NCBI GenBank assembly: GCA_036523395.1
Contig: DATDEH010000102.1
Coordinates: 1-64,000, forward strand
Origin: Candidatus Limnocylindria bacterium
GTDB taxonomy: Bacteria; Chloroflexota; Limnocylindria; P2-11E
Direction: 5' to 3'
DNA length: 64,000 bases
Shown: positions 1 through 64,000 of the stretch, one piece after another
Position numbering within the stretch: position 1 is the first letter of the stretch
Layout of the letters: the number at the start of each line of letters is the position of its first letter
Notes under the pieces: generated by a model
Seen by the model: the letters and a program-made list of their open reading frames with translations, nothing else
Told to the model about the DNA's origin: nothing
Databases searched by the model: none
Program-made: the position numbers and the translations under genes

Positions 1-444
1 GACCACCCGAGCGCGACGCTCAGTGTGATGATGACCGGCTTCGGGCTACGTCTCGACCCTGACCTCTGTTGGGAGAACCTGCGGCGCCTCTCCAAAGACG
101 CCGCCGACCGGGCGATGCTGCAGAGTTGCCTGCGCCGGACGCTCGACGACGTCGCGGCGCTCGCACACCTCCAGCCACGCGTCCGAGTCGTGAAAGGCAT
201 CTGGCACGAGCCGGAATCGGTCGCCTATCTCGATGCTCCGACGATTCGCCGGAATTACCTCGCGATCCTCGGGGCGCTCATAGCGTGCGGCGGCTATCCG
301 GAGGTTGCGACGCATGACGTGTGGCTCATCGAGCACAGCCTCGGGCTCCTCGCCGGGCTCTCGCCCGCGCAGTACGAGTTCCAGATGCTTCTCGGCTACA
401 TCGCGCGCGACGCCCCCTCGCAGCTGTTCGCCACGGCTCGCTAG
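1..444 (+). CDS. Proline dehydrogenase-like protein, partial at left edge and short at C-terminus
   Basis: The frame is open from base 1, so the gene begins outside the window. Visible signatures of the proline dehydrogenase TIM barrel are RVVKGIWHEP (usual VKGAYxEP), ATHD and EFQMLLG, in family order. The enzyme oxidises proline to pyrroline-5-carboxylate with FAD. Family members normally continue past EFQMLxG with a segment containing RVYVPxG. Here only 16 residues follow before the stop, so the C-terminal FAD-contacting strand is missing. No other frame restores it in the bases before the next gene. It may be a truncated, possibly inactive copy. The fold assignment is fairly secure; function is doubtful. 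Confidence 0.7.
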   Translation, partial: DHPSATLSVMMTGFGLRLDPDLCWENLRRLSKDAADRAMLQSCLRRTLDDVAALAHLQPRVRVVKGIWHEPESVAYLDAPTIRRNYLAILGALIACGGYPEVATHDVWLIEHSLGLLAGLSPAQYEFQMLLGYIARDAPSQLFATAR

Positions 445-451
445 CAGTCGC

Positions 452-976
452 CTATTGCCGCGACCTCATGTGGTCGGCGATCGCCTGGTCGAGCTTGTCC
501 AGAGACTCACCCCAGCCCAGGCGCGCGAGCTTGCCCCACTCGGCCGTGAACCCCGACAGGGTGCGGATGGTCACGCGCGTGCGCCGACCCTCGGCGGTGA
601 ACGTGATGCTGCTGACGAGCTCCTCGGTCCAGGTGGCCGGGAGCCCACTGCCGACCGGCGGCGCGACTCGCCTGCGGTCCGCGTCGGCGAAATGGATCGC
701 GAAGACGACGCGCGAAGGTCGCTCGATCTCGCGTACGACGCCGGCGATGTAGTTCATAGCGCCGTCGGGAGAACGCTCGGCGGTGAAGATCTTCCCGCCC
801 GGACGCGCGTCGAACTCGGCGAGGGTGATGCTGACCCTCTTCGGTCCCCACCACTTCTGCAGGTGCTCCGGTTGCGTGAACATGTCGAACACACGCTCGC
901 GCGGCGCGTCGAAGACGCGCTCGACGACGAGCTCCTTGGTAGCCATGTCCTCCGCCACGTTATCCCTTGCGGCCAC
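452..976 (-). CDS. AHSA1/SRPBCC-family protein
   Basis: A 174-residue START-like (SRPBCC, AHSA1/Aha1-type) protein. It has the opening VVERVFDAPRERVFDMFTQP, the WWGP segment, the DARPGG turn and a C-terminal helix with GWGESLDKL. The family binds hydrophobic ligands in a helix-grip cavity; the ligand here is unknown. The start overlaps the end of the upstream ArsR gene by 17 bp, so the two are almost certainly co-transcribed. ArsR-AHSA1 pairs are a common bacterial arrangement in which the regulator controls the pair. A second in-frame ATG lies 10 codons in (MATKELVVERV) and could be the real start. Confidence 0.85.
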   Translation of the reverse strand: MAARDNVAEDMATKELVVERVFDAPRERVFDMFTQPEHLQKWWGPKRVSITLAEFDARPGGKIFTAERSPDGAMNYIAGVVREIERPSRVVFAIHFADADRRRVAPPVGSGLPATWTEELVSSITFTAEGRRTRVTIRTLSGFTAEWGKLARLGWGESLDKLDQAIADHMRSRQ

Positions 977-1310
977 GTCGTTGCTCCTTCTCTTGCAGTT
1001 GTTTGAGGTACTCGTCCAGCCGATCGAGGCGCTGCTCCCAGATCACGCGATAGCGCGCGACCCACGCGTCGACTTCCTTGAGCGGGCCCGCCCTGAGCGC
1101 CGCCGGCCGCCACTGCGCCTCCTTGCCCCGCGAAACGAGCCCGGCGCGCTCGAGCACCTTGAGGTGCTTGCTGACCGCGGGAAGGCTCATGTCGAACGGT
1201 TCCGCGAGCTCGCTGACCGAGGCGCCGCCCTTCGCGAGACGCGCGAGGATCGCGCGGCGTGTTGGATCGGCGAGGGCGCCGAACGTGAGGCTCAGCCGGT
1301 CGACCGCCAC
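960..1310 (-). CDS. ArsR/SmtB-family winged-helix repressor
   Basis: A 116-residue regulator with an ArsR-type winged helix. LADPTRRAILARL is followed by SVSELAEPFDMSLPAVSKHL as the helix-turn-helix and a wing near GLVSRGKEAQW. The C-terminal helix (WEQRLDRLDEYLKQLQ) is typical of the subgroup paired with AHSA1 proteins. No cysteine metal-site motif (ELCVCDL type) is present, so it is probably not a metal sensor despite the nearby copper genes. It is transcribed into the AHSA1 gene with a 17-bp overlap and probably autoregulates from the AT-rich site just upstream. Confidence 0.88.
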   Translation of the reverse strand: MAVDRLSLTFGALADPTRRAILARLAKGGASVSELAEPFDMSLPAVSKHLKVLERAGLVSRGKEAQWRPAALRAGPLKEVDAWVARYRVIWEQRLDRLDEYLKQLQEKEQRRGRKG

Positions 1311-1330
1311 GTACGCTCCTTTCTTGTTAT

Positions 1331-1347
1331 TTAACCAGTTGATTTAA
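1331..1347 (-). promoter_or_regulatory. AT-rich operator/promoter candidate of the ArsR-AHSA1 pair
   Basis: TTAACCAGTTGATTTAA lies 21 bases upstream of the ArsR start and is strikingly AT-rich against a very GC-rich background. Its outer TTAA arms are symmetric. Similar TTAA-flanked sites precede other ArsR-AHSA1 operons, from general knowledge. Binding is inferred, not shown. Confidence 0.4.
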
Positions 1348-1421
1348 TACGGCACGAGCCGTATCCGTGTCAAGTGGCGTCTGTAGTGCGCTCGCGGCTT
1401 CGCGGCGGCTCAGCTGCGCAA

Positions 1422-1711
1422 TCAGTGTTCACCACAGTGCGCTCGCTTCGCTCGCGCCTGGCAGCCCTCGATCTGCTTCCGCAGTGTCGCGGCGTCGGTC
1501 ATACCCGGATGGATCGTGACGTCGGCGCCTCTGTGCCCAAGGTCGACGTGCACGGCGATGACGTGCGGGAGACGCTCGATCGCCGCGCCGAGATCGTCCT
1601 GGCAACAGCGGCAGAAGACATCGTCGAGCGGGACCGCGATCGTCTCCGTCGTCGCACCGGCGCGCTGCGCAGTGTGCTGCCTCAGGCGACCGGGGCGCCG
1701 ATCGCCGTCAT
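1422..1711 (-). pseudogene. HMA-like heavy-metal-binding protein without a usable in-frame start
   Basis: The minus-strand frame ending at 1422 reads TETIAVPLDDVFCRCCQDD, then a beta-strand-like VIAVHVDLGHRGADVTIHPG and a C-terminal helix ending in a Cys-containing tail. This resembles a small metal-associated (HMA) domain with CRCC in place of CxxC. No ATG, GTG or TTG occurs in this frame upstream. An ATG at 1711 overlaps the preceding stop (ATGA) but is in another frame and terminates after nine codons. A single-base indel between about 1680 and 1705 would join the two. It is either a frameshifted gene or an assembly error at the end of the copper operon. Confidence 0.5.
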
Positions 1712-1977
1712 TGAGAGCCGGACTGTTGCGCTTCCGCCGTCTCGCAGATGCCCGCCTCGCTGGGCGCCTGAGCCATCGCCGCGCGCTCAGCGTCGAGTTG
1801 CTGGACGACCGCTGGATAGGTGTCGTGCATGCAGCAGCGGCACGCCCTGTACCACTCGCGCATGCCAGCGTCGATCACTCAGAAGAATGCGTATTCGCGA
1901 TCCGGCAGCTCCAGCGTCAGGCCCTGATCGCGCGCTTCTGCGCGGTCGAGGATCATGTCGCAAACCGGGTCGAGCAT
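1708..1977 (-). pseudogene. YHS-type metal-binding protein interrupted by an in-frame TGA
   Basis: Starting at ATG 1977 the frame reads MLDPVCDM, the hallmark opening of a YHS domain, and runs to REYAFF. A TGA follows at 1879-1881. The same frame stays open for 56 further codons containing WYRACRCCMHDTY, then stops at 1708 with an ATGA overlap to the next frame. The unbroken continuation and its Cys/His content suggest the TGA interrupts a longer metal-binding protein. In intact YHS domains the aromatic stretch is followed by Cys (YxFC), here Phe. Alternatives are a natural short 32-residue peptide plus a separate small gene, or a sequencing error. Confidence 0.5.
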
Positions 1978-2041
1978 CTTCGCCGCGGTCACCGTATTGG
2001 TCGACCCCTTCGTTCGAATCGATCCCGCTGCCAGGAGTGTC

Positions 2042-2575
2042 TCAGGGTACGCCGGGCCGTCGGTGGCTCGACCACGAGACCGCCCTCCTGTCGCCTTCGA
2101 CGTGGCGCACGACGAGGCGATAGCCACCCCCTATGCGTCGCAGCTCGCGAAGCATGACCGCGATGCCGAGCGCGTTCGTGGCGAGCCCGACCAGCATGAG
2201 CGGAGTGCGGAAATCGACAAGGAAGACGGCGAGGCCGGACAGGCCGACGATCGGGAGTACCTCGGCGAGGTGGTGAGCACAGCACGCGACCATCGAGATG
2301 CTTGAGGTGGCGGTGCCGGCGCCGGTGAGCGCAATCGACTCGCGGGCGAGCGCGCGCTGCATGAGACGCACATACGTGAAGAGCCCGATCTGCGTGCCGA
2401 AACCCGAGCTGATGAGCCCGACGAAGACGCGATCGTCCCAGATCAGCTCGAGCGCGTGGTCAGGACCCTGCGCCCAGGCGACGATGCCGAGGTAGACACC
2501 GACGAGCGCGAGCGCGCCGACGACGCCGAGCGCGATGGAGAGCGCGACGCGGCTGCTCACCGCGCGCGCTCCCAT
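2042..2575 (-). CDS. Polytopic membrane protein of the copper operon, unknown family
   Basis: A 177-residue protein starting at ATG 2575, which overlaps the upstream lipoprotein gene by 19 bp. About four membrane segments are visible (residues roughly 8-32, 48-68, 97-125 and 127-143). Between helices sits MVACCAHHLAEVLP, a dense Cys-Cys/His-His cluster at the membrane that could bind copper. The last ~30 residues are Arg-rich and cytoplasmic-like. I do not recognise the family. Its place in a tightly overlapping operon with cupredoxins and CopA argues for a metal-related role. Confidence 0.75.
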   Translation of the reverse strand: MGARAVSSRVALSIALGVVGALALVGVYLGIVAWAQGPDHALELIWDDRVFVGLISSGFGTQIGLFTYVRLMQRALARESIALTGAGTATSSISMVACCAHHLAEVLPIVGLSGLAVFLVDFRTPLMLVGLATNALGIAVMLRELRRIGGGYRLVVRHVEGDRRAVSWSSHRRPGVP

Positions 2576-2997
2576 CGCAAAAGGTGGGAGGGGACACCAA
2601 CGTCGCGGACTTCCAGTTCGATGACACGAGCCCCGTCCAGCGCCTGCGGCTCGATCGAGCCGAAGGTGAGCGTGCCCGAGCGGTGGTGGCCGCCCTTGGG
2701 CGCGTCCCAAAGCGTTGGGCTGACCCAGTCGCCGCCGTCGAGACGCACACGCGCAAGCTCTCTGAGGTCGAAACCGTCGAGACCGACCGAATGCGTGTCC
2801 ATGGTGACGCGCGCCGATGAGGTCCCGCTGATCCACGATGCGGCGACGGTGACCGCGCCAGCTGCGTGTTGCTGCCCGTCGCCGGGCACAGTGCTCGCGG
2901 CGGTGCTCGGGCTCGGTTCCATCGAAGACGTGACCGGGGCCGCGCACGAGGCTGCGGTCGCCGCGATGAACAGCACCGCAGCGATGCGCGGGCTCAT
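2557..2997 (-). CDS. Secreted lipoprotein of the copper operon
   Basis: A 146-residue protein with a lipoprotein signal peptide: positive start, hydrophobic core AAVLFIAATAA and lipobox AASC with Cys18 as the lipidated residue. The mature part is beta-rich and contains a His-Gly motif (APKGGHHRSGTLTF). No known domain is evident. The start ATG at 2997 overlaps the stop of the P-loop ATPase gene (ATGA), so translation is probably coupled. It is probably anchored on the outer face of the membrane, where it could bind or present metal. The function is unknown. Confidence 0.75.
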   Translation of the reverse strand: MSPRIAAVLFIAATAASCAAPVTSSMEPSPSTAASTVPGDGQQHAAGAVTVAASWISGTSSARVTMDTHSVGLDGFDLRELARVRLDGGDWVSPTLWDAPKGGHHRSGTLTFGSIEPQALDGARVIELEVRDVGVPSHLLRWERAR

Positions 2998-3641
2998 CTA
3001 GCTGCGACCGCGGTCGGCGCAGCCGGCATCCGCACCGGATGTACGCGGCAGCACACGGGCAGCTCGGCGCGCACGAGATCCAAAGCGAGCCGGGCCTTGA
3101 CCACGAAGTCGTCGGTGGCCTGGACGACGAAGATGCGCGGGTGGCCGTCCCACTCGAGCGCGATGCGCTCGTCGATGCGCGCGGCGTCCTCTGGCGTCTC
3201 GAGCCGCAGCGGATTCGCGCGGTCGTAGCCGTGCGTCAGCGAAGGCGTGCGGAGGTGGATCACCGTGTCGTAGCGTGCGAGCGCGTCGGCGCGCGTCACG
3301 CCGACCGAGGACCACAGCGTGTCGGGCCCGGGCCAGTACGCGGCGCCGTCGACCATGCCGCGGTCGCAGAGCACGATCGCTGGGTTGGCGCTCCCGGCGG
3401 CGGCCTCGAGCTCACGCTGTACGAAGAAGATCGCGCGCTGCGCCGCGCAGCGCACCGGCACGCTTTCCATACGCGGGAAGCCGCCGCCGAACACGATGCC
3501 AGCGGACTCAGGCAGCACCACGACGTGCTCACACAGCGACTGGCGGATGAGCTCGAGCACGGCGGTCTTCCCCGCGCCAGGACCGCCGGTGAGTACGACG
3601 CGCTTGAGCGGATGCGGCTCGCGGCAGGCGCAGGACTTCAT
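2994..3641 (-). CDS. P-loop ATPase, AAA_28/NadR-like
   Basis: A 215-residue protein from ATG 3641, which overlaps the cupredoxin stop as ATGA. Walker A is GGPGAGKT at residues 19-26. VLCDRGMVD fits a Walker-B-like strand, and the lid region carries Arg-rich segments. The pattern matches the AAA_28 group of small nucleotide-binding ATPases or kinases. The N-terminus has a CAC motif ([10 protein letters not shown]) that might bind metal. A soluble ATPase inside a copper operon is unusual; its role could be phosphorylation or chaperone-like, but this is not evident. An upstream in-frame extension exists, but it would overlap the cupredoxin gene completely and is rejected. Confidence 0.75.
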   Translation of the reverse strand: MKSCACREPHPLKRVVLTGGPGAGKTAVLELIRQSLCEHVVVLPESAGIVFGGGFPRMESVPVRCAAQRAIFFVQRELEAAAGSANPAIVLCDRGMVDGAAYWPGPDTLWSSVGVTRADALARYDTVIHLRTPSLTHGYDRANPLRLETPEDAARIDERIALEWDGHPRIFVVQATDDFVVKARLALDLVRAELPVCCRVHPVRMPAAPTAVAAR

Positions 3642-4015
3642 CGGATGACGAGCTTTCCGCGCAGCATCCCCATCCCGCATTGGAAGAGATACTCGCCGGC
3701 CCTGGCTGCGGGCAGATCGATCGAGACCTGCTGGCCTTCTGGTAGCTCCGCGCTCTTGTGGAAGTCCGCGAGCACAACGCGCTCCGAGCACGCGCCCGAC
3801 TCCTCGCGCAGGAACGTAAGGCGGATCGGCTTCCCGGCGTCGGCCACGATGAGGTCGGGCTCGTACCCGCCCTTCACCAGGACCATCGCCTCCTGAAAGC
3901 CCGACGAGCCGAGCACGGCGCGCGTCTCGCTGCCCTTGGGAAGCAGGAAGAACGCACCAACGCCCGCGATCGCGATCGCGCCGACGAGCGTGACGATGAG
4001 TTGGTCGAGTGTCAT
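3638..4015 (-). CDS. Membrane-anchored cupredoxin-like protein
   Basis: A 125-residue protein with one N-terminal membrane helix (residues ~5-26) and a cupredoxin-type beta domain. The C-terminal copper loop is [17 protein letters not shown], the same CGMGM loop seen in the companion protein at 6470-6862. A second Cys lies in [10 protein letters not shown]. The arrangement resembles the cupredoxin_1 domains that sit beside CopA ATPases. Start and stop overlap both neighbours by ATGA. A periplasmic-side copper-binding or shuttling role coupled to the CopA gene directly upstream is likely. Confidence 0.8.
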
Positions 4016-6297
4016 GACCTGGCCTCCCTTGGTGTGAACTGACGTAGTCGGTTCGCGTTGGTGATCACGGTCACGGAGCTGAAGCTCATCGCCGCCGCGG
4101 CGAGGACCGGCGAGAGCAGGATGCCGAAGAAGGGGTAGAGCACACCGAGCGCGACCGGCAGGCCGAGCGAGTTGTAGACGAACGCGCCGAAAAGGTTCTG
4201 GTAGACGTTGCGCATCGTCGCGCGCGAGATCTCGATCGCCAGCACGACGCCCCTCAGACTGCCGCCGATGAGCGTCACGTCCGCGGCCTCGATCGCCACG
4301 TCCGTCCCGGTGCCGATCGCGAAGCCGACATCGGCCTGAGTCAGGGCGGGAGCGTCGTTGGTCCCGTCGCCGACCATGCCGACCCGCTTGCCCTCGAGCT
4401 GCAGCTTGCGGACTTCACCGGCCTTGTCACCGGGAAGCACCTCGGCGCGCACGCTCGTGACACCCACTTGCCGTGCGATCGCCCTGGCCGTCCGCTCGTT
4501 GTCGCCGGTGAGCATCACGACCTCCAGGCCGAGGTCGCGCAGGCGCTTTATCGCGCGCACCGAGTCTTCCTTGACGGTGTCGGCCACGGCAACGAGACCC
4601 CCCGGTTTGCCGTCGACGCTGACGTACATCGGTGTATTGCCGCCCTCGGCGAGCGCGTCGAACGGCCCGGCGAGACCGCCGAGGTCGACGCCCGCCTCGC
4701 GCTGGAAGCGCTCGCTGCCCACGCGCACGAGCCGCCCCTCGACGAGCGCGACGATCCCGCCGCCTGTCACCGCGGTGAAGTCGGTGATCGGCCGCAGTTG
4801 GATCTTGCGTGCGAGCGCGCCCCGCACGATAGCCGCGCCTAGAGGGTGTTCAGACCCGTGTTCGGCGCTCGCCACGAGCTGCAAGAGCTCGGCTTCTGAG
4901 AAGGGAGGGAGCGCGTGCACGTCGGTGAGGGCCGGCTCGCCCTTCGTGATCGTCCCGGTCTTGTCGAGCACGATCGTCTGCAGGCGCTGCGCTCCCTGGA
5001 GCGCCTCGCCTGACCGGATGAGCACGCCGTGTGTGGCGGCCTTGCCGATCCCGGTCGTGAGCGACATCGGTGTCGCCATGCCGAGCGCGCAGGGGCAGGC
5101 GATGATCAGCGTCGTGACCATCACGATCGTCGCGTAGGCGAAGGCCGGAGCGGGGCCGAAGTCGTACCAGACGACGAATCCGGCGAGGGCGAGCATGACC
5201 ACGATCGGCGTGAAGTACGCGCTCACCTGATCGACGATGCGCTGGATCGGCACCTTGGTCGCCTGCGCGTCCTGGACGAGGCGCACGATGTTGGCGAGCG
5301 CCGTGTCGGCGCCGACCTTGGTGACGCGCAGCGTGAACGAGCCATGCGTGTTCATCGTCGCGCCGATGACCTCGTCGCCGGTTGTCTTGTCCACGGGGAT
5401 CGATTCGCCGGTGATCATCGATTCGTCGATCGCCGAGGAGCCCGAGACGATCGTGCCGTCGAGTGGGATCCGCTCGCCGGGGCGCATCACGATGAGCTCG
5501 CCGACGCGCACCTCGGCGACGGGAACGGTCGTCTCGACGCCGTCGCGGATCACGCGGGCGTTGCGGGGCTGAAGACCGATGAGCTTCTTGATGGCCTCGC
5601 TCGTGCGACCGCGCGCCTTGATCTCCATCGCCATGCCGAGCACGACGAGCGCGGTGACCACGACCGTCACGTCGTAGTACACGTCGGTGAACTCTTCGGA
5701 TGGGAAGAGCTGCGGCGCGAGGAGCGCGACCGTCGAGTAGAGCCACGCCGTCCCGGTGCCGATGGCGATGAGCGTGTGCATGGTCGCCGAGCGGTGCTTC
5801 ACGCTCTCGACGAGACCGACGAAGAACTGACTGCCCGAGAAGACGAGCACCGCGAGGCTGGCAACGCCCATGGCCACCCAGAGGTGATGCAGCGCCTCGC
5901 TGCCCCGCGGGAACAGGTCATTCGTGATCGGCAGGAGCCACGGGTACGAGAGGACCATGGTGGGTACGCCGACGGCGGCCGCGAACCACCACTTACGCAT
6001 CAGCCGGCGGTACTCGCGCTCGCTCGCGCTGACCGTTTCGGGCTCGGTCGTCATTGGTACCCGCGTCGTCGTCGAGCGCTCGACCGCGAGCACCTCGGCG
6101 CCCGCGGCGCGCATGAGGTCGGTGAGCTTCGTCGTGTTGAGCACGTCCGGATCGGCCTCGACCGTCGCGCGGCCCGTCACCGGATTGACGTAGACGCTGC
6201 GGACGCCGGCTGCACCCTGGATCACACGCTCGAGGCTCTGTGACTCGGACCCGCAGTCCGCGCTCGCGAGGTGCACGGTGAACGTGGCAACGCTCAC
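4012..6297 (-). CDS. copA: Copper-translocating P-type ATPase (P1B-1), N-terminal HMA lacking CxxC
   Basis: A 761-residue P1B ATPase exporting Cu(I) by ATP hydrolysis. Key motifs are TGES at 296-299, the transmembrane CPC at 401-403, DKTGT at 445-449 (phosphorylated Asp), and [12 protein letters not shown] in the hinge. The last helix pair carries the AMSFSSVTV signature of Cu(I) pumps. The N-terminal ~70 residues have the HMA fold pattern, but the expected CxxC is SADCGSES, so this domain cannot bind Cu(I) in the usual two-Cys way. It lies between two cupredoxin genes, with ATGA overlaps on both sides. A second CopA at 59380-61674 has an intact CxxC. Confidence 0.95.
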
Positions 6298-6470
6298 GCT
6301 TTGACTTCGTTCTTTGCCGCCGGGTCCAGCCGTGCAGGCTCCGCGCGGTCGCCAGTGTCGTGCTCTGCGTGACCACCGTCATGAGCCCCGCCACGGTGCA
6401 TGAACAGCATCATCAGCGGGCAGAGGAGGAACAACAGTGCGTACGGCAGGAACGCGAGGAGTCCATCCAT
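6294..6470 (-). CDS. Small membrane protein, DUF2933-like
   Basis: A 58-residue protein. One hydrophobic segment ([20 protein letters not shown]) ends in [14 protein letters not shown], a Cys-Pro-Leu-Met-Met plus His-rich tail. This matches the short DUF2933-type proteins (CPLMHLFMHxGHGGH) found next to copper or silver resistance genes. The start at 6470 shares one base with the upstream cupredoxin stop (TGATG), and the end overlaps CopA by ATGA. It probably binds metal at the membrane or regulates the pump. Confidence 0.75.
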
Positions 6471-6862
6471 CAGGTCGCTCTCCCTTCGTGCACGAGAAGC
6501 TCGCCGGAGTACATGCCCATGCCACAGGTGAAGGCGTACCGTCCCGGTCGCTGCGGTGTGAAGCGCACCTCGGTCTCGCCGTGCGCCACAAGGCGATGCG
6601 CGCTCGGCCATAGCTCGGAGACGAGGAGCTCGGTGCACGGGTCGTCCTCGCGCCGTTCGAAGCGCAGCGTCGCCGGCACGCCGGCTTCGAGCTCGATGTG
6701 TGACGGGCGATAGCCGCGGAAGACGACGATGCGCGCTTCCTGCGTCCCGTCAGCGAGGCGCCGCACGCCCCGCACGCGCTCGTGCAGACGCTCCTCGGCC
6801 CAGATCACCACCAGGATCGCGATGGCCAGTAAGACCAGAAGAGGTGCGACGGTCCAGTCCAC
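6470..6862 (-). CDS. Membrane-anchored cupredoxin-like protein
   Basis: About 130 residues from a likely GTG at 6862. An N-terminal helix (APLLVLLAIAILVVIWA) is followed by a beta-rich domain ending RYAFTCGMGMYSGELLV, the same CGMGM copper loop as the protein at 3638-4015. DDPCTELLVSEL supplies a second Cys. It is probably a paralogous copper-binding partner of the CopA encoded two genes downstream. The start is uncertain because no ATG precedes the membrane helix. Upstream of the GTG the frame has no protein-like signal. Confidence 0.75.
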   Translation of the reverse strand: MDWTVAPLLVLLAIAILVVIWAEERLHERVRGVRRLADGTQEARIVVFRGYRPSHIELEAGVPATLRFERREDDPCTELLVSELWPSAHRLVAHGETEVRFTPQRPGRYAFTCGMGMYSGELLVHEGRAT

Positions 6863-6929
6863 GATCGCATCGTGGCTCCCGGGGCTTGGGCCGTTCTGGA
6901 AAAGCGCTGAGAGGAGCCTTAGGAAGCCG

Positions 6930-8318
6930 CTAGGCCGCGCTCGCACTCCCCACGGCACGCTCGGCGACAGTCGGAAGACGCACTGCGACGCTTGTGCCGC
7001 GCGGGGTGCGCTGCTGCAGCGCGATCGTGCCGCCGTGGCGCTCGACGATCCATTTCGCGATCGATAGGCCCAGTCCAGTTCCGGCCGGATCGAGCCGCTG
7101 GGCTTCCTCGCCCCGATAGAAGCGGTCGAAGGCGTGCGCAGCCGTCTCGGCACTCACACCGATGCCCTCGTCCTCGACCGTGAGGATCGTCTCGGTCGAC
7201 TCGCGGCGCAGCGAGACACGGACCTCGCCCGGTGCCGATGTGTACGAGAGCGCGTTGTCGGCGAGGATGAGCACCAGCTGCTTGAGCCGGTCACGCTCGC
7301 CCTCCACGAGTGCGGCATCGATGTCGACGACCCGTAGGCGCGGCCCAGCCTGCCCGCGCAGCTCGCGGAAGACTTCCATGACGACCTCGTCGAGGGGCAC
7401 CGGTTTGCCGATGAACGGCTGCGGGCCCGAGTCGGCACGTGCCAGGACCAGGAGGTCGTCGATGAGCCGCGCAAGTCGCCGCGTCTCGTGCTGCGCCTCG
7501 GCGAGCGTTGCGTTCGCCTCATCGGGCGGCAGCTGGCCACGCACCAGCAGCTCGAGGTCACCCTGGAGAGCGGTGAGTGGCGTGCGCAGCTCGTGGGAGA
7601 CATCCGCAACGAAGCGCTGCTGTCGACGGTAGGCGTCGTCCAAGCTCGAGAGCATGTGATTGAACGTGCGCCCCAGCTCGGTGAGCTCGTCGCGGCCCTT
7701 CTCGCTCACGTCGATGCGGCGTGCGAAGCCCCGCGAGAGCGCGATCGCTCCTGCCGTCTCCGTCATCATCGCGATCGGGCGAAGCGCGCCGGCGGATATC
7801 GCCCAGCCGCCGGTGGCCGCGAGCGCGACCCCCGCAAGCCCCATGACCGCGAGGATCAACCCGAGGCTTCTGAGCGATGCGTCGAAGGACGACATCGACG
7901 CGGCGACGACCAAACGCGCGCCGGAGATCCCGGGCATGCTGCCGGCGTATGAGCGCACGCGCGTCGCGTCCAGGATCGTGTCGCGCAGGCCATCTCCGGC
8001 GGAGACGGGATCGAAGCGCGAGAGCACGGCATCGGTCGCATTGCCGACGACGCGTGGCGCCGAACCGGCAGCGAGCAGCCAGGTGGCCGTCGGCGCGCTC
8101 GCGGCCTGCGTCGGTGCGGTGAGTGTCGCGCCCATCATCGCTGCCATCGGCATACCCGAGAGCTCGGCGACGGCGTGCTCCCATGAGCCCTGCAGCGACG
8201 CGTCCACGTCCGACTCATGCGTGCGAACGTGGACCGCGAAGGCCACGGTGAGCGTGACAGCGAGGACCAGCGCGAGGAGCGCGCCGTACCAGAGCGCCAG
8301 GCGCAGCCGGATGCTCAT
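6930..8318 (-). CDS. Sensor histidine kinase with Met-rich periplasmic loop
   Basis: A 462-residue HisKA kinase of the OmpR/EnvZ class. TM1 is about residues 8-30, the sensor loop 31-150, TM2 about 152-175, then HAMP. The H-box is FVADVSHELRTPL with phospho-acceptor His242, followed by an HATPase_c domain (DNALSYTSAP, DEGIGV, GTGLGLSI). The sensor loop carries MPMAAMMGA (residues ~56-64), a Met cluster able to bind Cu(I), which fits copper sensing. The gene lies 6 bp after the response regulator, inside the copper operon. It probably senses external copper and controls this operon. Confidence 0.92.
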   Translation of the reverse strand: MSIRLRLALWYGALLALVLAVTLTVAFAVHVRTHESDVDASLQGSWEHAVAELSGMPMAAMMGATLTAPTQAASAPTATWLLAAGSAPRVVGNATDAVLSRFDPVSAGDGLRDTILDATRVRSYAGSMPGISGARLVVAASMSSFDASLRSLGLILAVMGLAGVALAATGGWAISAGALRPIAMMTETAGAIALSRGFARRIDVSEKGRDELTELGRTFNHMLSSLDDAYRRQQRFVADVSHELRTPLTALQGDLELLVRGQLPPDEANATLAEAQHETRRLARLIDDLLVLARADSGPQPFIGKPVPLDEVVMEVFRELRGQAGPRLRVVDIDAALVEGERDRLKQLVLILADNALSYTSAPGEVRVSLRRESTETILTVEDEGIGVSAETAAHAFDRFYRGEEAQRLDPAGTGLGLSIAKWIVERHGGTIALQQRTPRGTSVAVRLPTVAERAVGSASAA

Positions 8319-8324
8319 GCGCGA

Positions 8325-9053
8325 CTAGGTCAGCGGCTGCTCGCGGAGTACGTAGCCGGCGCCTCGGAGCGTGTGGATGAGCCGCGACTCGCCGGCGGCT
8401 TCGAGCTTCTGGCGGAGGTACCGCACGTACACCTCGAGCACGTTGTAATTCCCGCCGAAGTCGTAGCCCCAGACCTTCTCCGTGAGTTGCTCCTTCTCGA
8501 GCACCTGACGGGGGTGGCGGAGGAACTGCAGCAACAGCTCGTACTCCGTCGTCGTCAGAGCGATCTCGCGCGCGCCGCGGCGCGCGCTCCGCGTGCCGGT
8601 GTCGAGCACGAGGTCGGCGAAACGCAGCACTTCAGCGTCGCTCGGCTCCCTGCGGCGCAGGAGCGCGCGGATGCGCGCGGTGATCACTTCGAGCGTGAAC
8701 GGCTTCACCAAGTAGTCGTCGGCGCCGGCGTCGAGCCCGACGACCTGGTCGGCCGCAGCGTCCTTGGCGGTGAGCATGAGGATCGCAAGCTGCGGATCGC
8801 CCGCGCGCAGGCGCCGGCAGACTTCCACGCCGTCGATGCCCGGCATCATGATGTCGAGCACAACCAGATCCGGCGCGAACTCGAGCGTCTTCTTGAGCGC
8901 ATCAACGCCGTCGCGCGCCGTCGCGACCGCGTACCCTTCGAAGGACAGCGCGCGGCGGAGCATGTTCGTCACGTTCTCGTCGTCGTCGACGACGAGCAGC
9001 CGACTCGGACGCGTGACCGTCTGCGTCGACGCCCGGTCGATCTCGGTCGCCAT
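8325..9053 (-). CDS. OmpR-family response regulator
   Basis: A 242-residue two-domain regulator. The receiver domain has acidic VVDDDE and phospho-Asp67 in LVVLDIMMPG, with the switch LMLTAKD and Lys in YLVKPF. The DNA-binding winged helix ends LIHTLRGAGYVLRE. ATG 9053 is preferred because it gives a normal N-terminus. A GTG at 9128 overlaps the ABC ATPase stop (GTGA) and would add 25 non-conserved residues. The cognate kinase gene follows 6 bp downstream. The probable target is this operon or the plus-strand cupredoxin genes. Confidence 0.93.
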   Translation of the reverse strand: MATEIDRASTQTVTRPSRLLVVDDDENVTNMLRRALSFEGYAVATARDGVDALKKTLEFAPDLVVLDIMMPGIDGVEVCRRLRAGDPQLAILMLTAKDAAADQVVGLDAGADDYLVKPFTLEVITARIRALLRRREPSDAEVLRFADLVLDTGTRSARRGAREIALTTTEYELLLQFLRHPRQVLEKEQLTEKVWGYDFGGNYNVLEVYVRYLRQKLEAAGESRLIHTLRGAGYVLREQPLT

Positions 9054-9124
9054 CACCGATGACCCTATCGGTGGTTGCCCCTCGGAGACTGCCTCCAAGC
9101 GGCCCTGCTCGCCCGGGTCGAACG

Positions 9125-10030
9125 TCACTTCCGGGCTCCGGCGAGCGCGGCTTCGTGCCGAACGGCCTCACGGAGGGCCGTTTCGTGAGGACCCGAGGCC
9201 GCCGCATCGCGGAAGAAGCGATACGGCGCGGAGAGGAACTCGTCGCGGCACCCGCGCGAGCAGAAGGCAAAGGCTTCGTCGTCCCAGGACGCGACGACGG
9301 CGCTTGCCTGTTCGACGCGCATCTGGCACACGGGATCGACCAGCATGGCTGTTGACTCCTTGAACTGTCCGTCTTCCAGCCAAAGCACGCGGTCGGCGAT
9401 GTCCCTGATGCGCTGGTCGTGCGACACGATGAGTACGGATCGTCCCTGATCTTTCGCGATCGAGCGCAGCAGCCGCATGATCTCGTGCCCGATCTTCGAG
9501 TCCAGGTTCGCAGTCGGCTCGTCAGCGAGGATGAAGGTCGGATCGTTGACCAGCGCACGCGCGACCGCGACGCGTTGTTTCTCGCCGCCGGAGAGCTTCT
9601 CGGGAAGGAAATGCAGACGACCGGCGAGTCCCAGATCGGTGAGCAACTCCGTCGCGCGCGCCTTCGCGACCCTGCTGCGCATCCCTGCAAGCTCGGCGAC
9701 GATCGCGACGTTCTCCACTGCGGTGAGCGCCGAGAGCAGGTTGAAGTCCTGGAAGATGAACCCGAAGCGGCGGAGCCTGATGCTGGGCAGCTTCTGCTCC
9801 GGGAGCTGGGTCAGCACCTCGCCGTCCAAGCGGATCTCCCCTTCGCTCGCGCGCAGGAGCGCACCGAGCATGAGCAGCAGCGTGGTCTTTCCCGAGCCCG
9901 AGGGACCCATGATCAGGACGACCTCTCCTGGCGCGATCTCGAGCGACACATCGCGCACGGCCACGACCTCGGTCGCGGCTGCGCCAAAGCGTTTGGTCAG
10001 GTGCGAGACGGACAGTGTGGGGGCGTTCAT
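9125..10030 (-). CDS. MacB/LolD-type ABC ATPase fused to a C-terminal YHS domain
   Basis: A 301-residue protein. Residues 1-225 form an ABC ATPase: Walker A GPSGSGKT at 42-49, Q-loop FIFQDFN, signature LSGGE at 146-150, Walker B ILADEP and switch His in VSHD. From residue 229 a YHS metal-binding domain follows in the same frame: LVDPVCQM, then AFAFCSRGC, with Cys235, Cys257 and Cys261 as likely ligands. LolD/MacB ATPases are normally ~225-240 residues, so the extra ~75 residues are a true fusion. The two FtsX permeases are encoded immediately upstream. The fusion suggests metal-responsive control of the transporter, or metal delivery to it. Confidence 0.9.
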   Translation of the reverse strand: MNAPTLSVSHLTKRFGAAATEVVAVRDVSLEIAPGEVVLIMGPSGSGKTTLLLMLGALLRASEGEIRLDGEVLTQLPEQKLPSIRLRRFGFIFQDFNLLSALTAVENVAIVAELAGMRSRVAKARATELLTDLGLAGRLHFLPEKLSGGEKQRVAVARALVNDPTFILADEPTANLDSKIGHEIMRLLRSIAKDQGRSVLIVSHDQRIRDIADRVLWLEDGQFKESTAMLVDPVCQMRVEQASAVVASWDDEAFAFCSRGCRDEFLSAPYRFFRDAAASGPHETALREAVRHEAALAGARK

Positions 10031-11145
10031 GCGACCTTCCTCCGGAACACGATCGCGGGATCGACATTCGAGACCTGGATGAGCGGTGCGACGGCGGCGA
10101 CGGCTGCGACGATGAGCGAGATGGCCGCGGTCTTGAGGATCGAGGACCAGGTGATCTGCATGTACAGAAGCGGGTCGACGATCGGCGCGATCAACGATGC
10201 GGCGTAGGTCAGCGCAAGACCGAGCGCGAACGCGAGCGATACCGTGAGCACTGCTTGGCCGAGCACGACGCCATAGCAGTGGCCCCGCGCCGCCCCGAGC
10301 GCGCGAAGCAGGCCGAACTCGGGAAGCCGCGAGGCGGTCGCGGTGTACACCGACAGCGCCATGACCGCGAGACCGATGAGCACGCCAGCTAGGTTCATGA
10401 TCACGGCGATCTCGGTGCTCATGTCGCGCACGACGCGGCGTTCCTGCTCGGCGAAGACCGCGGTCGAGGAGGCAGTGACACTCGGCACAGCGGCCTCGAT
10501 GCGCGCCGCGACCTCATCGGCTAAGGCACCCGGTGCGACGCGCACCAGCACGTAGCTCGTCGTGCTCGCGCTGCCCAGAAGGCGGTCGAAGTCGTCCAGC
10601 CTGATGAAGGCGAGCGAGCTGAGGGTGCTGGCAAGACCTTCCGCGAGGCCGCCGATGCGGAAGACGGACCCGAGGATGCGCACGCTGTCGCCGACCTTCG
10701 CACCTTCCTGCCTGAGCGCACCGTCGACGACGACTTCGCCGGGCTTCGGGTACGCGTCGCCGGTCACGATCGTCGTCGGCGTACCCATCGTCGCGCCAGC
10801 CGGCAGGCCGATGACGTACGCGATGTAGGCCTTGTCGGCCTTCACCATGACGTTCGTGAGATAGCGCACGGGCGCCGCCCGTTCGACCCCGTCGATCCTC
10901 GCGACCTGATCGACGATCGCACGCGGGATGGTCGACGAGGCCATGTGCATGTTCCGCACGCCTGACTGTGCGACCCAGACATCGGCTCCCGTCTTCTCGA
11001 TGAATGACGCGATCCGGCCCTCCAGGCCCGCGAGCACCGCATCGAGCGAGAGCACGAGCATGAACGCGAGGGCGACACCGCTGATCGCCATCACCGCCTT
11101 GGTGCGGCTTTGGAAGAGGTTCCGCCGCGCCAGATACAACATCAC
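10027..11145 (-). CDS. FtsX/MacB-type ABC permease
   Basis: A 372-residue permease with an N-terminal helix (~15-38), a large extracytoplasmic MacB-like domain, and three C-terminal helices (~250-360) typical of FtsX permeases. The stop overlaps the ATPase start (ATGA), and a 2-bp gap separates it from the homologous permease upstream. The two permeases share SGVRNMH/SGIKNML-type segments and probably form a heterodimer with the YHS-fused ATPase. MacB-type transporters act on periplasmic substrates such as lipoproteins or peptides. The substrate here is unknown. Confidence 0.88.
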   Translation of the reverse strand: MMLYLARRNLFQSRTKAVMAISGVALAFMLVLSLDAVLAGLEGRIASFIEKTGADVWVAQSGVRNMHMASSTIPRAIVDQVARIDGVERAAPVRYLTNVMVKADKAYIAYVIGLPAGATMGTPTTIVTGDAYPKPGEVVVDGALRQEGAKVGDSVRILGSVFRIGGLAEGLASTLSSLAFIRLDDFDRLLGSASTTSYVLVRVAPGALADEVAARIEAAVPSVTASSTAVFAEQERRVVRDMSTEIAVIMNLAGVLIGLAVMALSVYTATASRLPEFGLLRALGAARGHCYGVVLGQAVLTVSLAFALGLALTYAASLIAPIVDPLLYMQITWSSILKTAAISLIVAAVAAVAPLIQVSNVDPAIVFRRKVA

Positions 11146-11147
11146 GA

Positions 11148-12248
11148 CTACCTTCGGAACACGTCGGCCGGTGCGAGGTCGGCGATCACCTTCGCCGGCA
11201 GCGACACGGCGACGAGTCCCATCAGCGCGCTCGCGGCGAGGCCGGTCGCGACGGTGCGCGGCTCGAAGGTGACGAGGAACTGCGGACGGAACTGCATGAC
11301 CAGCTGCGCTTCGAGCACCGCGAGGGCAAGCCCGAGCGCCGCGCCGGCGACGGTCACGATGAGCGCCTGGGTCAGGGTGATGGCGTAGAGCGTCCGCGCG
11401 CGCGAGCCGATCGCCTTCAGCACACCGTACTCGCGGCGTCGCTCGACGGTGGCCGAGTAAAGGACCAGTCCGACGACGAGCGTGCCGACGAGGAACGCGA
11501 TCGCGGTCATCAGTCGCACGGGCGGGCCGATAACGCGCGAGAACACGTCCACGTCGTTCTCGGCCACCTCGTCCTTGGAAAGTGCGCTCACGCCGGGAAG
11601 TGCTGCCAGGCGCGCGCGCAGCTCTTCGTCCGTCGTGCCGCCCGATGGCGCGACCAGCAGGAAGCTGGTCATGCCCGGCGCACTGAACAGCGACTCGGCC
11701 GCGCTCTTGCGCACGAAGATGAAGCTCGTCATCCAGGACGTGGTGCCATCGGAGAGACCCACGATCGTGAAGCGACGACCCATGAGGTCGAAGTCGCCAC
11801 CCACGGTGAGACCGTAGCGGCGCGCGAGGGCGCTATCGACGATCGCCTCGTCATCGGTCGTTACCTCGCGGCCCTCGGCGAGCCGCCATGGGCCGCCGCC
11901 AACAGCTGGATCGAACCCGACCAGATACGCGGAGCGCTTCTCACTGCCAAGCTCGAGGATGACGAAGGACGAGAGCAGCGGCACGGCACTTTCCACGCCG
12001 TCGAGCGCGAGGACGCGCTCACGCGTTCCCTTGGGCAGCACCGACGTGGCCACGAGCATGTTCTTGATGCCCGATTGGGCGACGACGGTCGACCCGGGAG
12101 AGTGTTCGAGGTACGAGGTGATCTGCGCGTTCATCCCGTCGAGGAACCCCGAAAGCAGGAGCACGAGCATCGTGGCTAGCGCAACTCCAGCGACACTCAG
12201 TCCGAGTCGTGTCCGATCACGCGTGAGGTTGCGAAGCGCGAGTCCCAC
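11148..12248 (-). CDS. FtsX/MacB-type ABC permease, first gene of the copper operon
   Basis: A 366-residue paralogue of the following gene with the same architecture: TM1 (~14-36), extracytoplasmic domain, three C-terminal helices. It includes VVAQSGIKNML and a closing LAPADVFRR motif. It is the first gene in a chain of at least ten minus-strand genes with overlaps or tiny gaps down to about 1.4 kb. The promoter should lie in 12249-12486. No periplasmic adaptor (MFP) gene is seen, so this is a LolCDE/FtsX-like system rather than a complete MacAB-TolC pump. Confidence 0.88.
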   Translation of the reverse strand: MGLALRNLTRDRTRLGLSVAGVALATMLVLLLSGFLDGMNAQITSYLEHSPGSTVVAQSGIKNMLVATSVLPKGTRERVLALDGVESAVPLLSSFVILELGSEKRSAYLVGFDPAVGGGPWRLAEGREVTTDDEAIVDSALARRYGLTVGGDFDLMGRRFTIVGLSDGTTSWMTSFIFVRKSAAESLFSAPGMTSFLLVAPSGGTTDEELRARLAALPGVSALSKDEVAENDVDVFSRVIGPPVRLMTAIAFLVGTLVVGLVLYSATVERRREYGVLKAIGSRARTLYAITLTQALIVTVAGAALGLALAVLEAQLVMQFRPQFLVTFEPRTVATGLAASALMGLVAVSLPAKVIADLAPADVFRR

Positions 12249-12486
12249 GCCCTCACGTTCACACCGTCGGCTTTGTCAGCCCTTGACCGGTGCTGTGATC
12301 CCGCTGAACACGCGCCCTGAATCCGTACCAGAGCCATACGGCTGCCTAGAGCGTCGTCGCGACTGCATCCTCAGCTGACGATGCGTGACTGCGAGGTAGG
12401 GCAGCGCCCTACAGAGCATCAGCGTCGTCGGTACAGCGCGGCCGACCTAGCGGGTCTTAGGCTTCACACAGCGGTCAACGGGGCTA

Positions 12487-12804
12487 TTGCATCGGGTCGC
12501 GATCAACATCGGTGACGACGCGACCCCTGGCGAAAGTGTGACCTTCGTGACTGAGACGCTGAGGGGCACGCTCATCGAACTGGACGACGGTGTGTTCCAC
12601 TTCGAGACCGATCGAGGCGAGCGGATCGTGTTCACGTTGCCTGAGGCGTCGGGCATCAAGCCCCACCACTTCGAAGGGATCGTCCGAGCTCCGGTGCGCA
12701 TCGAGGTGACGATCGAAGGCCCTCACGATCACGCGACGGCGACCCGCATCGGCCCCTGCGAGCAGTATCACCCGTGGCACCCGCTTCCCTGGGACATCCG
12801 CTGA
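12487..12804 (+). CDS. Hypothetical protein, about 105 residues
   Basis: An open frame from TTG 12487 with good codon usage and a protein-like composition: alternating beta segments (ETLRGTLIELDDGVFHFETD, then RIVFTLPEA) and a His-rich C-terminal half (HFEGIVR, EGPHDHATATR, EQYHPWHPLPWD). I recognise no family. It lies upstream of and divergent from the ABC/copper operon. The TTG start has no strong ribosome-binding site, and in-frame GTGs at 12538 and 12547 are alternatives. Confidence 0.5.
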   Translation: MHRVAINIGDDATPGESVTFVTETLRGTLIELDDGVFHFETDRGERIVFTLPEASGIKPHHFEGIVRAPVRIEVTIEGPHDHATATRIGPCEQYHPWHPLPWDIR

Positions 12805-12982
12805 CCTTGGATCTCAAATCGGTGAATCGGTTCGCTCGATAAGAGCTGCCTTCTCGTTCATGCTTGCCCGCTTCATCCAGTGACCCGACACCGGTCAGCA
12901 CGTGGGAGGCGGATTCGCGAGAAGCGCCGTGCGAGTCTCCTCGAAACGCCAGAGCTAACGACAATTAGTCATGGGCCCCGCG

Positions 12983-13768
12983 TCAGGCCGGTTCGAGGTT
13001 CGTAGCAGCCGACCGCCGCGCGCTCCACCACGCCCAGGCGGCCGCCAGCGCCAGCGCCGCGATCGAAAGCAGCTGCGCCTCCTGCAGCCCGGCGAGCCAG
13101 ACCGTCTCCGTCCGCCAGAACGTGAGCACGAACTTCCCGATCGCGTAGAGCGCGAGGTACACGGCGAAGAGCTGTCCGTCGATGTGCAGGCGCGGGCGCA
13201 GCCACCACAGCAAAGCGAACACCCCGAGGTCCCAGCCCATCTCGTAGAGGAACACCGGCTCGTAGGCCACGCCGAGCTGCGGGACCATCGCGCCGGGATT
13301 GAGATAGGTGATGCCGAACCCGTTCGTGGGTCGGCCCACGGCGTCGCCGGTGAAGAGGCACGCGAAGCGCCCGATCGCCATGCCGAGGATCGCGGCGGGC
13401 GCGGCGGCGTCGGCGATGGCCCGCACCGGCAGGCCACGACGCCTTGCCACGAGCACGCCGGCAAGGGTGCCGCCAAGGACGGCTCCCATGATCGCAAGGC
13501 CGCCATTCCAGATCGCGAAGATGCCGAGTGGGTGCGTTGCGTAGAGGTCCCAGCGGTCGATGACGTGCAGCGCGCGCGCACCGACCACGCCGCCGACAAG
13601 CACCCAGGTCGCAAGCGACTCCACCTGTTCCATCGGCAGACCCTTGCGACGTGCCTCGTGGATCGCCAGCCACATGCCCACGCCGATCGCGACCGCGACG
13701 AACAAGCCGTACCAGCTCAGGGCGAGCGGGCCGAGATGCACGATGACGGGAGCGATGTCGATCGTCAT
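12983..13768 (-). CDS. lgt: Lgt-like prolipoprotein diacylglyceryl transferase, variant
   Basis: A 261-residue polytopic protein of the Lgt family, which transfers diacylglycerol to lipobox cysteines at the membrane. Conserved parts are WYGLFVAVAIG, GGVVGARALHVI, NGGLAIMGAVLGG at ~88-100 and GRFACLFTGDAVGRPTNG at ~133-150. The usual His of GGxxxHGG is Met here, and the classic GRxGNFxN is GRFACLF. It therefore belongs to a divergent subgroup or is a specialised paralogue. It sits three bases after a CcdA-like gene and a cupredoxin gene. A role in maturing the copper lipoproteins nearby is possible but unproven. Confidence 0.8.
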   Translation of the reverse strand: MTIDIAPVIVHLGPLALSWYGLFVAVAIGVGMWLAIHEARRKGLPMEQVESLATWVLVGGVVGARALHVIDRWDLYATHPLGIFAIWNGGLAIMGAVLGGTLAGVLVARRRGLPVRAIADAAAPAAILGMAIGRFACLFTGDAVGRPTNGFGITYLNPGAMVPQLGVAYEPVFLYEMGWDLGVFALLWWLRPRLHIDGQLFAVYLALYAIGKFVLTFWRTETVWLAGLQEAQLLSIAALALAAAWAWWSARRSAATNLEPA

Positions 13769-13771
13769 CGC

Positions 13772-14479
13772 TCAGATGACCGCGAGGGCCGCCAGTGAGA
13801 CGAGCGCGGTCGTGAGCCCCAAGGCGAGCTTCAGCGATGCGCGGTTGTGCAGCTGCCAGCGCGTGAGCGCGCGCATCGCGGCAGGAGTGGCCGCGGCGCC
13901 GAGCAGCAGGATCAGTGGTACGACGAAGGCGAAGTTGTAGACCACTAGGTAGCCCAGCGCCAGACCGAAGTCGTTGCGGCTCGACAGCAACGCGAGCACG
14001 GCGATGTACACGTTTCCCGAGCACGGCACCGTGCAAAGGCCAATGAGCGATCCAGCGACGAATAGACCTGGGAGCGACGCGCGGGATACCCAGCTCTGCG
14101 CCCGGCTGTGCAACATCGGTGGCATGCGCAGTCGCTCGCCGAGCTCCGGCAGCAGTGCCTCCTGCAGCGCGAGGACGCTCCAGCCGATCGCGACGACGGC
14201 GAAGATCTTCGTGCCGAGATGGTCCTGGCGAAGCGCGCCGGCAAAGCCCATGAGGCCGAGACCGATCAGGAGATACGTTATGAACATCCCGGTCACATAG
14301 GCGGCGCCACCCTTGAACAGAGCACGTCGGCGTTCGCCGAGCCCGCCCTCCATCGTCGCGCCGACAGCGAGCAACGTTGCAGACACGAAGACGAGCAGCA
14401 CGGCGATCGCACAGGGGTTGATGCCGTCGACCAAACCGGCGAGGACGACGGTGGCGAGATTGAGATCGACTCCGCTCAT
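13772..14479 (-). CDS. CcdA/DsbD-type transmembrane thiol-redox protein
   Basis: A 235-residue protein with about six membrane segments and two intramembrane cysteine motifs, DGINPCAI and GLCTVPCSGN. These are the signatures of the CcdA/DsbD family, which carries electrons across the membrane for disulfide reduction, for example in cytochrome c or CuA-site assembly. The start ATG 14479 overlaps the upstream cupredoxin stop (ATGA). Further downstream are Lgt and no cytochrome c maturation genes. Reduction of the cupredoxin CDTCC cysteines is a plausible use. Confidence 0.85.
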   Translation of the reverse strand: MSGVDLNLATVVLAGLVDGINPCAIAVLLVFVSATLLAVGATMEGGLGERRRALFKGGAAYVTGMFITYLLIGLGLMGFAGALRQDHLGTKIFAVVAIGWSVLALQEALLPELGERLRMPPMLHSRAQSWVSRASLPGLFVAGSLIGLCTVPCSGNVYIAVLALLSSRNDFGLALGYLVVYNFAFVVPLILLLGAAATPAAMRALTRWQLHNRASLKLALGLTTALVSLAALAVI

Positions 14480-14916
14480 GCCTTGAGCTTCAACAGGCCC
14501 TGCATCGACGGGTTTTCCTTGCCGCCGCAGCACGTGTCGCAGTAGAAGGCGTAGTCACCGGCGGCGGAAGGCGGGATCGTGACGACCTGGGTCGTCTCCG
14601 GTTGTACCTTCGCGTCGACACCGAGCTTCACGATCGTGAAGCCGTGCACGCCGCCGCCGTCGGTGTGATGGCTGCTGTCGGGGTTCACGATCCGGACACG
14701 GACCAGCCGATCGGCCGGTGCCGAGATCGTGGGGGGCGTGAAGCCGCCCATGTCGATGCGGAGTTCTACGTCGACCGGGGCAGGGTCGGCTGTGGCGAGC
14801 TGCTTCGGCCATAGTGCGGAGATCGCGCCACCGGTGACCGCAAAGGCGAGGATCGCGAAGATCGCGGCGCGGAAGCCAAAGTTCGATGACCGCCGCAGCG
14901 GTCGCTTACGAGGCAT
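14476..14916 (-). CDS. Membrane-anchored cupredoxin with CuA-like loop
   Basis: A 146-residue protein with an N-terminal membrane anchor (~17-36) and a cupredoxin domain. Copper-ligand candidates are His in SSHHTDGGGVHGFTI and the loop FYCDTCCGGKENPSM, which recalls the Cys-x3-Cys/Met loops of CuA-type (COX2/NosZ-like) domains. It overlaps the upstream gene by 11 bp and the CcdA gene by ATGA. It is probably an extracytoplasmic electron or copper carrier whose cysteines are kept reduced by the CcdA-like partner. Confidence 0.82.
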   Translation of the reverse strand: MPRKRPLRRSSNFGFRAAIFAILAFAVTGGAISALWPKQLATADPAPVDVELRIDMGGFTPPTISAPADRLVRVRIVNPDSSHHTDGGGVHGFTIVKLGVDAKVQPETTQVVTIPPSAAGDYAFYCDTCCGGKENPSMQGLLKLKA

Positions 14917-15556
14917 GCACGCTCTCCTTCTCCGCCTTCAGGTCTGGCACGGCGGATAGCACGTCGACAAGTCCCAGCAGGTTCAAGACGGGGTCGCGGA
15001 AGTACGCGCCACGGAGTTGCATCTCGTAGCGCGCGAGGCGCTCGCGAATGAAGTGGACGCAGTGAGACAGGTCGATCGCGAGGACGCCGCGCGCGAGCGA
15101 CGCTGACGAGCCCGCGAAGGCAGCGATCCGGATGCGGCAGGGATGGCTGGCCGCGGTGATCGTCTCGACTACACCCTCGCGCGCAAGCGCGGCGGCATGC
15201 GTGGCGAGCATCTGCGTGGGACAGCAGCCGGTGCGTCGAAGGGCGAAGCGCAACACGTCGGTGTCGTGATAGCCCTCATTGATCTGCGCGCGACCGCGTT
15301 TGACCTCCGCAATGAGCACTTCTGTCCGCCACGGGTCCGTCTCAAGCGTCGGGTCTCGCCCGAGCAGCAGGTCACGCGCGTGAGCACCTTTGCCTGGCAG
15401 GAGCTCGGCCGCGTGCGGCAGGCGGACCGCTAGAACATCGAGTTCGGTCGCCGCGCGATAACCCTGGCGATCGGCGACCTGGACCGGCAACTCGGTGAGC
15501 ACGAAGAAGCCGTTGAGCTGCAGGTACGCAGCCGCGATCGCGACCGAGCTGTCCAT
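14906..15556 (-). CDS. Predicted PD-(D/E)xK-like nuclease-fold protein
   Basis: A 216-residue protein from ATG 15556. The N-terminal part reads VAIAAAYLQLNGFFVLTE, then TELDVLAVRLP and TEVLIAEVKRG. The E...D...ExK spacing fits the restriction-endonuclease-like fold. The remainder is helical with three Cys (TGCCPTQ, SHPC). The family is not recognised by name. Its position at the head of a cupredoxin-CcdA-Lgt cluster gives no clear functional link. The assignment rests on the motif pattern only. Confidence 0.55.
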   Translation of the reverse strand: MDSSVAIAAAYLQLNGFFVLTELPVQVADRQGYRAATELDVLAVRLPHAAELLPGKGAHARDLLLGRDPTLETDPWRTEVLIAEVKRGRAQINEGYHDTDVLRFALRRTGCCPTQMLATHAAALAREGVVETITAASHPCRIRIAAFAGSSASLARGVLAIDLSHCVHFIRERLARYEMQLRGAYFRDPVLNLLGLVDVLSAVPDLKAEKESVHAS

Positions 15557-15715
15557 CACGCGCCCAGCCTTGCGGCTCACGCTGGGGACAGGCTTGGGCG
15601 GCTCTTGGAACGCTCTGAGAAAAAGGGTTCTCAGCGGGGCTTCAGCGGACCGCAAGGGACGGCTCAGAACGCTGGGCGACCCTTGGTCGCGGGGTCAACT
15701 GGAGGTCCCCGCGAA

Positions 15716-15952
15716 ATGCCGATGATGAATGGCTACTGGTTCGGCCTAGGCGGTCTCGTCATGGTGCTGTTCTGGATCTTCGTGATCGCCGGGATCGTTT
15801 GGCTGGTCCTCGCGCTCAGCCGGTCGCAGCCGCGCGCGTCCGATGACGGCCGCAGCGCTGCGGTCCGGATCCTCGAAGAGCGTCTTGCGCGCGGTGACAT
15901 CGACGCCGAGGAGTTCCGGGCCCGCCGCCTGGCGCTCGAGGGACGCCAGTGA
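15716..15952 (+). CDS. SHOCT-domain membrane protein
   Basis: A 78-residue protein. A single membrane helix (~10-34, VMVLFWIFVIAGIVWLVLAL) is followed by a SHOCT motif (RILEERLARGDIDAEEFRARR), a short oligomerisation element. GGAGGT at 15701-15706 is a good ribosome-binding site 10 bp before ATG 15716. The stop overlaps the next start (TGATG). Small SHOCT membrane proteins often precede copper or multicopper-oxidase genes, as here. Confidence 0.85.
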   Translation: MPMMNGYWFGLGGLVMVLFWIFVIAGIVWLVLALSRSQPRASDDGRSAAVRILEERLARGDIDAEEFRARRLALEGRQ

Positions 15953-16470
15953 TGAGAGCGCAGCGTATCGCCGGGTTCGTCGCGCTCGGATCTGGCCTAC
16001 TTCTCGTTCTCGCGCTTCTCGTGTCGGCGCTCGCTGGGCCGACGGCGCTCGCGACCACGAACTCGCGCGCGTCCTGGCCGATGGGACCGGGAATGATGGG
16101 CGCCGATCACATGGGGAACGGCATGATGCGCACGGGCCCTGGGATGATGTGGTCTGGCTCGTCAGGACCGGCGGCCACCGCCATTCCCGGCGCGCCCGAG
16201 GTCCGCGTTCAGGCCGCGAACTTCAGCTTCAGCCCGAACGAGATTCGACCGCCCAAGGGCTCCGACGTGAACCTTACGTTCACGAACCCCGCGGGTACAG
16301 GTGTGGTCCATGACTTCTCCGCCCCTGCGCTGGGCATCCACATCGCTGCCAACCCCGGGGAAACGAAGACCATTGGACTGCGTGGGCTCGCAGTCGGGCG
16401 ATACGACGCGTACTGCAGCGTGCCCGGTCATGCCGATCTCGGTATGCGCGCGACCGTGGTGGTCGAGTAG
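15952..16470 (+). CDS. Plastocyanin-like cupredoxin with Met-rich N-terminal segment
   Basis: A 172-residue secreted protein. Signal/anchor ~8-30 is followed by a Met/His-rich linker (GPGMMGADHMGNGMM) able to bind Cu(I). The type-1 copper domain has His in VVHDFSAPAL and the loop YCSVPGHADLGM, giving the canonical His-Cys-His-Met ligand set. Translation is probably coupled to the SHOCT gene (TGATG). It is probably a secreted or anchored copper-binding electron carrier. It is one of several cupredoxins in this window. Confidence 0.88.
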   Translation: MRAQRIAGFVALGSGLLLVLALLVSALAGPTALATTNSRASWPMGPGMMGADHMGNGMMRTGPGMMWSGSSGPAATAIPGAPEVRVQAANFSFSPNEIRPPKGSDVNLTFTNPAGTGVVHDFSAPALGIHIAANPGETKTIGLRGLAVGRYDAYCSVPGHADLGMRATVVVE

Positions 16471-16472
16471 AG

Positions 16473-17042
16473 ATGGCACAGTCGACAATGAGGGTTGAGG
16501 CGCAGGCTGCCGACGTGACTTCAGCCCATCGCGCGAAGGTGTCGGCGGAGGCGCTCCGCGGCCGAATCCGGTCCCAGCACTTTGCCATCCTCGCGACCAC
16601 CGGAACTGACGGCAGCGCGGACTCCGCCGGCGTCAGCTACGGAGCGGTCGTTGAGAGCGGCCAGCTCGTGCTGTATGTCATGACCCGTCGGCATCTGCGC
16701 AAGGCGCGCGACATCGCTCGCCAGCCGCGGGTATCACTGGTCATTCCGATCCCTCGCCGACTGCTGTCGTTCATGCCGCCGGCGACGGTGCAGTTGCGGG
16801 GAGAAGCCGAACTCCTGCCACAAGACGACCAGCGCGGGACGCTCGCGTTCCAGGGCTTCTTCGTCGGGCGGCGTATCCTCGCGGCCTATCGAGCCATGCG
16901 GCTACGCGGCGACGACCGCACCTGCTTCGTGCGCATCGCGCTCGACGCGACCGCACGCTCATACATGGTCGGTACAAGCCTGTGGCAGGTCATCCGCCAC
17001 ATGGAAGCCGGCACAGCGACGACCGACCTGACAGCGAAGTAG
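16473..17042 (+). CDS. Pyridoxamine 5'-phosphate oxidase-like flavin-binding protein
   Basis: A 189-residue protein of the PNPOx-like split-barrel family: LRGRIRSQHFAILATTG, then LYVMTRRHLRKARDIAR and VSLVIPIPRR are typical flavin-fold segments. Such proteins bind FMN or F420 and reduce diverse substrates; the specificity is unknown. It starts two bases after the cupredoxin gene and is probably co-transcribed with it. It is the last chromosomal gene before the tRNA-Glu element array. Confidence 0.82.
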   Translation: MAQSTMRVEAQAADVTSAHRAKVSAEALRGRIRSQHFAILATTGTDGSADSAGVSYGAVVESGQLVLYVMTRRHLRKARDIARQPRVSLVIPIPRRLLSFMPPATVQLRGEAELLPQDDQRGTLAFQGFFVGRRILAAYRAMRLRGDDRTCFVRIALDATARSYMVGTSLWQVIRHMEAGTATTDLTAK

Positions 17043-17195
17043 CCAGGAGCGGCGGCCAGAGTCGCTGCGCCTAACGCATGGCAGCGCGATCGCCTCGAAG
17101 TCGAGCTAGACCTCAACTGCAAATACTCGTCGAGCCCGTGCGCTTCTCAGGGCCATCGATCGCGTGGCGGGACTCACTGACGCTCTTGCGCGAGC

Positions 17196-18212
17196 TCACG
17201 AGCGATTTCGGGAAATCCCGAACACTAGGCGTGGAACAACAACGATGGGACCTGTAGCCCGGAGGGTGTGCAACTGACGGTGTCCGCTGACACCGGGGTC
17301 CTTCATCTTCGAGCGTAGTCGCTCGTACGGCGTCTGCCCTCCGAGCGCACCATGCGGACGCTCGAAGTTGTAGAAGTCCTCCCACTCCTGAAGCTTCGTG
17401 GTGAACACTTTGGCGTCGTCGACCACGACACCGTCGAGGAGGCGATAGAACTCTTCGGCGTCGATGCGGTGCGAGCGCTCAACCTTGCCGTTGAGCCGCG
17501 GGGTGCGCGGCCGGATGTACACGTGCTCGATGCCCAGATCCTGGACGTGCCAGTGGAAGGCGGCCGCGAACTCGGAGCCGTTGTCGGTCTGGATGCGCTC
17601 AACGCGGAAGGGCAGCTTCTGCAGCACGTAGTCGACGAACTGGATCGCGCTCTTCTGGCCGAGGCGCTCGTAGACCCGCAGCACGCGCAGGCGGGTGCAG
17701 TCATCGATCGCCGTAAACTGATAGTGCCGGCGCCGCGAGCCCTTGAGCGGCGCGATGAACTTCACGTCGATCTGCACCTGGTGGCCCGGCTCGGGTTTCT
17801 CGTAGCGCTGCCAGCGCTTGTGGTACGGCACGTGGCGCTGGGACGCCGGCAGGCGGCTGAGGCCCAGGCGCCTGAGGATGCGCCAAATCCCGGAGGTGCT
17901 GACCACCAGCTCGTGGTAGCGGCGCAGGTACATCGCGATCTTCTGCGGCCCGAAGTGGTACGTCTGGCGCAGATGCACGATCTTGCCGACGATCTCGGTA
18001 CTGGTGGCCTGGGGGCTGTGGTGCGGACGACGAGAGCGGTCCTCGAGACCGGGCACGCCCTTCTCGACGTAGCGTCGCAGCCAGACGTAATAGCTCTGCC
18101 GCGTGATCCCGTAATAGCGGCAGGTCAAGGCGACGTTGCCGCTGACTTCCCTCGCGTGACGGATGATCGCCAGACGCCGTGTCGCGGACCTCGCCCGCTC
18201 TTTATCGGTCAC
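17196..18212 (-). CDS. IS481-family transposase, reading out of the left end of the element
   Basis: About 338 residues from GTG 18212, which has AGGAGG seven bases upstream. An N-terminal HTH (VALTCRYYGITRQSYYVWL) is followed by an rve/DDE core: Asp in HQVQIDVKF, Asp in RIQTDNGSEF, Glu in NGKVERSHR. This matches IS481-family transposases. The frame does not stop inside the element. It reads through the left inverted repeat (encoding HRQLHT) and ends about 70 bp into flanking DNA, so the last ~24 residues are derived from the insertion site. The catalytic residues are intact. Confidence 0.9.
   Translation of the reverse strand: MTDKERARSATRRLAIIRHAREVSGNVALTCRYYGITRQSYYVWLRRYVEKGVPGLEDRSRRPHHSPQATSTEIVGKIVHLRQTYHFGPQKIAMYLRRYHELVVSTSGIWRILRRLGLSRLPASQRHVPYHKRWQRYEKPEPGHQVQIDVKFIAPLKGSRRRHYQFTAIDDCTRLRVLRVYERLGQKSAIQFVDYVLQKLPFRVERIQTDNGSEFAAAFHWHVQDLGIEHVYIRPRTPRLNGKVERSHRIDAEEFYRLLDGVVVDDAKVFTTKLQEWEDFYNFERPHGALGGQTPYERLRSKMKDPGVSGHRQLHTLRATGPIVVVPRLVFGISRNRS
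17254..17266. repeat. 13-bp direct repeat left of IS481 (target duplication inside att A)
   Basis: GTAGCCCGGAGGG is identical to 18273-18285 on the other side of the IS. The preceding bases (CAACAACGATGGGACCT) resemble those before other att copies (for example CAACGACGCGGGTCA at att E), so the original att A context extended leftward. Confidence 0.75.
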
Positions 18213-18272
18213 TTGGATCCCTCCTCTTTTGGGCGGACCAAGTGTCAACGACGTCCGTCAGTTTTAGACACA
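17267..18272 (-). mobile_element. IS481-family insertion sequence inserted into the leftmost att site
   Basis: About 1.0 kb. The left end TGTGCAACTGACGG (17267) and the inward-reading right end (complement of 18243-18272, TGTGTCTAAAACTGACGG) form imperfect inverted repeats sharing AACTGACGG and TTGACAC/CTGACAC. Identical 13-bp copies of GTAGCCCGGAGGG flank it at 17254-17266 and 18273-18285. This is the start of the tRNA-Glu-derived att core, so the IS landed inside att A and duplicated 13 bp. Long target duplications occur in this family. Confidence 0.85.
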
Positions 18273-18318
18273 GTAGCCCGGAGGGGATTCGAACCCCTGA
18301 CCTCTTCCTTGAAAGGGA
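18273..18318. repeat. att A: 46-bp tRNA-Glu 3' half
   Basis: From GTAGCCCGG to TTGAAAGGGA, the complement of the tRNA-Glu 3' half from anticodon loop to discriminator. It is identical to att B, D, E and to the corresponding part of the intact tRNA. It lacks the 5' half, so it is not a functional tRNA. It is split from the left flank by IS481. Confidence 0.9.
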
Positions 18319-18454
18319 TGGGGTCGAGAGAAGCGGCCTGGCGAATACTCCAAGCACGAATCGATACGGGCATCGACGCGCAACGCGCATCAGATAAGCG
18401 GCCAACGAGGTCACTGAGGCGGGCAGCAGGCCGTCTCACTAGAGTCAAGTCGCC

Positions 18455-18967
18455 ATGAGTAGCCACGGGGACGCGGCGCGCAAGCCACCCGCGTCGAAAG
18501 CGTCACAGCTGCCTTCACGAACTCCGATCGTGGTTACGTTGCGGGGCGAGGGAGGAGCGGAGATCCAGATTGAGTTAGTCGGTCGCGCGCACCCGGAGCA
18601 GCAGGACTACTGGGACGGCAACTGGCTACGGACACGTGTGAAGGTGCGGGCGGGCGGATTCCATGGAGAGTTCGAGCCTGAACTGCGGGTCGAGGAGTTC
18701 GTTCGACTGCGAGACGGCGTGCGGGTGTGTATGACAGACCTGCGAGGCACGTTCGTGTTTGAGACGATGGAGGACCAACTCGAGATCACGGCGAAGGGCG
18801 ATGGACTCGGTCATTTCCGCGCGGAGTGTCGCGCCGAAGACGTGGCGGGCATCGGCAACGAACTGACCTTCACGATCGACCTCGATCAAACGTACTTGCC
18901 GCCGCTGGCGTCACAACTCGACGCAGCGCTGAAGGTCTTCCCCGTTGTGGGACACCCCGGGGCGTGA
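18455..18967 (+). CDS. WapI-family-like immunity protein
   Basis: A 170-residue protein. The segment DYWDGNWLRTRVKVRAGGF followed by an ELR/EEF acidic-aromatic stretch, GDGLGHFRAE and DQTYLPPLASQLDAAL matches the pattern of WapI-type immunity proteins, which neutralise contact-dependent or polymorphic toxins. It is a small beta-rich cytoplasmic protein with no signal peptide. No toxin gene is evident in E1, so it may act as an orphan immunity gene. It is the first cargo gene of E1. Confidence 0.65.
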   Translation: MSSHGDAARKPPASKASQLPSRTPIVVTLRGEGGAEIQIELVGRAHPEQQDYWDGNWLRTRVKVRAGGFHGEFEPELRVEEFVRLRDGVRVCMTDLRGTFVFETMEDQLEITAKGDGLGHFRAECRAEDVAGIGNELTFTIDLDQTYLPPLASQLDAALKVFPVVGHPGA

Positions 18968-18979
18968 GCCTGACCGCAC

Positions 18980-19387
18980 TTACTTGGCCGAGGCGATAAG
19001 CCAGCCGGAGAGAAGTCCCAAACCAAATCCGAGAAGGACAAACGCGAACTCGACGAATGTACGTGGCTTTCGAAGCTCATCAACGACCCTAGTGCGCCAA
19101 CCGCGCCGCTTCTCCTCCTCTTCTAGGTCGCCCGCAGCAGTAAGCCAGTAGCGAATATCTGAGATCTTGCCTTGGTCACCTGCCGCGATTTCAACCGCTC
19201 GGAATCCATGGAGTTGCGCGATGGCCTTCTCGAATGCCGAGACCGGAACGGACCACTTGCGCTCTATGCAGTAGCCAAGAATCTCAGGCTGTGTCGCGTG
19301 GCCCCGCCATCCGGGCCGGCGCGCTAAGTCGTACAAGGCCGCTCGAACGAGCTGAATTGCCTCGCCGGTTGTCTTTGGCTCTGCCAC
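18980..19387 (-). CDS. Hypothetical protein with C-terminal membrane segment
   Basis: A 135-residue protein. The N-terminal ~90 residues look like a small winged-helix or helical domain (TQPEILGYCIERKWSVPVSA, then IRYWLTAAGDLEEEEK). They are followed by an Arg-rich hinge and one C-terminal helix (FVEFAFVLLGFGLGLLSGWL). The family is not recognised. It is convergent with the WapI-like gene, with a 12-bp gap. Cargo of E1. Confidence 0.6.
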   Translation of the reverse strand: MAEPKTTGEAIQLVRAALYDLARRPGWRGHATQPEILGYCIERKWSVPVSAFEKAIAQLHGFRAVEIAAGDQGKISDIRYWLTAAGDLEEEEKRRGWRTRVVDELRKPRTFVEFAFVLLGFGLGLLSGWLIASAK

Positions 19388-19497
19388 TACTCGTCCTTCC
19401 CGGCCGCGATCATTCGTCGAACATGATTGCCATTTGCCGATTGATGTTAGGCAACAGACCAGGGTTCCACATCACTGCGGCGGCTCGCGCGGTCGAT

Positions 19498-20265
19498 CTA
19501 GTCGGGGTCCGCAATTCGCTCAGAGCGGAGTATTTCGATGCCTCGCAGGTGTTCCGCATAGTTGGTACTCCGTTTAGGCGCTACGAGAACGACATCGTCG
19601 AAACCTCCGTCGAGCATCTCTTGGATCGTGACGTGCCAATACGCTTTGCCAAGGTCGATTGCTTTCCATTTGTCGTCGGCGAGGGTGGCGCGGCGAACGA
19701 CCGCTTGCGTTGCCGGATCACGTCTTATCAGACGCGCCGGGACGCCAATCAGCGTTATCTCCGCCGCCTGAGCCTCACGAATGTCAATTGCCCAGTCGAC
19801 TTGCTCGTAATACGCCGCATTCGCCTGTTTGAACTGCTGGTCCCGCTCGGGGTGGCTTTCGTCGTCAAAGAGGTGGGTGTAGGGCCGGCTGATCAGCGTC
19901 CCGATCTTGCCTCGCAGCGTGACGTGCTTGAACACTGCGCCGAAAACGAGGAGGTGGGTCCGCGCGCTCGTGCGAAGTCCGTCAATGATGGTGTCTTCGA
20001 CGATCGCGCCATTAAGGTAGGTCGCGTGGACCGAACAGTCGACCAAACGGCAGTTGCGAATGACTGGACGGTTAGCGAGATCTGCCCGCACAGCGACGGT
20101 GTAGTTGTCGAAGCTGCAGCGAATGAACTCAAAGTCGCTGCATACCTGGCGGCGGCGTCGAAATGGAGCGGCAGAAAAGTTGGGGCCAGTTACAACTTCG
20201 CCCTCTAAGCGCGAATACTTAGTTATCGGCCCACTAGTGATTGTCTTTCGGTCGAATCGTTTCAC
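19498..20265 (-). CDS. Hypothetical protein, possible beta-helix repeats
   Basis: About 255 residues from GTG 20265. Residues ~40-110 contain short periodic segments (FEFIRCSFDNY, IRNCRLVDCSV, IVEDTIIDGL) reminiscent of pentapeptide or right-handed beta-helix repeats. The C-terminal part is mixed and contains WKAIDLGKAYWHVTIQEML. No catalytic motif is seen. The open frame extends further upstream to 20604, but that stretch runs through the inverted-repeat region and is not protein-like. Cargo of E1; function unknown. Confidence 0.55.
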   Translation of the reverse strand: MKRFDRKTITSGPITKYSRLEGEVVTGPNFSAAPFRRRRQVCSDFEFIRCSFDNYTVAVRADLANRPVIRNCRLVDCSVHATYLNGAIVEDTIIDGLRTSARTHLLVFGAVFKHVTLRGKIGTLISRPYTHLFDDESHPERDQQFKQANAAYYEQVDWAIDIREAQAAEITLIGVPARLIRRDPATQAVVRRATLADDKWKAIDLGKAYWHVTIQEMLDGGFDDVVLVAPKRSTNYAEHLRGIEILRSERIADPD

Positions 20266-20303
20266 CCGCCGGGCATTTTCCCACGGGGATCCCGTCACAG
20301 CCC

Positions 20304-20430
20304 CGCGCTGATCGCGCCCCCTCGTAAGCGGGAGCATCGCGGGCGGTGGTACGCGGTCGCCACCGCCGAAGGCGGGGGCGCGCGTGCGCCGGCCGCGAGC
20401 CTCGCGCGAACGAGGGGCGCGATCAGCGCG
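20304..20430. repeat. Large inverted repeat beside the Rep gene, candidate replication origin
   Basis: CGCGCTGATCGCGCCCC at 20304-20320 continuing to CTCGT pairs with ACGAGGGGCGCGATCAGCGCG at 20410-20430. This gives a stem of about 21 bp around an ~84-base GC-rich loop with further small inverted repeats (GGCGGTGG/CCACCGCC). An arm-type repeat GAGAAGCGGCC follows at 20475-20485. It lies about 320 bp upstream of the HUH Rep gene. Structured DNA upstream of such Reps is typical of double- or single-strand origins. The 20266-20746 gap otherwise holds no convincing gene. Confidence 0.5.
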
Positions 20431-20746
20431 CGCAAGAGATCGCAGCAGGATCGCGTGTCTGTAGATCGCGCGTAGAGAAGCGGCCAATCCTCTTGACCAG
20501 CCGCTAATGCGTGACGTAGTTTCGGCAGCACTCAGAGGTTCCGGTAGCCAGACCGGCCGAGCGGCGTGTGTAGGCACGCGGACGTATGCGATGTGTACGT
20601 CCAACCGATTCGCGTGGCCTTAGTCACAGGATCGGTGGCGACCGAATAAGGCGTGGCCTACACAAGGGTCCGAGAAAGCCTCAGAGCGGTTTTCCCCCAT
20701 CCTTGACTAGCGAAGCTGCGCCCAACACACGAAAGAGGCGCAGCGC

Positions 20747-21319
20747 GTGGCTGAAGCGGCAAGAGGACACACGGCGTGCACGCTGGACTGCTGGCCGTGT
20801 CACCTCGGCTGGTGGATCGCGAACACGTGGCAGTGGCAAGTCTTCGCCACGCTCACGCACCGAGATCCGGAAGTGCTACGCGGCGCCTTTACGCACGTCG
20901 GAGTCGGCGGCGCCGAGCGGCAGCTCATCCGCTGGTGGGATCGCTCCATTCGTCCGCGAGCTCCGGGCGCGTTCGCGTGGTTCCAAATGGAAGCGCACAA
21001 GGCGCGCCCAACGCCTCATTGGCACGGCCTGATCGGTGGGCTGCCGTCCGATCTTCAACGGTCGGACATCTGGTCAGAGTGGTTCAAAGCGCCGCGTGGC
21101 GGCCTCGCGCGACTCGAGCCCATCCGTGACGTCGATGGTGTTGCGCTCTACGTCGCCAAGTACGTCACCAAGGACCTGGGCAAGCCGTGGTTCCTGGGCA
21201 ATCTGCGTGACGCTCGTAGACTCGCTCGCGGCCTGCTGCCCGCCGGGAAGGAAAACGATGACCGGCGTTCGGACCTTTACAACTCGATCACGACCGATGA
21301 GGTGGGCGGAGATGCGTGA
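20747..21319 (+). CDS. HUH-type rolling-circle replication initiator (Rep)
   Basis: A 190-residue protein from GTG 20747. It has the three Rep motifs in order: VFATLTHRD at ~32-40 (motif 1), PHWHGLIGG with the metal-binding HUH pair His91/His93, and YVAKYVTKD at 135-143 (catalytic Tyr plus Lys). Such proteins nick an origin and stay attached through the Tyr to start rolling-circle replication. The last 8 bp overlap the int1 start. The tail GLLPAGKENDDRR recurs at the end of the Replic_Relax protein in E4, although the two proteins are otherwise unrelated. This points to a module junction. Confidence 0.85.
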   Translation: MAEAARGHTACTLDCWPCHLGWWIANTWQWQVFATLTHRDPEVLRGAFTHVGVGGAERQLIRWWDRSIRPRAPGAFAWFQMEAHKARPTPHWHGLIGGLPSDLQRSDIWSEWFKAPRGGLARLEPIRDVDGVALYVAKYVTKDLGKPWFLGNLRDARRLARGLLPAGKENDDRRSDLYNSITTDEVGGDA

Positions 21320-22301
21320 TGAACGCACCGCTCTAGTCGATGTCGTTGAGAGCTTCTTCATTCACCGCAACGACCTGTCGGCGGCTACGGCAGCCAACTA
21401 TCGAATCGCAATCGCGCAGTTCGTGAGGTGGTGCGGCGCATCGCTTGGACGACCGCCGACCATTAGCGATCTCGAGGGAGGCACCGTCGAGGCTTACCTG
21501 CATTTCCGACGCGTCACCGTATCCGCACAAAGCGCACGGAGTGGATGGGTGGCGCTTCGATCACTTGCGAAGTTCCTCGCTGAACGACGAATCCATCACG
21601 ACAACGGCGACTCAGTTCTCCGGCTGGTGAGACAACCGAAAGTCAAGGACGAGCCACGTCGGGCGTTGACCGACGAAGAGATGTGGCGTGTCCTCGAAGT
21701 TTCCGCCACCGGCGAGATGGGGCTGCGTGACAAGGCTCTCGTGTGGACGCTGCTCGGCTGTGGGCTTCGGCGTGCCGAGGCGGCGAACCTCCGGTTCTCC
21801 GACGTCAAGGTGCATGACCGGACGCTTCACGTAAGGGCGCAAACGAGCAAGTCAGTCCATCCACGCGACGTGACCATTCCGATTGAGACAGCGAAGGTGT
21901 TGGACGAGTACCTCGATCAGCGCGAGGGCGAAATCGACGCGGACGCACCGTTTTTCGTTGATCGACACGGGCGGGCTCTCTCAGGGAACGGGATCCGCAA
22001 ACTCTTCGAACGCCTCAAAGTACGTTCGGGCATCCGCGACCTGTGCGCTCACATCAACCGGCCGACATGGGCGACGAACTTTCATCGGTCTGGCTCGGGC
22101 TCGCGATTCGATCTCATGGTCGAGGGCGGATGGACAACGGGACGGATGGTCGAGCGGTATACGAAGGCAAGACCCGTCGAAGAACGACGACGCGCTCCGT
22201 CACCGTTCACGGCATCACGGAGTGCGCGGAAAGAGAAGAGGCCGTTAGAGAAGCGGCCTTCACATCAGATAAGCGGCCTGTTCGGGAAGCGCACGGCCTA
22301 A
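21312..22301 (+). CDS. Tyrosine recombinase (integrase int1, subfamily alpha)
   Basis: A 329-residue phage-type integrase with a SAM-like N-terminal core-binding domain and a C-terminal catalytic domain. Catalytic residues are Arg153 (GCGLRRAE), His247 and Arg250 (AHINR), Trp274 (EGGW) and Tyr283 (ERYTKA). The usual HMLRHTWAT box is HINRPTWAT, so the conserved His after Arg is Pro; activity could be impaired. The C-terminal tail KEKRPLEKRP is encoded by the right-arm repeats. It overlaps the Rep stop by 8 bp and ends 23 bp before att B. Confidence 0.92.
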   Translation: MRDERTALVDVVESFFIHRNDLSAATAANYRIAIAQFVRWCGASLGRPPTISDLEGGTVEAYLHFRRVTVSAQSARSGWVALRSLAKFLAERRIHHDNGDSVLRLVRQPKVKDEPRRALTDEEMWRVLEVSATGEMGLRDKALVWTLLGCGLRRAEAANLRFSDVKVHDRTLHVRAQTSKSVHPRDVTIPIETAKVLDEYLDQREGEIDADAPFFVDRHGRALSGNGIRKLFERLKVRSGIRDLCAHINRPTWATNFHRSGSGSRFDLMVEGGWTTGRMVERYTKARPVEERRRAPSPFTASRSARKEKRPLEKRPSHQISGLFGKRTA

Positions 22302-22324
22302 GCGACCAATAACGACGCGGGTCT

Positions 22325-22370
22325 GTAGCCCGGAGGGGATTCGAACCCCTGACCTCTTCCTTGAAAGGGA
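22325..22370. repeat. att B: 46-bp tRNA-Glu 3' half
   Basis: Same 46-bp core as att A. The sequence diverges immediately after TTGAAAGGGA into GCAGGCCTAGG, the class II left arm of E2. The left flank AACGACGCGGGTCT is shared with att D. Confidence 0.9.
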
Positions 22371-22645
22371 GCAGGCCTAGGGAAGCGACCTAGCGATGAA
22401 GTTACGAATGAAAGACGCGCCGGACCGGCCAACTCCGCGCGTCAGGAAAGCGGAGCTCACAAGGATCACAGGAAAGGAAGCGGCCTGGGAAGCCGCGCGC
22501 ACGTTGCGCGGCGCGCGGTCGGCGAGTTGGATCGCTTCCCTGCCGGGGCGGAAGATCGCAACAACGTCCTCCGCCCCCGGCCACATCTACCAACGAAGCG
22601 AAGCCGACACGCGACTTGCGAACCCGTCGTGACGCGAGGGTTGCC

Positions 22646-23317
22646 CTATTTGTAAGCGGTTAGCGTGCAGTGAGCGGGACCCCAATCGTACGAACCGCCG
22701 CTCGAGATCGAGTGGTCGCTCTCCGTGAAGTACGTGTGCTGCGTCTCCCACCACCAACGCCAATCCTGCGCCGAATAGCGTTCAGCGTTGGTGCCGACCA
22801 GGCTGCTGACACCCCAGTAACTTACGAGATTCCCGTCCTTGTAGAACTTCGCCCCGGACGGTGACATGAACACACTGAGGGTGGCCGTCGCGTTACTCCT
22901 CGTCCAGCCTCCACCCCAAACATACGTACCGGATCCGGGATAGTCGGTCCAGAAAACGCCACATTGAGCGTCGGAGTACAGGTGGCTCGTCGGCAGCGCA
23001 GATGAACTCCCCGGTACGCGGCGAAGACCCAGGCGCGCAGCTGTTGTCTTACGCTGCACGATGAGCGCGCCTTCGTCGACGAGTCGCAACATTGCGGCGG
23101 ATCGGCGAAGGACCGCCTCCCGCATCCGTGCCTCATCCGCCACGGTCACCGTGGCAACCTCCTCCCAGGTCTGTGGGATTCGAACGCCCACGGACGTGGC
23201 CGTGATAGGACCGGTGATATCGCCCCATCGCGGAGGCGCGGCGAACGCATCCGTTTGTCCCATAAGCGCGAAGGACGCCAGTACGACGAGCATGGCCCTG
23301 AAGTTCTTCTTTGCCAT
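22646..23317 (-). CDS. Secreted aromatic-rich protein of unknown function
   Basis: A 223-residue protein from ATG 23317. Its signal peptide (KKNFRAMLVVLASFALMGQTDAFA) has a likely cleavage at AFA-AP. The mature protein has a helical N-terminal third. The beta-rich C-terminal half is very rich in Trp/Tyr/Ser/Gly (TYVWGGGW, WRWWWETQHTYF) and has two Cys. A segment KFYKDGNLVSYWG weakly resembles EFYYDGSTAVLNNHFG in the E5 secreted protein. The family is not recognised. It diverges from the LuxR-type gene; both may be controlled by the element's sigma factor. Confidence 0.65.
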   Translation of the reverse strand: MAKKNFRAMLVVLASFALMGQTDAFAAPPRWGDITGPITATSVGVRIPQTWEEVATVTVADEARMREAVLRRSAAMLRLVDEGALIVQRKTTAARLGLRRVPGSSSALPTSHLYSDAQCGVFWTDYPGSGTYVWGGGWTRSNATATLSVFMSPSGAKFYKDGNLVSYWGVSSLVGTNAERYSAQDWRWWWETQHTYFTESDHSISSGGSYDWGPAHCTLTAYK

Positions 23318-23470
23318 CACTTGACCCAACCTTTCGTGTAATTTCGTTTCGTTGGCGTATGAGTGGTATAGAGCCGCTAACCTTGGGGCAAGATGGCATT
23401 CAGACCAGTAGTCATTCGGCTAGCCAGGTAGGCGGCAAAGTGAGGCGAGGTTCGAACCTCGGACGAGCGA

Positions 23471-23704
23471 ATGAAAGAAAAGAAACCGCTCACTCCAAAA
23501 CAGCGCCGGATCATCTACCTCCTGCTCGACGGTTGCATAAGCAAGCAAATCGCCGCACTCATGGGCATTTCAGAGGCAGGAGTAAAGAAGCACCTCGAGA
23601 GCCTCAGACGGCGATATGGCGTGAGCACGCGTTCCGCACTCATGAGGAGCGCGATCGAGTCGGGGGACGTTCGACTCGGCCTGCGTCGACGGCTTGGCGG
23701 ATAG
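23471..23704 (+). CDS. Stand-alone LuxR-type HTH regulator
   Basis: A 77-residue protein that is essentially one LuxR_C_like (GerE) HTH: LTPKQRRIIYLLLDG, then KQIAALMGISEAGVKKHLESL and a C-terminal RRRYGVSTRSALMRSAIE. It shares GVKKHLExLxRRYxV and an AIExGD tail with the LuxR protein of E4 at 33540-33800, so the two elements carry homologous regulators. There is no receiver or ligand domain. It lies upstream of the sigma/anti-sigma genes in the same direction. Confidence 0.85.
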   Translation: MKEKKPLTPKQRRIIYLLLDGCISKQIAALMGISEAGVKKHLESLRRRYGVSTRSALMRSAIESGDVRLGLRRRLGG

Positions 23705-23937
23705 GAGACGAACGTCTCGCGATAGCATCGATCCTCGATATCAGCGACCGGTCGAACTGGCGCTCGCACCAACCTTGTGAAGCCGCGGCAGGGCCCAGCA
23801 CTCTGCGCCAGAGAGCTCCATGCGGGTGGCAAGGCGAAGAGCTAAGCGGTCGGGGCTCAACACGCACCCTGGGCTCGTCAGACGGGTTGAGTGCAGACCA
23901 TAACGCTGAGAGCCCCTTCAAAGCTCTTTAGTACAGG

Positions 23938-24414
23938 GTGAGCGTCATCGAATCGCACGAGCGCTCCGTCGCGACCGCGCTGCAGGACGAAGATCTATAC
24001 AAACGGATCTTCCGTGCGCTCGTCGCGGTCGGCGCTAGTACGGACGAGGCAAGCGACGCGCTGCAGGACGCGTACGAACAGGCACTTCGCCAATCACAAC
24101 CGCTGCAGCGCGTTGAAGGATGGCTATTCGTCGTGGCCCAGCGGCGATGGCGGCGTCAGCGGATACGACGTCTCCTATTTCGTCCACTCAACGCTGCCCG
24201 TGGGCACGTAGCAATCCCGATTGAACCCGGCGGAGTTCTGGCGGAGGTGCGGAAGCTTCCGATGCGACAACGGCAGGTCTTCGTCGCTCGTCATGTGCTC
24301 GGACTGAGCAATGATGAGACCGCGAAAGCACTCGGCATTGCCGACGGCACAGTCTCCGCGACCAACCACCACGCGCTGCACACATTACGCAAACTTCTGG
24401 GAGGTGAGATATGA
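23938..24414 (+). CDS. ECF-like sigma-70 factor
   Basis: A 158-residue protein from GTG 23938. Region 2 is DLYKRIFRALVAVGAS, then DEASDALQDAYEQAL and WLFVVAQRRWRRQR. Region 4 is LPMRQRQVFVARHVLGLSNDETAKALGIADGTVSATNHHAL. The order and size match extracytoplasmic-function sigma factors. The stop overlaps the next start (ATGA), coupling it to the anti-sigma-like membrane protein. A 233-bp gap before it contains no clear gene. Confidence 0.85.
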   Translation: MSVIESHERSVATALQDEDLYKRIFRALVAVGASTDEASDALQDAYEQALRQSQPLQRVEGWLFVVAQRRWRRQRIRRLLFRPLNAARGHVAIPIEPGGVLAEVRKLPMRQRQVFVARHVLGLSNDETAKALGIADGTVSATNHHALHTLRKLLGGEI

Positions 24415-25139
24415 CCGGTCCTTCGCTCTCGGATCAACGCATCATCGACGCACTGAACGCCGAACTCTCAACGATCCCGGTACCGCACCGGAGTACGCCG
24501 AGAGCGCGTGCGGACAACCGACGGGGCGACCTTCAACCGCGCGGCCGGCTAATCACGTTCAAAGACGCGCTTTGGACCCAGCGTGTGTCGGAAGCCCCGA
24601 GATACAACGGGATGGCAATTGCGATTCCGATGAGAGTCCGGCGGCGAAGTCTGGCACCGTGGCTCTTGGTGGCTGTGTTAGCCGCGGCGGTGGCGATTTA
24701 CGGACCGGCCCTCGCACGTCAGTTCAGTGGCGGTGGCACACAAGTCACGCCGCTTCGGCCGCCTACCCTTCGTCTGAGCCTTTCGGCGACGTCGTACGAG
24801 GTTGGCCAAACCGTCTCCGGCGAGATTACGGTGACCAGTACCTCCCCAAGTACCGTGCGGGAACTCTCGGTCAGCGTCTTCCCCGTTGGTGCACGCCAGG
24901 CTGGCGTCAGTGAAGCGTCGGTCCGTACGAGGCTGTTGGTGATTCCAGTCAACTCGTCGACCGTCGCCGGATCAAGCAGCCGCTACCAGTTCACCTGGGA
25001 TCAGCATCGAGACGACGGCACATTCGCTTCAAGTGGCGACTACGTAATTACGGCGCTGCTGATCAGCCAGACCGATCAGGGCAACTCGCACGTCTCCGCA
25101 ACGGGCTTTGCGAACGAAGTCACGGTGTCGCTCCGTTAG
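24411..25139 (+). CDS. Membrane anti-sigma-like protein
   Basis: A 242-residue protein. The N-terminal cytoplasmic ~80 residues are followed by one membrane helix (APWLLVAVLAAAVAIYGPAL). The extracellular beta-sandwich-like domain (LRLSLSATSYEVGQTVSGEI, then YQFTWDQHRDDGTFASSGDYVI) resembles Ig-like or BsuPI-type intracellular-proteinase-inhibitor domains. The ATGA overlap with the sigma gene makes an anti-sigma role likely. No ZAS zinc motif (HxxxCxxC) is present, so it would be a non-classical anti-sigma factor. Confidence 0.65.
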   Translation: MTGPSLSDQRIIDALNAELSTIPVPHRSTPRARADNRRGDLQPRGRLITFKDALWTQRVSEAPRYNGMAIAIPMRVRRRSLAPWLLVAVLAAAVAIYGPALARQFSGGGTQVTPLRPPTLRLSLSATSYEVGQTVSGEITVTSTSPSTVRELSVSVFPVGARQAGVSEASVRTRLLVIPVNSSTVAGSSSRYQFTWDQHRDDGTFASSGDYVITALLISQTDQGNSHVSATGFANEVTVSLR

Positions 25140-25317
25140 CCGGAAAACGCTGGCGCCCGTGAGTCGAGCGTGTCGGATACTCCGGTAGAGCGGCCGGTCG
25201 GAGGCGATTTCGACAGGTCGGTCGGTCGCTATATTCGGATCCCGAGTGCCAGGACCTGACCCCTTCTGTGACGCGCGTCATGTAGCGGTCGGAGCAGCGG
25301 CCGTATGAAGTTCGGGC

Positions 25318-26274
25318 ATGGAATGGCCAGCACACGAACGGCACCCTACGGTTGCTACTCCAAGTGTTACTGCGCCGCTACTCCGAGTAGCACGCAGAAG
25401 CGACAACGACGCCGCAGCTGACGCGAATTCGCAGCGGACTGCTCCCGCCCGAACCTCGTCCTCGCGCGTGGACGCGACGCTTCGCCTGCTCGGGGCGTTC
25501 CGGGCGATTCGGAGAGACCAGCTCGAACGATTCCTCCTGGCGAACGAGGCCATCACTTCCCCATCCCGCCGGGTTGCCGCCTTCCGCATCCTCGGCGAAC
25601 TGCGCGAGCGTGGGTTCGTCCAGGCGGTCGTGCTGCCCGGTACTGTCGCCACCGCCGGCGCGACGCGCGCATACGTCCTCACCTCCGCAGGACAACGTGC
25701 ATACGCCGCCGACGACGGCGCCTATCCGCGCGGCATCCGCCGCCCGAGCATCGTGCTCCTCGACCATGCGATCGCGCTCGCGGACATCGCGCTCGCCTTC
25801 CGCGACGGCGCCGCTCGCGCCGGTGACATCGAGCTCTCGTGGCAGGCGGACTGGGAGATCGTCCACGAGCTCGGTTGCACGACGGTCATTCCCGACGCGT
25901 TCGTGACCCTCGAGCGCGGCGGCTGGCGAACTCGTGCGTTCATCGAGGCCGACCGTGCAACAGAACGCGAGCGTGCCTTCGCGAACAAGGTGCGGCGCTA
26001 TGTCGAGCTGTACCGCGACGACCGGTGGCGAAGTGTGCTCGGGACCTGGCCGCTCATCCTCACGGTCACGACGTCTGAGAAGCGTGCACGTTCGCTCTGT
26101 CGCCTCGCATTCCGTGTCGCCGAGGCCGAGGGCGGAGCGCGGATCCGGCAATCGTTCCGTTTCGCCTCGCTGGATGAGCTCTTGCGTCGAGGTGCGTTCG
26201 ACGAGATCTGGCACATGGGCCCCGGCGCCGAACGCGGTCTCCTCCTCAACGCGTCGGAGGCGGCTCCACGGTGA
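25318..26274 (+). CDS. Replic_Relax-family (replication-relaxation) protein
   Basis: A 318-residue protein. An N-terminal winged-helix region (LRLLGAFRAIRRDQLERFL, then RVAAFRILGELRERGFVQ) is followed by the family core: SIVLLDHAIALADIALAF, PDAFVTLERGG, FIEADRATERERAFANKVRRY and WPLILTVTT. It matches the Replic_Relax family known from small plasmids and integrative elements. The nearest relatives in this window are at 34155 and 38757. It ends ~105 bp before int2. The role in replication or mobilisation is inferred from the family name and position. Confidence 0.78.
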   Translation: MEWPAHERHPTVATPSVTAPLLRVARRSDNDAAADANSQRTAPARTSSSRVDATLRLLGAFRAIRRDQLERFLLANEAITSPSRRVAAFRILGELRERGFVQAVVLPGTVATAGATRAYVLTSAGQRAYAADDGAYPRGIRRPSIVLLDHAIALADIALAFRDGAARAGDIELSWQADWEIVHELGCTTVIPDAFVTLERGGWRTRAFIEADRATERERAFANKVRRYVELYRDDRWRSVLGTWPLILTVTTSEKRARSLCRLAFRVAEAEGGARIRQSFRFASLDELLRRGAFDEIWHMGPGAERGLLLNASEAAPR

Positions 26275-26379
26275 CCTCGGGACCAGCACCGCGGGCAACA
26301 TCGCGTCGCGGAAGGGTGCTTCAACGCACGGGAGCGAGTAGCGTTGCGCGCGGTCGGTCCGGCGCGGGGAGAAGAACAG

Positions 26380-27407
26380 ATGAGATCCCGCGCAGCAGTG
26401 CTCAGGTGGTCGGCCTTGCGTGACAAGAAGGCCGCCCTCGAGGAGGTCACAGAGAGCTTCTTGGTCCACCGCCACGATCTATCCCAGGCGACGCAAGTCA
26501 ACTACCGGCTGCAGTTCCGGCTCTATGACGGCTGGGTCGCGGCACAGCTCGGCCGCGCCACGCGCGTCGAAGACGTCGAACCCGGCACGGTCAACGCGTA
26601 TCTCGAACAACGGCGCACGGCCGTCTCCGCGCAGTCCGCGCACGCCGCGTGGAAGGCACTGCGTTCACTCGCGACGTTCCTCGCGGAGCGCAGGATCCTC
26701 GCGGACCGCGGCGCAAGTGTCCCTGCAGCACATCCGCGCACCACGCATCAAGGACGAGCCGCGTCGCGCTCTTACCGACGATGAGCTCCTCCGCCTCCTC
26801 ACGCATGCCGGACAGAGCGAGACGGGCAAGCGTGACCGCACCATCGTCATGACGCTGCTCGTCTGCGGCATCCGACGCGGCGAGCTCTGCGGACTTCGTC
26901 TCAGTGACATCGATCTGCGCGAGCGCCGGCTCCATGTGCGAGCCGCGACGAGCAAGTCCGGCGAGGCTCGCGACGTGACGCTCCACCTCGAGGCCGCGAA
27001 GGAGCTCGACACGTACATCAACGACGTCCGCGAGGGCGACACCGATGCGGACGCGCCACTCTTCACCGACCGCTCCGGTCAGGCGCTCACCGGGAACGCG
27101 GTCCGCAAGTTGTTCGACCGGCTCAAGGTCAGCACCGGCATCGACGCTCTGCGCGCACATGCTCCGGCACACCTGGGCCACGAACTACCACCGATCGGCG
27201 AGCGGCAGCCGCTTCGATCTGCAGGCCGAAGGCGGATGGCGCACAGGACGGATGGTCGAGCGATACACGAAGAGCCGGCCATTCGAAGAGCGACGACGCG
27301 GACCCTCACCGCTCACCGCGTTTCGCGAAGCCACGAAAGGAAGGCGGCCTGCAGGGAAGCGGTCGCCACAACAGGGAAGAGGCCTAACCGAAATACGTAC
27401 GGCATGA
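26380..27407 (+). pseudogene. Integrase int2 (subfamily beta), twice frameshifted
   Basis: Highly similar to intact int4 (39719-40747), sharing even the upstream GCGCGGGGAGAAGAACAG leader. Frame 1 runs from ATG 26380 to ~26720, where an extra C (GTGTCCCTGCAG versus GCGTCCTGCAG) shifts it. Frame 2 continues to ~27148, where two bases are missing (GACGCTCTGC versus GACGATCTCTGC). Frame 3 then encodes AHMLRHTWATNYHRS, EGGWRTG and ERYTKS to the end. All catalytic residues are thus present but in different frames. It is either decayed or a sequencing artefact; two independent indels favour decay. Confidence 0.85.
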
Positions 27408-27431
27408 CAACCGAAATAACCACGCGGTCTT

Positions 27432-27477
27432 GTAGCCCGGAGGGGATTCGAACCCCTGACCTCTTCCTTGAAAGCGA
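27432..27477. repeat. att C: 46-bp tRNA-Glu 3' half with one mismatch
   Basis: Same core, but with C instead of G at 27475 (AAAGCGA versus AAAGGGA), the only mismatch among the six copies. The left flank (CCACGCGGTCTT) also deviates from the ACGACGCGGGTC seen elsewhere, consistent with the degeneration of neighbouring int2. Confidence 0.88.
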
Positions 27478-27605
27478 TGAGGTCGAGAGAAGCGGCCTAG
27501 CGGATTGTTTACGCACGAATCGATACTGGCCGAGAACGAAAACGCGCGTCAGATAAGCGGCCCAATCACGACAATGAGGCGGCCAGCAGGCCGCCTCTCG
27601 CCTCA

Positions 27606-28129
27606 TTACTCGTCCTGATCGTCGTCCAGAGACAGACGTCCGTATTGGTCCGGGATGCTTCCCCAGCCGAAGATTGCCAGAATCTCCGACGGGACACTTC
27701 CCGCCTCCTCTTCCGGATCGACATCAACGCGCAGAACGGTGCAACCGTGTTCCCACTCATCACCCAAGTCGAAGATGTAGGTGAAGGTGTCGCCTGAACT
27801 CAGTCCCATTGAGCTCAGCGTGTGGACTCGTTCATCGAAGTGCCGTGTCGAAGCGCTCTCTTCGAGCTCGTCGGCCTCCTCCATGACGATTCGGCGACCG
27901 TCCGCAAGCGGAACTCGTGTACGTGGGACGGGTCCCAACGCGCGAAAGCGCGGTCAATAGCGTTTGCGAGTTCCGCGAACGTGTGGACGCTGCTCAGGAG
28001 CAGGTCACGCCCCGGCGGGGCGGCTAATTCGTCGCCGCCCTTGCCAACCAAGATCACACGCACGATCGACCACCTCGGCGGCTTGCGCGCTCGAGAGGGC
28101 CCAGTTCGCGTCCCGCGTCGCGTCGTCAC
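27606..28129 (-). pseudogene. pRiA4b ORF-3-like protein, frameshifted
   Basis: The N-terminal half in one frame reads VRVILVGKGGDELAAPPGRD, then TFAELANAIDRAFARWDPSHVHEF. The C-terminal half in another frame reads SGDTFTYIFDLGDEWEHGCTVL and an acidic tail. Together they match the pRiA4b ORF-3 family found on plasmids and integrated elements. The join is near 27930-27950. The coding signal switches frame with no gap, so one indel explains it. The function of the family is unknown. Confidence 0.7.
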
Positions 28130-28160
28130 CGCAACTTCCCCCTGCTCTACAGCGGGACAT

Positions 28161-28598
28161 TCACGACGAGTGTGCCAGCCGCTCGAGGAAGCTTCGTACG
28201 GTCAAGATGCTTGTACGAACGATGCCCAGTCGCACAAAGCCATTGTCGTCCGCGAGCGCGAGGAGCGGCTTGTCACCGGTAACGATGCAATCTGCTTCGG
28301 ACTCATGCGCGGCCTCGAGCAGATGATTGTCGCCAGCAGCCAGCTCGTACGTGACCGTTGGGCTCACGATCACGCACGCATCGGCCCAAAGGGCAACAAT
28401 CCGATCCGGCTCAGGGAACCTCGGGCTTAAGTGCTCATAGCGAAGCACTCGACCGAGCTCCGCCAGGATTGCATCGCTCGTGACAGGCATGAACCGTCCA
28501 TCGAGGGCGGCGTCAACGACTTGGCCTGGCATTCGGCCCCAGCCGAATCCCGAAACAAGGATCGTCGTGTCGATGACGACGTAGAGCGTGGCGCGAGA
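28161..28598 (-). CDS. PIN-domain toxin lacking a canonical start codon
   Basis: The frame, open from just after a TAG at 28599-28601, begins SRATLYVVIDTTILVSGFGW, the PIN N-terminal strand with the first catalytic Asp. It continues with SDAILAELGRVL, a central ELAAGDNHLLEAA and DCIVTGDKPLLAL, the C-terminal acidic cluster of VapC/PIN RNases. No ATG, GTG or TTG lies between the upstream stop and the Asp. The first ATG (MPGQVV, 28532) would remove the catalytic strand. Either the start was lost, leaving a silent toxin, or a non-standard start is used. It pairs with the antitoxin directly upstream. Confidence 0.72.
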   Translation of the reverse strand, partial: SRATLYVVIDTTILVSGFGWGRMPGQVVDAALDGRFMPVTSDAILAELGRVLRYEHLSPRFPEPDRIVALWADACVIVSPTVTYELAAGDNHLLEAAHESEADCIVTGDKPLLALADDNGFVRLGIVRTSILTVRSFLERLAHSS

Positions 28599-28609
28599 CT
28601 AGAGCCGTT

Positions 28610-28894
28610 CTAGGTCGCGCGTTTCGCAGCGGCGACCGCGGCGTCAACCACAGAAGGATCCAACTTCGCGGCCGTCACCTGCTCGCGAATGACAGCAAGT
28701 CGTTCGCGGAGTTCCTCGCGCGCGCCACGCGACGCTGCAGCCTTCAGCCGCTCGAACTCTACTTGGCTGATCAGGACCGCTCGCTGCTCACCCCGCTTCG
28801 TCAGGACCACCGTCGAGCCTTTCCGGGCGACCTGGTCGACGAGGTCGCCTAGGCGGCCCCGCGCCTCCTCAACGCCGTACCTTGTTTGTGGCAT
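28610..28894 (-). CDS. Phd/YefM-type antitoxin
   Basis: About 94 residues from ATG 28894, preceded by GGAGG. The N-terminal DNA-binding fold YGVEEARGRLGDLVDQVARK and VVLTKRGEQRAVLISQVEFERL matches Phd/YefM antitoxins. The C-terminal helical tail (ELRERLAVIREQV) would bind the toxin. It lies 11 bp upstream of the open PIN frame in the usual antitoxin-first order. It probably autoregulates the pair. Such modules stabilise mobile elements, which fits E3 persisting without an integrase. Confidence 0.82.
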   Translation of the reverse strand: MPQTRYGVEEARGRLGDLVDQVARKGSTVVLTKRGEQRAVLISQVEFERLKAAASRGAREELRERLAVIREQVTAAKLDPSVVDAAVAAAKRAT

Positions 28895-29183
28895 CGGTTG
28901 TCCTCCATGAACCTTAAGGTTCACCTGCAGGTTAGTCAAGCGAAGCGGGGGGCAAGTCTCATGCCGGTTGCGGTTCTTGGCGCCTGCGCGAGCGGCGCAA
29001 CCGAGTATTCGGGCAGGGCAGCATGTTGGCCGGACCGTGCGACTGGCCAGTGACGGTCGTTCTCACGGCAGGGCTCTTTCGAAAAGGAGAAGCGCCCACG
29101 AGAAGCGGCCACGAGAAGAGGCCGCTGCACAACAGATTCGGCCCGTCCTGCAGCGGGCGAATCCCCAATAACGACGCGGGTCT

Positions 29184-29229
29184 GTAGCCCGGAGGGGATT
29201 CGAACCCCTGACCTCTTCCTTGAAAGGGA
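29184..29229. repeat. att D: 46-bp tRNA-Glu 3' half
   Basis: Identical core. Here the match to the intact tRNA continues through AAGCG beyond the core (TTGAAAGGGAAGCG), the longest identity of any internal copy. This may be chance, or it may mark a crossover point slightly further into the anticodon stem. Confidence 0.9.
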
Positions 29230-29249
29230 AGCGGTTGAGAGAAGCGGCC

Positions 29250-29660
29250 TAGCCAACCGCTCTCGCACGAATCGATGTTGGCATCGCGCGAAAACGCGCG
29301 TCAGATAAGCGGCCCAACTAAACGACATCGGCGGGCAGCAGGCCGCCACTCGCATCCAAAACTACACGCCATCAGCTCCCGATTCGAGCCCGGACCTTCC
29401 AAGGCGCGCCATCTCGGTTCCTCCTGACACAAGGTCCACGGTTGTGCGCCAGTGACTCGGGCGGACGGCCCCCAACTAGCTCGAGTGGAGGGCGTGGAAC
29501 AACCGCCGTCGACAGGTAGCCGAGAGGTTGCGTCCGCTGCTTACTAGCGTCCAGGCCAAGCGACGCGCCTTGGAGTCGACCGGGCCTAGTGAGACGCGCG
29601 GTAAAACCGAGGTTGCAAACACCACGCCGTTCTCACGGACAATCGAAGAGGAGACGACCG
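29250..29660. other. Gene-free left-end region of E4
   Basis: About 410 bp after the first arm repeat. It holds the second left-arm repeat (29304-29314) and a GGGCAGCAGGCCG segment shared with the E1 left arm. The region upstream of the subtilase gene has its ribosome-binding site GAGGAGA just before 29655. I see no convincing coding frame. Confidence 0.5.
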
Positions 29661-30998
29661 ATGCGATCTCATTTCCGGCGCGCCTTTTCTCTCATCACGA
29701 TCGCGCTCTTGTTGAGTCTGGTCCCGGGGCCGCGTCAGGCGGCCGCGCTCAGCACGGCCGGCGGACCGGCCGCGCCAGCGCCAAGCACACTGCTACCGAT
29801 CCCACCGCCGCCGCACCAGAAACCGCAACGGCCCAACGTCTCGGGCCGCATCGACCTCCCGTTCCCGATTGAGGACGGATCCATCCGCGTGCACGTCCAG
29901 CCCGGCCGCACGATCGAGCAGCTCATCGCGAAGTGGGGCCTGCTTGGACCTGCGACGCACTGGAACACCCCGCCCTTCGATGAATACGACGTGCGCTCGG
30001 GCCTCGACCGATCGTTCAAAGTCCGTGTGCCGGTCGGCACGGAGCGGACCTGGACGACGAAGCTCGCGGCGCAGCCCGCCGACTTTGACTACGTCGGTCC
30101 GCTGTGGCGGGAGCCGGTCAAAGCCGCGTTCTACCCGAACGACCCCAAGTTCTGTTGCAGCCACCAGCAGGACAATCTGATCGCGATCGGCATGCCGGTC
30201 GCCTGGGATCGCACCGTGAGCTTCAGCGGCGTTGTGGTCGCTGTCATTGATAGCGGACTTCGCGGCAGCCACGAGGATGCCGGCTGTTGGAAGCAGACCA
30301 CCGGGTACGACGCGTTCACACAGACGACGGTGGCACCCTGTGCCATGACCGACACTGGTGCGTACGGCGGGCACGGCTCGCAGGTCACGAGCATCGCGGT
30401 CGGCGACACCAACAATGGCCTTGGCGTCGCAGGCACGGGCTTCAACTCAGCCATCAAGCCGATCAAGTTCATCGCGAGCGATGGCGTGACCACGGGGCCG
30501 AGTCGGGCAGATCCCATCCGCTGGGCGCGCCTGAATGGCGCGCACGTCATCAATATGTCGTACGAATTCTCGCTCTACGACAACGATGAGCGACTCGCCA
30601 TCCAAGACGCGTGGACCGTCGGAATCACTCCGGTCACGGCAGCCGGAAACGAGAACGCGAGCCCGCCTGGTTATCCGTGCGCGTGGCTGTACATCATTTG
30701 TGTCGGCGGCACGGACAACGCCGGGAACAAGTGGTCCCAATCTAACTATGGGTCGTCGTGGGTTGATGTCGCGGCTCCCGCGATCAACATCTACGGCATG
30801 GGTTCGGGATCGAACAGCAACTACATCTTCGGTTCGGGCACCTCGTACGCCGCGCCTCAGGTCGCGGGGATCATGGCGCTACTTCGTTCGATCGGTAAGA
30901 CCAACAACGACCAGTGGTTGGCGCTTTGCAACACGGCGTTCGCGAACAGCTGGACACTTTGTGGCTTCGTCAACGCCGGCGCCGCGCTGAACTATTGA
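29661..30998 (+). CDS. Secreted S8 (subtilisin-type) serine protease
   Basis: A 445-residue protein from ATG 29661, with GAGGAGA just upstream. It has a signal peptide ~1-28 and a Pro-rich linker, and residues ~60-150 are probably a propeptide-like region. The S8 catalytic domain has Asp197 (AVIDSGLRGSHE), His238 (GGHGSQVTS), oxyanion Asn330 (TAAGNEN) and Ser395 (GSGTSYAAPQVAG). All are intact, so it should be an active extracellular protease. Eight Cys suggest disulfides. It is element cargo, encoded convergently to the sigma/anti-sigma operon and possibly regulated by it. Confidence 0.93.
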   Translation: MRSHFRRAFSLITIALLLSLVPGPRQAAALSTAGGPAAPAPSTLLPIPPPPHQKPQRPNVSGRIDLPFPIEDGSIRVHVQPGRTIEQLIAKWGLLGPATHWNTPPFDEYDVRSGLDRSFKVRVPVGTERTWTTKLAAQPADFDYVGPLWREPVKAAFYPNDPKFCCSHQQDNLIAIGMPVAWDRTVSFSGVVVAVIDSGLRGSHEDAGCWKQTTGYDAFTQTTVAPCAMTDTGAYGGHGSQVTSIAVGDTNNGLGVAGTGFNSAIKPIKFIASDGVTTGPSRADPIRWARLNGAHVINMSYEFSLYDNDERLAIQDAWTVGITPVTAAGNENASPPGYPCAWLYIICVGGTDNAGNKWSQSNYGSSWVDVAAPAINIYGMGSGSNSNYIFGSGTSYAAPQVAGIMALLRSIGKTNNDQWLALCNTAFANSWTLCGFVNAGAALNY

Positions 30999-31019
30999 TC
31001 GCGTCACGTTCGGGACGCA

Positions 31020-31044
31020 GGCGGGGCAGCTCGGCTGCCCCGCC
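31020..31044. terminator. Hairpin between convergent genes
   Basis: GGCGGGGCAG (31020-31029), a five-base loop and CTGCCCCGCC (31035-31044) form a perfect 10-bp GC stem. It lies between the end of the protease gene and the end of the minus-strand anti-sigma gene. No T-tract follows, so it may serve both directions weakly or need other factors. Confidence 0.6.
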
Positions 31045-31066
31045 GTGCCCAGTAGCGTCGAACGGG

Positions 31067-32374
31067 TCAGCGCAGCGAGATCGCTGCGAGGTCCGTGATG
31101 CGCGCATTCACACGGGACTCCGTTGACAACAGCAACCCTTCGTTCGTTGCGCTGCCGTCAAAGCGAGACGTGAAGCGCAGTTCGTCGTGTCCCGCAACGG
31201 TCGTGATGTAGAGCACCCGCGTTCCGGCCGGGTTCCATTCGGCTCGACGCGGCGTCCCAGCTAGCGTGAGCCGCTGCTGCGCACCGCTAGCGAGGTCAGC
31301 GATGCGGACCTCGTTCCCCGCACTGCCTAGCCGCGTGTATAGGAGTTGCGACGCGGTCGGGTGCCATCGGGGCTCGGTGAACGTCGTCTGCTCGCGGCTG
31401 CCGGTCTCGCGAGCGACGACGCGCGGTGCGCTGCCCACGTCGAATACTTCAAGGCGCTGCTCGCCGCCGTTCGGCGAGCTACTCGCCGCGCTCCCGAGCT
31501 GCGGAGCCGACTGACGCCAACTGATCGGGTTCGCACCGTTATTGAGTGGGTCGGGCCATGTCGAAACACGGCTCCCGCCAGGTCGCGCCGTGTATACGCC
31601 ACTGGCTGTCGCGAGCAGCTGGCTGTCAGGACTCCAGAGCAGTGGACCACTGTCGGCCGTGATCTGTTGCAGGTCGCTCCCATCGGGTCGGACCATCCAG
31701 CTCGTCGGCGTTGACTCGCTGAGCCAGCGTGTGAAGGCGATCCGTGAGCCGTCCGGACTCCAGATCGGACCGTCGGCGTTGTCGTTAATGGCGCGCGCCT
31801 GACCCGTCGGAAGATCAACCAGGACGAGCCCCGCCGTGCCCGTTAGCACAAAGGAGCGTCCGTCCGGTGACAGCTGTCGGCCAACGACGGTCGCAGCAGG
31901 GATCCGCAGGCCGCCGGCCGAGCGCACCCACGCGAGCGCCAATTGCGCCGGCGTTCCCTCGAGAGGCACCTGCCAGAGCTCCGAACGCAGCTGCGTGTTA
32001 CCCGGCAGGGGGACTTCCAGCACCGCATATGCGAACTCGCCGACGGGCCGACCAAGTACCCGCGTTTCGACTCCCGTGGGCAGTGAGGAAGCGGGCGTCG
32101 ACGTGGCACCCGAGCTCACCGAGGGACTGGGCGTCGCAGTTGGCGAACCGGAGGCAGCGGCCCCACCGTCACGAGTGGGCTGTCGAAGGTAGAGGCCAAA
32201 GGCGAGGATGCCTACGGTCAGCACCGCGAGCAGGGCGACACCGCCGGCATTTCTTAGCAGCGCTCCCCACCAGCTTCGAGGCGACCTGACCGCGGGTTCC
32301 CACTGCCCGGCCGGCGGCAGTTCGATTCGCTCGAGCTGCGCGAACAGGTCTTCGAGCTCACGTTCACGCGACAC
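31067..32374 (-). CDS. Membrane anti-sigma-like protein with TolB-type beta-propeller
   Basis: About 435 residues from GTG 32374, overlapping the sigma gene by 11 bp. A short cytoplasmic N-terminus (ERELEDLFAQLERIELPP) is followed by one membrane helix (~40-60) and a Ser/Thr/Pro linker. The WD40-like/TolB propeller has repeats GPIWSPDGSRIAFTRW, GPLLWSPDSQLLATA, EPRWHPTASQLLYTRL and RAEWNPAGTRVLYITT. Placement directly after a sigma gene suggests a membrane anti-sigma whose propeller senses an external ligand. No ZAS zinc motif is visible. Cargo of E4. Confidence 0.72.
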   Translation of the reverse strand: MSRERELEDLFAQLERIELPPAGQWEPAVRSPRSWWGALLRNAGGVALLAVLTVGILAFGLYLRQPTRDGGAAASGSPTATPSPSVSSGATSTPASSLPTGVETRVLGRPVGEFAYAVLEVPLPGNTQLRSELWQVPLEGTPAQLALAWVRSAGGLRIPAATVVGRQLSPDGRSFVLTGTAGLVLVDLPTGQARAINDNADGPIWSPDGSRIAFTRWLSESTPTSWMVRPDGSDLQQITADSGPLLWSPDSQLLATASGVYTARPGGSRVSTWPDPLNNGANPISWRQSAPQLGSAASSSPNGGEQRLEVFDVGSAPRVVARETGSREQTTFTEPRWHPTASQLLYTRLGSAGNEVRIADLASGAQQRLTLAGTPRRAEWNPAGTRVLYITTVAGHDELRFTSRFDGSATNEGLLLSTESRVNARITDLAAISLR

Positions 32375-32891
32375 CGTTCGCCTCCTTCCGCATGCGTTGA
32401 AGAGCCTGGCTGATGGTGGCGCCGACCGTCCCAGCGCGGATTCCCAGCAGGTCCGCCACCTCTTGATGGCGCATGCCGAGGTAGAAGTGCGCGATGACGA
32501 TGGCGCGCTGTCGCTCGGACAAAAGCACGAGGAGTCTTCGGACCTCGACCCGAGCCAGCACGGTCTCGATCGTGCGGTCGTCATCCGAGCCCGTGCGCGA
32601 CAGCGGACGGAACAGCGACCGCCGCCGGCTTTCCCGCCCGGCTTTCCGGAGAGCAACGCGGTACAACCAACCCTCCAGGTTGGCGTCATGGCGCGGCGGC
32701 CGCCTGAGGCCCTCGAGGAAGGCATCCTGCAGCGCGTCGAGCGCAAGCTCGCGATCAAAGAGCGTGGCGACGAGTCCGCGGTACACACGTGGAAAGGAGT
32801 CCCGGTAGAGGCGCGACCAGTGCTCCGCCGGTAGTGCGGTATTCACTATTGAGTAAGGTCTTCGGCGATCCCGTTCATTTAGTGTGCGCAT
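32364..32891 (-). CDS. ECF-like sigma-70 factor
   Basis: About 175 residues from ATG 32891. Region 2 is WSRLYRDSFPRVYRGLVATL, then LALDALQDAFLEGLRRPP and NLEGWLYRVALRKAGRE. Region 4 is LLSERQRAIVIAHFYLGMRHQEVADLLGIRAGTVGATISQALQRM. The E5 pseudogene at 38033-38360 is clearly homologous (VYREEAPRVFRALLASL, NLAGWLFRVALRQ). It overlaps the LuxR-type gene upstream by 17 bp and the anti-sigma gene downstream by 11 bp, giving a three-gene operon. Confidence 0.85.
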   Translation of the reverse strand: MRTLNERDRRRPYSIVNTALPAEHWSRLYRDSFPRVYRGLVATLFDRELALDALQDAFLEGLRRPPRHDANLEGWLYRVALRKAGRESRRRSLFRPLSRTGSDDDRTIETVLARVEVRRLLVLLSERQRAIVIAHFYLGMRHQEVADLLGIRAGTVGATISQALQRMRKEANGVA

Positions 32892-33276
32892 CCCGCGTGC
32901 GCAACCGCCGCCCTCGCTCGTCGCTCGGACGCATGCCGGGATCACGGTAACTGACCGCGGGCCCGCCGTCGGCAGCCTGACCGAAGGCGACCCACACGGC
33001 GTTCGACCGCGTGCTTGCGCCCAGCCGAACCAGGGACGCTGCGACGTGAAAGCGAACGGTGCGCTGGCTCACGCCAAGCTCGGCCGCGATCGCCTTATCT
33101 GGTAACCCGAATGCGACCAGCGCAAGGACACGACGCTGCTGCGGCGTGAGGCGGACACCGACTTCGTTGAGCCGGTGATCGCTTGGCTCACTCGGGAGAG
33201 ATCGCGCGAGCCCCGCGCGCGGAGAGTGACTTTCGTCGCGCGTGACTCTGTGTGCGCTGCCGGCGTCTTCTCCCAA
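32875..33276 (-). CDS. LuxR-type HTH regulator
   Basis: A 133-residue protein. The central LuxR_C HTH is VRLTPQQRRVLALVAFGL, then DKAIAAELGVSQRTVRFHVAASLVRLGASTRSNAVW. The N- and C-terminal extensions (~45 and ~30 residues) are Arg-rich and not domain-like, so the true start may be further in (for example near VRLTPQQRR). First gene of the LuxR/sigma/anti-sigma operon, divergent from the second LuxR-type gene at 33540. Confidence 0.78.
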   Translation of the reverse strand: MGEDAGSAHRVTRDESHSPRAGLARSLPSEPSDHRLNEVGVRLTPQQRRVLALVAFGLPDKAIAAELGVSQRTVRFHVAASLVRLGASTRSNAVWVAFGQAADGGPAVSYRDPGMRPSDERGRRLRTRDAHTK

Positions 33277-33539
33277 GCGTCGCTTGCCACCGCTCGGTCG
33301 ACCCCCCGGATAGGGCGCGACAGTCAGGCCTGCGGTGCCGTCTTGTGGGCCCGAGCGAGTCCGCCCGATGAACGAAGCGTGGGTATCCGAACGTGTCGCG
33401 ATCCTTCAGTTCCTCCTGCCCATCGGCATCGTTTACCCGCCGTCACCTGGATGTTTAGCCCGCGTTTACCAAATAGATAGGTGGTCGGCCGACTAGTAGC
33501 CGCATCTGCGACAAAGCACACACGCAGGCGAGGAGCGGC

Positions 33540-33800
33540 ATGACGAGTCACGAAGGTCAAAGAGCAAGACCGGTCACGCGGCGGCAGCATGAAGTGCTTC
33601 GGCTGGTCGCTGAGGGCCTCTCGAATGAGGAGATCGCGTTTCGGCTGCAAATCACAGCCTCCGGTGTGAAGAAGCACTTGGAAGCACTGACGCGCCGATA
33701 CAACGTGACTGGCCGGACGGCGTTAGTGCGCGCGGCGATTGAGGCAGGCGACCTGGCGATAACGATTCGAACCAATGACGGAAAGGTCGGAGACACCTAG
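33540..33800 (+). CDS. Stand-alone LuxR-type HTH regulator
   Basis: An 86-residue LuxR_C HTH from ATG 33540: VTRRQHEVLRLVAEGL, then EEIAFRLQITASGVKKHLEAL and RRYNVTGRTALVRAAIEAGD. It is homologous to the E2 regulator at 23471-23704 over its whole length. The upstream region contains ACCTGGATGTTTAGC (33445-33459), nearly repeated in E5 at 38395-38411. It may belong to the control circuit of the elements. Confidence 0.85.
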   Translation: MTSHEGQRARPVTRRQHEVLRLVAEGLSNEEIAFRLQITASGVKKHLEALTRRYNVTGRTALVRAAIEAGDLAITIRTNDGKVGDT

Positions 33801-33949
33801 ACCCGACGCGCTCTGGATTCGGTCTCCATGACACTCGAGGTTGCGAGGGCTGAGCGCCGGGCAATGCAGGCTCGGTGGGATTCACGTCACTCGACAAATG
33901 TGACGCAGGTCATGCGGCTGATCCCTCGCCGACGGTATGACCACTGGCT

Positions 33950-34099
33950 ATGGAATTAATTACCGGACTTAGTGATGACGGCTCGCAGCCAGATCGGCCC
34001 GCCACCCTATCGGCCTTCGTGACACGGGAAGTACTCCGCAGGGTCGACGAAGACGTGTTCCATCGGTTGTTCTTTGATCGTTCCGGCGAAGAACGCTGA
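33950..34099 (+). CDS. Small hypothetical protein, 49 residues
   Basis: ATG 33950 opens a 49-codon frame, MELITGLSDDG followed by PATLSAFVTREVLRRVDEDVF, with an amphipathic helix and normal codon usage. It lies between the LuxR-type gene and the Replic_Relax gene in the same direction. No ribosome-binding site stands out. The rest of the 33801-34154 gap shows nothing. Confidence 0.35.
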   Translation: MELITGLSDDGSQPDRPATLSAFVTREVLRRVDEDVFHRLFFDRSGEER

Positions 34100-34154
34100 T
34101 TAGCCGGAATTGCTCACTAAGTCGACAAAGCTCGACCTGACTTCTGTCTCTCGA

Positions 34155-35153
34155 ATGAACCTGTCATTCGCTCGTCAGACCGAAGTCATCTCGCAGCTCG
34201 CCGGGTTTCGCTTTCTGACCCAGCCGCAGATCGACGAGTTCCTCTTCGCCGGGTCCTCGCTGACGGCACTCTCGCGACAGGTCATCGTTCGGCGGCTCCT
34301 GGTACGCCTCAAAAGGCAGGGCCTCGTCCAGATGACCCCGCGCGTCGTGGCTTCCGCCGGCGGCACCGCCCGCCTCGTGTACTTCCTCAGCGCCGCCGGC
34401 TACAACCGCGCCCGTGACGGGAACTCCGCGCTGCGGGCGGGCCGTCCGGGGATCCGCAGTAGCACCCTCATGGAGCACGGGCTGGCCTGCGCCGACGTCG
34501 CGCTCGCCTTCCGGCGCCTGGCGCGGTCGCGTCCTGGCCACGAGATCCTCGAATGGGAATGCGACTGGCAGGCCGCGGAGCGCCTGGGCTCGTCCGTCGT
34601 GGTCCCTGACGCGCATCTGTCCTATGCCACCGCAACCGACACGCTGGAAGCCTTCTTCGAGATCGATCGCGCGACGGAAGGCTCGAAGGTCTTCAAGCGC
34701 AAGGTCCGGCGCTATCTCGAACTCTACTGGTCCGGCGACTGGCGCCGGCACCTCAAGGAGTGGCCCATCATCTTCACCGTCACACCGAGCTCCACGCGCG
34801 CGAGGCTTCTTAAGCGCGTCACCGAGACCGTCCTCGACGCCCAAGGCGAGGGTGCGCGGATCTACCGCATGACCAAGTTCCGCTTCGCTACGCTCGACGA
34901 CGTCATCGCGCCAGAAGGACCGTTCGCAGAGATTTGGCACCGCGCCGGCGAGAGCGGGCTGCATGCGGGCTCCGGTCGGGTCGACTCCGTGACCAGACGC
35001 CTCGCGCCAGCCGTGCGCAGCCGCGCCGGTAGACTCGGCAGCGGCCTGCTGCCCGCCGGGAAGGATGAGCATGACCGGCGTACGCACCTTAACAACACAG
35101 ACATCGCGAGCAACTGGCACGCCCAGACCCACGAGGTGGGCCGAGATGCGTGA
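34155..35153 (+). CDS. Replic_Relax-family (replication-relaxation) protein
   Basis: A 332-residue protein from ATG 34155. The N-terminal winged helix reads AGFRFLTQPQIDEFLFAGSS, then RLLVRLKRQGLVQ. The core reads STLMEHGLACADVALAFRRL, WECDWQAAERLGSSVVVPDA, FFEIDRATEGSKVFKRKVRRY and WPIIFTVTPS. It is closely similar to the E5 protein and more distant from the E2 protein. The last ~45 residues include GLLPAGKDEHDRR, also found at the end of the unrelated E1 Rep. The stop overlaps the int3 start by 8 bp, exactly as Rep overlaps int1. Confidence 0.8.
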   Translation: MNLSFARQTEVISQLAGFRFLTQPQIDEFLFAGSSLTALSRQVIVRRLLVRLKRQGLVQMTPRVVASAGGTARLVYFLSAAGYNRARDGNSALRAGRPGIRSSTLMEHGLACADVALAFRRLARSRPGHEILEWECDWQAAERLGSSVVVPDAHLSYATATDTLEAFFEIDRATEGSKVFKRKVRRYLELYWSGDWRRHLKEWPIIFTVTPSSTRARLLKRVTETVLDAQGEGARIYRMTKFRFATLDDVIAPEGPFAEIWHRAGESGLHAGSGRVDSVTRRLAPAVRSRAGRLGSGLLPAGKDEHDRRTHLNNTDIASNWHAQTHEVGRDA

Positions 35154-36138
35154 CAGTCACGCACCTCTGGTCGAAACCATGGAGAGCTTTCTCGTGCACC
35201 GTCACGACCTCTCGCCAGCCACAGCGGCCAACTACCGCATCGCGATCGCAGCGTTCGCGAGCTGGTGCGAGCGGGTCCTCGGCCGTCCGGCCGAGATCGG
35301 CGACGTCGAGCCGGGCACCGTGGAGCAGTACCTGAGCGAACGCAAGAAGACCATCTCCGCACAGACCGCGCGCTCGGCCTGGGTCGCCCTCAGATCGGTG
35401 GCGCGGTTCCTCGCCGAGCAGCGGATCCATCACGACCAGGGTCAATCGATGCTCCGGCTCGTCCGAATGCCAAAGGTGAAGGACGAGAGCCGCCGCGCGC
35501 TCACCGACGACGAGATGTGGCATCTCATCGAACGCTCCGCCGAGAGCGAGAGCGGCAAACGCGACAGCGCCATCGTCTGGACGCTTCTCGGCTGCGGTCT
35601 CCGCAGGGAGGAGCTCGCCGGACTTCGCCTCGGCGACGTCGATCTCAGCGAGCGGCGTCTGCACATCAGAGCCGCGACGACCAAATCGGTCCACCCACGC
35701 GACGTCAACCTCCCCATCGAGAGCCTCAAAGCGCTCGACTCATATGTCGCAGACCACCGCAAAGGCGGCGACGACGCGCACGAACCGCTGTTCACCGACC
35801 GCCGCGGCAACGGCCTCACCGGCAATGCGGTCCGCAAGCTCTTCGAGCGCCTCGAGGCGCGCACCGGCATCCGCGGACTCTGCGCTCACATGCTGCGGCA
35901 CACGTGGGCGACGAACTTCCATCGCTCCCGGTCGGGCACGCGCTTCGATCTCATGGTCGAAGGCGGCTGGACCACCGGACGGATGGTGGAGCGATACACC
36001 AAGGCGCGGCCGTTCGAGGAACGTCGCAAGGCGCCCTCACCGTTCACCGCGTCGCGCGACGCGCGAAAAGAGAAGAGGCCGTCAGAGAAGCGGCCCTCAC
36101 AGAAGAGAAGCGCCCTGGACGAAAAGCGCATCGCGTAG
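35146..36138 (+). CDS. Tyrosine recombinase (integrase int3, subfamily alpha)
   Basis: A 330-residue integrase with the full catalytic set: Arg153 (GCGLRREE), His248/Arg251 (AHMLRHTWAT), Trp275 (EGGW) and Tyr284 (ERYTKA). It is close to int1 through its length (shared HHDxGxSxLRLVRxPKVKDE, TKSVHPRDV) and more distant from int2/int4. The C-terminal tail KEKRPSEKRPSQKR coincides with right-arm repeats. It ends 24 bp before att E. It is probably an active integrase that recombines tRNA-Glu 3' ends. Confidence 0.93.
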   Translation: MRDSHAPLVETMESFLVHRHDLSPATAANYRIAIAAFASWCERVLGRPAEIGDVEPGTVEQYLSERKKTISAQTARSAWVALRSVARFLAEQRIHHDQGQSMLRLVRMPKVKDESRRALTDDEMWHLIERSAESESGKRDSAIVWTLLGCGLRREELAGLRLGDVDLSERRLHIRAATTKSVHPRDVNLPIESLKALDSYVADHRKGGDDAHEPLFTDRRGNGLTGNAVRKLFERLEARTGIRGLCAHMLRHTWATNFHRSRSGTRFDLMVEGGWTTGRMVERYTKARPFEERRKAPSPFTASRDARKEKRPSEKRPSQKRSALDEKRIA

Positions 36139-36161
36139 AGAGCTAACAACGACGCGGGTCA

Positions 36162-36207
36162 GTAGCCCGGAGGGGATTCGAACCCCTGACCTCTTCCTTG
36201 AAAGGGA
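36162..36207. repeat. att E: 46-bp tRNA-Glu 3' half
   Basis: Identical core. The left flank ACGACGCGGGTCA is identical to that of att F. It is followed directly by GCGGGCCTAG, the class II left arm, closely matching the sequence after att B. Confidence 0.9.
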
Positions 36208-36588
36208 GCGGGCCTAGATAAGCGGCCCACGCGACGAAATACGAATGATTGACGCGCCGGACCGACCAACATCGCGCGTCTGGGAAGCGGCCCTCGCGGA
36301 CCTCGCGCAAAGGGAAGCGGCCATCGGATTCCGTCGCGATGAGAGCGCTCGATCAGCGGCCACGTACCTGCTCGAGGTCGAGAGGGATAAGAGATAAGGA
36401 CACCTGAAACGCGCCACGGTACTGCCTGCGACCGATCGTAAACGCACACGCATCGTCGAAGTGGGCACATATCTGCGGCCAAGCCCGACAGCGCGCGGTC
36501 CCGCGTTGTCGTACCCAGTGCCGCGGCGCAACCTTACGGATGGCCGGCGCGTGAGGCAGCAGCTCAGCCGAAACGCTCGGGCCCCGCC
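36208..36588. other. Gene-free left end of E5 with arm repeats
   Basis: Contains three AAGCGGCC-type repeats (36217, 36282, 36312) and a further CAGCGGCC near 36355. The rest shows no convincing coding frame. It ends at the minus-strand membrane protein gene. Confidence 0.55.
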
Positions 36589-37044
36589 TCAGTAACAGAT
36601 AAAGTCCGCGGGTTGGACGAAGCGTTGCATTGCAAGTGGCAGCCCATATGCGACAAACACGGTAGCGACAGCTAAAACAAGGGCAACTCGGCGCATTCGC
36701 GACGCACGTGGAAGTCGCAGCGCGCCAGCGAGCGCCAACAAGGAAACGAGCGGCCATCCCTGAGCGAAAAGGGCCGCGGCACCCGCGGAGCCAACGACTG
36801 CGGCAGTTCTATGTCGGTCGTCGTCTGACATAGCTGCCCATGCGAGCACGATGAATAGGATGAGAGTGATGACGATACCGGTCAGAACATCTGCGCGCAG
36901 TTGAAATCGCGGCCAACAATCTACTGTTACCAAGCGGAATGCGCCGACTAACAGAAGTGCTGCGACAAAGGCCGTAATCGCTCGCCCGACCCATGCGGGT
37001 CGGGCAAAGCGATTCGAGGGCATCGGATGCGCTGAGCTGCTCAT
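36589..37044 (-). CDS. Small polytopic membrane protein
   Basis: About 151 residues from ATG 37044, overlapping the upstream secreted-protein stop (ATGA). Four hydrophobic segments are visible: AITAFVAALLLVGAF, LTGIVITLILFIVLAWAAM, VVGSAGAAALFAQGWPLVSL and VALVLAVATVFVAYGL. No recognisable motif or family. Being translationally coupled to a secreted protein, it may be its immunity or export partner; this is inference only. Confidence 0.65.
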   Translation of the reverse strand: MSSSAHPMPSNRFARPAWVGRAITAFVAALLLVGAFRLVTVDCWPRFQLRADVLTGIVITLILFIVLAWAAMSDDDRHRTAAVVGSAGAAALFAQGWPLVSLLALAGALRLPRASRMRRVALVLAVATVFVAYGLPLAMQRFVQPADFICY

Positions 37045-37679
37045 ATGTAGTACGTCAACCTGGCGATCACTCTGCACGTTCTGCACACGTTTCCAACGTG
37101 CGAGTACTCGCTGTAACAGTTTCCGTTGTAGTAGCCATACGCCCAGATGGTCTTGTAGTGGTCGTACGATCCCCACCAGTAATAGTCAGCCGACGCATCC
37201 GCCTCGATAGTTGAAGCCGGTCCCGAAGCATAGGCGTATTCACTGAAGTTTGACGAGCTATACGGGCTACCTCCGGCGGTGTACGCCGATCCAAAGTGAT
37301 TGTTAAGAACCGCGGTCGACCCGTCGTAGTAGAACTCGATTGATTCCCTAAGCCTGGTCATGTCTGCGAGCCCGAGATCGTCCCACATGATGTTATCTGT
37401 GCGACATCCCCGGAGTGAGCTCGCCATGACCGCAGCGTTTCGCGGCCCGCCCGTCGGTGTGGCTGATGACTTTGTCTCACTAATGTGAATCTGACAGCGA
37501 CTATCGACCCAAGCGACCACTTCATGAACGCGAATAAGCCGACTCACTTCGAGAGAACCGTGGAGTGAGACGAAACACCCTGAACTTGATGCGGCATGCG
37601 CTGCATCGACCAAAACCGATGACAGCAGTAGCACGATTGCGACGGACATGACGGTCAAGCTACGCACTACGCCGGCCAT
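37041..37679 (-). CDS. Secreted aromatic-rich protein of unknown function
   Basis: A 212-residue protein with a clear signal peptide (SLTVMSVAIVLLLSSVLVDAAHA, cleavage near AHA-AS). The mature domain has six Cys and a Tyr/Ser/Gly-rich C-terminal half (FSEYAYASGP, DYYWWGSYDHYKTIWAYGYY). Composition and the EFYYDGST segment recall the E2 secreted protein, so both may belong to one cargo family. No catalytic motif is seen. The coupled membrane gene follows. Confidence 0.65.
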   Translation of the reverse strand: MAGVVRSLTVMSVAIVLLLSSVLVDAAHAASSSGCFVSLHGSLEVSRLIRVHEVVAWVDSRCQIHISETKSSATPTGGPRNAAVMASSLRGCRTDNIMWDDLGLADMTRLRESIEFYYDGSTAVLNNHFGSAYTAGGSPYSSSNFSEYAYASGPASTIEADASADYYWWGSYDHYKTIWAYGYYNGNCYSEYSHVGNVCRTCRVIARLTYYI

Positions 37680-38032
37680 GTGTTCACCTCAGTCGAGAAG
37701 ATTTGGGAGTGCTGCGGCACGTCGTGCTAAACAGACTCGCGTCGATAGGTCTCTAAGACTTTCGTCCGCCCGTCGAGATAGGGCGGCGTGCCCCGCGGTG
37801 CCGTTGGATCGTCGAGCAGCCCGCGTCCCACGCGTATCCCTTGGTCATGGTCCGTTGCCGGTCGCGCGGTGCTAAGCCAAGGAGGCGCATTGCTGTTCAG
37901 TTGAATACACTCACTCCACAATTGGGTCAACACACAATTCTGTAAAATTGCGCTCTCTCGTCTACCTACCCGGCCAGCAAGCGTCGCGACGCCCACGAAC
38001 GAACGCCTCCGACAATTGCGCGTCCAACGAGC
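37680..38032. other. Intergenic region of E5, no gene recognised
   Basis: The part near 37885-37965 is unusually AT-rich for this window (TTCAGTTGAATACACTC, ACACAATTCTGTAAAATT) and could hold promoters for the minus-strand secreted-protein operon. An 89-codon minus frame here has no protein-like features. Confidence 0.4.
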
Positions 38033-38360
38033 TCATTGCTTGACCTGCAGCGAAACGCGCCATCCCATGCCTCGAAGCGCGTGCGCGAGCTCGTCGTCTC
38101 TCGCCGGCCACTGCGCATCCGCGATGCCCGACAGAAGCGGCCGGTACGGCCCGCGCCGCGATTGGCGAAGAGCGACCCGGAAGAGCCAGCCGGCGAGGTT
38201 TTCGTCGTGTGCCGGCGGCCGGCTCCAGCCCTGCGAGAAATGCCTCGTGTAGAGCGTGACGGGCCGCGTCGCGATCCCGCAGACTGGCGAGCAGCGCCCG
38301 AAAGACGCGCGGCGCCTCTTCCCTGTAAACGCGCTCCCAGCGCTCCGCGGTTGGCGTGCG
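38033..38360 (-). pseudogene. Remnant of an ECF-like sigma factor
   Basis: One minus frame encodes ERWERVYREEAPRVFRALLA, then DAARHALHEAFLAGL, matching region 2 of the E4 sigma factor. After a frameshift near 38205-38215 a second frame continues with AHDENLAGWLFRVALRQSRR. Region 4 is missing; the frame ends at TGA 38033. So E5 once carried the same sigma cargo as E4 and has lost it by frameshift and deletion. Confidence 0.72.
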
Positions 38361-38756
38361 GGCCTTGATCCAACACCCAGTTAATGCAGCAAGTACCTGG
38401 AAATGTTTAGCGCTGGCAAGGTTCGCTCCCAGACACTACGGGAGGCTCACCGAGCGTTTCCGTGGTCCTGAGCTCGGGCCCGGCGACTTCGGACGACAGC
38501 CGCACTTGGTCACATTCTCAATGTGAAGTGCGCCACGGTGGCCGATGGGGTCGTTCCGGTACACCGCGAGGGTGCCGCCGACATTCCTCGTTAGCATCTT
38601 CGCCGCTGGGCTATTGGTATCGCCGTTGGGTGGGCGTTGGTCTCGGCCAACTGTCCGACCTCGACTTTCGTCCGATTCCTACGAGGTGCGACGCGTCCCT
38701 GGGGTGCTGAGTTTCTCGTTCGAGAGATCCTTCGTCGTCTCGTGTGAGAAAAGCCA
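38361..38756. other. Intergenic region of E5 upstream of Replic_Relax
   Basis: Contains ACCTGGAAATGTTTAGC (38395-38411), nearly the same as ACCTGGATGTTTAGC in E4 upstream of its LuxR-type genes. No intact LuxR-type gene is found here. Short plus-strand frames are Arg/Ser-rich and not convincing. Confidence 0.4.
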
Positions 38757-39629
38757 CTGATCACCGCCGGCCGGCGCGAGGCCGATGTCGTTCGGCTCCT
38801 CGCGCTCCACCGTTTCCTCACCCACCCTCAGATCGAGGAGTTCCTCTTCGCGGAGTCGACGCTCACGCCACGCTCCCGCCAAGTCGTCACGTGGCGGCTC
38901 TTGGGACGGCTCCAGCGCCAGGGCCTCGTGGCCGCCACGCCGCGCCAGAGTGGCGGTGCCGTCGCCGGCTCCACGCTCCCCGGTTACTTCCTCACGACGC
39001 CAGGGCTGCGGCTCGCGACGACGTTCTACCCGGACATTCCTTCGCGGCGGCCGGCGCGGCGTGCGCCGTTCCTCTTCGCCCACAGCGTGATGGCCGCCGA
39101 CGTCGAGCTCGCTTTCCGTCGGGCCACGCGCGGGAATCCCGGGCACGAGCTGGAGCTGTGGGAGTGCGACTGGCAGACCGCAATCAAGCTCGGGAGCAAA
39201 AAGCTGCTCCCCGACGCGCGCTTGGTCTATCGCCTGGGCAGGGCGCTGATCGATGCGTTCGTCGAAGTCGATCTGGGAACCGAGGGAACGCGCTTCTTCG
39301 CCGGCAAGATCGACCGCTACATCTCGGCCCGCTACGACGGCGATTGGCGCGCCCAGCTGCCGCGCTGGCCGATGACCCTCACTATCACACCCACCGCGGC
39401 GCGCGCCGCGGCGCTCTGGGATGCGACGACGGTGCGACTTAAGGAGCACCCGTGGTCCTCGGGCGGGTTGGTGTTCAAGTTCTGTGCGATCGACGCGCTT
39501 CTGGGCGAATCCGGAGTCCTCGGCGCTCGCTGGCGCGTCGCCGGGAACAAGGAGTCGTCGCTGTTCGCAAGTCCAGAGCAGCTTGCGGCGGCGAGTCCAG
39601 AGCAGCTCGCGGCGGCGCCGGGTGCGTAG
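38757..39629 (+). CDS. Replic_Relax-family protein, start codon unclear
   Basis: About 290 residues. The frame from CTG 38757 reads LALHRFLTHPQIEEFLFAES, then RLLGRLQRQGLVAATP, aligning with the E4 homologue from its N-terminus. The core reads AHSVMAADVELAFRRATRG, LWECDWQTAIKLGSKKLLPD, AFVEVDLGTEGTRFFAGKIDRY and WPMTLTITPT. The frame has no ATG or GTG upstream of the conserved part. The first TTG (38901) would remove the winged helix. The real start may be CTG or has been mutated. The C-terminus has a duplicated SPEQLAAA repeat. It precedes int4 by ~90 bp. Confidence 0.72.
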   Translation: MITAGRREADVVRLLALHRFLTHPQIEEFLFAESTLTPRSRQVVTWRLLGRLQRQGLVAATPRQSGGAVAGSTLPGYFLTTPGLRLATTFYPDIPSRRPARRAPFLFAHSVMAADVELAFRRATRGNPGHELELWECDWQTAIKLGSKKLLPDARLVYRLGRALIDAFVEVDLGTEGTRFFAGKIDRYISARYDGDWRAQLPRWPMTLTITPTAARAAALWDATTVRLKEHPWSSGGLVFKFCAIDALLGESGVLGARWRVAGNKESSLFASPEQLAAASPEQLAAAPGA

Positions 39630-39718
39630 CGCGACTTTGTTGAGACGCGTTCGCGCAGTCACGCTTGTGACCGCGAGTAGTGTTCTCCGCGGTCGGTCCG
39701 GCGCGGGGAGAAGAACAG

Positions 39719-40747
39719 ATGAAATCCCGCGCAGCAGTGCTCAGGTGGTCGGCCTTGCGTGACAAGAAGGCCGACCTCAAGGAGGTCACAGAGAGCTTCT
39801 TGGTCCACCGCCACGACCTATCTCAGGCAACGCAAACCAATTACCGGCTGCAGTTCCGGCTTTATGACGGCTGGGTCGCGGCACAGCTCGGCCGGCCCAC
39901 GCGCGTCGAAGACGTTGAACCGGGCACGGTCAACGCGTATCTCGAACACCGACGAACGATGGTCTCCACACAGTCCGCGCACGCCGCGTGGAAGGCGCTG
40001 CGCTCGCTCGCGACGTTCCTCGCCGAGCGCAGGATCCTCGCGGACCGCGGCGGAAGCGTCCTGCAGCACATCCGCGCACCACGCATCAAGGACGAGGCGC
40101 GTCGCGCACTCACCGACGACGAGCTGCTTCGGCTCCTCACGCACGCCGGACAAGGCGAGACGGGTCAACGCGACCGCGCCATCGTCATGACGCTGCTCGT
40201 GTGCGGCATCCGCCGGGGCGAGCTCTGCGGTCTTCGGCTCGGCGACGTCGACCTGCGCGAGCGCTGTCTCCACGTCCGCGCCGCGACGAGCAAGTCCGGC
40301 GAAGCCCGCGACGTCACGCTCCACCTCGAGGCCGCGAAGGAGCTCGACAGGTACATCAACGACATCCGCGAGGGCGACACCGTTCCGGACGCGCCGCTCT
40401 TCACCGATCGCTCCGGTCACGCGCTCACCGGCAACGCGGTCCGCAAGCTCTTCGATCGGCTCAAGGTGAGCACCGGCATCGACGATCTCTGCGCGCACAT
40501 GCTCCGCCACACCTGGGCGACGAACTACCACCGCTCGGCGAGCGGCAGCCGCTTCGACCTGCAGGCCGAAGGCGGATGGCGCACCGGACGGATGGTCGAG
40601 CGATACACCAAGAGCCGGCCGTTCGAAGAGCGACGACGCGGACCGTCGCCGCTCACCGCGTTCCGCGAAGCGACGAAAGGAAAGCGGCCTACGGGGAAGC
40701 GGCCGCCACAACAGGGAAGGGGCCTGACCGAAATACGCACGGCGTAA
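39719..40747 (+). CDS. Tyrosine recombinase (integrase int4, subfamily beta)
   Basis: A 342-residue integrase from ATG 39719, with GGGGAGAAG 9 bp upstream. Catalytic residues are Arg165 (VCGIRRGE), His260/Arg263 (AHMLRHTWAT), Trp287 (EGGW) and Tyr296 (ERYTKS). All are intact. It is nearly the same sequence as frameshifted int2. Its tail includes KRPTGKRPPQQ encoded by the right-arm repeats. It ends 23 bp before the intact tRNA-Glu. Being next to the reconstituted tRNA, E5 is a candidate for the most recent or still mobile insertion. Confidence 0.93.
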   Translation: MKSRAAVLRWSALRDKKADLKEVTESFLVHRHDLSQATQTNYRLQFRLYDGWVAAQLGRPTRVEDVEPGTVNAYLEHRRTMVSTQSAHAAWKALRSLATFLAERRILADRGGSVLQHIRAPRIKDEARRALTDDELLRLLTHAGQGETGQRDRAIVMTLLVCGIRRGELCGLRLGDVDLRERCLHVRAATSKSGEARDVTLHLEAAKELDRYINDIREGDTVPDAPLFTDRSGHALTGNAVRKLFDRLKVSTGIDDLCAHMLRHTWATNYHRSASGSRFDLQAEGGWRTGRMVERYTKSRPFEERRRGPSPLTAFREATKGKRPTGKRPPQQGRGLTEIRTA

Positions 40748-40770
40748 GAACTGAATAACGACGCGGGTCA

Positions 40771-40816
40771 GTAGCCCGGAGGGGATTCGAACCCCTGACC
40801 TCTTCCTTGAAAGGGA
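40771..40816. repeat. att F: att core within the intact tRNA-Glu
   Basis: The 46-bp core shared with att A-E lies in the tRNA 3' half from anticodon loop to the end plus two bases. Left flank ACGACGCGGGTCA as at att E. Right of the core the sequence is the tRNA 5' half instead of an element left arm, so this is the chromosome-proximal end of the array. Confidence 0.9.
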
Positions 40817-40845
40817 AGCGCCCTGGACCACTAGGCGACCGGGCC
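40772..40845 (-). tRNA. tRNA-Glu (anticodon UUC), integration target of the array
   Basis: Reading the minus strand, acceptor GGCCCGG pairs with CCGGGCT. The anticodon stem-loop CTTCC-CTTTCAA-GGAAG gives anticodon TTC, the T-arm has GGTTCGAATCC, and the discriminator is A. No CCA is encoded. The 3' 46 bp (40771-40816) are repeated as att A-E. Only this copy has the complete 5' half. It overlaps the end of the minus-strand GGDEF-like pseudogene by 15 bp. Confidence 0.93.
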
Positions 40846-41690
40846 GCGCACTCCCAAGGATACGGGCGCGGCACGCATGACGCGGCCCTTTCCCGCGCGT
40901 TTGGCCGCGTACATCGCTTCATCCGCTTCGTGGATGAGCTCGTCCACGCCAGTGGCGCTGTCGGTCCGCACGGCTACACCGATCGAGGCGCTCACGTTCA
41001 CCGACTGACCGCCCAGGTCGAACGGTTCGGCGAGAAGACCCATTGCGCGCTCGGCCAGACGGGCGACGAGGTCGCCGAGAACTCCCGGGTCCGTCGCTTC
41101 GGCCAGGTCAGACGACAAACTGAAGAGGCGGCTGAACTCGCGACTCGATGCCCTGAGCCTCTCCGTCGATTGATAGAGAAGGAAGAGCACCAATCCTGAG
41201 ACGACGACCGAACCCCAGAGCCGGGCCAATCCCGCATCACTGCTCGAGGGCACCGGATCGGGGAGCAGGCTTGCCGCAGCCGTGGCGATGCTGGCGACCC
41301 ACGCGATGATCATGAGTCGGCGAAGCGACTTGACCTCGAGATACGGCACCGCCGCGATGATCGGGATGAGGAGGCCCGTTGCGGCGAGGAGGGCACCGGC
41401 CGGCGAGATGAGCGACGTCGCGAAGATCAGCCCTGCGCTCGCGAGTGCCATCACCGTTACGGCCGACTCGACGCTCCCGTTCACGAGGATCCGCCGAGGC
41501 CACGCCTGCAGCAGGGCAGCGAATACGCCGAGAGCGATCACGATCGCCCACGATCTCCAGAGCTGATTGGAGACCGCTTGCGTGGCGCAAAGAAGCCCGA
41601 CACGACCGCGATGCCAGTCAACAGGTCAAGGAATCGCCGCACCTGGTTGCGCTGGGTCGCCTCATCCGGGGTGAGCGGGGCTCGCTTCAC
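40831..41690 (-). pseudogene. Degenerate GGDEF-type (diguanylate cyclase-like) membrane protein
   Basis: A GTG at 41690 opens KRAPLTPDEATQRNQVRRFL, then LTGIAVVSGFFA. After a frameshift near 41575-41590 the next frame gives several membrane helices. The frame then reads LFSLSSDLAEATDPGVLGDL and jumps directly to VNVSASIGVAVRT and EADEAMYAAKRAGKGRV, the C-terminal part of a GGDEF domain. The central GGDEF active-site portion is absent, so it cannot make c-di-GMP. It combines a frameshift with an internal deletion, and the end runs into the tRNA. Confidence 0.65.
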
Positions 41691-42549
41691 GTAGGAGCGA
41701 TGGTAGGAGGCGTGTCGATGGAGGAGGACCAGTGATGAGGTCGTGCATGCGCGAGGCGAGTGCCGCACTGACGCTATCGCGCCCGGCCACGAGCGGCGCA
41801 TCGAACGCAGTGCGGGCGCACACGTATCGGAAACGCGGGTCGATCATCTGAAGAAGCGTCGCGACCCGCTGACGATCGCGCGGCGTTCGTCTGATGCGGG
41901 TCAGCGGGTGAGCGAAGGCCCGCGCCGACAGGACGCCAGCCACCGCGGCGGGCAAGATCTGCGCCTCGGGCGCAAGGCGCGCGATCAGCGCCACGCTGTC
42001 GGACCACGGCAAGAGCGCGCCGTCGCGGCCAAGCACCGCCGGGTCGGGCTCGAGACGTCCCGCGGGGAACAGCAGCACGACGCGCCCCTGGCGTAGATCT
42101 CGAGCCACGGCTCGTATCCAGCTGAGCTGCGATCTGCCGGTGGCGCCGAGGAAGATGAGCCGAGGTCCAAGTCCGCGCATCGCGCGGAGGAACGGATAGT
42201 CCGCCGCGACGATGCGGACATCCGGACGATCGAGAGCCGCGATGAGCGCGACCGCGTCAGTGAGTCCGGGATGGTTCGCGACCACGAGGATCGGACCGCA
42301 GCGGGGAACTCGATCGAGGCCGGCGACCTCGAGGTCGGCGGAGAAGTGGTCCAGGCTCCAGCGCGCCGCATAGGGAAGCGCGCGCGTCGCGAAGACTTCG
42401 TCACATGCGGCGAACTCGCGCGCGATGCGCCGCGCCGCAGGACGGAGAAGCGTTCGCACGGCGGATCCACCGGGACGGCCTCGCTCCCAGCCGAGTGCCT
42501 CGGCGCCTTCGCGCGCGAGGATCTCGGTTAGCAGGTCGACCTGATTCAC
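41662..42549 (-). CDS. PlsC-like 1-acyl-glycerol-3-phosphate acyltransferase
   Basis: A 295-residue protein with the acyltransferase HX4D motif NHPGLTD (His93, Asp98), a later FPAGR substrate-binding block and a SQLSWIRAVARDLRQGR segment. It probably transfers acyl groups in phospholipid synthesis at the membrane face. It is longer at the C-terminus than minimal PlsC. It overlaps the MshC/CysS-like gene by ATGA upstream and the GGDEF remnant by 29 bp downstream. Confidence 0.78.
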   Translation of the reverse strand: MNQVDLLTEILAREGAEALGWERGRPGGSAVRTLLRPAARRIAREFAACDEVFATRALPYAARWSLDHFSADLEVAGLDRVPRCGPILVVANHPGLTDAVALIAALDRPDVRIVAADYPFLRAMRGLGPRLIFLGATGRSQLSWIRAVARDLRQGRVVLLFPAGRLEPDPAVLGRDGALLPWSDSVALIARLAPEAQILPAAVAGVLSARAFAHPLTRIRRTPRDRQRVATLLQMIDPRFRYVCARTAFDAPLVAGRDSVSAALASRMHDLITGPPPSTRLLPSLLREASPAHPG

Positions 42550-43706
42550 AGGACCCCAAGCACGCGACGCGCGATGTGTCGGAGCGAGGGCTTCGCCGAC
42601 GCGGTCGACTTGGGCGCGCCGCGCTCGAGCGTGCGGATCGCGGTCCGTGTGTCGAGATCGTCGTCAAGCGCCGCGAGCACTTCGCGCGTCACCCGGTCGC
42701 GACCAACGGGCCCGACCGGACCGCGGCCGAGCGCGTCGGCCAGCGCCGCGGCTCGCTCACCCGCGCGGACCAGCTTCTCCTCATCGTGGTCGAACGGGCG
42801 GCGGTAGTGGCTATCGAGGAGATATAGCCGCAGCGCCTGGCGGGTCGTCGTTTCGAGCGCGGTCCGCACGAAGATCATGTTCCCGAGCGACTTCGACATC
42901 TTCTTGGCCTCGAGCCGCACCGGACCGCTATGCATCCACCAGCCGACGAAGGGCCGCTGTCCGGTCGTGCATTCCGACTGCGCGATCTCGTTCTCGTGAT
43001 GCGGGTAGACGAGGTCGGCGCCGCCGCCGTGGATATCGATGCGCGCACCGAGATGGCGCAGCGACATCGCCGAACACTCGATGTGCCAGCCGGGGCGACC
43101 TCGGCCGTGTTTGCTCGGCCACAGCGGACCGCTGGCAACGTTGCGCCAGAGCGCGAAGTCGATCGGATGGCGGCGCTGCGGATCGTCGAGCGCCGCGTCG
43201 TCCTGGGCGGCGAGGATGCGTCGCATCCGAGCGACCGATAGGCGCGAGAGCTCCCCGTAGTGGCGGGCGCGGGAGGTGTCGAAGTAGACGCCGCTCTTGA
43301 TCTCGTACGCGCAGCCGTTCTCGAGGAGCACGTCGATCATGCCGCGCATCGCCGGGATCTCGCGCGTGGCGTGCGGCATCGCGTCCGGCTTCCGCCAGCC
43401 GAGTCGGCGCATATCCGCCAGGAACGCCCGCTCCTCACGCCGGCCGAGATCCCGCCAGCTCGCGCCGTCGCGCGCGGCGCGCTGGAGGATCGACTCGTCG
43501 ATATCGGTCACGTTCTGCGCGTAGCGCACCGCCTTGCCGCCGGCCTCGAAGTGGCGCACGAGGACATCGAACGCGAGGAACGTCCGTGCATGGCCGAGAT
43601 GCGTCGTGTCATACGGCGTGACGCCGCAGACGTACACGGTGATGGGGCTTGAGAGCGGACGGAATGGGACGACCGCGCGGCGGCGCGTGTCGTACAGACG
43701 AAGCAC
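42546..43706 (-). CDS. Cysteinyl-tRNA synthetase-family ligase, MshC-like
   Basis: A 386-residue class I synthetase core. [19 protein letters not shown] carries zinc ligand Cys27 and the HIGH-type HLGH (36-39). WHIECSAM has Cys211, YPHHENE has His236/237, and KMSKS is at 269-273. VTPYDxTHLGHA resembles MshC (cysteine:GlcN-inositol ligase of mycothiol synthesis) more than CysS, which has GPTVYDxxHIGNA. CysS also has a C-terminal anticodon-binding region of ~80 residues that is nearly absent here. It could be a thiol-biosynthesis ligase or a minimal CysS. A CysM-CysO-Mec cysteine pathway lies 3 kb away. Confidence 0.78.
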
Positions 43707-43733
43707 TGACGTCTGACGATATCCTCGCGACGC

Positions 43734-44852
43734 ATGCCGCGCTCCTTCATGCCGGACATCGACGCGACGCTCGCCACGATCGAACGGGTCGCGTCAGCAC
43801 CGACAGCGCCGTATCACGAGTTCCGCGCGCTGCGCGCGATCCGTGCCGAGCTCGAGCGGAGCGCGCTGACTGTGAATGAGGACGCGTACGGTCAGGTATC
43901 GGCGCGCTCGACCCGTAGGAACGCGAAGCGCGCCCTGGCGCTCGTCGCGCATGCCGACCACCCGGCCTTCGAGATAACTGAGGCGCGCGGCCGCGAAGGA
44001 CGCGCGCGCATCCTCGGTGGCCTGTATCCAGAGTTCTTCGCAGGAACGGTCCAGGTGCTCGTGTACGACGACGCCGAGGGCCCGCCGTTCGCCGCGACGC
44101 TCGACGGCTATGTCTCGGCTCCAGACGCTCTCCACAACTCTCCCGGGCACTGCCGGATCCGCGCGGAAGGCGAGCTGCGCGCCGGCCAGTGGGCGGTCAT
44201 GGATCTCGTGCCGTTCGCGGTGAACGGCGACGAGCTCCACCTGCGCGCCGCGGACGACCTGGCCCTCTGCGCGGTCGTCATCTTGGTGCTCGCGGCGCTG
44301 CGCGACGATCCTCGCCCGCATGACGTGCACGCCGTTTTCACGCGGGCCGAGGAGACCGGCCTGTTCGGCGCGCGGCTCGTCGCGGAGGACGGGCTGCTTC
44401 CGCGCGACGCGATCGTCGTGTCCCTCGAGGCGAGCCGCGCGCTGGCGCACGCCGCGCCGGGTCGTGGTGTCGTCGTCCGTGCCGGCGACGTCTACAACAC
44501 GTTCGACAACGACGCGGAGCGCTTCCTGCGCGTCGCGCGCGAGGAGCTCACGGCCGCCGGAGTCGCGACCCAGCGCGCGCTGCTCACCGGGGGCACCTGC
44601 GAGTCATCGGCGTTCGTGAGACTGGGCTGGAGCTCGACCGCCATCGCGGTGCCGAATGTGAACTACCACAACCAGGGCGAGCATTCGAACGCGTTCACGC
44701 CGGAGATCGTCCGCCTGTCGGACCTCCGGAGCGCCGTCGCGTTGTTGGTCGAGGCCGCGGCCGCGGCCGGCATCGACGCGGATGAGTCGTGGTGGCCCGA
44801 TGTGAGGATCGTTCCGCGCCAGATCCGCGATCTTCTGCGCGTCCGCCGCTGA
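43734..44852 (+). CDS. M42/M28-type metallopeptidase
   Basis: A 372-residue protein with a co-catalytic metallopeptidase pattern. VAHADHPAF gives the first His/Asp ligands, RAADDLALC the bridging Asp, FTRAEETGLFG the catalytic Glu pair, VSLEASRA an acidic ligand, and VNYHNQGEHS the C-terminal His ligand. The inserted domain between the first two motifs is typical of M42 glutamyl-aminopeptidases. It is divergent from the MshC/CysS-like gene with a 27-bp gap, so the two promoters overlap. Cytoplasmic, no signal peptide. Confidence 0.8.
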   Translation: MPRSFMPDIDATLATIERVASAPTAPYHEFRALRAIRAELERSALTVNEDAYGQVSARSTRRNAKRALALVAHADHPAFEITEARGREGRARILGGLYPEFFAGTVQVLVYDDAEGPPFAATLDGYVSAPDALHNSPGHCRIRAEGELRAGQWAVMDLVPFAVNGDELHLRAADDLALCAVVILVLAALRDDPRPHDVHAVFTRAEETGLFGARLVAEDGLLPRDAIVVSLEASRALAHAAPGRGVVVRAGDVYNTFDNDAERFLRVAREELTAAGVATQRALLTGGTCESSAFVRLGWSSTAIAVPNVNYHNQGEHSNAFTPEIVRLSDLRSAVALLVEAAAAAGIDADESWWPDVRIVPRQIRDLLRVRR

Positions 44853-44898
44853 CGCCGCTACCGAATTTCACACGCGGTCTGCCCACGAGACTGGCCTC

Positions 44899-44929
44899 TT
44901 GACGCACTCCCCATGAGTGGGTGTAGAAC
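44899..44929 (+). promoter_or_regulatory. Candidate promoter of an intergenic transcript
   Basis: TTGACG at 44899-44904, then after 17 bases TGTAGA (44922-44927), or after 19 bases TAGAAC. The spacer holds the short inverted repeat CACTC-cccat-GAGTG, a possible operator. It is not upstream of a gene on this strand until 45279. Confidence 0.4.
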
Positions 44930-44934
44930 AATGG

Positions 44935-45220
44935 TGTTCCGCGGAACGGAGCAGACAAGACCCAGCACCAACGTCGCTGGAGGTGTCATGGTCCGGCTGC
45001 ACAAACTGTTCGGAGTCCTTCAGGTCGATCGATGACGCCCCCGGCGGAAGGGGGCCACACCGAACGAGCGTTGCCGAGCGGTTTTTGATTCGGAACAAGA
45101 GGACCACGCTTCTGTGTGGTCTCCCGCATCTAGCCCGGAAGTGAGGGCGGTAGCTCGGTAGCGCGAAGGGCACGCAACGCGAACAGAAGACGGCCCCCGG
45201 ACGCGGGGGTCGTCTTTTTT
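44935..45220 (+). ncRNA. Candidate structured RNA of unknown class
   Basis: The 44853-45278 gap has no convincing coding frame but is dense in hairpins: GTTCCGCGGAAC (perfect palindrome), GCCCCCGGCGGAAGGGGGC, CCGAGCGGTTTTTGATTCGG and GACCACGCTTCTGTGTGGTC. It ends in a strong terminator at 45188-45220 and begins after a promoter-like element, giving a ~285-nt transcript. I looked for conserved cores of RNase P, SRP RNA, tmRNA and T-box and found none; 6S-type or a new class is possible. Confidence 0.4.
45188..45220 (+). terminator. Strong intrinsic terminator
   Basis: AGACGGCCCCCG, a short loop, then CGGGGGTCGTCT followed by TTTTTT. A stem of about 12 bp with one G-T pair and a six-T tract, the clearest intrinsic terminator in the window. 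It lies 59 bp before the Yip1-like gene. Confidence 0.85.
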
Positions 45221-45278
45221 GTGAACCGCGCTGCACTCGGCGGACGCACTGCGCCGCCTCCCCGTAGGCTCGGGGCGG

Positions 45279-46346
45279 ATGGAGAGCACGGGGGAGCTCG
45301 CTTGGTTCCGCTCCGAGATCCTGCGCTCTCTGCTCCATCCGTTCGATTTCGCGCGATCACTCGCGCGGGAGCACTACGGTCTGGCCGGGGTGCTCGTGGC
45401 GATCCTCGCGGGGTTCGCCCTTTCGATCGCCATCGACGCGATGATCCTGACCTCGAAGAGCTTCTCACCCTTCGCGTTCGTGCCGCAGGTGCTCGTCGAC
45501 TCGGTCTTCCTCGGGATCCGGCTCGCGGTCACCGTCGCGATCGTGGCGACGGTCGGGTACTACGCCGCGCGGCTGCTCCGGAGGCGGGACCTGACGCTCG
45601 ACCAGGCGTACACCGCCTTCAGCTTCGCGCTCGCGCCGCTGCTGCTCGCCCCGATCGCCGCGGTGCTCGTGGTGCTCGCGCCGGATCTGCTTCCCGTCGC
45701 AGGGGCCATCACCGTCCTCGCGATCGTCCGCGCCGTCGTGGGTCTCGGGATCAACCTCCGCGCCCTGCTGCCGCCGGCGTTCGCCGTGGTCCCGTTCGTG
45801 GTCATGCTCTTGACGAGCGCGCTCGTCATGGGAGACCAGATCTCGCGCATCCGATTCGCGGGGTACGCGATCGCGCCGCAGCTCGTCGACGACCTCAAAG
45901 CGACGCCTATGACGGGCACCACGTTCGAAGCGACCGACTTCACGATCGTCCTTCCGGCCGGCTGGAGGAACGTGACGACCGGCGCTCAGGGCGAGGCTGC
46001 ACGCTACGAATCCGACGTCGCCGAGCTGCGCGTGGCCCGCGCCGGTGGCGTCCCGCTCGCGACGGCCGACTCATACGCGGACTCGGCCTCCATCTCGGAG
46101 CGCCAGGGCCTCGAGAACGGTTTTCGCGAGCGGACCGTCGTGCGGGTCAACGGCGTCATCGCCGTCGATGACCAGTACGGCGGCACATACCAGGGACGCC
46201 GTGTCGTCTACCGGCAATTCACCGCCGTGCCCCGCACACAGGGGCTGGCGCTGATCTTCCACTTCGTCGAGCCGGCCAACGAGCGGGCCTCGCTCGCCGA
46301 GGCCGCGTCCATCGCGGCGACATGGCGCATACGCGAGTCGCGTTAA
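45279..46346 (+). CDS. Yip1-domain membrane protein with extracellular C-terminal domain
   Basis: A 355-residue protein. Residues ~15-195 resemble a Yip1/YIPF-type bundle of five to six helices (SLLHPFDFARSLAREHYG, YAARLLRRRDLTLDQAYTAF, VVPFVVMLLTSALVM). The C-terminal ~150 residues (FTIVLPAGWRNVTTGAQG, YRQFTAVPRTQGLALIFHF) form a beta-rich domain similar in pattern to small secreted binding domains. Function unknown. It directly follows the terminator, so its promoter must be between 45220 and 45279 or readthrough occurs. Confidence 0.65.
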   Translation: MESTGELAWFRSEILRSLLHPFDFARSLAREHYGLAGVLVAILAGFALSIAIDAMILTSKSFSPFAFVPQVLVDSVFLGIRLAVTVAIVATVGYYAARLLRRRDLTLDQAYTAFSFALAPLLLAPIAAVLVVLAPDLLPVAGAITVLAIVRAVVGLGINLRALLPPAFAVVPFVVMLLTSALVMGDQISRIRFAGYAIAPQLVDDLKATPMTGTTFEATDFTIVLPAGWRNVTTGAQGEAARYESDVAELRVARAGGVPLATADSYADSASISERQGLENGFRERTVVRVNGVIAVDDQYGGTYQGRRVVYRQFTAVPRTQGLALIFHFVEPANERASLAEAASIAATWRIRESR

Positions 46347-46356
46347 CGCGAAGCCC

Positions 46357-46764
46357 TTAGGGGATCAGCGTCACCGTGCGAATGAACTCGTCCGCACCGA
46401 TCCGGAATCCCGCGACTTCGGGCGTCGACGTACGAACTGACACCAGGACGTAGACCGCGTCCGGGTAGTGCGCTTCGGCGCGATCGGTCGGCGAGGGATA
46501 CGGCTGGCTCACGGGATGGCTGTGATAGATCCCCAGCAGCTCCTCGCCCGCGGCATCGATCGAACGGAACGCCCTCAGCTGCTCGAGCGGGTCGATGACA
46601 TAGCGCGTCGTCGGGGTCGGATGCACGTTCGTGCAGCGGATCACGCGTGTCACCGCGCCCGCGCGCCCCGCGAGGAGTCCGCAGACCTCACGCGGCGCTT
46701 CCGCGCGGGCGTGCGCGGTGATCTCGTCCTGCAGCGCCTGCCGGAAGCGAAGCGATTCGGCTAT
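46357..46764 (-). CDS. mec: JAMM/MPN+ metalloprotease, Mec-like
   Basis: The JAMM motif HSHPVSQPYPSPTD is intact (Zn ligands His, His, Asp). Upstream in the same frame is the conserved JAB N-terminus: FRQALQDEITAHARAEAPRE, then VCGLLAG. That part has no ATG, GTG or TTG. The frame meets the cysO stop as ATAG, so an ATA at 46764, or a mutated ATG, may be the start. The first GTG (46653) would delete half the fold. In mycobacteria Mec cleaves cysteine from the CysO-Cys adduct, and gene order mec-cysO-cysM is the same. Confidence 0.78.
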   Translation of the reverse strand: MAESLRFRQALQDEITAHARAEAPREVCGLLAGRAGAVTRVIRCTNVHPTPTTRYVIDPLEQLRAFRSIDAAGEELLGIYHSHPVSQPYPSPTDRAEAHYPDAVYVLVSVRTSTPEVAGFRIGADEFIRTVTLIP

Positions 46765-47042
46765 CGGGCGCCGCCGGCCATCGCGGGGATGACCATGACC
46801 TCGCTGCCGTCGGGGACGGCCGCGCCCGTGCCGCCTTTGCTGCGCGCGTCGTCGTCGCCGATGTACACGTTCACGTACGTGCGGATCGCGCCGGTGTCGT
46901 CGAGCACGCGCGATCGGAAGCCAGGGTGGCGACGATCGATGTCGGAGATGACATCGGCAAGCGTGCCAGCACGCGCTTCCAGCTTGGTCTGTCCACCGGT
47001 CGTGTCGCGGAGGGCGCCCGGTAGACGCACGGTCACGCTCAA
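46761..47042 (-). CDS. cysO: CysO-like ubiquitin-fold sulfur carrier protein
   Basis: A 93-residue MoaD/ThiS/CysO-type protein (VTVRLPGALRDTTGGQTKLE, IDRRHPGFRSRVLDD, EVMVIPAMAGG). The C-terminus is GGAR, two residues beyond the Gly-Gly that must be exposed for thiocarboxylation, so processing (possibly by the adjacent JAMM protease) would be needed. It is encoded between cysM and mec, as in the Mycobacterium CysO cysteine pathway. It receives sulfur and donates it to O-phosphoserine or O-acetylserine via CysM. Confidence 0.88.
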   Translation of the reverse strand: MSVTVRLPGALRDTTGGQTKLEARAGTLADVISDIDRRHPGFRSRVLDDTGAIRTYVNVYIGDDDARSKGGTGAAVPDGSEVMVIPAMAGGAR

Positions 47043-47046
47043 GGTG

Positions 47047-47955
47047 TCACTCCCACAGGGGCGTACTCAGGTAGCGCTCTCCCCCATCTGCGATCAACAC
47101 GACGATACGGCCGGGTTGTTCCCGCGCTATCCCGACTGCTGCGGCAACGGCGGCACCGCCGGATGCGCCGCTGAAGATGCCCTCCTCGCGCGCGAGGCGC
47201 CTTGTCATGGCGATAGCCTCGTCGGTCCCCATCACGCCGTGCTCGTCCGCGGCATGTTCGTCCCAGATCGCCGGACGCAGTGCGGTCGGCATGTGCTTCC
47301 AGCCTTCGATCCCATGGAGCGCGCTGTCCGGCTGCACCGCCACGATGCGAACCCCCCGCGGCCGCAGCGACGCGGAGACGCCGACGATCGTGCCGGATGT
47401 GCCGACCCCGGCGACGAAGTGCGTGACGCGGCCATCCGTCTGCGACCAGATCTCTGGTCCGGTCGTGAGCTCGTGCGAGCGCGGGTTGGCCGGATTCGCG
47501 TACTGGTCCACGTACACGTGGCCGCTCGTCGTGGCCAGGCGCCGGGCCTCACGGATCGCGCCGTCCGTCCCCTCGAGCGGATCGGTGAGGACCAGCTCCG
47601 CGCCGAACGCGCGTATGACCCGTTTTCGCTCGAGCGACACCTTGTCCGGCATGACCAGACGCGCTCGATGCCCGCGGACCGCGCAGACCATCGCCAGCGC
47701 GATCCCGGTGTTGCCGCTGGTCGCATCGAGGATGACCGCACCCTCGCGGAGGCCCTCTTCCTCGGCGGCGATGACCATCCACAGTCCGGCTCGGTCCTTC
47801 ACGCTGCCACCGGGATTGGCCGACTCGATCTTCGCCCAGAGCTCGCCACGGAGACCTGCGCCGATCCGGCGGAGCGGGACGAGCGGTGTATCGCCGATGC
47901 GCTCGAGGATCGTGCCACGCACACGCTCGCGCACGAGAGCGGCGGTGAGGGTCAT
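47047..47955 (-). CDS. cysM: CysM-type cysteine synthase (PLP enzyme)
   Basis: A 302-residue fold-type II PLP enzyme. Lys53 in NPGGSVKDRA is the PLP lysine, TSGNTGIA (79-86) binds substrate, the phosphate loop is AGVGTSGT, and FSGASGGAAV closes the active site. The adjacent cysO and mec point to the CysO-thiocarboxylate-dependent subtype. It probably makes cysteine, which the MshC/CysS-like ligase at 42546 could use. First gene of a three-gene minus-strand operon. Confidence 0.92.
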   Translation of the reverse strand: MTLTAALVRERVRGTILERIGDTPLVPLRRIGAGLRGELWAKIESANPGGSVKDRAGLWMVIAAEEEGLREGAVILDATSGNTGIALAMVCAVRGHRARLVMPDKVSLERKRVIRAFGAELVLTDPLEGTDGAIREARRLATTSGHVYVDQYANPANPRSHELTTGPEIWSQTDGRVTHFVAGVGTSGTIVGVSASLRPRGVRIVAVQPDSALHGIEGWKHMPTALRPAIWDEHAADEHGVMGTDEAIAMTRRLAREEGIFSGASGGAAVAAAVGIAREQPGRIVVLIADGGERYLSTPLWE

Positions 47956-47984
47956 GTGAGGAAGGCTAGAGGCAGACGCTGGCG

Positions 47985-49265
47985 CTATGTGCGAACGGTC
48001 TCCAGCGCGCGACGCGCAAGTCGCAGCGCCTCTTCGCTGTCGCCGGTCGATTCAGCGGCATGCGACCAACGATCGAAGATCACGCGCAGCAGATGCGGCG
48101 CGCGCTCTTCCGCCAGAAGTCGCGCTTCCTGGAATGATTTGCGCGCTGCGGCCGCGTTCGCGTTCATACGCAGCTCGCCGAGAAGGACAAGGAGCCGGAC
48201 CTGCGCGTCCGGTTGGTCGACGCGCTTCGCGAACTTGAGCGCCTCCTGCGCCATGTCGAGCGCCTGCTTCGGGTCGGTCTTTGCTGTGACCTCGGCCTCT
48301 GAGGCTTTGATCGACGCCGTCGTGCCGTCGCGCTGCGTCTCGACCGCGAGTACCGCGGCGCGAGTAAGGCACTCGCGGGCTCGCTCACGGTTTCCATACT
48401 CGGCGTAGAGCAACGCCGCGTTGTCGAGTGTGCAGGCGACTTGATCGAAGAGCTCGAGCTCTTCGAAGATCTGGAGGCTCTTCTGGTTGTACACGATCGC
48501 CGCTTCGAGGTCGCCTTCGTTCTGGTATGTCTTCGCCATCCCTGAGTAGAGAGCGCCGAGCGACGGGCGATCGCGGAACTCCTCGGCCAGAACGATCGCG
48601 CGCTCGTATGCCGCGAGGGCTTGCTTGGGCTGCCGCAGATTCGTCAGGACCAGCGCGAGGTCGACTAGGCGACGGAAATGGAATGCCGGGTCGTTGAGTA
48701 CGCCGCTGTCGCACGCCGCGACGATGTCTCGAAGAAGTCGCAGCGCCTCCTCGTACGCATACGTCCGCGAATACGCGCTGGCGAGCACCGCGCTGACGCG
48801 AACCTGCTCTTCTGCGTCATCAAGGAGCTCGGCCATCCGCTGCGCGCGTTCGATCAACGGAAACGCCTGCTTTGGCTGTCCGGTGGCGTTGTACGCGACC
48901 GCGAGGTAGCGGAGGCGCAGCAATTGGTCAGGGGCGGTGAGACCCTCTTCGAGCGCCTCCAGTATCGGTATCGCGTCACGCTCTTTGTGTTGCTCGATGT
49001 AGCGACGTGCCTCGTAGAGCTCGAACTGGGGGGTCGCCGGCGCCGCAATGCCTCCCAGCAGATCGGACGGTTTGACACCCAGAACGCCGGCGATGTGCTC
49101 GAGCGCCTTCATGGAGGCACGCGTCCGGCCGGACTCCAGCATCGAGATGTAGGCCTTGGTGTAGTTGGGCTCGGCGACTTGCGCCTGCGTCAGTCCCCTG
49201 GCCGTTCGCAGCGAACGAATGCGCGCGCCGACGTCGGCGACCATCGGGGAGCGGATGGCTGGCAT
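47985..49265 (-). CDS. XRE-family HTH regulator with TPR repeats
   Basis: A 426-residue protein. N-terminal HTH_3 domain ~10-68: IRSLRTARGLTQAQVAEPNY, then YISMLESGRTRASMKALEHI. About nine helical TPR-like repeats follow (RYLAVAYNATGQPKQAFPLI, ASAYSRTYAYEEALRLLRDI, LYSGMAKTYQNEGDLEAAIV). The layout is like PlcR/Rgg/SARP-adjacent peptide-responsive regulators, which bind peptides in the TPR groove. No cognate peptide gene is obvious, although a 43-residue secreted peptide gene lies just upstream (49413-49544). It is expressed ahead of cysM, with a 29-bp gap. Confidence 0.85.
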   Translation of the reverse strand: MPAIRSPMVADVGARIRSLRTARGLTQAQVAEPNYTKAYISMLESGRTRASMKALEHIAGVLGVKPSDLLGGIAAPATPQFELYEARRYIEQHKERDAIPILEALEEGLTAPDQLLRLRYLAVAYNATGQPKQAFPLIERAQRMAELLDDAEEQVRVSAVLASAYSRTYAYEEALRLLRDIVAACDSGVLNDPAFHFRRLVDLALVLTNLRQPKQALAAYERAIVLAEEFRDRPSLGALYSGMAKTYQNEGDLEAAIVYNQKSLQIFEELELFDQVACTLDNAALLYAEYGNRERARECLTRAAVLAVETQRDGTTASIKASEAEVTAKTDPKQALDMAQEALKFAKRVDQPDAQVRLLVLLGELRMNANAAAARKSFQEARLLAEERAPHLLRVIFDRWSHAAESTGDSEEALRLARRALETVRT

Positions 49266-49412
49266 CGCGAGCGCACTTTACGGCGCGACAAGCGTCTGGT
49301 CAATTTGGTCTTTACTCACGAATCTCGGACCGAGACCGGGGCGTTGCCGGTCGGGGTCCACGGGCCCAGGTGCCCCAGCGGGGTCTCGGTCGGCCCTTGA
49401 AGCCATAAGCGA

Positions 49413-49544
49413 CTACGGGTGCCAGCAGTCTCCGCCGCCTGCATTGGGGTCACACGCGAGGGCGGTCGACGCGAGCGGCCCGCTCATCGAGATCGCGAAG
49501 GCGCTGAGTATCGCGAGGATCTGCACGAAACGACGTAGCGACAT
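49413..49544 (-). CDS. Small secreted peptide, 43 residues
   Basis: ATG 49544 with GGAGG upstream opens MSLRRFVQILAILSAFAISM, a classical signal peptide continuing to LASTALA. The mature remainder is only CDPNAGGGDCWHP, with two Cys. Cleavage at ALA-C is plausible; a lipobox is less convincing. The position just upstream of a TPR-type XRE regulator suggests a signalling-peptide/regulator pair (quorum-sensing-like), but no direct evidence exists. Confidence 0.6.
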   Translation of the reverse strand: MSLRRFVQILAILSAFAISMSGPLASTALACDPNAGGGDCWHP

Positions 49545-49667
49545 CAGTGGGTCCTCCCGACCCCACCGGCGAATTTGTCGCTGGGCCCGTCACCGGGACT
49601 ATCGCTGCGTTGGCAGCGGAAGTAAAGGAGGGTTTGTCCGAAATCGAATCGTCCTTCAGCGCGCGAC

Positions 49668-50582
49668 TTAGTCGGCCGGAGACGCGACCACCGTCGGCTC
49701 GGCTCGAGTGCCGCCGCCTGCGACGGCATTCAACGCCACAGAAACGACGACCAAGGCCGCCCCGGCGACCATCCGCCAGGTGATGTTCTCGCCGAGCGCT
49801 AAAGCGCCGATCAGGAGCGCCTGCGCCGGGATGACGACCTGGGCCAGGGTCATCGTCGTGGGGCGTAGCCGGCGGGTGAGCCACATCTGCAGCACCAGCC
49901 CGACGCATGAGCCGAAGACCACGAGGTAGCCGAACGCGAGCGCGGCGCCCACGTTCCAGTTGGCGACCGTGCCGGCCTGCGCAGCAGCGAACGGCAACAG
50001 GAAGAGCGATCCGGCGCACGTCCCGATCGCGACGAGCGGCAGCGGCGAGCCCTGTCGCAGCTCACGAGCCTGCAGGATCGTACCGACCGCCCAGGTGATC
50101 GGCATCAACGCGAGCAGCACGCTGGCAACGAGAGCCTCTGGTCGCCCGTTCGTATCCGGCGCGCCAACGAGCACCGCGATGCCGATGAGCCCGAGGATGA
50201 GACCGACGACCTTCATCGCGGAGAGCCGGTCGCCACGCACGAGGAAGTGCGCGAGGATCGCCGTCCAGATCGGGGATGACGCGCCGAAGACCGAGACGAG
50301 TCCGCTGGGCACGTACTGCTCCGACCAGAAGATGATCGCCCAGCTCGATCCGGTGTTGAAGATGCCGACGACGATCGACGAGACGATGACGCGGCGCTCA
50401 CGTGGGAACGGATGCCCCATCGCGAGCGATAGCCCGACGAGGACGATCGACACAGCGACGGCGCGCTCGAACGCGAAGACGAATGGCGGGACAGCTTCGA
50501 CCCCGACCTTGATCGCGGCCCAGGTCGAGCCCCAGAGCGCGATGAGCACGACATAGCCGAGGCTGACGGCGAATGGGGGCAT
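49668..50582 (-). CDS. EamA-family (DMT) transporter
   Basis: About 304 residues from ATG 50582, with ten predicted membrane helices in two EamA halves: WGSTWAAIKVGVEAVPPFVF, then FGASSPIWTAILAHFLVRGD and LVVFGSCVGLVLQMWLTRRL. The family exports metabolites or amino acids; the substrate is unknown. Divergent from the Sco gene with a 30-bp gap. Confidence 0.88.
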   Translation of the reverse strand: MPPFAVSLGYVVLIALWGSTWAAIKVGVEAVPPFVFAFERAVAVSIVLVGLSLAMGHPFPRERRVIVSSIVVGIFNTGSSWAIIFWSEQYVPSGLVSVFGASSPIWTAILAHFLVRGDRLSAMKVVGLILGLIGIAVLVGAPDTNGRPEALVASVLLALMPITWAVGTILQARELRQGSPLPLVAIGTCAGSLFLLPFAAAQAGTVANWNVGAALAFGYLVVFGSCVGLVLQMWLTRRLRPTTMTLAQVVIPAQALLIGALALGENITWRMVAGAALVVVSVALNAVAGGGTRAEPTVVASPAD

Positions 50583-50612
50583 GGCGTCGATGATGGGCCA
50601 TATGCTCGAACG

Positions 50613-51191
50613 GTGATCCGCGCGATCGTGCTCGCGCTCACTTGCGCGCTTGTGATGTCGGCGTGCGGCGAGGATCACCTCTTTGGCACCGAGCTCGAGA
50701 AGAACACGGCACCAGATTTCACGCTGACCGACGGCGTCAGCGGCAAGGGCCTCACGCTGTCGTCACTGCGGAGGAATACGGTCGCGCTCGCGTTCCTCTA
50801 TACACGCTGCCCCGACGTGTGTCCGCTCACTGCGGGTCAGTTCCGCGCGGCGCAGCGGTCGCTCGGCGACGACATGTCGAAGGTCGAGTTCGTCGCCGTC
50901 TCGGTCGACGCCGAGGGCGACACGCCGGCCGCGGTCCGCGAGTTCTCGACCCTGCACGACCTCAGCGAGCGGTGGCACTACCTCATCGGAACGCGGGCGC
51001 AGCTCGAGGCCGTCTGGGCTCTGTATGGCATCGGCTCGTTCGCGTCATCCGGTGCGCGCGCGGTGGACCACAACGACGCGATCTATCTCATCGACCGGCG
51101 CGGACGGGAGCGGGCGATCCTGCACTCGAGCGATCCGACGAACTGGCTTCTCGATGACTTGCGTGCGCTGATCAGGGAGGGGTCGGACTAG
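50613..51191 (+). CDS. SCO1/SenC-type copper chaperone lipoprotein
   Basis: A 192-residue protein from GTG 50613. Lipoprotein signal with lipobox VMSAC (Cys18), then a thioredoxin fold with the copper motif CPDVCP (Cys66, Cys70) and distal His153 (VDHNDAIYLID). Sco proteins deliver copper to the CuA site of cytochrome c oxidase subunit II. The oxidase genes begin immediately downstream, which fits well. Confidence 0.92.
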   Translation: MIRAIVLALTCALVMSACGEDHLFGTELEKNTAPDFTLTDGVSGKGLTLSSLRRNTVALAFLYTRCPDVCPLTAGQFRAAQRSLGDDMSKVEFVAVSVDAEGDTPAAVREFSTLHDLSERWHYLIGTRAQLEAVWALYGIGSFASSGARAVDHNDAIYLIDRRGRERAILHSSDPTNWLLDDLRALIREGSD

Positions 51192-51209
51192 CCAATGGCG
51201 GCTTCGCCG

Positions 51210-51905
51210 TCAGCCAATGATGTAGATGATCGTGAAGAGGCCGATCCAGACGACGTCCACGAAGTGCCAGTAGATCGACGCCGCCTCGACCGCGAGGTGC
51301 CGCCGCGCTGAGAACTGGCCCTTGAGCGAACGGATGAAGACGTAGATGTTCATGAGGATGCCGCCGGTGACGTGCGCACCGTGGAAGCCGGTGAGCGTGA
51401 AGAACACCGCGGTGAAGATGCTGTTGTCGGGAAGGAAACCGAGCTTCGTGTACTCGTAGAGCTGACCGGAGATGAACCAGATCCCGAGGACGATCGTCGG
51501 CGCGAGCCAGCGGATGAGGCCAGTGCGATCGCCGCGCTTGATCGCGTTCACCGCGAACTGCATGGTCACGCTGGATGCGAGCAGGGCCACCGTGTTGATC
51601 GCGACGACCGGCACCTGGACGCCGAAGATGTCGGTGGCCGAGTTCCAATGCGGCTTCTCGCATTCGGCCGCGCAGCGCTGGAAGATGGGCTCCCATTCCG
51701 GCACGCGAGCGCGCAGGAAGAAATACGTCGTGAAAAGGGCCCCGAAGAACATCCCTTCCGACGATATGAAGATGATGCAGCCCCACATCGCGTGCGAGAA
51801 GCGCCCGGGCTGTGATTCGAGGCCTGTGTCATTGAGCGGAAGGCGGTCGCGCGGGCGCTCGCGGCGACCGCGGACGATGGGACGCTCCTCAGTGCGTGAG
51901 CTCAT
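51210..51905 (-). CDS. ctaE: Cytochrome c oxidase subunit III
   Basis: A 231-residue protein with about five membrane helices: MWGCIIFISSEGMFFGALFT, VVAINTVALLASSVTMQFAV, TLTGFHGAHVTGGILMNIYV and EAASIYWHFVDVVWIGLFTI. The FHGxHVxxG and YWHFVDxVW signatures are diagnostic. It has a long polar N-terminus. It follows the small subunit IV-like gene with a 3-bp gap. Confidence 0.95.
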   Translation of the reverse strand: MSSRTEERPIVRGRRERPRDRLPLNDTGLESQPGRFSHAMWGCIIFISSEGMFFGALFTTYFFLRARVPEWEPIFQRCAAECEKPHWNSATDIFGVQVPVVAINTVALLASSVTMQFAVNAIKRGDRTGLIRWLAPTIVLGIWFISGQLYEYTKLGFLPDNSIFTAVFFTLTGFHGAHVTGGILMNIYVFIRSLKGQFSARRHLAVEAASIYWHFVDVVWIGLFTIIYIIG

Positions 51906-51908
51906 CCT

Positions 51909-52148
51909 TTAGTGGCCGCCGTGACCGGCCGAATCGCCGGCCGCGACATACGCACGAGCGTCATCGATGAGCCACGTGACGATCCCGATCAGCAGGATCG
52001 CGACGCCGACGGCGATGAGGACGACGCCGAACAGGATCCCGAACGCCATGATCGTGACTCCGAGACCGATGATCGGCGGTGAGAGGCTCGGTGGCGGGAG
52101 ATGTGGCTCTGGCTCGGCCGTCGTCGTCGTTTCGTGGTGTCCGGACAC
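51909..52148 (-). CDS. Small subunit IV-like protein of cytochrome c oxidase
   Basis: A 79-residue protein with two membrane helices (IIGLGVTIMAFGILFGVVLI, then VAILLIGIVTWLIDD). The His-rich termini (SGHHETT and AGHGGH) lie on either side. Position next to subunit III suggests the small fourth subunit of actinobacterial/chloroflexi-type oxidases. It is divergent from coxB across a ~29-bp gap. Confidence 0.78.
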   Translation of the reverse strand: MSGHHETTTTAEPEPHLPPPSLSPPIIGLGVTIMAFGILFGVVLIAVGVAILLIGIVTWLIDDARAYVAAGDSAGHGGH

Positions 52149-52177
52149 GGGCGACAGTCTAGGAGGCCGATTGGCGC

Positions 52178-53251
52178 GTGTCGAAACGACGCCCTAATCT
52201 TTGCGCGATGTTCTCGGTGCGCATGCGCGTGGCCCTCGGCGTCATCACCGCTCTCGTCATCGCTCTCGTCTCATCGACCTACGCGCTCGCCGATGGCCCA
52301 TGGCCGAACGACCCGCAGGGTCCGCAAGCGAAGTCGATCGCCGAGCTCTACTGGATCATGTTCGTCGCCGCCGTGGTCGTGCTCGCGATCGTGGACGGCG
52401 GGCTCATCTACGCGGGGATCAAGTTCCGCGAGCGGCCTGGGCACGTCGCGAAGCAGTTCCACGGACAGAACTTCCTCGAGCTGACCTGGACCGTCATCCC
52501 GACGCTCATGGTCGTCAGCTTCTCGGTGCTCTCATGGCAGAAGCTCGACTTCATCAACAACACGCGTAGCAGCGACGTGGGGATGGTGGTCCAGGCCCAG
52601 GGCAGCCAGTGGACCTGGACCTTCAGCTATCCCCACGAGGACCGCTTCAAACTCCTGGACAACACCTACCTAAAGACCGGCGAGGAGCTGCACATCCCGG
52701 TCGGCATGAAGGTGCGGATCGAGCTGTCGGCGAAGGACGTCATCCATTCGTTCTGGGTCCCCTCGATCGGCGGGAAGAAGGACGCCGTCCCTGGTCGCGC
52801 CACCGACCTTTGGATCCAGGCCGACAAGCCGGGTACGTTCAAGGGCCAGTGCTTCGAGTTCTGCGGCGATGGACACGCCGACATGCTCATCACGCTGGTG
52901 GCCCATCCGCCCAGCGAGTACGCGGCCTGGGCAACGCAGGCCGTGAAGGACGCCAACGTCTTCCTCGATCCCGCGTCGAAGGTCGGGCGCGAGCTCTTCT
53001 TCTCGCTCGCCTGCGTGGGATGCCACACGATCGACAAGACCACCGCCCAAGGGAAGATCGGGCCGAACCTGACGCATGTCATGAGCAAGAAGAGCATCGC
53101 CGGCGGTGCACTTTCGCCGGTGAATGAAGAGAACCTGACGAAGTGGGTCTCGAATCCGCCTGCGGTCAAGCCCGGAACGCTCATGCCGAACCTTGGTCTC
53201 TCACAGCAGCAGGTCCACGACATCGTCCTGTTCCTGCAGACGCTGAAATAG
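52178..53251 (+). CDS. ctaC: Cytochrome c oxidase subunit II fused to cytochrome c
   Basis: A 357-residue protein. GTG 52178 has AGGAGG 11 bp upstream; an alternative ATG at 52208 gives a cleaner signal peptide. Two membrane helices are followed by the CuA domain with ligands His190, Cys225, Cys229, His233 and Met236 (QCFEFCGDGHADM). A C-terminal cytochrome c domain has CVGCH at 279-283 and axial Met336 (TLMPNLG). This is a caa3-type subunit II. It is transcribed on the plus strand, convergent with the rest of the cluster. Confidence 0.95.
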   Translation: MSKRRPNLCAMFSVRMRVALGVITALVIALVSSTYALADGPWPNDPQGPQAKSIAELYWIMFVAAVVVLAIVDGGLIYAGIKFRERPGHVAKQFHGQNFLELTWTVIPTLMVVSFSVLSWQKLDFINNTRSSDVGMVVQAQGSQWTWTFSYPHEDRFKLLDNTYLKTGEELHIPVGMKVRIELSAKDVIHSFWVPSIGGKKDAVPGRATDLWIQADKPGTFKGQCFEFCGDGHADMLITLVAHPPSEYAAWATQAVKDANVFLDPASKVGRELFFSLACVGCHTIDKTTAQGKIGPNLTHVMSKKSIAGGALSPVNEENLTKWVSNPPAVKPGTLMPNLGLSQQQVHDIVLFLQTLK

Positions 53252-53253
53252 CT

Positions 53254-53667
53254 TTACTGGACCATTAGCGCCGCCCGCATCCCCAGCTGATAGTGGCCTG
53301 GGACGTTGCAGATCACCACGTACTTCCCGGCCGCGAGGTCCGCGCTCACGACGGACACCTTGCCGACCGGCAGGCTCTTCACCTGCTTGATCAGACCGTC
53401 TTCCTTCGCCTTCGCATCCGCGGTCGTCGCTAGCTTGTCGAACGGCAGATCGGTCCTGATGAGCTCGAAGGAGTGCTCCATCCCGCCCTCGTTCTTGATC
53501 CCGAACTTCACCGTGCCGGCCTTTACCGTCGGGACGCTGAGGATCACCTTGTAGTCCTGCATGTGGACCGCGACGTCGACGTCGGTCGGGATGGTCTCCG
53601 CCGCCGCAGAGCACGCCGCGACGGTCACGGCGACGCCGAAGAGCAGCGCGAGGGAGAGGCGGATCAC
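53254..53667 (-). CDS. Cupredoxin-like lipoprotein
   Basis: A 137-residue protein with lipobox VAACS (Cys19) and a plastocyanin-like domain. Ligands are His in GGMEHSFELI and the loop VICNVPGHYQLGM (Cys-His-Met). It probably carries electrons or copper for the oxidase. The start overlaps the ctaG stop (ATGA). Confidence 0.88.
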   Translation of the reverse strand: MIRLSLALLFGVAVTVAACSAAAETIPTDVDVAVHMQDYKVILSVPTVKAGTVKFGIKNEGGMEHSFELIRTDLPFDKLATTADAKAKEDGLIKQVKSLPVGKVSVVSADLAAGKYVVICNVPGHYQLGMRAALMVQ

Positions 53668-54437
53668 GAATGCAGCGTACCGCGCTCGCGGCGACGCTGC
53701 GTTTCCTCCTCGTGCGCGAGCCAGCGGAAGAACGCGAGCGAGACGCCGAGCAGGAACACCGCGTCACCGACCACCCACATGAGCGCACCGCCGATCCGCT
53801 GATCGGTCAGGGCGTCGATGCCATATCGGACGGTGCGTTCGGCGTAGTGCGGATACAACGGCCGGGTCGAGAACGACAGGATGCCGCCGAGCAGCGTGTT
53901 CTGGGCGGCGCCGGCGAGCAGCAGATAGATGATCCGCGCCGCGTACGGCAGCGTTCCGCGGAAGGGCATGGGGTCGATGACCACGCTCCAGAAGAGCATC
54001 GCAGCGCCGAAGAAGTGCGCGTGCTCGAGGACGTGGATCCGCGCGTCCTCCACCGCGCCGTCGTACAGCGCCGGCCAGTGCCACAGGTAGACGCCACCGA
54101 CGAAGAGCACGACCGCGACGAGCGGATGGCGGAGGAAATGGACGATGCCGCGAACGGAGCCGCTCCGCGCGAGCGGCCGCACGACGCGGGCGCGGATGCC
54201 ATCAGGCAGGCCAAGCAGCAGCGGACGCACTGGCTCGCCGATGAAGAGGAGCGGCGGCGCGATCGTCGTGAGGAGAACGTGCTGGAGCATGTGGACGCTG
54301 AACAGGTCGGCGGCGATGACCTCGAGCGCCGGCGCCAGCGCGAGCAGCAGCGTCAGGGTGCCGAGAAAGAAGACTCCCGTGCGCCACACCGACCACCGCC
54401 GGCGCTTCATCCGGCGCACGCCGCGCGCATACGCCAC
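53664..54437 (-). CDS. CtaG/caa3-type oxidase assembly membrane protein
   Basis: About 257 residues with seven membrane segments: ALEVIAADLFSVHMLQHVLL, FLRHPLVAVVLFVGGVYLWH, EHAHFFGAAMLFWSVVIDPM and ARIIYLLLAGAAQNTLLGGI. This is the CtaG (caa3_CtaG) pattern with conserved His near helix ends. The start is uncertain. GTG 54437 is used here, but the first helix appears to continue upstream (LTTALAVVAAVLAA) in a frame with no obvious ATG. It probably helps copper insertion into subunit I. Confidence 0.85.
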   Translation of the reverse strand: MAYARGVRRMKRRRWSVWRTGVFFLGTLTLLLALAPALEVIAADLFSVHMLQHVLLTTIAPPLLFIGEPVRPLLLGLPDGIRARVVRPLARSGSVRGIVHFLRHPLVAVVLFVGGVYLWHWPALYDGAVEDARIHVLEHAHFFGAAMLFWSVVIDPMPFRGTLPYAARIIYLLLAGAAQNTLLGGILSFSTRPLYPHYAERTVRYGIDALTDQRIGGALMWVVGDAVFLLGVSLAFFRWLAHEEETQRRRERGTLHS

Positions 54438-54463
54438 CGCCGCTAGGACGGCGGCGACGACGG

Positions 54464-56221
54464 CTAGAGCCGTAGTGAGCTGTCCACCATGATCACGACG
54501 AATAGCAGCGCGAGATACAGGAGTGAGTACACGTACAGGCCGCGCGCGACGGCGCGGCGCCGTGCCGCGGCCACGCGCAGCAGTCGCACGGCCCAGCCGA
54601 CGAACACAAGACCGAGACCGACCGCGACGACGAGATAGAGCGGTCCCAGGCCACCACCCAGGAACAGGAGGAGCGACAGCGGCACGAGCGAGAGCGCGTA
54701 CGTCAAGATGCCCCACGTCGTGGCCTCTTCGCCGCGCACGACCGGCAGCATCGGGATGCCGGCGCGCTTGTAGTCATCGCTGATGAGCAGCGCGAGCGCC
54801 CAGAAGTGGGCGGGGGTCCAGAAGAAGATGATCGCGAACAGGAGCCACGCCTCGAGGTCGAGCGAGCCCGTGACCGCCGCCCATCCCACGAGCGGCGGGA
54901 TCGCGCCGGCAGCGCCACCGATGACGATGTTCTGCACCGTCGAGCGTTTGAGCCACAGCGTGTAGACGAGGATGTAGAAGAGCGTGCCACAGGTGGCGAG
55001 CGCTGCGGCGAGGACATTCGCGAACAGCGCGAGCACGGCGAACGCGATGACGTTGAGAACGATCCCAAGGCCGACGGCCAACTCGTCCGGGACACGATGC
55101 GACGGCAAAGGCCTGCGGCGGGTGCGGCGCATCAGCTCATCGATGTCGCGGTCGAAGTAATGATTCAGCGCGGACGCGCCACCGCTCGCGGCCGCACCGC
55201 CCACGATCGTCGCCGCGATCAGCGAGAACGGAGGCACGCCGCGCGCCGCGAGGAACATCGCGCCGATCGCCGTGAGCAGCAGCAGCGACATGATCGCGGG
55301 CTTCGTGAGCGCGACCATGTCCGACACGAGCTCGCGCGACGGCATCGTGGGACGCCAGGCGATCACGGTCAGCGCGACGGTGAGACACCACACCAGCGAC
55401 GCCAGTGCGGGGTGGGCACCAAGAGCCCACGGGGAAAAACCGCTGAGCGGATTCGCCGCGCCGACGGCGACCTGTGCGACGAACGCGACCGCGGTCATGA
55501 CCGCGAATGATCCGAGCCCCGGCGCTTCGCGCCGGTGACGCCACGCCTGCCAGCACGCCGCGAGCAGCACCACACCGACGACCCCCGCGACCCAGCGGTG
55601 CGCCATGTGGATCGCGGGTGCGCCGAAGGCCGGGAACGCGCCGTCGTCGCACAGGGGCCACGTCGTGCACGCGGTGCTCGCGTCGGCGCCGCGCACGTAC
55701 GCGCCGGTGAGCATCAGGACGAACGTGCCGACCGCCGCTGCGAGCAGGACCGCCGTCCACGGCGCGCCTCGAGTGCGCGTCGCAAGCTCCGGCCAGCGGA
55801 CCTCGACGGCGAGGACAGTGAGGACCGCGAGCAGGATCTCGGCGTTCGCGAGATGCGCTGTCACCCACGTGTTCGGGAGCTCGAGGAGGACGACGATCCC
55901 GCCGAGGACCGCTTGCAGGACGTAGAGAACGCCCGCCGCGATCACGAGCGCGAACACGCGTGAACGCCGGCGGAACCTCGCGACCGTGATGAGGCCGAGC
56001 GCCGCGAGGCTCAGGCCACCGGCGATCGCGATGAAGCGATGGAACCATTCGATGCGCGTGGCCGTGTCGAGGCCTGGCAGGAACTGTCCATGGCACAGCG
56101 GCCAATCCGGGCAGCCGAGTCCGGACCCGCTGACGCGCACGACGCCGCCCCAGACGACGACGAGGAACGACAGGGCGAGCGTCACATACACGAGGGCGCG
56201 GTAGCGCGGGCCGAAGCTCAT
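54464..56221 (-). CDS. ctaAB: Heme A synthase-heme O synthase fusion (CtaA-CtaB)
   Basis: A 585-residue fusion. Residues ~1-300 are COX15/CtaA-like with eight helices: GSGLGCPDWPLCHG, RIEWFHRFIA, NTWVTAHLAN, TTWPLCDDGA and IHMAHRW contain the conserved His and Cys. Residues ~305-585 are a COX10/CtaB protoheme farnesyltransferase: LTKPAIMSLLLLTAIG, NHYFDRDIDELMRRTRRRPL and FFWTPAHFWALALLI with the prenyl-diphosphate-binding DxxxD motif. The single protein would convert heme B to heme O and then heme A. It lies between coxA and ctaG. Confidence 0.95.
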   Translation of the reverse strand: MSFGPRYRALVYVTLALSFLVVVWGGVVRVSGSGLGCPDWPLCHGQFLPGLDTATRIEWFHRFIAIAGGLSLAALGLITVARFRRRSRVFALVIAAGVLYVLQAVLGGIVVLLELPNTWVTAHLANAEILLAVLTVLAVEVRWPELATRTRGAPWTAVLLAAAVGTFVLMLTGAYVRGADASTACTTWPLCDDGAFPAFGAPAIHMAHRWVAGVVGVVLLAACWQAWRHRREAPGLGSFAVMTAVAFVAQVAVGAANPLSGFSPWALGAHPALASLVWCLTVALTVIAWRPTMPSRELVSDMVALTKPAIMSLLLLTAIGAMFLAARGVPPFSLIAATIVGGAAASGGASALNHYFDRDIDELMRRTRRRPLPSHRVPDELAVGLGIVLNVIAFAVLALFANVLAAALATCGTLFYILVYTLWLKRSTVQNIVIGGAAGAIPPLVGWAAVTGSLDLEAWLLFAIIFFWTPAHFWALALLISDDYKRAGIPMLPVVRGEEATTWGILTYALSLVPLSLLLFLGGGLGPLYLVVAVGLGLVFVGWAVRLLRVAAARRRAVARGLYVYSLLYLALLFVVIMVDSSLRL

Positions 56222-56243
56222 GCGGACTCTCTCGACGTGCTCC

Positions 56244-57878
56244 CTAGTGGGGCACGTCTTCCTTCAACGGACGTGCGCTATGCACGACCGGAATGCGCGC
56301 GAAGTTGTACACAGGCGGCGGCGAGCTCGTTGCCCATTCGAGGGTGTCGCCCTCCCACGGGTCGTCGTCCGCGATCTTGCCGCCCTTCATCACGATGCTG
56401 CTCACGAAGTTGAAGATGAAGACCAGGATCGACAGCGCGATGAGGTAGACGCCGATCGTCGCGACGAGGTTCAGGAAACCCCACTCGGGGGACTGGACGT
56501 AGTGATACGTGCGGCGGGGCATGCCCTCGATGCCGAGCTGGTGCATGGGGTAGAACGCGAGGTTGAAGCCGAGGAAGAAGATCAGGAACTGGATCGTCCC
56601 GAGGCGCTCGCTCATCATCCGCCCGGTGATCTTCGGGATCCAGTAGAACGCGGCGGCGAAGAACGAGAAGAGCGCGCCGCCGACGAGCACGTAGTGGATG
56701 TGCGCGACGACGTAGTAGGTGTCCGACAGCTGGATGTCGACCGGCACAGATCCGAGGAAGACGCCCGAGATGCCGCCGATAGTGAACACGGCGAGGAAGC
56801 CGAGCGCGAAAAGCATCGGTGTCTTGAAACGCAGCGACCCGCCCCAGATCGTGCCGAGCCACGAGAACACCTTCACGCCGGTCGGCACCGCGATGAGCAT
56901 CGTCGACGACATGAAGAAGATCTGCAGCGCCGGGTCGATGCCGGCGACGAACATGTGATGGACGAACACGCCGAACGACAGGAAGCCGATCGCAACCGAC
57001 GCGTACGCGATCATCTTGTAGCCGAAGATCGGCTTCCGCGAGAACACCGGGAGGACCTCGCTGATCACTCCGAAGCCGGGGAGGATCATGATGTAGACCT
57101 CCGGGTGCCCGAAGAACCAGAACAGGTACTGCCACAGGAGCGGATCGGCGCCCTCACCAACGCCGAAGAAGTTCGTCCCCGCGATGCGATCGAAGAGCAG
57201 CAGCACGCCCGCGACGGTGAGGAACGGCATCGCCAGCACCAGGAGGAAGCTCGTCACGAGGACGCTCCACGCGAAGAGCGTGATGCGATGGAACGTCATG
57301 CCCGGCGCGCGGAGCGAGAAGATCGTCACGATCATGTTGAGCGCGCCGAAGATCGACGAGAACCCGAGGACGGTGAGGCCGATGATCCACAGGTCCTGGC
57401 CGAAGCCCGGCGAGAACGGCTTCGTCGACAGTGGAACGTACGACGTCCAGCCCGATGCGGGCGGACCGACGATGAAGCTCGAGTAGAGGATCACACCGCC
57501 GGAGAGCAGGAGCCAGTAGGACAGCGCGTTGAGGCGCGGGAACGCCATGTCGCGCGCGCCGAGCTGCAAGGGGATGATGAAGTTCGCGAAACCCGTCCAG
57601 ACCGGCACGACGAACAGGAAGACCATGGTCGTCCCGTGCATCGTGAACGCGGCGTTGTACTGCTGCGCAGTGAGCACGGTGCCGTCGGGGGTCGCGAGCT
57701 GCGTGCGCATCGCGAGCGCGAGCAGACCCCCTGACAGGAAGAAGAAGAACGTCGTGAAGAGGTAGAGCACCCCGATCTTCTTGTGGTCGACGGTGGTGAT
57801 CCACTCGAGGATGCCCGTGTAACGGGGTCGCGCGACCGGAAAGGTCTGTTCTGCGGTGGCCATGCGGGTCCATTCCAT
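56244..57878 (-). CDS. ctaD: Cytochrome c oxidase subunit I
   Basis: A 544-residue heme-copper oxidase core with 12 helices. Signatures are MHGTTMVFLF (heme ligand His), WYLFFFGHPEVY-type QYLFWFFGHPEVYIMILPGF (CuB His plus Tyr crosslink), VHHMFVAG (CuB histidines) and YVVAHIHYVLVGG (heme ligands). Proton-channel residues resemble A-type oxidases. A second start five codons in (MATAEQTF) is likely. First gene of the minus-strand ctaD-ctaAB-ctaG-cupredoxin operon. Confidence 0.97.
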   Translation of the reverse strand: MEWTRMATAEQTFPVARPRYTGILEWITTVDHKKIGVLYLFTTFFFFLSGGLLALAMRTQLATPDGTVLTAQQYNAAFTMHGTTMVFLFVVPVWTGFANFIIPLQLGARDMAFPRLNALSYWLLLSGGVILYSSFIVGPPASGWTSYVPLSTKPFSPGFGQDLWIIGLTVLGFSSIFGALNMIVTIFSLRAPGMTFHRITLFAWSVLVTSFLLVLAMPFLTVAGVLLLFDRIAGTNFFGVGEGADPLLWQYLFWFFGHPEVYIMILPGFGVISEVLPVFSRKPIFGYKMIAYASVAIGFLSFGVFVHHMFVAGIDPALQIFFMSSTMLIAVPTGVKVFSWLGTIWGGSLRFKTPMLFALGFLAVFTIGGISGVFLGSVPVDIQLSDTYYVVAHIHYVLVGGALFSFFAAAFYWIPKITGRMMSERLGTIQFLIFFLGFNLAFYPMHQLGIEGMPRRTYHYVQSPEWGFLNLVATIGVYLIALSILVFIFNFVSSIVMKGGKIADDDPWEGDTLEWATSSPPPVYNFARIPVVHSARPLKEDVPH

Positions 57879-57950
57879 CGCCCTGCGGTGGGAGTGTCAA
57901 ATACGCGAACAGATGTGCCGTCGGGCGTCCGAGCCCCCTAGACTTCCGCC

Positions 57951-59282
57951 GTGCCGCCACCCGTCCAATATGCGAAGAGCGGCGAGCTCTTCATCGCTTA
58001 TCAGGTCACTGGCGACGGCCCGGTCGACCTGATCTGGGCGCCTGGCGCGACGTCGCACCTCGAGCTCGCGTGGGAGAACCCCTACATCGGGCGATTCATC
58101 GAGCGGCTATCGAGCTTCTGCCGGCTCATCCGCTTTGACAAGCGCGGCACGGGACTATCAGACCGTCCGGCGACGGCGGCCACGCTCGAGCAGCGCACCG
58201 ATGACATCCGCGCGATCCTTGACAGCGCCGGCAGCGAGAGCGCGCATCTCTTCGGCGTGTCAGAAGGCGGCTCGATGGCGATGCTCTTCGCGGCCACCCA
58301 TCCGCGCCGCACCCGCTCGATGACCCTGTGGGGCGCGCTGCCGCGGTGGACGCGGGCGCCGGACTATCCATGGGGACCGACGCCCGAAGAGAGGGAGAGG
58401 GCGATCGAGGAGTCGCAGGCGAGGGGACCGCAGCCCTTCGTGCTCGATGATCCGTTGAAGCGGTGGTTCGGGAAGGTCCACGAAGATCCCGCCTTCGTGG
58501 CCGCGTTCGCGAGGAGCCGCGAGTCGAGCGCCTCGCCCGCGATGCGCATTGCGCTGAGCCGCATGAACGCCCGGATCGACGTGCGCGCGGTCCTCCCGGC
58601 GATCCAGGCGCCGACTCTGGTCATGAACCGCACGGACGATCCGGACGCGTGGGTCGATGCTGCTCGATACGCCGCGACGCTCATACCGGGCGCGCGTTTC
58701 CGCGAGTTCCCCGGCTACGGTCACCTCTTCTGGGACATCTGGGAAGACGTCGCCGCCGAGCTCGAGCGCTTCATAACCGGTGCCCAGGTCGCAACGGCGA
58801 GCGACCGCGTCCTCGCGACCATCCTGTTCATCGACATCGTCGGTTCGACCGAGCGCGTCGCCGCGGTCGGTGACGCCGTGTGGCGAAACTTGCTCGAGCG
58901 CTACTACGCGCTCGCGCGCCGGGAGCTCGTCGCGTTCGCGGGCGTCGAAGTGGACACGGCCGGCGACGGTCTGCTAGCGCGCTTCGACGGACCGGCCCGC
59001 GCCATCCGGTGCGCGCGCGCTATCCAGCGCGCCGCCGGCGAGCTGGGCCTCGAGCTACGGGCGGGCGTTCACACCGGTGAGGTCGAGCTCGCCGGAACCG
59101 CGATCCGCGGCATCGCGGTCCACACCGCATCACGTATCGCGTCGCTCGCCGGACCGGGCGAGGTCTATACGTCGAGCACGGTGCGCGACCTCGTCGCCGG
59201 CTCGGGCATCAACTTCACGGATCGCGGCGTACACACACTCAAGGGGATCCCGGAGCCTCGGCAGGTGCTCACGGTCGCGTAG
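57951..59282 (+). CDS. Alpha/beta-hydrolase fused to class III nucleotide cyclase
   Basis: A 443-residue protein from GTG 57951. Residues 1-270 are an alpha/beta-hydrolase (oxyanion RFDKRGTGLSD, nucleophile elbow GVSEGGS with Ser104, catalytic His258 in GYGHLFW). Residues ~285-443 are a class III adenylyl/guanylyl cyclase: metal Asp295 (LFIDIVGST) and Asp339 (VDTAGDGLLARF), then RAGVHTGEVE and AVHTASRI. Both catalytic sets look intact. Such hydrolase-cyclase fusions occur in Actinobacteria and Chloroflexota. The hydrolase may be a ligand sensor. Confidence 0.92.
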   Translation: MPPPVQYAKSGELFIAYQVTGDGPVDLIWAPGATSHLELAWENPYIGRFIERLSSFCRLIRFDKRGTGLSDRPATAATLEQRTDDIRAILDSAGSESAHLFGVSEGGSMAMLFAATHPRRTRSMTLWGALPRWTRAPDYPWGPTPEERERAIEESQARGPQPFVLDDPLKRWFGKVHEDPAFVAAFARSRESSASPAMRIALSRMNARIDVRAVLPAIQAPTLVMNRTDDPDAWVDAARYAATLIPGARFREFPGYGHLFWDIWEDVAAELERFITGAQVATASDRVLATILFIDIVGSTERVAAVGDAVWRNLLERYYALARRELVAFAGVEVDTAGDGLLARFDGPARAIRCARAIQRAAGELGLELRAGVHTGEVELAGTAIRGIAVHTASRIASLAGPGEVYTSSTVRDLVAGSGINFTDRGVHTLKGIPEPRQVLTVA

Positions 59283-59379
59283 ATGCGCGCGTCAGCGCGT
59301 GCGGATGAGCAGCTGGCGCACAGCGGCGTTGGCCTGGCCGCGCGCGGCCCCTGTCACAGATGGCGAAGCCGCGTGAGCG

Positions 59380-61674
59380 TCACTTGTCGATGGATACGGT
59401 ACGCAGGCGCAGCGAGTTCGACACGACGGTCACGAAGGAGACCGCCACCGCCGCGGCGGCCAGCACAGGCGAGAGCGACCAGCCGGTGAACGGGTACAGC
59501 GCGCCGGCCGCGAGCGGGATGAGCGCGACGTTGTAGAAGAAGGCCCAGAACAGGTTCTGGCGGATCGTCGAAACCGTGCGCCGCGCGAGGCGGAGCGAGC
59601 GCGGCACGCCGCGCGGATCGCCGCTCACGAGGACGATCTCCGTGGTCGCGATCGCGACATCCGTGCCGCACCCGATCGCGATACCGAGATCAGCACGCGC
59701 CAGCGCGGGCGCGTCGCTGACGCCGTCGCCGACCATCGCGACGCGGTGCCCCTGCTCCTGAAGATCCGCGACGATCTTCGCCCGCTGCTCCGGCCATACC
59801 TCGGCGCGAACGTCATCGATGCCAAGCTTCTTCGCGATCGCTTCCGCCGTGCGCGGCGTGTCGCCGGAGATGAGCAGCGTGCGCGCGCCGAGCGCCTGGA
59901 TCTCTTTGATCGCGTCGGCCGCCCCAGCCCTCGGAACGTCCGCGGCGGCGAGGACCGCGCCGGGCTGTCCGTCGATCGTCGCGACGAGGGTCGTCCTCCC
60001 TTCGGCCTGGTGGTGCGCGAGCATCCCGTCCCCGAGACCCGCGAACCCGTGCGCGCGAGCGAGCGCGGCGTTGCCGACCCAGATGTCATGTCCGTCCACC
60101 ACGGCATGGACGCCGCTGCCCGCGATCGCCTCGAAGGTCTCGGGCTCGCGTAGCTCGAGTCCTTTTGCGCGCGCGTGCTCGACGAGGGCGGCGGCGAGCG
60201 GATGCTCCGACTGGACCTCCGCGCTCGCGATGAGCCGCAGCGTTTCCTCCTCGCCGATGTCCGCGCAGGTCACCCAGTCCACGACCTCGGGCCGCCCGAC
60301 GGTGAGCGTGCCGGTCTTGTCAAAGGCGACGACGTCGATCTTCTCCGCCATCCCGAGAGCCTGCGCGCTCTTGATGAGGATGCCGCGCGTCACGCCACGG
60401 CCGGTGCCCACCATGATCGCGGTCGGCGTCGCGAGCCCGAGCGCGCAGGGACAGGCGATGATGAGGACCGCGATGAACGCGGTGACCGCATAGGCGAAGT
60501 GCGGCTCGGGACCGTAGACCCACCACGCGAACGCCGCGGCGGTCGCCACCCCGAGCACGACCGGGACGAACACCAACGCGACGCGGTCGACGAGACGCTG
60601 GATCGGCGCCTCCGAACCCTGCGCCTCCTCCACCAGCCGCACGATCTGCGCGAGGGCCGTGTCGGCGCCGACACGCGTCGCGCGGAAGCGCAGCGTGCCC
60701 CTCGTGTTCATCGTCCCGCCAGCCACATCGTCACCCGCGCCCTTCTCCACCGGCATCGACTCGCCCGTGAGCATCGCTTCGTCGACAGCAGAGTCGCCGG
60801 CGATGACGAGGCCATCGGTCGCGATCGTTTCGCCGGGCCGAACGATGACGACGTCGCCGACCTGGAGCTCATCGATCGGCACGTCCTCTTCAAGTCCGCC
60901 CGGACGTCGCACGCGGGCCGGCTTCGCGCCGAGCGCGAGCGGGCCACGGATCGCATCCGAGGCGTGAGCGCGAGCGCGCGCTTCCAGGTAGCGACCGGCG
61001 AGTACGAGAGTGACGATCGCGGACGCGGTCCCGTAATAGAGGTATTGATCCGGCTCGAGCGCCGCGCCCAGGAAGATCTGCGGTAGGAACGTCGCGACGA
61101 CCGAGATCCCGTACGCGGCGGTCGTCCCGACGACGATGAGCGTGTTCATGTTCACTTGCCGATGCCGGGCCGCGCCCCACGCGTTCGCATAGAAGGGCGC
61201 GGCTGCCCAGAGCTGCACCGGCGTCGCGAGCGCGAACATCAGGTACGCGCGCCACGGCTCGGGCTGGATCCCGCCGATCACGAGATCGGCCATCCAGACG
61301 ATCATCACGAGCGAGCCAAGGACGGCCGCGATGATGAGACGGCGTCGTAGCGATACGACCTGCGCGCGCCGCGCCCCGCGCTCGCGGTCTTCGACGACGG
61401 CGCGGTCCTTCCGATCACCGCTGAGTGCGAGCGCGCCGTAACCCGCGCGCTGGACCGCGCGCACCAGCGCGGGAAGATCCGCACGCGTCGGGTCGAGCTG
61501 CACGCTCGCGTGCTCGGTCGCGAGATGGACGTCAGCGCTCTTCACACCGCTCACGCCGCGCAGCGCCGACTCGACGTTGGCGACGCACGACGCGCAGGTC
61601 ATCCCGGTGATCGCCAGGTCGCGGCGGTCGAGGGTCGCCACCCCCTCCCCAGGGGGATGGGTAGTGGTTGTCAC
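59380..61674 (-). CDS. copA: Copper-translocating P-type ATPase CopA with intact HMA
   Basis: A 764-residue P1B-1 ATPase. N-terminal HMA with GMTCASC (24-30), TGES at 303-306, CPC at 408-410, DKTGT at 452-456, HP motif SEHPL, and [18 protein letters not shown]. It is complete, unlike the first CopA, whose HMA lacks CxxC. It lies downstream of the oxidase cluster on the minus strand; copper supply to or export around the oxidase is plausible. No dedicated copper repressor gene is adjacent. Confidence 0.96.
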
Positions 61675-61712
61675 CTTACAAGTTTAAGGAGGTGCTGACC
61701 CCGTGGGGCCAT

Positions 61713-61950
61713 CTAGAGCAACGCGCCGCAGCGCGGACACCGTCCGGCCCGCTCGGACGCGCCGGCGCCGCAGGAGCGGCACAGGAGCATCCCTGTGGCG
61801 TCCGTGGGTCGTGCGGCGGCTTTCCTGCTCGAAGGCGGCGTCGAAGCGCCCGCGTGCCCTGAAGTCCTCGCGGCTGCGGCCAGCGCCGGCCAGGGTCCCA
61901 AGGACGGCGACGCCGACCACCAGCAGCCCGAACCAGATGACGTCCGTCAG
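61713..61950 (-). pseudogene. Small zinc-ribbon membrane protein, frameshifted
   Basis: One frame from ~61950 gives LTDVIWFGLLVVGVAVLGTL, then FRARGRFDAAFEQE. A second frame continues AAARPTDATGMLLCRSCGAG, then RCPRCGALL, a CxxC-CxxC zinc ribbon. Joining them needs one base removed in GGAAAGCC near 61830. It overlaps the RDD gene by 4 bp. Either decay or an assembly error in the AAA run. Confidence 0.6.
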
Positions 61951-62702
61951 CGGTCTCCGGCGCTCGCCCGGAGCGACCGTGCGATGGCGCGGATCAGCTC
62001 CACGTCGTTCAGCCCGGTGTCCACATCCCGCGCGTACGGGCGCAGGCGATCCGCGAGCTGTTTTGCGACGCGCGCGCGGTGGTCAGGGGCGAGCTTCGCT
62101 TCGCGCGCAACGAACTCGCGCACCAGGCGCTGCGCCTCACCAGGGAGCCCACGGACCTCGACCTGCGCGCCGGCGCCGAGCGGCGTCACCGTCCGAAGCG
62201 AGAAGTAGTCGAGCCGCGGTCGCGGCGCGCGCACCACGAACGTGCCCGCGGCGAGATCACCGAGACGCTGCGAGCGCGGCGACACCACGATCGCCAGCAG
62301 CCCGAAGCCATAGAAACCTGGAAGGAAATCGACGACGCGGATGAGGTTGCGGACCAGCACGGCGATGAAGCCCGCGGGCGCGCCGTCGTCGGCGATGACG
62401 CGAAGCCCGAACATGCGCTTCCCGATCGTCTGTCCGTTGCCGAGCCACTCGAGAAGGATGAAGTAGCTCCACGCGATCGCGAACGTGAGGAGCAGCGCGA
62501 TCCCGAAGTACGGCCCCGCCGACTGGAAGCCGACGGCGCCAGCGAACAGGCTGAACATGAAGAACGCGCCGATGAAGATGAGCGTGGCGAGGACGAAGTC
62601 GACCAGGGCGGCGAACCCGCGGTTCCCACCACCGGCCAGGTCATAGCGGAGGACGACGTGATCGGCGGTCTCGACTTCGAGCCGCCCGAGCGAGACGGCC
62701 AT
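61947..62702 (-). CDS. RDD-family membrane protein
   Basis: A 251-residue protein. The N-terminal RDD domain has three helices: FAALVDFVLATLIFIGAFFM (with the Asp of the RDD motif), LEWLGNGQTIGKRMFGLRVI and RVVDFLPGFYGFGLLAIVV. The C-terminal cytoplasmic region is Arg-rich. RDD genes are often next to SpoIIM-like and MoxR/DUF58 genes, and a SpoIIM-like gene lies just beyond. Function unknown, possibly ion transport. Confidence 0.88.
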   Translation of the reverse strand: MAVSLGRLEVETADHVVLRYDLAGGGNRGFAALVDFVLATLIFIGAFFMFSLFAGAVGFQSAGPYFGIALLLTFAIAWSYFILLEWLGNGQTIGKRMFGLRVIADDGAPAGFIAVLVRNLIRVVDFLPGFYGFGLLAIVVSPRSQRLGDLAAGTFVVRAPRPRLDYFSLRTVTPLGAGAQVEVRGLPGEAQRLVREFVAREAKLAPDHRARVAKQLADRLRPYARDVDTGLNDVELIRAIARSLRASAGDR

Positions 62703-62711
62703 CGGGGCATG

Positions 62712-63092
62712 TTACGTTCGCGGCCTGGGCGCGAACGCCGCCGCGGTCGCGTAACACACGACCGCGACGAGACCGAGCGCGGTGAACATACCCAGCTCAC
62801 GGGGGCGGGGTTCGCAACGATCGCGACGAGGCGCGGGAAGATCGTGCCGAGCGGGATGCCGACCGCGAGCGCGGCGAGCGCCGCGATCGCGACGCGGATC
62901 TCGAGCGGCGCGGCGAGCGTCGCCCGCGAAGCCGAGGAGCGCGCCGCTCACGACGAGGAACGTCAGGTGGTAGTGGAGCATCGCGCTGAAGAGGCGCGTC
63001 TGGACGAACTGGAAGAGCAGTGCGGCGAACGACAGAAGAAAGATCGCGACGAATAGCGAGACCGGAGTGCCACGGAGAGGACGCGGAGCCAC
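62712..63092 (-). pseudogene. Remnant of a polytopic membrane protein, probably spermidine-synthase-like
   Basis: A GTG at 63092 opens VSLFVAIFLLSFAALLFQFV, then RLFSAMLHYHLTFLVVSGAL, the N-terminal helices of membrane spermine/spermidine-synthase-like proteins. A frameshift (~62935) is followed by a middle frame LEIRVAIAALAALAVGIPLG. A second shift (~62805) leads to LGMFTALGLVAVVCYATAAA in the C-terminal frame. The large methyltransferase-like part is absent. Decayed gene. Confidence 0.6.
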
Positions 63093-63108
63093 ATGGTACG
63101 TTCGCCCC

Positions 63109-64000
63109 GTGACGATCGACCGCTTCATCGAAGACCGCCGCGCACGGTGGGCGCGGCTCGGGCAGCTCGTCAGCGCGGCCCGCGGGCGCGTCGCTCGCCT
63201 CAGTGCCGACGACGTCGTCGAGCTCGGGCGCCTTTATCGCGTCACCACCAGCGACCTCGCGATCGCGCGCCGCGACTTCGGGCGCGACGTCGCCACCGAG
63301 CGGCTCAACGTCCTTGTCGCGGCGGCGCACGCGCTCGTTTACAGCGAGGCACCGACGAGTGGCCGGCGGCTCCGGCGTTTCGTCCTCCAGGAGCTGCCCG
63401 CGACGGTCCGGGCGAATCTCCCGTGGACCGGCGCGGCGTTCGCGATCTTCATGGTCTTCGCGGTCGTCCTGTACATCGTCGGATTGCTCCTGCCGGACGT
63501 CGCGGCGAACGCGCTGTCCGAAGAGACGCGACAACAGCTCGCGCAGCGGCAGCTCTGGACCGACATCCCCGAGGGCTTCCGGCCGATCGCAGGCCCGCTG
63601 ATCATCGTCAACAACGTTCGCGTCGCGATCGTGCTCTTCGCCGGTGGACTCACGGCGGGCGCACTGACGATCTACGGCCTCGCGCAGAACGGCGCGATGC
63701 TCGGCACGATCTTCGCCGTCGTGCAGGGCTACGGTCTTGCCGGGGGTCTGCTCGCTTTCATCGCGGGTCACGGCGTGCTCGAGCTGTCGGCGATCTTTCT
63801 TTCCGGCGGCGCGGGACTCCGTCTCGCATGGGCGATCCTGCGACCCGGCGAGCGGTCGCGCCGTGACGCGCTGCGGCTCGGAAGCGCGCAGGCGTCGCGC
63901 GTGATGCTGCTCGTCATCCCCGTGCTCGGCGTCGCCGGTCTCATCGAGGGTTTCCTTTCACCGAGCGGCGCGAGCGAAGCGGTGAAGGCTGGCGTGGGTG
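63109..64000 (+). CDS. SpoIIM-family membrane protein, partial at right edge
   Basis: GTG 63109 opens a frame that runs off the window. It begins MTIDRFIEDRRARWARLGQL, a typical stage II sporulation protein M-like N-terminus, with several helices (FAIFMVFAVVLYIVGLLLPD, VRVAIVLFAGGLTAGALTIY, GGLLAFIAGHGVLELSAIFL containing the conserved GHGxLE). In non-sporulating lineages this family sits in RDD-SpoIIM-MoxR-DUF58 clusters. The RDD gene on the minus strand nearby fits. Divergent from the pseudogene with a 16-bp gap. Confidence 0.88.
   Translation, partial: MTIDRFIEDRRARWARLGQLVSAARGRVARLSADDVVELGRLYRVTTSDLAIARRDFGRDVATERLNVLVAAAHALVYSEAPTSGRRLRRFVLQELPATVRANLPWTGAAFAIFMVFAVVLYIVGLLLPDVAANALSEETRQQLAQRQLWTDIPEGFRPIAGPLIIVNNVRVAIVLFAGGLTAGALTIYGLAQNGAMLGTIFAVVQGYGLAGGLLAFIAGHGVLELSAIFLSGGAGLRLAWAILRPGERSRRDALRLGSAQASRVMLLVIPVLGVAGLIEGFLSPSGASEAVKAGVG

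Follow-up and report, generated by a model that had tools for sequence, protein, structure and literature searches.

Actinomycete AICEs of the pSAM2 type carry a replication initiator gene 5′ of a tyrosine integrase gene and target tRNA genes, and the tycheposons of Prochlorococcus are tRNA-integrated elements that combine a tyrosine recombinase with varied cargo. PF13814 proteins are the MOBC relaxases of IMEs (PMC5357655, PMC7563491). The Streptococcus IME_PF13814 elements (IME class 8) include an S. salivarius case in which PF13814 accompanies a tyrosine integrase and a coupling protein is absent (PMC7563491). In the same streptococcal study, two IMEs of the same superfamily were never found in tandem and stacks held at most three elements (PMC7563491). 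Direct repeats play different parts in such systems: the MOBC relaxase TraX of pAD1 binds five of them away from nic (PMC12857230), and DR1 and DR2 of the integron attI1 site are extra integrase-binding sites beside the core (PMC8946536). ICESt1/ICESt3 and the S. agalactiae tRNA-Lys locus exemplify CIMEs and accretion composites: elements with common att sites line up at a single gene, members lacking an integrase keep their att ends, and decayed members lie farther out, as they do at the locus described here.

Analysis of a 64-kb stretch of DNA (the window) revealed five segments stacked at one tRNA-Glu(UUC) gene. We read this array as IME-like elements stacked with relatives that are decayed or dependent, the product of repeated site-specific integration into that gene, and estimate the probability of this reading at roughly 0.75. 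Compared with CIME composites, the window array and its relatives form deeper stacks (5 and about 9 segments), have one common integrase family and carry conserved arm repeats.

Layout of the array at tRNA-Glu(UUC)

A 46-bp 3′ half of tRNA-Glu(UUC) occurs six times over 22.5 kb and thereby delimits five segments, E1 to E5. The copies and the features at the outer end are:

17254..17266, plus strand: outermost att remnant, the core's first 13 bp, left of the insertion sequence (IS)
17267..18272, minus strand: IS481-family IS within the outermost att, with a 13-bp duplication, GTAGCCCGGAGGG
17196-18248: IS481-family transposase ORF, extending beyond the left IS end
18273..18318, plus strand: att copy 1, E1 left end, 46/46
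22325..22370, plus strand: att copy 2, E1/E2 boundary, 46/46
27432..27477, plus strand: att copy 3, E2/E3 boundary, 45/46
29184..29229, plus strand: att copy 4, E3/E4 boundary, 46/46
36162..36207, plus strand: att copy 5, E4/E5 boundary, 46/46
40771-40816: att core in the intact tRNA, 46 bp, 0 mismatches
40771..40845, minus strand: intact tRNA-Glu(UUC), the present target gene (ARAGORN; Rfam)

The six copies and five segments of the initial annotation were thus recovered, five copies without a mismatch and the one at 27432 with a single mismatch. Since the best other site for the core in the 64 kb has 18 mismatches, a chance origin of the copies is excluded. The claim that no copy but the last is a complete tRNA also held: the single tRNA detected by ARAGORN is the minus-strand Glu(UUC) gene at 40771-40845. 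A further tRNA-like match, weak at 34.1 bits, came from Rfam at 29185-29254 and corresponds to the E4 att copy plus the E4 arm. The block of identity stops just beyond the anticodon loop, and the copy at the tRNA end is complete, as in tRNA integration that restores the gene. The core's first 13 bp, GTAGCCCGGAGGG at 17254-17266, recur at 18273 across the IS481-family insertion, as expected of a target-site duplication; the outermost att copy is therefore split by the IS and the array starts at about 17,254, the position first proposed, which marks a real att remnant.

The distance from the end of the PF00589 integrase to the next att copy is constant (24, 25, 24 and 24 bp for the copies at 22325, 27432, 36162 and 40771). 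Four segments had been described as ending in a tyrosine recombinase shortly before the boundary; this placement is correct, although the E2 copy is a pseudogene with two frameshifts.

Gene content and class of the five elements

The elements and their main genes are as follows:

18273..22324, plus strand: E1, 4052 bp; WapI-like immunity protein (18455-18967), probable HUH Rep, integrase
20747..21319, plus strand: E1 probable HUH rolling-circle initiator, with HWH and YVAKY motifs; its PF23343 score, 22.3 bits, falls short of the 27.8 cut-off
21314..22301, plus strand: E1 tyrosine integrase; R, K, HxxR, W and Y residues present
22325..27431, plus strand: E2, 5107 bp; LuxR-type regulator (23471-23704), ECF-like sigma factor (23938-24414), PF13814 relaxase, broken integrase
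25318..26274, plus strand: E2 PF13814 (Replic_Relax, MOBC) protein, 2.6e-19
26383..27407, plus strand: E2 integrase pseudogene, frameshifted twice, near 26721 and near 27146
27432..29183, plus strand: E3, 1752 bp; no integrase; toxin-antitoxin genes of PIN/Phd type; arm repeats at each end
29184..36161, plus strand: E4, 6978 bp; S8 peptidase, beta-propeller protein, ECF sigma factor, LuxR, PF13814 relaxase, integrase
34110..35153, plus strand: E4 PF13814 protein
35147..36138, plus strand: E4 tyrosine integrase, inside ORF 35065-36138, start codon approximate
36162..40770, plus strand: E5, 4609 bp; secreted or unknown proteins, PF13814 relaxase, integrase
38757..39629, plus strand: E5 PF13814 gene
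39722..40747, plus strand: E5 tyrosine integrase

In E2, E4, and E5, a PF13814 (MOBC) relaxase gene scoring above the curated cut-off lies directly 5′ of the integrase gene. The E5 copy has no ATG, GTG or TTG start 5′ of the domain, which may mean that it starts at CTG or is slightly decayed. As to the PD-(D/E)XK-like nuclease fold and active site that characterise MOBC relaxases, PDA, ExD and K residues are invariant across the three copies, and a low-confidence PF13814 model gave weak fold matches, including the restriction endonucleases FokI, PaqCI and BspD6I, none at E <= 0.001. In E1, the relaxase slot is occupied by a probable HUH initiator, so called from a sub-threshold Pfam match and its motifs; its AlphaFold model has a pLDDT of 38.9. 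Between E1 and a 2.9-kb E1-like element on another contig (L072), which has an exact att copy on each side, the HUH gene is under strong purifying selection, with a dN of 0.02 and a dS of 0.22. The 3′ ends of the E4 PF13814 gene and the E1 HUH gene have about 70 bp in common (84%). The integrases of E1, E4, and E5 are open reading frames that keep all catalytic residues; an inactive E1 integrase (HxxRH to HxxRP) was considered and rejected, its catalytic residues being present. The E2 pseudogene is 90% identical in DNA to the E5 integrase.

The proposed element size of 1.7-7 kb agrees with the observed range (1752-6978 bp), but a uniform replication-integration module does not, given PF13814 in three elements and the probable HUH Rep in E1. 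Likewise, five elements of one family is accurate for the common att and arm system and for the single integrase family of four members, but E3 has no integrase, that of E2 is broken, and the two replication or relaxase genes are unrelated. The family, left unnamed in the initial annotation, can now be placed more closely: PF13814 plus an integrase is the layout of streptococcal MOBC-type IMEs (PMC5357655, PMC7563491).

An integrase with bounding att copies is present in E1, E4, and E5, and a recognised relaxase in E2, E4, and E5. As in IMEs, which have no secretion system of their own, no T4SS or coupling gene was found in the scanned ORFs of the array. The PF02534 and PF12696 profiles detected no coupling protein genome-wide, so transfer would need an outside helper or may not occur; the genome yielded no helper conjugative element. 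Streptococcus IME_PF13814 elements are similar in having PF13814 directly 5′ of the integrase, a compact module, variable cargo and no secretion system; they differ in mostly having serine integrases with VirD4 and in being located between genes, whereas in the window array the integrases are tyrosine recombinases, the target is the anticodon loop of tRNA-Glu, coupling proteins are absent and elements of the same type are stacked. E3 (27432-29184) corresponds to a CIME in that it keeps its att ends, lacks genes for integration or mobilization, and lies in tandem with an integrating element.

Other classes fit less well. E1 resembles AICEs in layout, but its ORFs had no Pfam match to an FtsK/TraB-type dsDNA transfer gene, and no tra/FtsK-type transfer gene was found in the window segments. 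Tycheposons, going by their general description, are alike in tRNA site, recombinase and cargo and differ in host phylum and replication genes. Prophages or their satellites are not indicated, as the scanned ORFs gave no phage structural Pfam matches and integrase relatives in IMG/VR reached at most 31% identity (about 31% only, with no HUH relative there). Neither the HUH nor the PF13814 protein had matches in plasmid searches, and the integrase had only distant ones there (26-31% identity among the matches listed). Sequence searches of the PDB returned no matches. A defence-island reading of the cargo was dropped because PADLOC gave only a subtilase domain match.

Arm repeats flanking the att cores

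AAGCGGCC occurs 18 times in the array in forward and never in reverse orientation, against 1.3 occurrences expected under a third-order Markov model. Representative arms are:

18327..18442, plus strand: E1 left arm, AAGCGGCC at 18331 and 18396, then a hairpin (GAGGCGGGCAGCAGGCCGTCTC)
29087..29130, plus strand: E3 right-arm repeats, in an element with no integrase gene
40670..40770, plus strand: E5 right arm, three GAAGCGGCC-type direct repeats that also code for the KRP-rich integrase tail

The right-arm layout of E5 is repeated in E1, E2, and E4. The arms are conserved: left arms can be aligned in nine elements (E1 and eight others) and right arms in eight. Direct repeats flank every att core to its left and right, and E3, without an integrase, has retained both arm sets and a near-perfect core.

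In sequence, the repeats are similar to the target tRNA's anticodon-stem half-site, and they vary with the target (Glu, Cys, Tyr, Gln). When arms were compared with their own tRNA and with tRNAs of other types, the own tRNA beat all controls in 7 of 12 loci (Glu, Tyr, Cys, Gln) and the match was not outstanding in three (L010, L011, L012), the Glu loci in this test being mutually related.

MOBC relaxases can bind direct repeats (PMC12857230) and the AAGCGGCC repeats lie on one strand only, as might suit a relaxase-binding site of oriT. We nevertheless rejected this very improbable assignment because the repeats follow the integrase. An element at tRNA-Cys in the same genome shares 81% DNA identity with E5 over the relaxase region (87% in protein) but has an integrase only 25% identical, and the repeat AGACCTCTGCGGG where E5 has GAAGCGGCC; conversely, E1 has the same repeats as the PF13814 elements despite its unrelated HUH protein. 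Together with their presence on either side of each core, these comparisons suggest that the repeats belong with the integrase rather than the relaxase.

Origin of the array and competing explanations

A search of the family's other genomes, as the initial annotation had advised, found tRNA-Glu(UUC) adjoining homologous integrases in four (G011, G001, G006, G022), with att repeats and several arrays. Arrays independent of the window's are present at tRNA-Glu(UUC) in G006 and G001, and single segments in G026 and G022. The source genome has a second array, at tRNA-Cys. The G006 array comprises about nine att-bounded segments in 36 kb (att copies from 116670 to 153000 of contig C64), with an integrase only in the last segment (near-complete) and as one remnant; its outer core copies (2, 2, 12, 2, 4 and 10 mismatches) are more diverged than the inner ones (1, 1, 1 and 0). 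The relatives' contigs often end beside att copies. Serial accretion at one tRNA-Glu, as proposed from the window alone, is supported both by the window sequence and by the att core, end repeats and related integrases of relatives. Farther out, ArsR-AHSA1 genes (window 467-1310) lie beside tRNA-Glu in three relatives and elsewhere in three others, and 1.4-40.8 kb may possibly be one island:

1380..17253, no strand assigned: possible older part of the island

Under the accretion model, a circular element would have recombined at the tRNA-Glu(UUC) anticodon loop by means of its own tyrosine integrase, with the crossover probably inside TTGAAAG, flanked by the element half-sites GACCTCTTC and GATGAGGTC. 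Because the element would carry a replacement 3′ half, the tRNA gene would be restored and the displaced half would become the far boundary. Each newcomer would then insert at the restored tRNA and shift older elements outwards. The GAAGCGGCC-type sites flanking the core are predicted to be extra core-type sites for the same integrase, not lambda-type arm sites or oriT, and segments that have arms and core yet lack an integrase (E3, most of those in G006) could integrate and excise in trans. The PF13814 (MOBC) or HUH protein may nick the excised circle for rolling-circle replication, and the nicked circle could be transferred using a helper's secretion system.

The array has an appreciable chance, below even, of being wholly fossil, the product of separate past arrivals that are all dead except perhaps the newest, with E3 and the integrase-less G006 segments being ordinary CIMEs decayed by deletion and their arms mere remnants. 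The frameshifted E2 integrase, the missing standard start codon of the E5 relaxase, the IS in the outermost att and the confinement of the G006 integrase to the last segment and a remnant would all fit, as would the streptococcal observation that decayed elements lie farthest from the target (PMC7563491). The open, catalytically complete integrases of E1, E4, and E5, the arms and core kept by E3, and the strong purifying selection on the HUH gene argue against it. An assembly artefact, or tandem duplication of one element, is highly improbable: the source genome is a draft of 128 contigs and contig ends of relatives often lie beside att, but the segments differ in cargo and size, the whole array lies on one 66.7-kb contig whose tRNA side has a conserved cysS, and other species show the same arrangement in independent assemblies.

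It is unlikely that the locus is an integron-like platform, a gene-capture site where a single integrase, working in trans, would add and remove att-bounded cargo. G006, with about nine segments and one near-complete integrase, could be read this way, as could E3 as an arm-bounded cassette, and the arms resemble core half-sites in the manner of DR1/DR2. Unlike attI1, however, the locus has a tRNA target, no attC-like sites were seen, and there is no single platform integrase: the att copies are tRNA-derived and near-identical, four of the five window segments have their own integrase gene, and mobility of the cargo segments is a prediction. A broader proposal, offered tentatively and as somewhat doubtful, is that integrases without a lambda-type arm domain use attP arms that repeat the target-tRNA half-site, so that an element's ends encode its choice of target; arms and core would then suffice for integrase-less cargo to move in trans, and the tRNA locus could be an integron-like store in Chloroflexota.

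Tandem accretion and IMEs were already known; the depth of same-family stacking and the putative target-mimicking arms are new. Our findings bring an uncultured lineage of Chloroflexota into the range of IME-like elements and of deep stacking within one family (Chloroflexi go unmentioned in an IME review) and provide counter-examples to the absence of same-superfamily stacks observed in streptococci. Should the arm repeats prove to be core-type integrase sites tracking the tRNA, an element's target would be readable from its ends, and the way integrases change targets would become simple to test, as one genome holds nearly the same relaxase with two integrases at two tRNAs.

Organization and boundaries of the tRNA-Glu array

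The contig belongs to a 3.0-Mb draft genome that is 95% complete. The initial annotation placed six copies of a 46-bp tRNA-Glu(UUC) 3′ half at 18273, 22325, 27432, 29184, 36162 and 40771; all six were recovered there, five identical over 46 bp and one with a single mismatch, while the next best match in the window carries 18 mismatches. As also proposed, only one copy (40771-40845, minus strand) is a complete tRNA. The copies delimit five elements, E1 to E5:

18273-22324, E1: WapI-like immunity protein, probable HUH Rep (rolling-circle initiator), integrase
22325-27431, E2: regulators, PF13814 protein, integrase with two frameshifts
27432-29183, E3: PIN/Phd-type toxin-antitoxin pair, without integrase
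29184-36161, E4: S8 peptidase, regulators, PF13814 protein, integrase
36162-40770, E5: proteins of unknown type, PF13814 protein, integrase

The integrases comprise core-binding and catalytic domains and no others by Pfam, and every integrase stop codon in the array lies 24-25 bp ahead of the next att. It is well supported that elements integrate at the tRNA, restore the gene and push older elements outward. An IS481-family insertion (17267-18272), flanked by a 13-bp duplication, splits the outermost att copy; it adjoins the first base of that copy. In several genomes, IS481-like ends or similar sequence likewise adjoin the first base of a tRNA-Glu 3′ end or att (L022 near 8406, L072 at 1-314, L068 near 4269, L050 at 18879-20000), which suggests an insertion sequence preferring this site. 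Left of the array (1380-17253) lie MacB-type ABC transporter, DsbD-like, cupredoxin and PNPOx-like genes.

Relatives and precedents

Integrase relatives in named genomes come mostly from Chloroflexota MAGs, e.g. UBA4730 and DBS2-1.bin91. The suggested search for homologous integrases beside tRNA-Glu located them next to tRNA-Glu(UUC) in four related genomes (G011, G001, G006, G022), and a survey of 177 genomes from the class recovered the Glu-type core in the window's family alone. G006 carries ten att copies (two partial) across 36 kb, with an integrase in the last segment, a C-terminal integrase remnant in one other, and cargo including a cation efflux protein, large cyclase-AAA proteins, MOSC and an ArsP permease. 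The inner cores of this G006 array are better conserved than the outer ones, the pattern expected under polar accretion. Cupredoxin homologues are cargo of its outermost segment. One G001 element encodes relatives of two E4 proteins, the S8 peptidase and the propeller-type protein. In G023, a segment of ~480 bp (L065, 4529-5005) separates tRNA-Glu from a truncated att copy. The window's own genome holds a second, two-segment array:

353-9275 of contig C83 (L100): tandem tRNA-Cys array with three tRNA-Cys 3′-half copies

Accretion, CIMEs (integrase-less members keeping att ends) and MOBC integrative and mobilizable elements (IMEs) are all already known. In S. salivarius no stack exceeded three elements or combined two IMEs from the same superfamily (PMC7563491), whereas three PF13814 elements share one stack here. 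We rate the tRNA-Glu array as varying on a known kind of system.

Relaxase genes and module exchange

PF13814 is the MOBC relaxase family, kin to restriction endonucleases (PMC12857230) and already described from IMEs (PMC5357655, PMC7563491); related phage proteins are labelled replication initiation by nicking in PHROGs. The PF13814 proteins probably nick DNA to allow replication, transfer or both. A search of the window's genome for a coupling protein found none, and the family yielded a single one:

7706-9029 of G006 contig C25 (L137): coupling-protein domain adjoining a PF13814 gene

L072 (VBOY01000187) holds an E1-like element with an exact core at either end. The HUH genes of this element and E1 are 96% identical (dN 0.02; dS 0.22 and 0.06 in two parts), but the integrases share about 70% identity and a dS close to 2, indicating that modules are exchanged at the rep-int border. 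The same reading follows from a common 3′ end, 84% identical and overlapping the int start, on unrelated upstream genes:

21211-21283: E1, HUH Rep
35024-35096: E4, PF13814

The L072 contig is filed under Candidatus Eisenbacteria, probably through misbinning or recent transfer.

Attachment-site arms and their target tRNAs

Identity among the copies begins at the tRNA 3′ end and stops just beyond the anticodon loop, and the element-side consensus core, GACCTCTTC-CTTGAAAGC-GATGAGGTC, is an inverted half-site pair. Left arms, part of the repeat-bearing DNA that flanks the core, are of two types (E1, E3, E4 versus E2, E5); the former aligns over ~173 bp in nine elements, with two copies of GAGAAGCGGCC and a hairpin-like GAGGCGGGCAGCAGGCCGCCTC. 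A hairpin-like GGCGGGCAGCAGGCCGCC of the left end reappears inverted at the rep-int junction and is possibly an origin, nick site or terminator:

18420-18441 and 21225-21245: E1 pair
29332-29350 and 35040-35060: E4 pair

Right arms carry three GAAGCGGCC-type repeats that double as coding sequence for the KRP-rich integrase tail. Because E3 retains them without the integrase gene, it is the DNA itself that is conserved. The array contains 18 forward and no reverse copies of AAGCGGCC, against ~1 expected, and the window has a single copy outside it.

Arms at other tRNAs carry other repeats: AGACCTCTGCGGG at tRNA-Cys in the window's own genome (tRNA sequence GCAGACCTCTGCC), GTCAGCCGCC at tRNA-Tyr (half-site the complement of TCAGCCGCCT), and several copies of TCAGGTGCCC at tRNA-Gln in G029 (tRNA sequence GAGTCAGGTGCC). 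When arms at 12 loci were scored against all other tRNA types as a control, the own tRNA scored highest at seven, spanning four tRNA types; the match was not outstanding at three (L010, L011, L012). The relaxase gene of the tRNA-Cys element is 81% identical in DNA to that of E5, but its integrase is only 25% identical and its repeats differ, so the arm repeats follow the integrase. We infer that these repeats, comparable to DR1/DR2 of integron attI1 (PMC8946536), serve as extra core-type binding sites. Such target-mimicking arms are the feature most deserving of test.

Follow-up and report, generated by a model that had tools for sequence, protein, structure and literature searches.

The direct repeats that surround the attachment sites of a tandem array of integrated elements in Candidatus Limnocylindria bacterium (Chloroflexota) are best read as further DNA copies of the core half-site in the targeted tRNA gene. 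They are probably accessory integrase-binding sites made from copies of this half-site, and the Glu-Lys-Arg-Pro (EKRP) peptide tail of the integrases is probably a by-product of them. The array lies in the window, i.e., the whole stretch of 64,000 nucleotides that was analysed (assembly GCA_036523395.1, contig DATDEH010000102.1, positions 1 to 64,000 of the forward strand). The sequence evidence is that repeat and half-site are identical, that the repeats covary with the target tRNA, that the geometry is fixed, that the constraint acts at the DNA level, and that no arm-binding domain was detected in the N-terminus of the integrases. Binding of the integrase to the repeats, their role in recombination and the control of its direction are what we infer from it.

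The 7-nt anticodon loop of the intact tRNA-Glu gene is flanked by the half-sites GGAAGAGGTC on the tRNA strand and GGAAGCGCCC on the opposite strand. Five partial copies of the 3' part of this gene are found from 18256 to 36211 in the window. Together with the intact gene they mark a tandem array of small integrated elements (Table 1). The 3' part of the tRNA is repeated at the element ends with an integrase gene adjacent, as is typical of tRNA-integrating elements. An IS481-like transposase gene (17196-18290, with matches to rve and LZ_Tnp_IS481) is located directly to the left of att0. The sequence GTAGCCCGGAGGG is present on both sides of it, thus the insertion sequence seems to have been inserted in or beside an att copy.

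Three elements have an intact integrase gene adjoining a tRNA-like core (int1, int3 and int4), and in one element the gene is frameshifted (int2). The shortest element, between att2 and att3 (27430-29210), has no integrase and carries a PIN/Phd toxin-antitoxin-like pair instead. It has kept its core and repeats, and may be mobilized in trans by the integrases of its neighbours. The cargo of the array also includes a sigma-70 region 4 protein (23938-24414) and a subtilase-family protein (29589-30998).

Table 1. Features of the element array in the window, in order of position
Feature	Position	Strand	Details
att0 core	18299..18325		insertion sequence adjoins its left side
Right-side copies, att0	18328..18403	+	starts 18328, 18393
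Element 1 replication protein gene	20747..21319	+	weak Pfam REP_ORF2-G2P match, below cut-off; overlaps int1 start
int1, tyrosine integrase	21312..22301	+	Phage_int_SAM_4 (partial) and Phage_integrase
int1 3'-end repeats	22233..22278	+	22233 GAGAAGAGGCC, 22248 GAGAAGCGGCC, 22268 GATAAGCGGCC
att1 core	22351..22377		
Right-side copies, att1	22380..22485	+	22380 GGGAAGCGACC, 22475 AGGAAGCGGCC
Element 2 Replic_Relax protein	25318..26274	+	
int2, frameshifted integrase pseudogene	26420..27406	+	
Degenerate repeats in int2 pseudogene	27339, 27354, 27374	+	
att2 core	27458..27484		
Right-side copies, att2	27487..27562	+	starts 27487, 27552
Toxin-antitoxin-like pair	28161..28939	-	PIN_3; Phd_YefM; in integrase-less element
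Three copies at 13-bp intervals	29087..29123	+	right end of integrase-less element
att3 core	29210..29236		
Right-side copies, att3	29239..29314	+	starts 29239, 29304
Element 4 Replic_Relax protein	34110..35153	+	overlaps int3 start
int3, tyrosine integrase	35146..36138	+	
int3 3'-end repeats	36070..36115	+	starts 36070, 36085, 36105
att4 core	36188..36214		
Right-side copies, att4	36217..36322	+	starts 36217, 36282, 36312
Element 5 Replic_Relax protein	38901..39629	+	
int4, tyrosine integrase	39719..40747	+	
int4 3'-end repeats	40679..40724	+	40679 GGAAAGCGGCC, 40694 GGGAAGCGGCC, 40714 GGGAAGGGGCC
tRNA-Glu(TTC), intact	40771..40845	-	attB target and right end of array
Core at intact tRNA	40797..40823		inverted half-sites, right half GGGAAGCGCCC

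The repeats, with a unit of 10-11 bp, border the att cores and overlap with the 3' ends of the integrase genes. The consensus GAGAAGCGGCC, with at most one mismatch, occurs 26 times in the window versus 3.63 ± 1.73 times in shuffled sequences (100 shuffles with a maximum of 8, none of which reached 26). In int1, int3 and int4 the second copy starts 15 bp after the first and the third 20 bp after the second. The distance from the start of the third copy to the core half-site is 83 bp in these three genes and 84 bp in the int2 pseudogene. On the right side, each of the five partial cores has its first copy 13 bp past the start of the right half, and four of the five have the second copy 65 bp beyond the first. 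The first-pass annotation had placed copies on each side of every core. This is true of nearly all cores, but the intact tRNA-Glu gene has copies on the integrase side only, and the leftmost core (18299), which an insertion sequence adjoins, has them on the right side only. A lone exact GAGAAGCGGCC (20475-20485, 18.1 bits) is located away from the cores, upstream of the element 1 replication gene.

The repeat of the window is a blend of both tRNA-Glu half-sites read outwards, i.e., of anticodon stem and flank, and its variants GAGAAGAGGCC and GAGAAGCGCCC are each similar to one of these half-sites. With a matrix derived from the repeats only, the half-site of the intact tRNA at 40813 reaches 13.5 bits, a score attained by one of about 82,600 positions outside the array. 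When 23 window repeats were compared with the tRNA, agreement was near complete at half-site positions 2-9 and patchy beyond them. The weak point is the partial cores of the elements, which match the repeats poorly (0.5-5.2 bits for the right half and only 4.8 bits for the left half); the best likeness between core and repeat is found at the intact tRNA.

The repeats also follow the target in related elements. Two elements in tRNA-Tyr genes (L014 and L032) have repeats TCAGCCGCC(C/T), which match their own half-site TCAGCCGCCT, and an element in a tRNA-Gln gene (L015) has repeats TCAGGTCATC and TCAGGTGATG. In L013, whose target is a variant tRNA-Glu with a different stem, an exact GAGAGACGGAC occurs three times, at 677, 692 and 712. 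The 15/20-bp spacing is kept in L013, and the 20-bp pair is kept in L015 and L032, with repeats of different sequence.

For a statistical assessment we permuted the tRNAs among 64 non-redundant integrase-tRNA loci. For the 30 loci in which the tRNA 3' end faces the integrase, the score with the own tRNA was 6082 against 5056 ± 140 (P ≤ 5e-5), and for the remaining 34 loci it was 5768 against 5411 ± 100 (P = 5e-4); these P values are approximate, as some of the loci are related to each other and both the score and the region limits were chosen in the course of the analysis. In an earlier test of the own tRNA against a panel, which is noisy for loci with the tRNA 5' end towards the integrase, rank 0 was obtained in 18 of 70 loci versus 3.8 expected. 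The match between repeats and tRNA is weak in L010, L017, L019 and L028, and no repeat match to the own tRNA was found in loci with Met, Pro and most Gly targets. L009, which targets the variant tRNA-Glu, has tRNA-Glu-a-like repeats, i.e., those of the other tRNA-Glu type. All three of its copies (2195-2242) have GCGTCC in common, a better fit to that other type. Judging by these repeats, it is possible that L009 has recently moved between hosts. A search of phage and plasmid records for relatives gave no match. Scans of viral contigs revealed one partial relative in one scan, four distant relatives in another and none in two scans; a viral tRNA-Val locus (L136) showed marginal 8/10 matches only.

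In a distant group of integrases (L077, L079, L085, L086, L089, L114 and L125) the tRNA is upstream of the gene. Here copies of a tRNA-Gln-like half-site are located at the N-terminus of the integrase, where they are read as WAPDS repeats.

The repeats might instead serve another factor, such as an excisionase or a replication initiator that binds iterons, or form an integrase-bound operator that regulates int. Replication genes do adjoin the integrases, the lone copy at 20475 precedes one of them, and the copies of the WAPDS group cover the start of int. However, the same repeats are common to elements with different replication genes, and they follow the target tRNA, which only the integrase would be expected to read. 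We consider such a role unlikely as the main explanation, and autoregulation of int is compatible with docking of the integrase on half-site copies and could coexist with it.

The overlap of the repeats with the integrase C-termini, as well as the EKRP and KRP readings quoted in the first-pass annotation, agrees with the translations: int1 ends with RKEKRPLEKRPSHQISGLFGKRTA, int3 with RKEKRPSEKRPSQKRSALDEKRIA and int4 with KGKRPTGKRPPQQGRGLTEIRTA. The DNA site and the basic tail are indeed the same sequence. The statement that the repeats encode Glu-Lys-Arg-Pro has to be narrowed, however. In all three genes only copies 1 and 2 read E/G-K-R-P in frame. The 20-bp step shifts the frame, and the third copy, being one base out of frame, encodes ISG in int1, RSA in int3 and GRG in int4.

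If the basic tail itself were selected, it would be a C-terminal DNA-contacting peptide whose codons repeat by chance. Every intact tRNA-Glu integrase in the window has a basic tail (EKRP or GKRP). Nevertheless, the DNA of the out-of-frame third copy is as conserved as that of the in-frame copies, whereas its peptide is different. Third codon positions, proposed earlier as a check, do not evolve freely: in nine aligned tRNA-Glu tails the mean majority fraction is 0.85 at the third positions of the in-frame copies versus 0.58 just upstream. The codons of the WAPDS repeats are locked, with alanine encoded by GCA in 21 of 21 cases (7% in gene bodies) and proline by CCT in 16 of 16 (5% in gene bodies); since the seven loci are related to one another, binomial values exaggerate their independence, but the lock is complete nonetheless. 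Both third-position conservation and the codon lock argue for the DNA site and not the peptide. Copies are also more alike within an element (identity 0.864) than same-position copies between elements (0.768), which is expected if the copies change together.

Relatives point the same way. The tRNA-Tyr element L032 has an unrelated tail, in which the reading frame differs between two near-identical copies, giving GQPPS and VSRLS. In L013 the integrase stop codon is at 689-691, so two of the three copies lie after the end of the protein, and in L012 the repeat copies lie past a stop. Within the array, the copies of the integrase-less element (29087-29123) likewise lie in no corresponding reading frame. 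In the AlphaFold model of int3, which rests on only 9 sequences, the tail (residues 301-330) has pLDDT below 50 and is predicted to be disordered. Selection of the tail as a peptide is thus disfavoured by the frame changes, the codon lock and the relatives without a tail, and we regard it as improbable. Contact of the tail with DNA, as suggested earlier, is conceivable, but nothing favours it: the tail is predicted to be disordered, changes with the target tRNA, and is missing or cut short in relatives. The other possibility raised at that time, that the tail is a by-product of site selection, appears to be the best explanation.

The repeats had initially been called arm-type. In the lambda sense, an arm site is unlike the core site, and a distinct domain at the N-terminus of the integrase binds it. 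Classical sites of this kind, read by an integrase domain with its own specificity, would agree with the direct repeats, which stand at fixed distances to the left and right of the core as they do in phage attP. The integrases, however, do not fit. The PF00589 catalytic domain is found in int1, int3 and int4 with E-values from 1.6e-21 to 3.3e-28, and the catalytic H-x-x-R and Tyr are conserved, as in tyrosine recombinases. A SAM-like core-binding match begins at residue 12-17 in int1 and int3 (in int4, Pfam reports PF00589 only), and in the int3 model, whose domains are confident, the first helix starts at residue 8. The residues ahead of the core-binding domain are too few for a lambda-type arm-binding domain, and none was detected by Pfam or in the AlphaFold model. 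With core-binding and catalytic domains only, these proteins are simple (arm-less) tyrosine recombinases; the nearest solved structures are XerA, XerD, the Tn1549 integrase and IntI4. The elements are therefore classified as tRNA-integrating elements with a simple tyrosine recombinase, and their membership is limited to that class. As the repeat unit is the same as the target tRNA's core half-site and changes with that tRNA, and an arm domain was not found, we rejected the arm-type reading and give it only a slim chance. In int1 the sequence near the catalytic histidine-arginine motif (22041-22070) is HINRPTW versus HMLRHTW in int3 and int4, given which int1 may be impaired.

The array consists of repeated insertions into one tRNA gene, and the repeats could in principle be decayed tRNA fragments left by earlier insertions. 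We rejected this very improbable origin since the likeness extends over only about 12 bp at the half-site and has sharp edges, while the spacings are constant and the copies within an element change together. Pairing of the int mRNA end with the tRNA, one half-site being antisense, is scarcely conceivable. In the window and in most matching loci the copies do lie opposite the tRNA strand, but they are also found in non-coding DNA on the right side, and they mix both half-sites, one of them with the sequence of the tRNA strand.

Under the half-site explanation, the integrase would recognize its own core half-site on both sides of the anticodon loop, and this half-site would have been multiplied into accessory sites. 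The attP would then contain two inverted half-sites where the crossover takes place, with three direct copies towards the integrase and about two in the opposite direction. An arm-less integrase would dock on all copies with the same core-binding and catalytic domains. Docking on the extra copies could mark attP as different from attB, and could load the integrase complex or put it in order. The EKRP tail would be a by-product because the copies are translated where attP runs into the end of the integrase gene.

An inverted core pair with accessory direct repeats of the same motif resembles the attI and TnpI irs sites. Integron attI1 includes an inverted pair of integrase sites and the direct repeats DR1 and DR2, which are needed for full efficiency (PMC3518468). 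The attP layout of the array is similar, with direct-repeat sites that the integrase would bind, and IntI4 is one of the nearest structures mentioned above. In contrast to the array elements, which target a tRNA gene, attI has attC as its partner and is not a tRNA; the copies in the array occur to the left and right of the core, within the integrase gene and next to it, and change with the target tRNA. The irs of TnpI (Tn4430, Tn5401) is a tyrosine recombinase site with the core IR1-IR2 and accessory DR1 and DR2 (PMC7157771). It shares the layout of inverted core and accessory direct repeats, but it is a resolvase site upstream of the gene and has no tRNA target. Mycobacteriophage Brujita Int, named as a simple recombinase borne by a mobile genetic element (PMC8138268), is similar in its arm-less integration, a likeness at the level of the integrase class. 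Lambda-type systems also have accessory sites around the core; their arm and core sites differ, however, and different domains read each (PMC8138268). Integration into anticodon loops is already known: as in the array, the anticodon loop of the tRNA corresponds to a 7-bp overlap and its stem to the palindromic sequence on either side, and the part of the review considered here does not describe extra half-site copies in attP or in the integrase coding sequence (PMC8371274). In the open-access literature searched, we did not find half-site copies within an integrase coding sequence described, although such a description may still exist.

We lean towards the view that many arm-less integrases have an attP of multiple half-site copies kept inside the integrase gene, as in the EKRP C-terminus and the WAPDS N-terminus, and that retargeting would rewrite both the copies and the corresponding stretch of the integrase. 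If this is true, the target tRNA would be predictable from the protein tail of the integrase, and a long attP would be possible without a second DNA-binding domain, by multiplying the core half-site. The half-site copies would be a readable record of target specificity that links integrase, attP and tRNA, and retargeting would become testable by comparative genomics. The tail would also be a clear case of a peptide repeat that exists on account of a DNA site.
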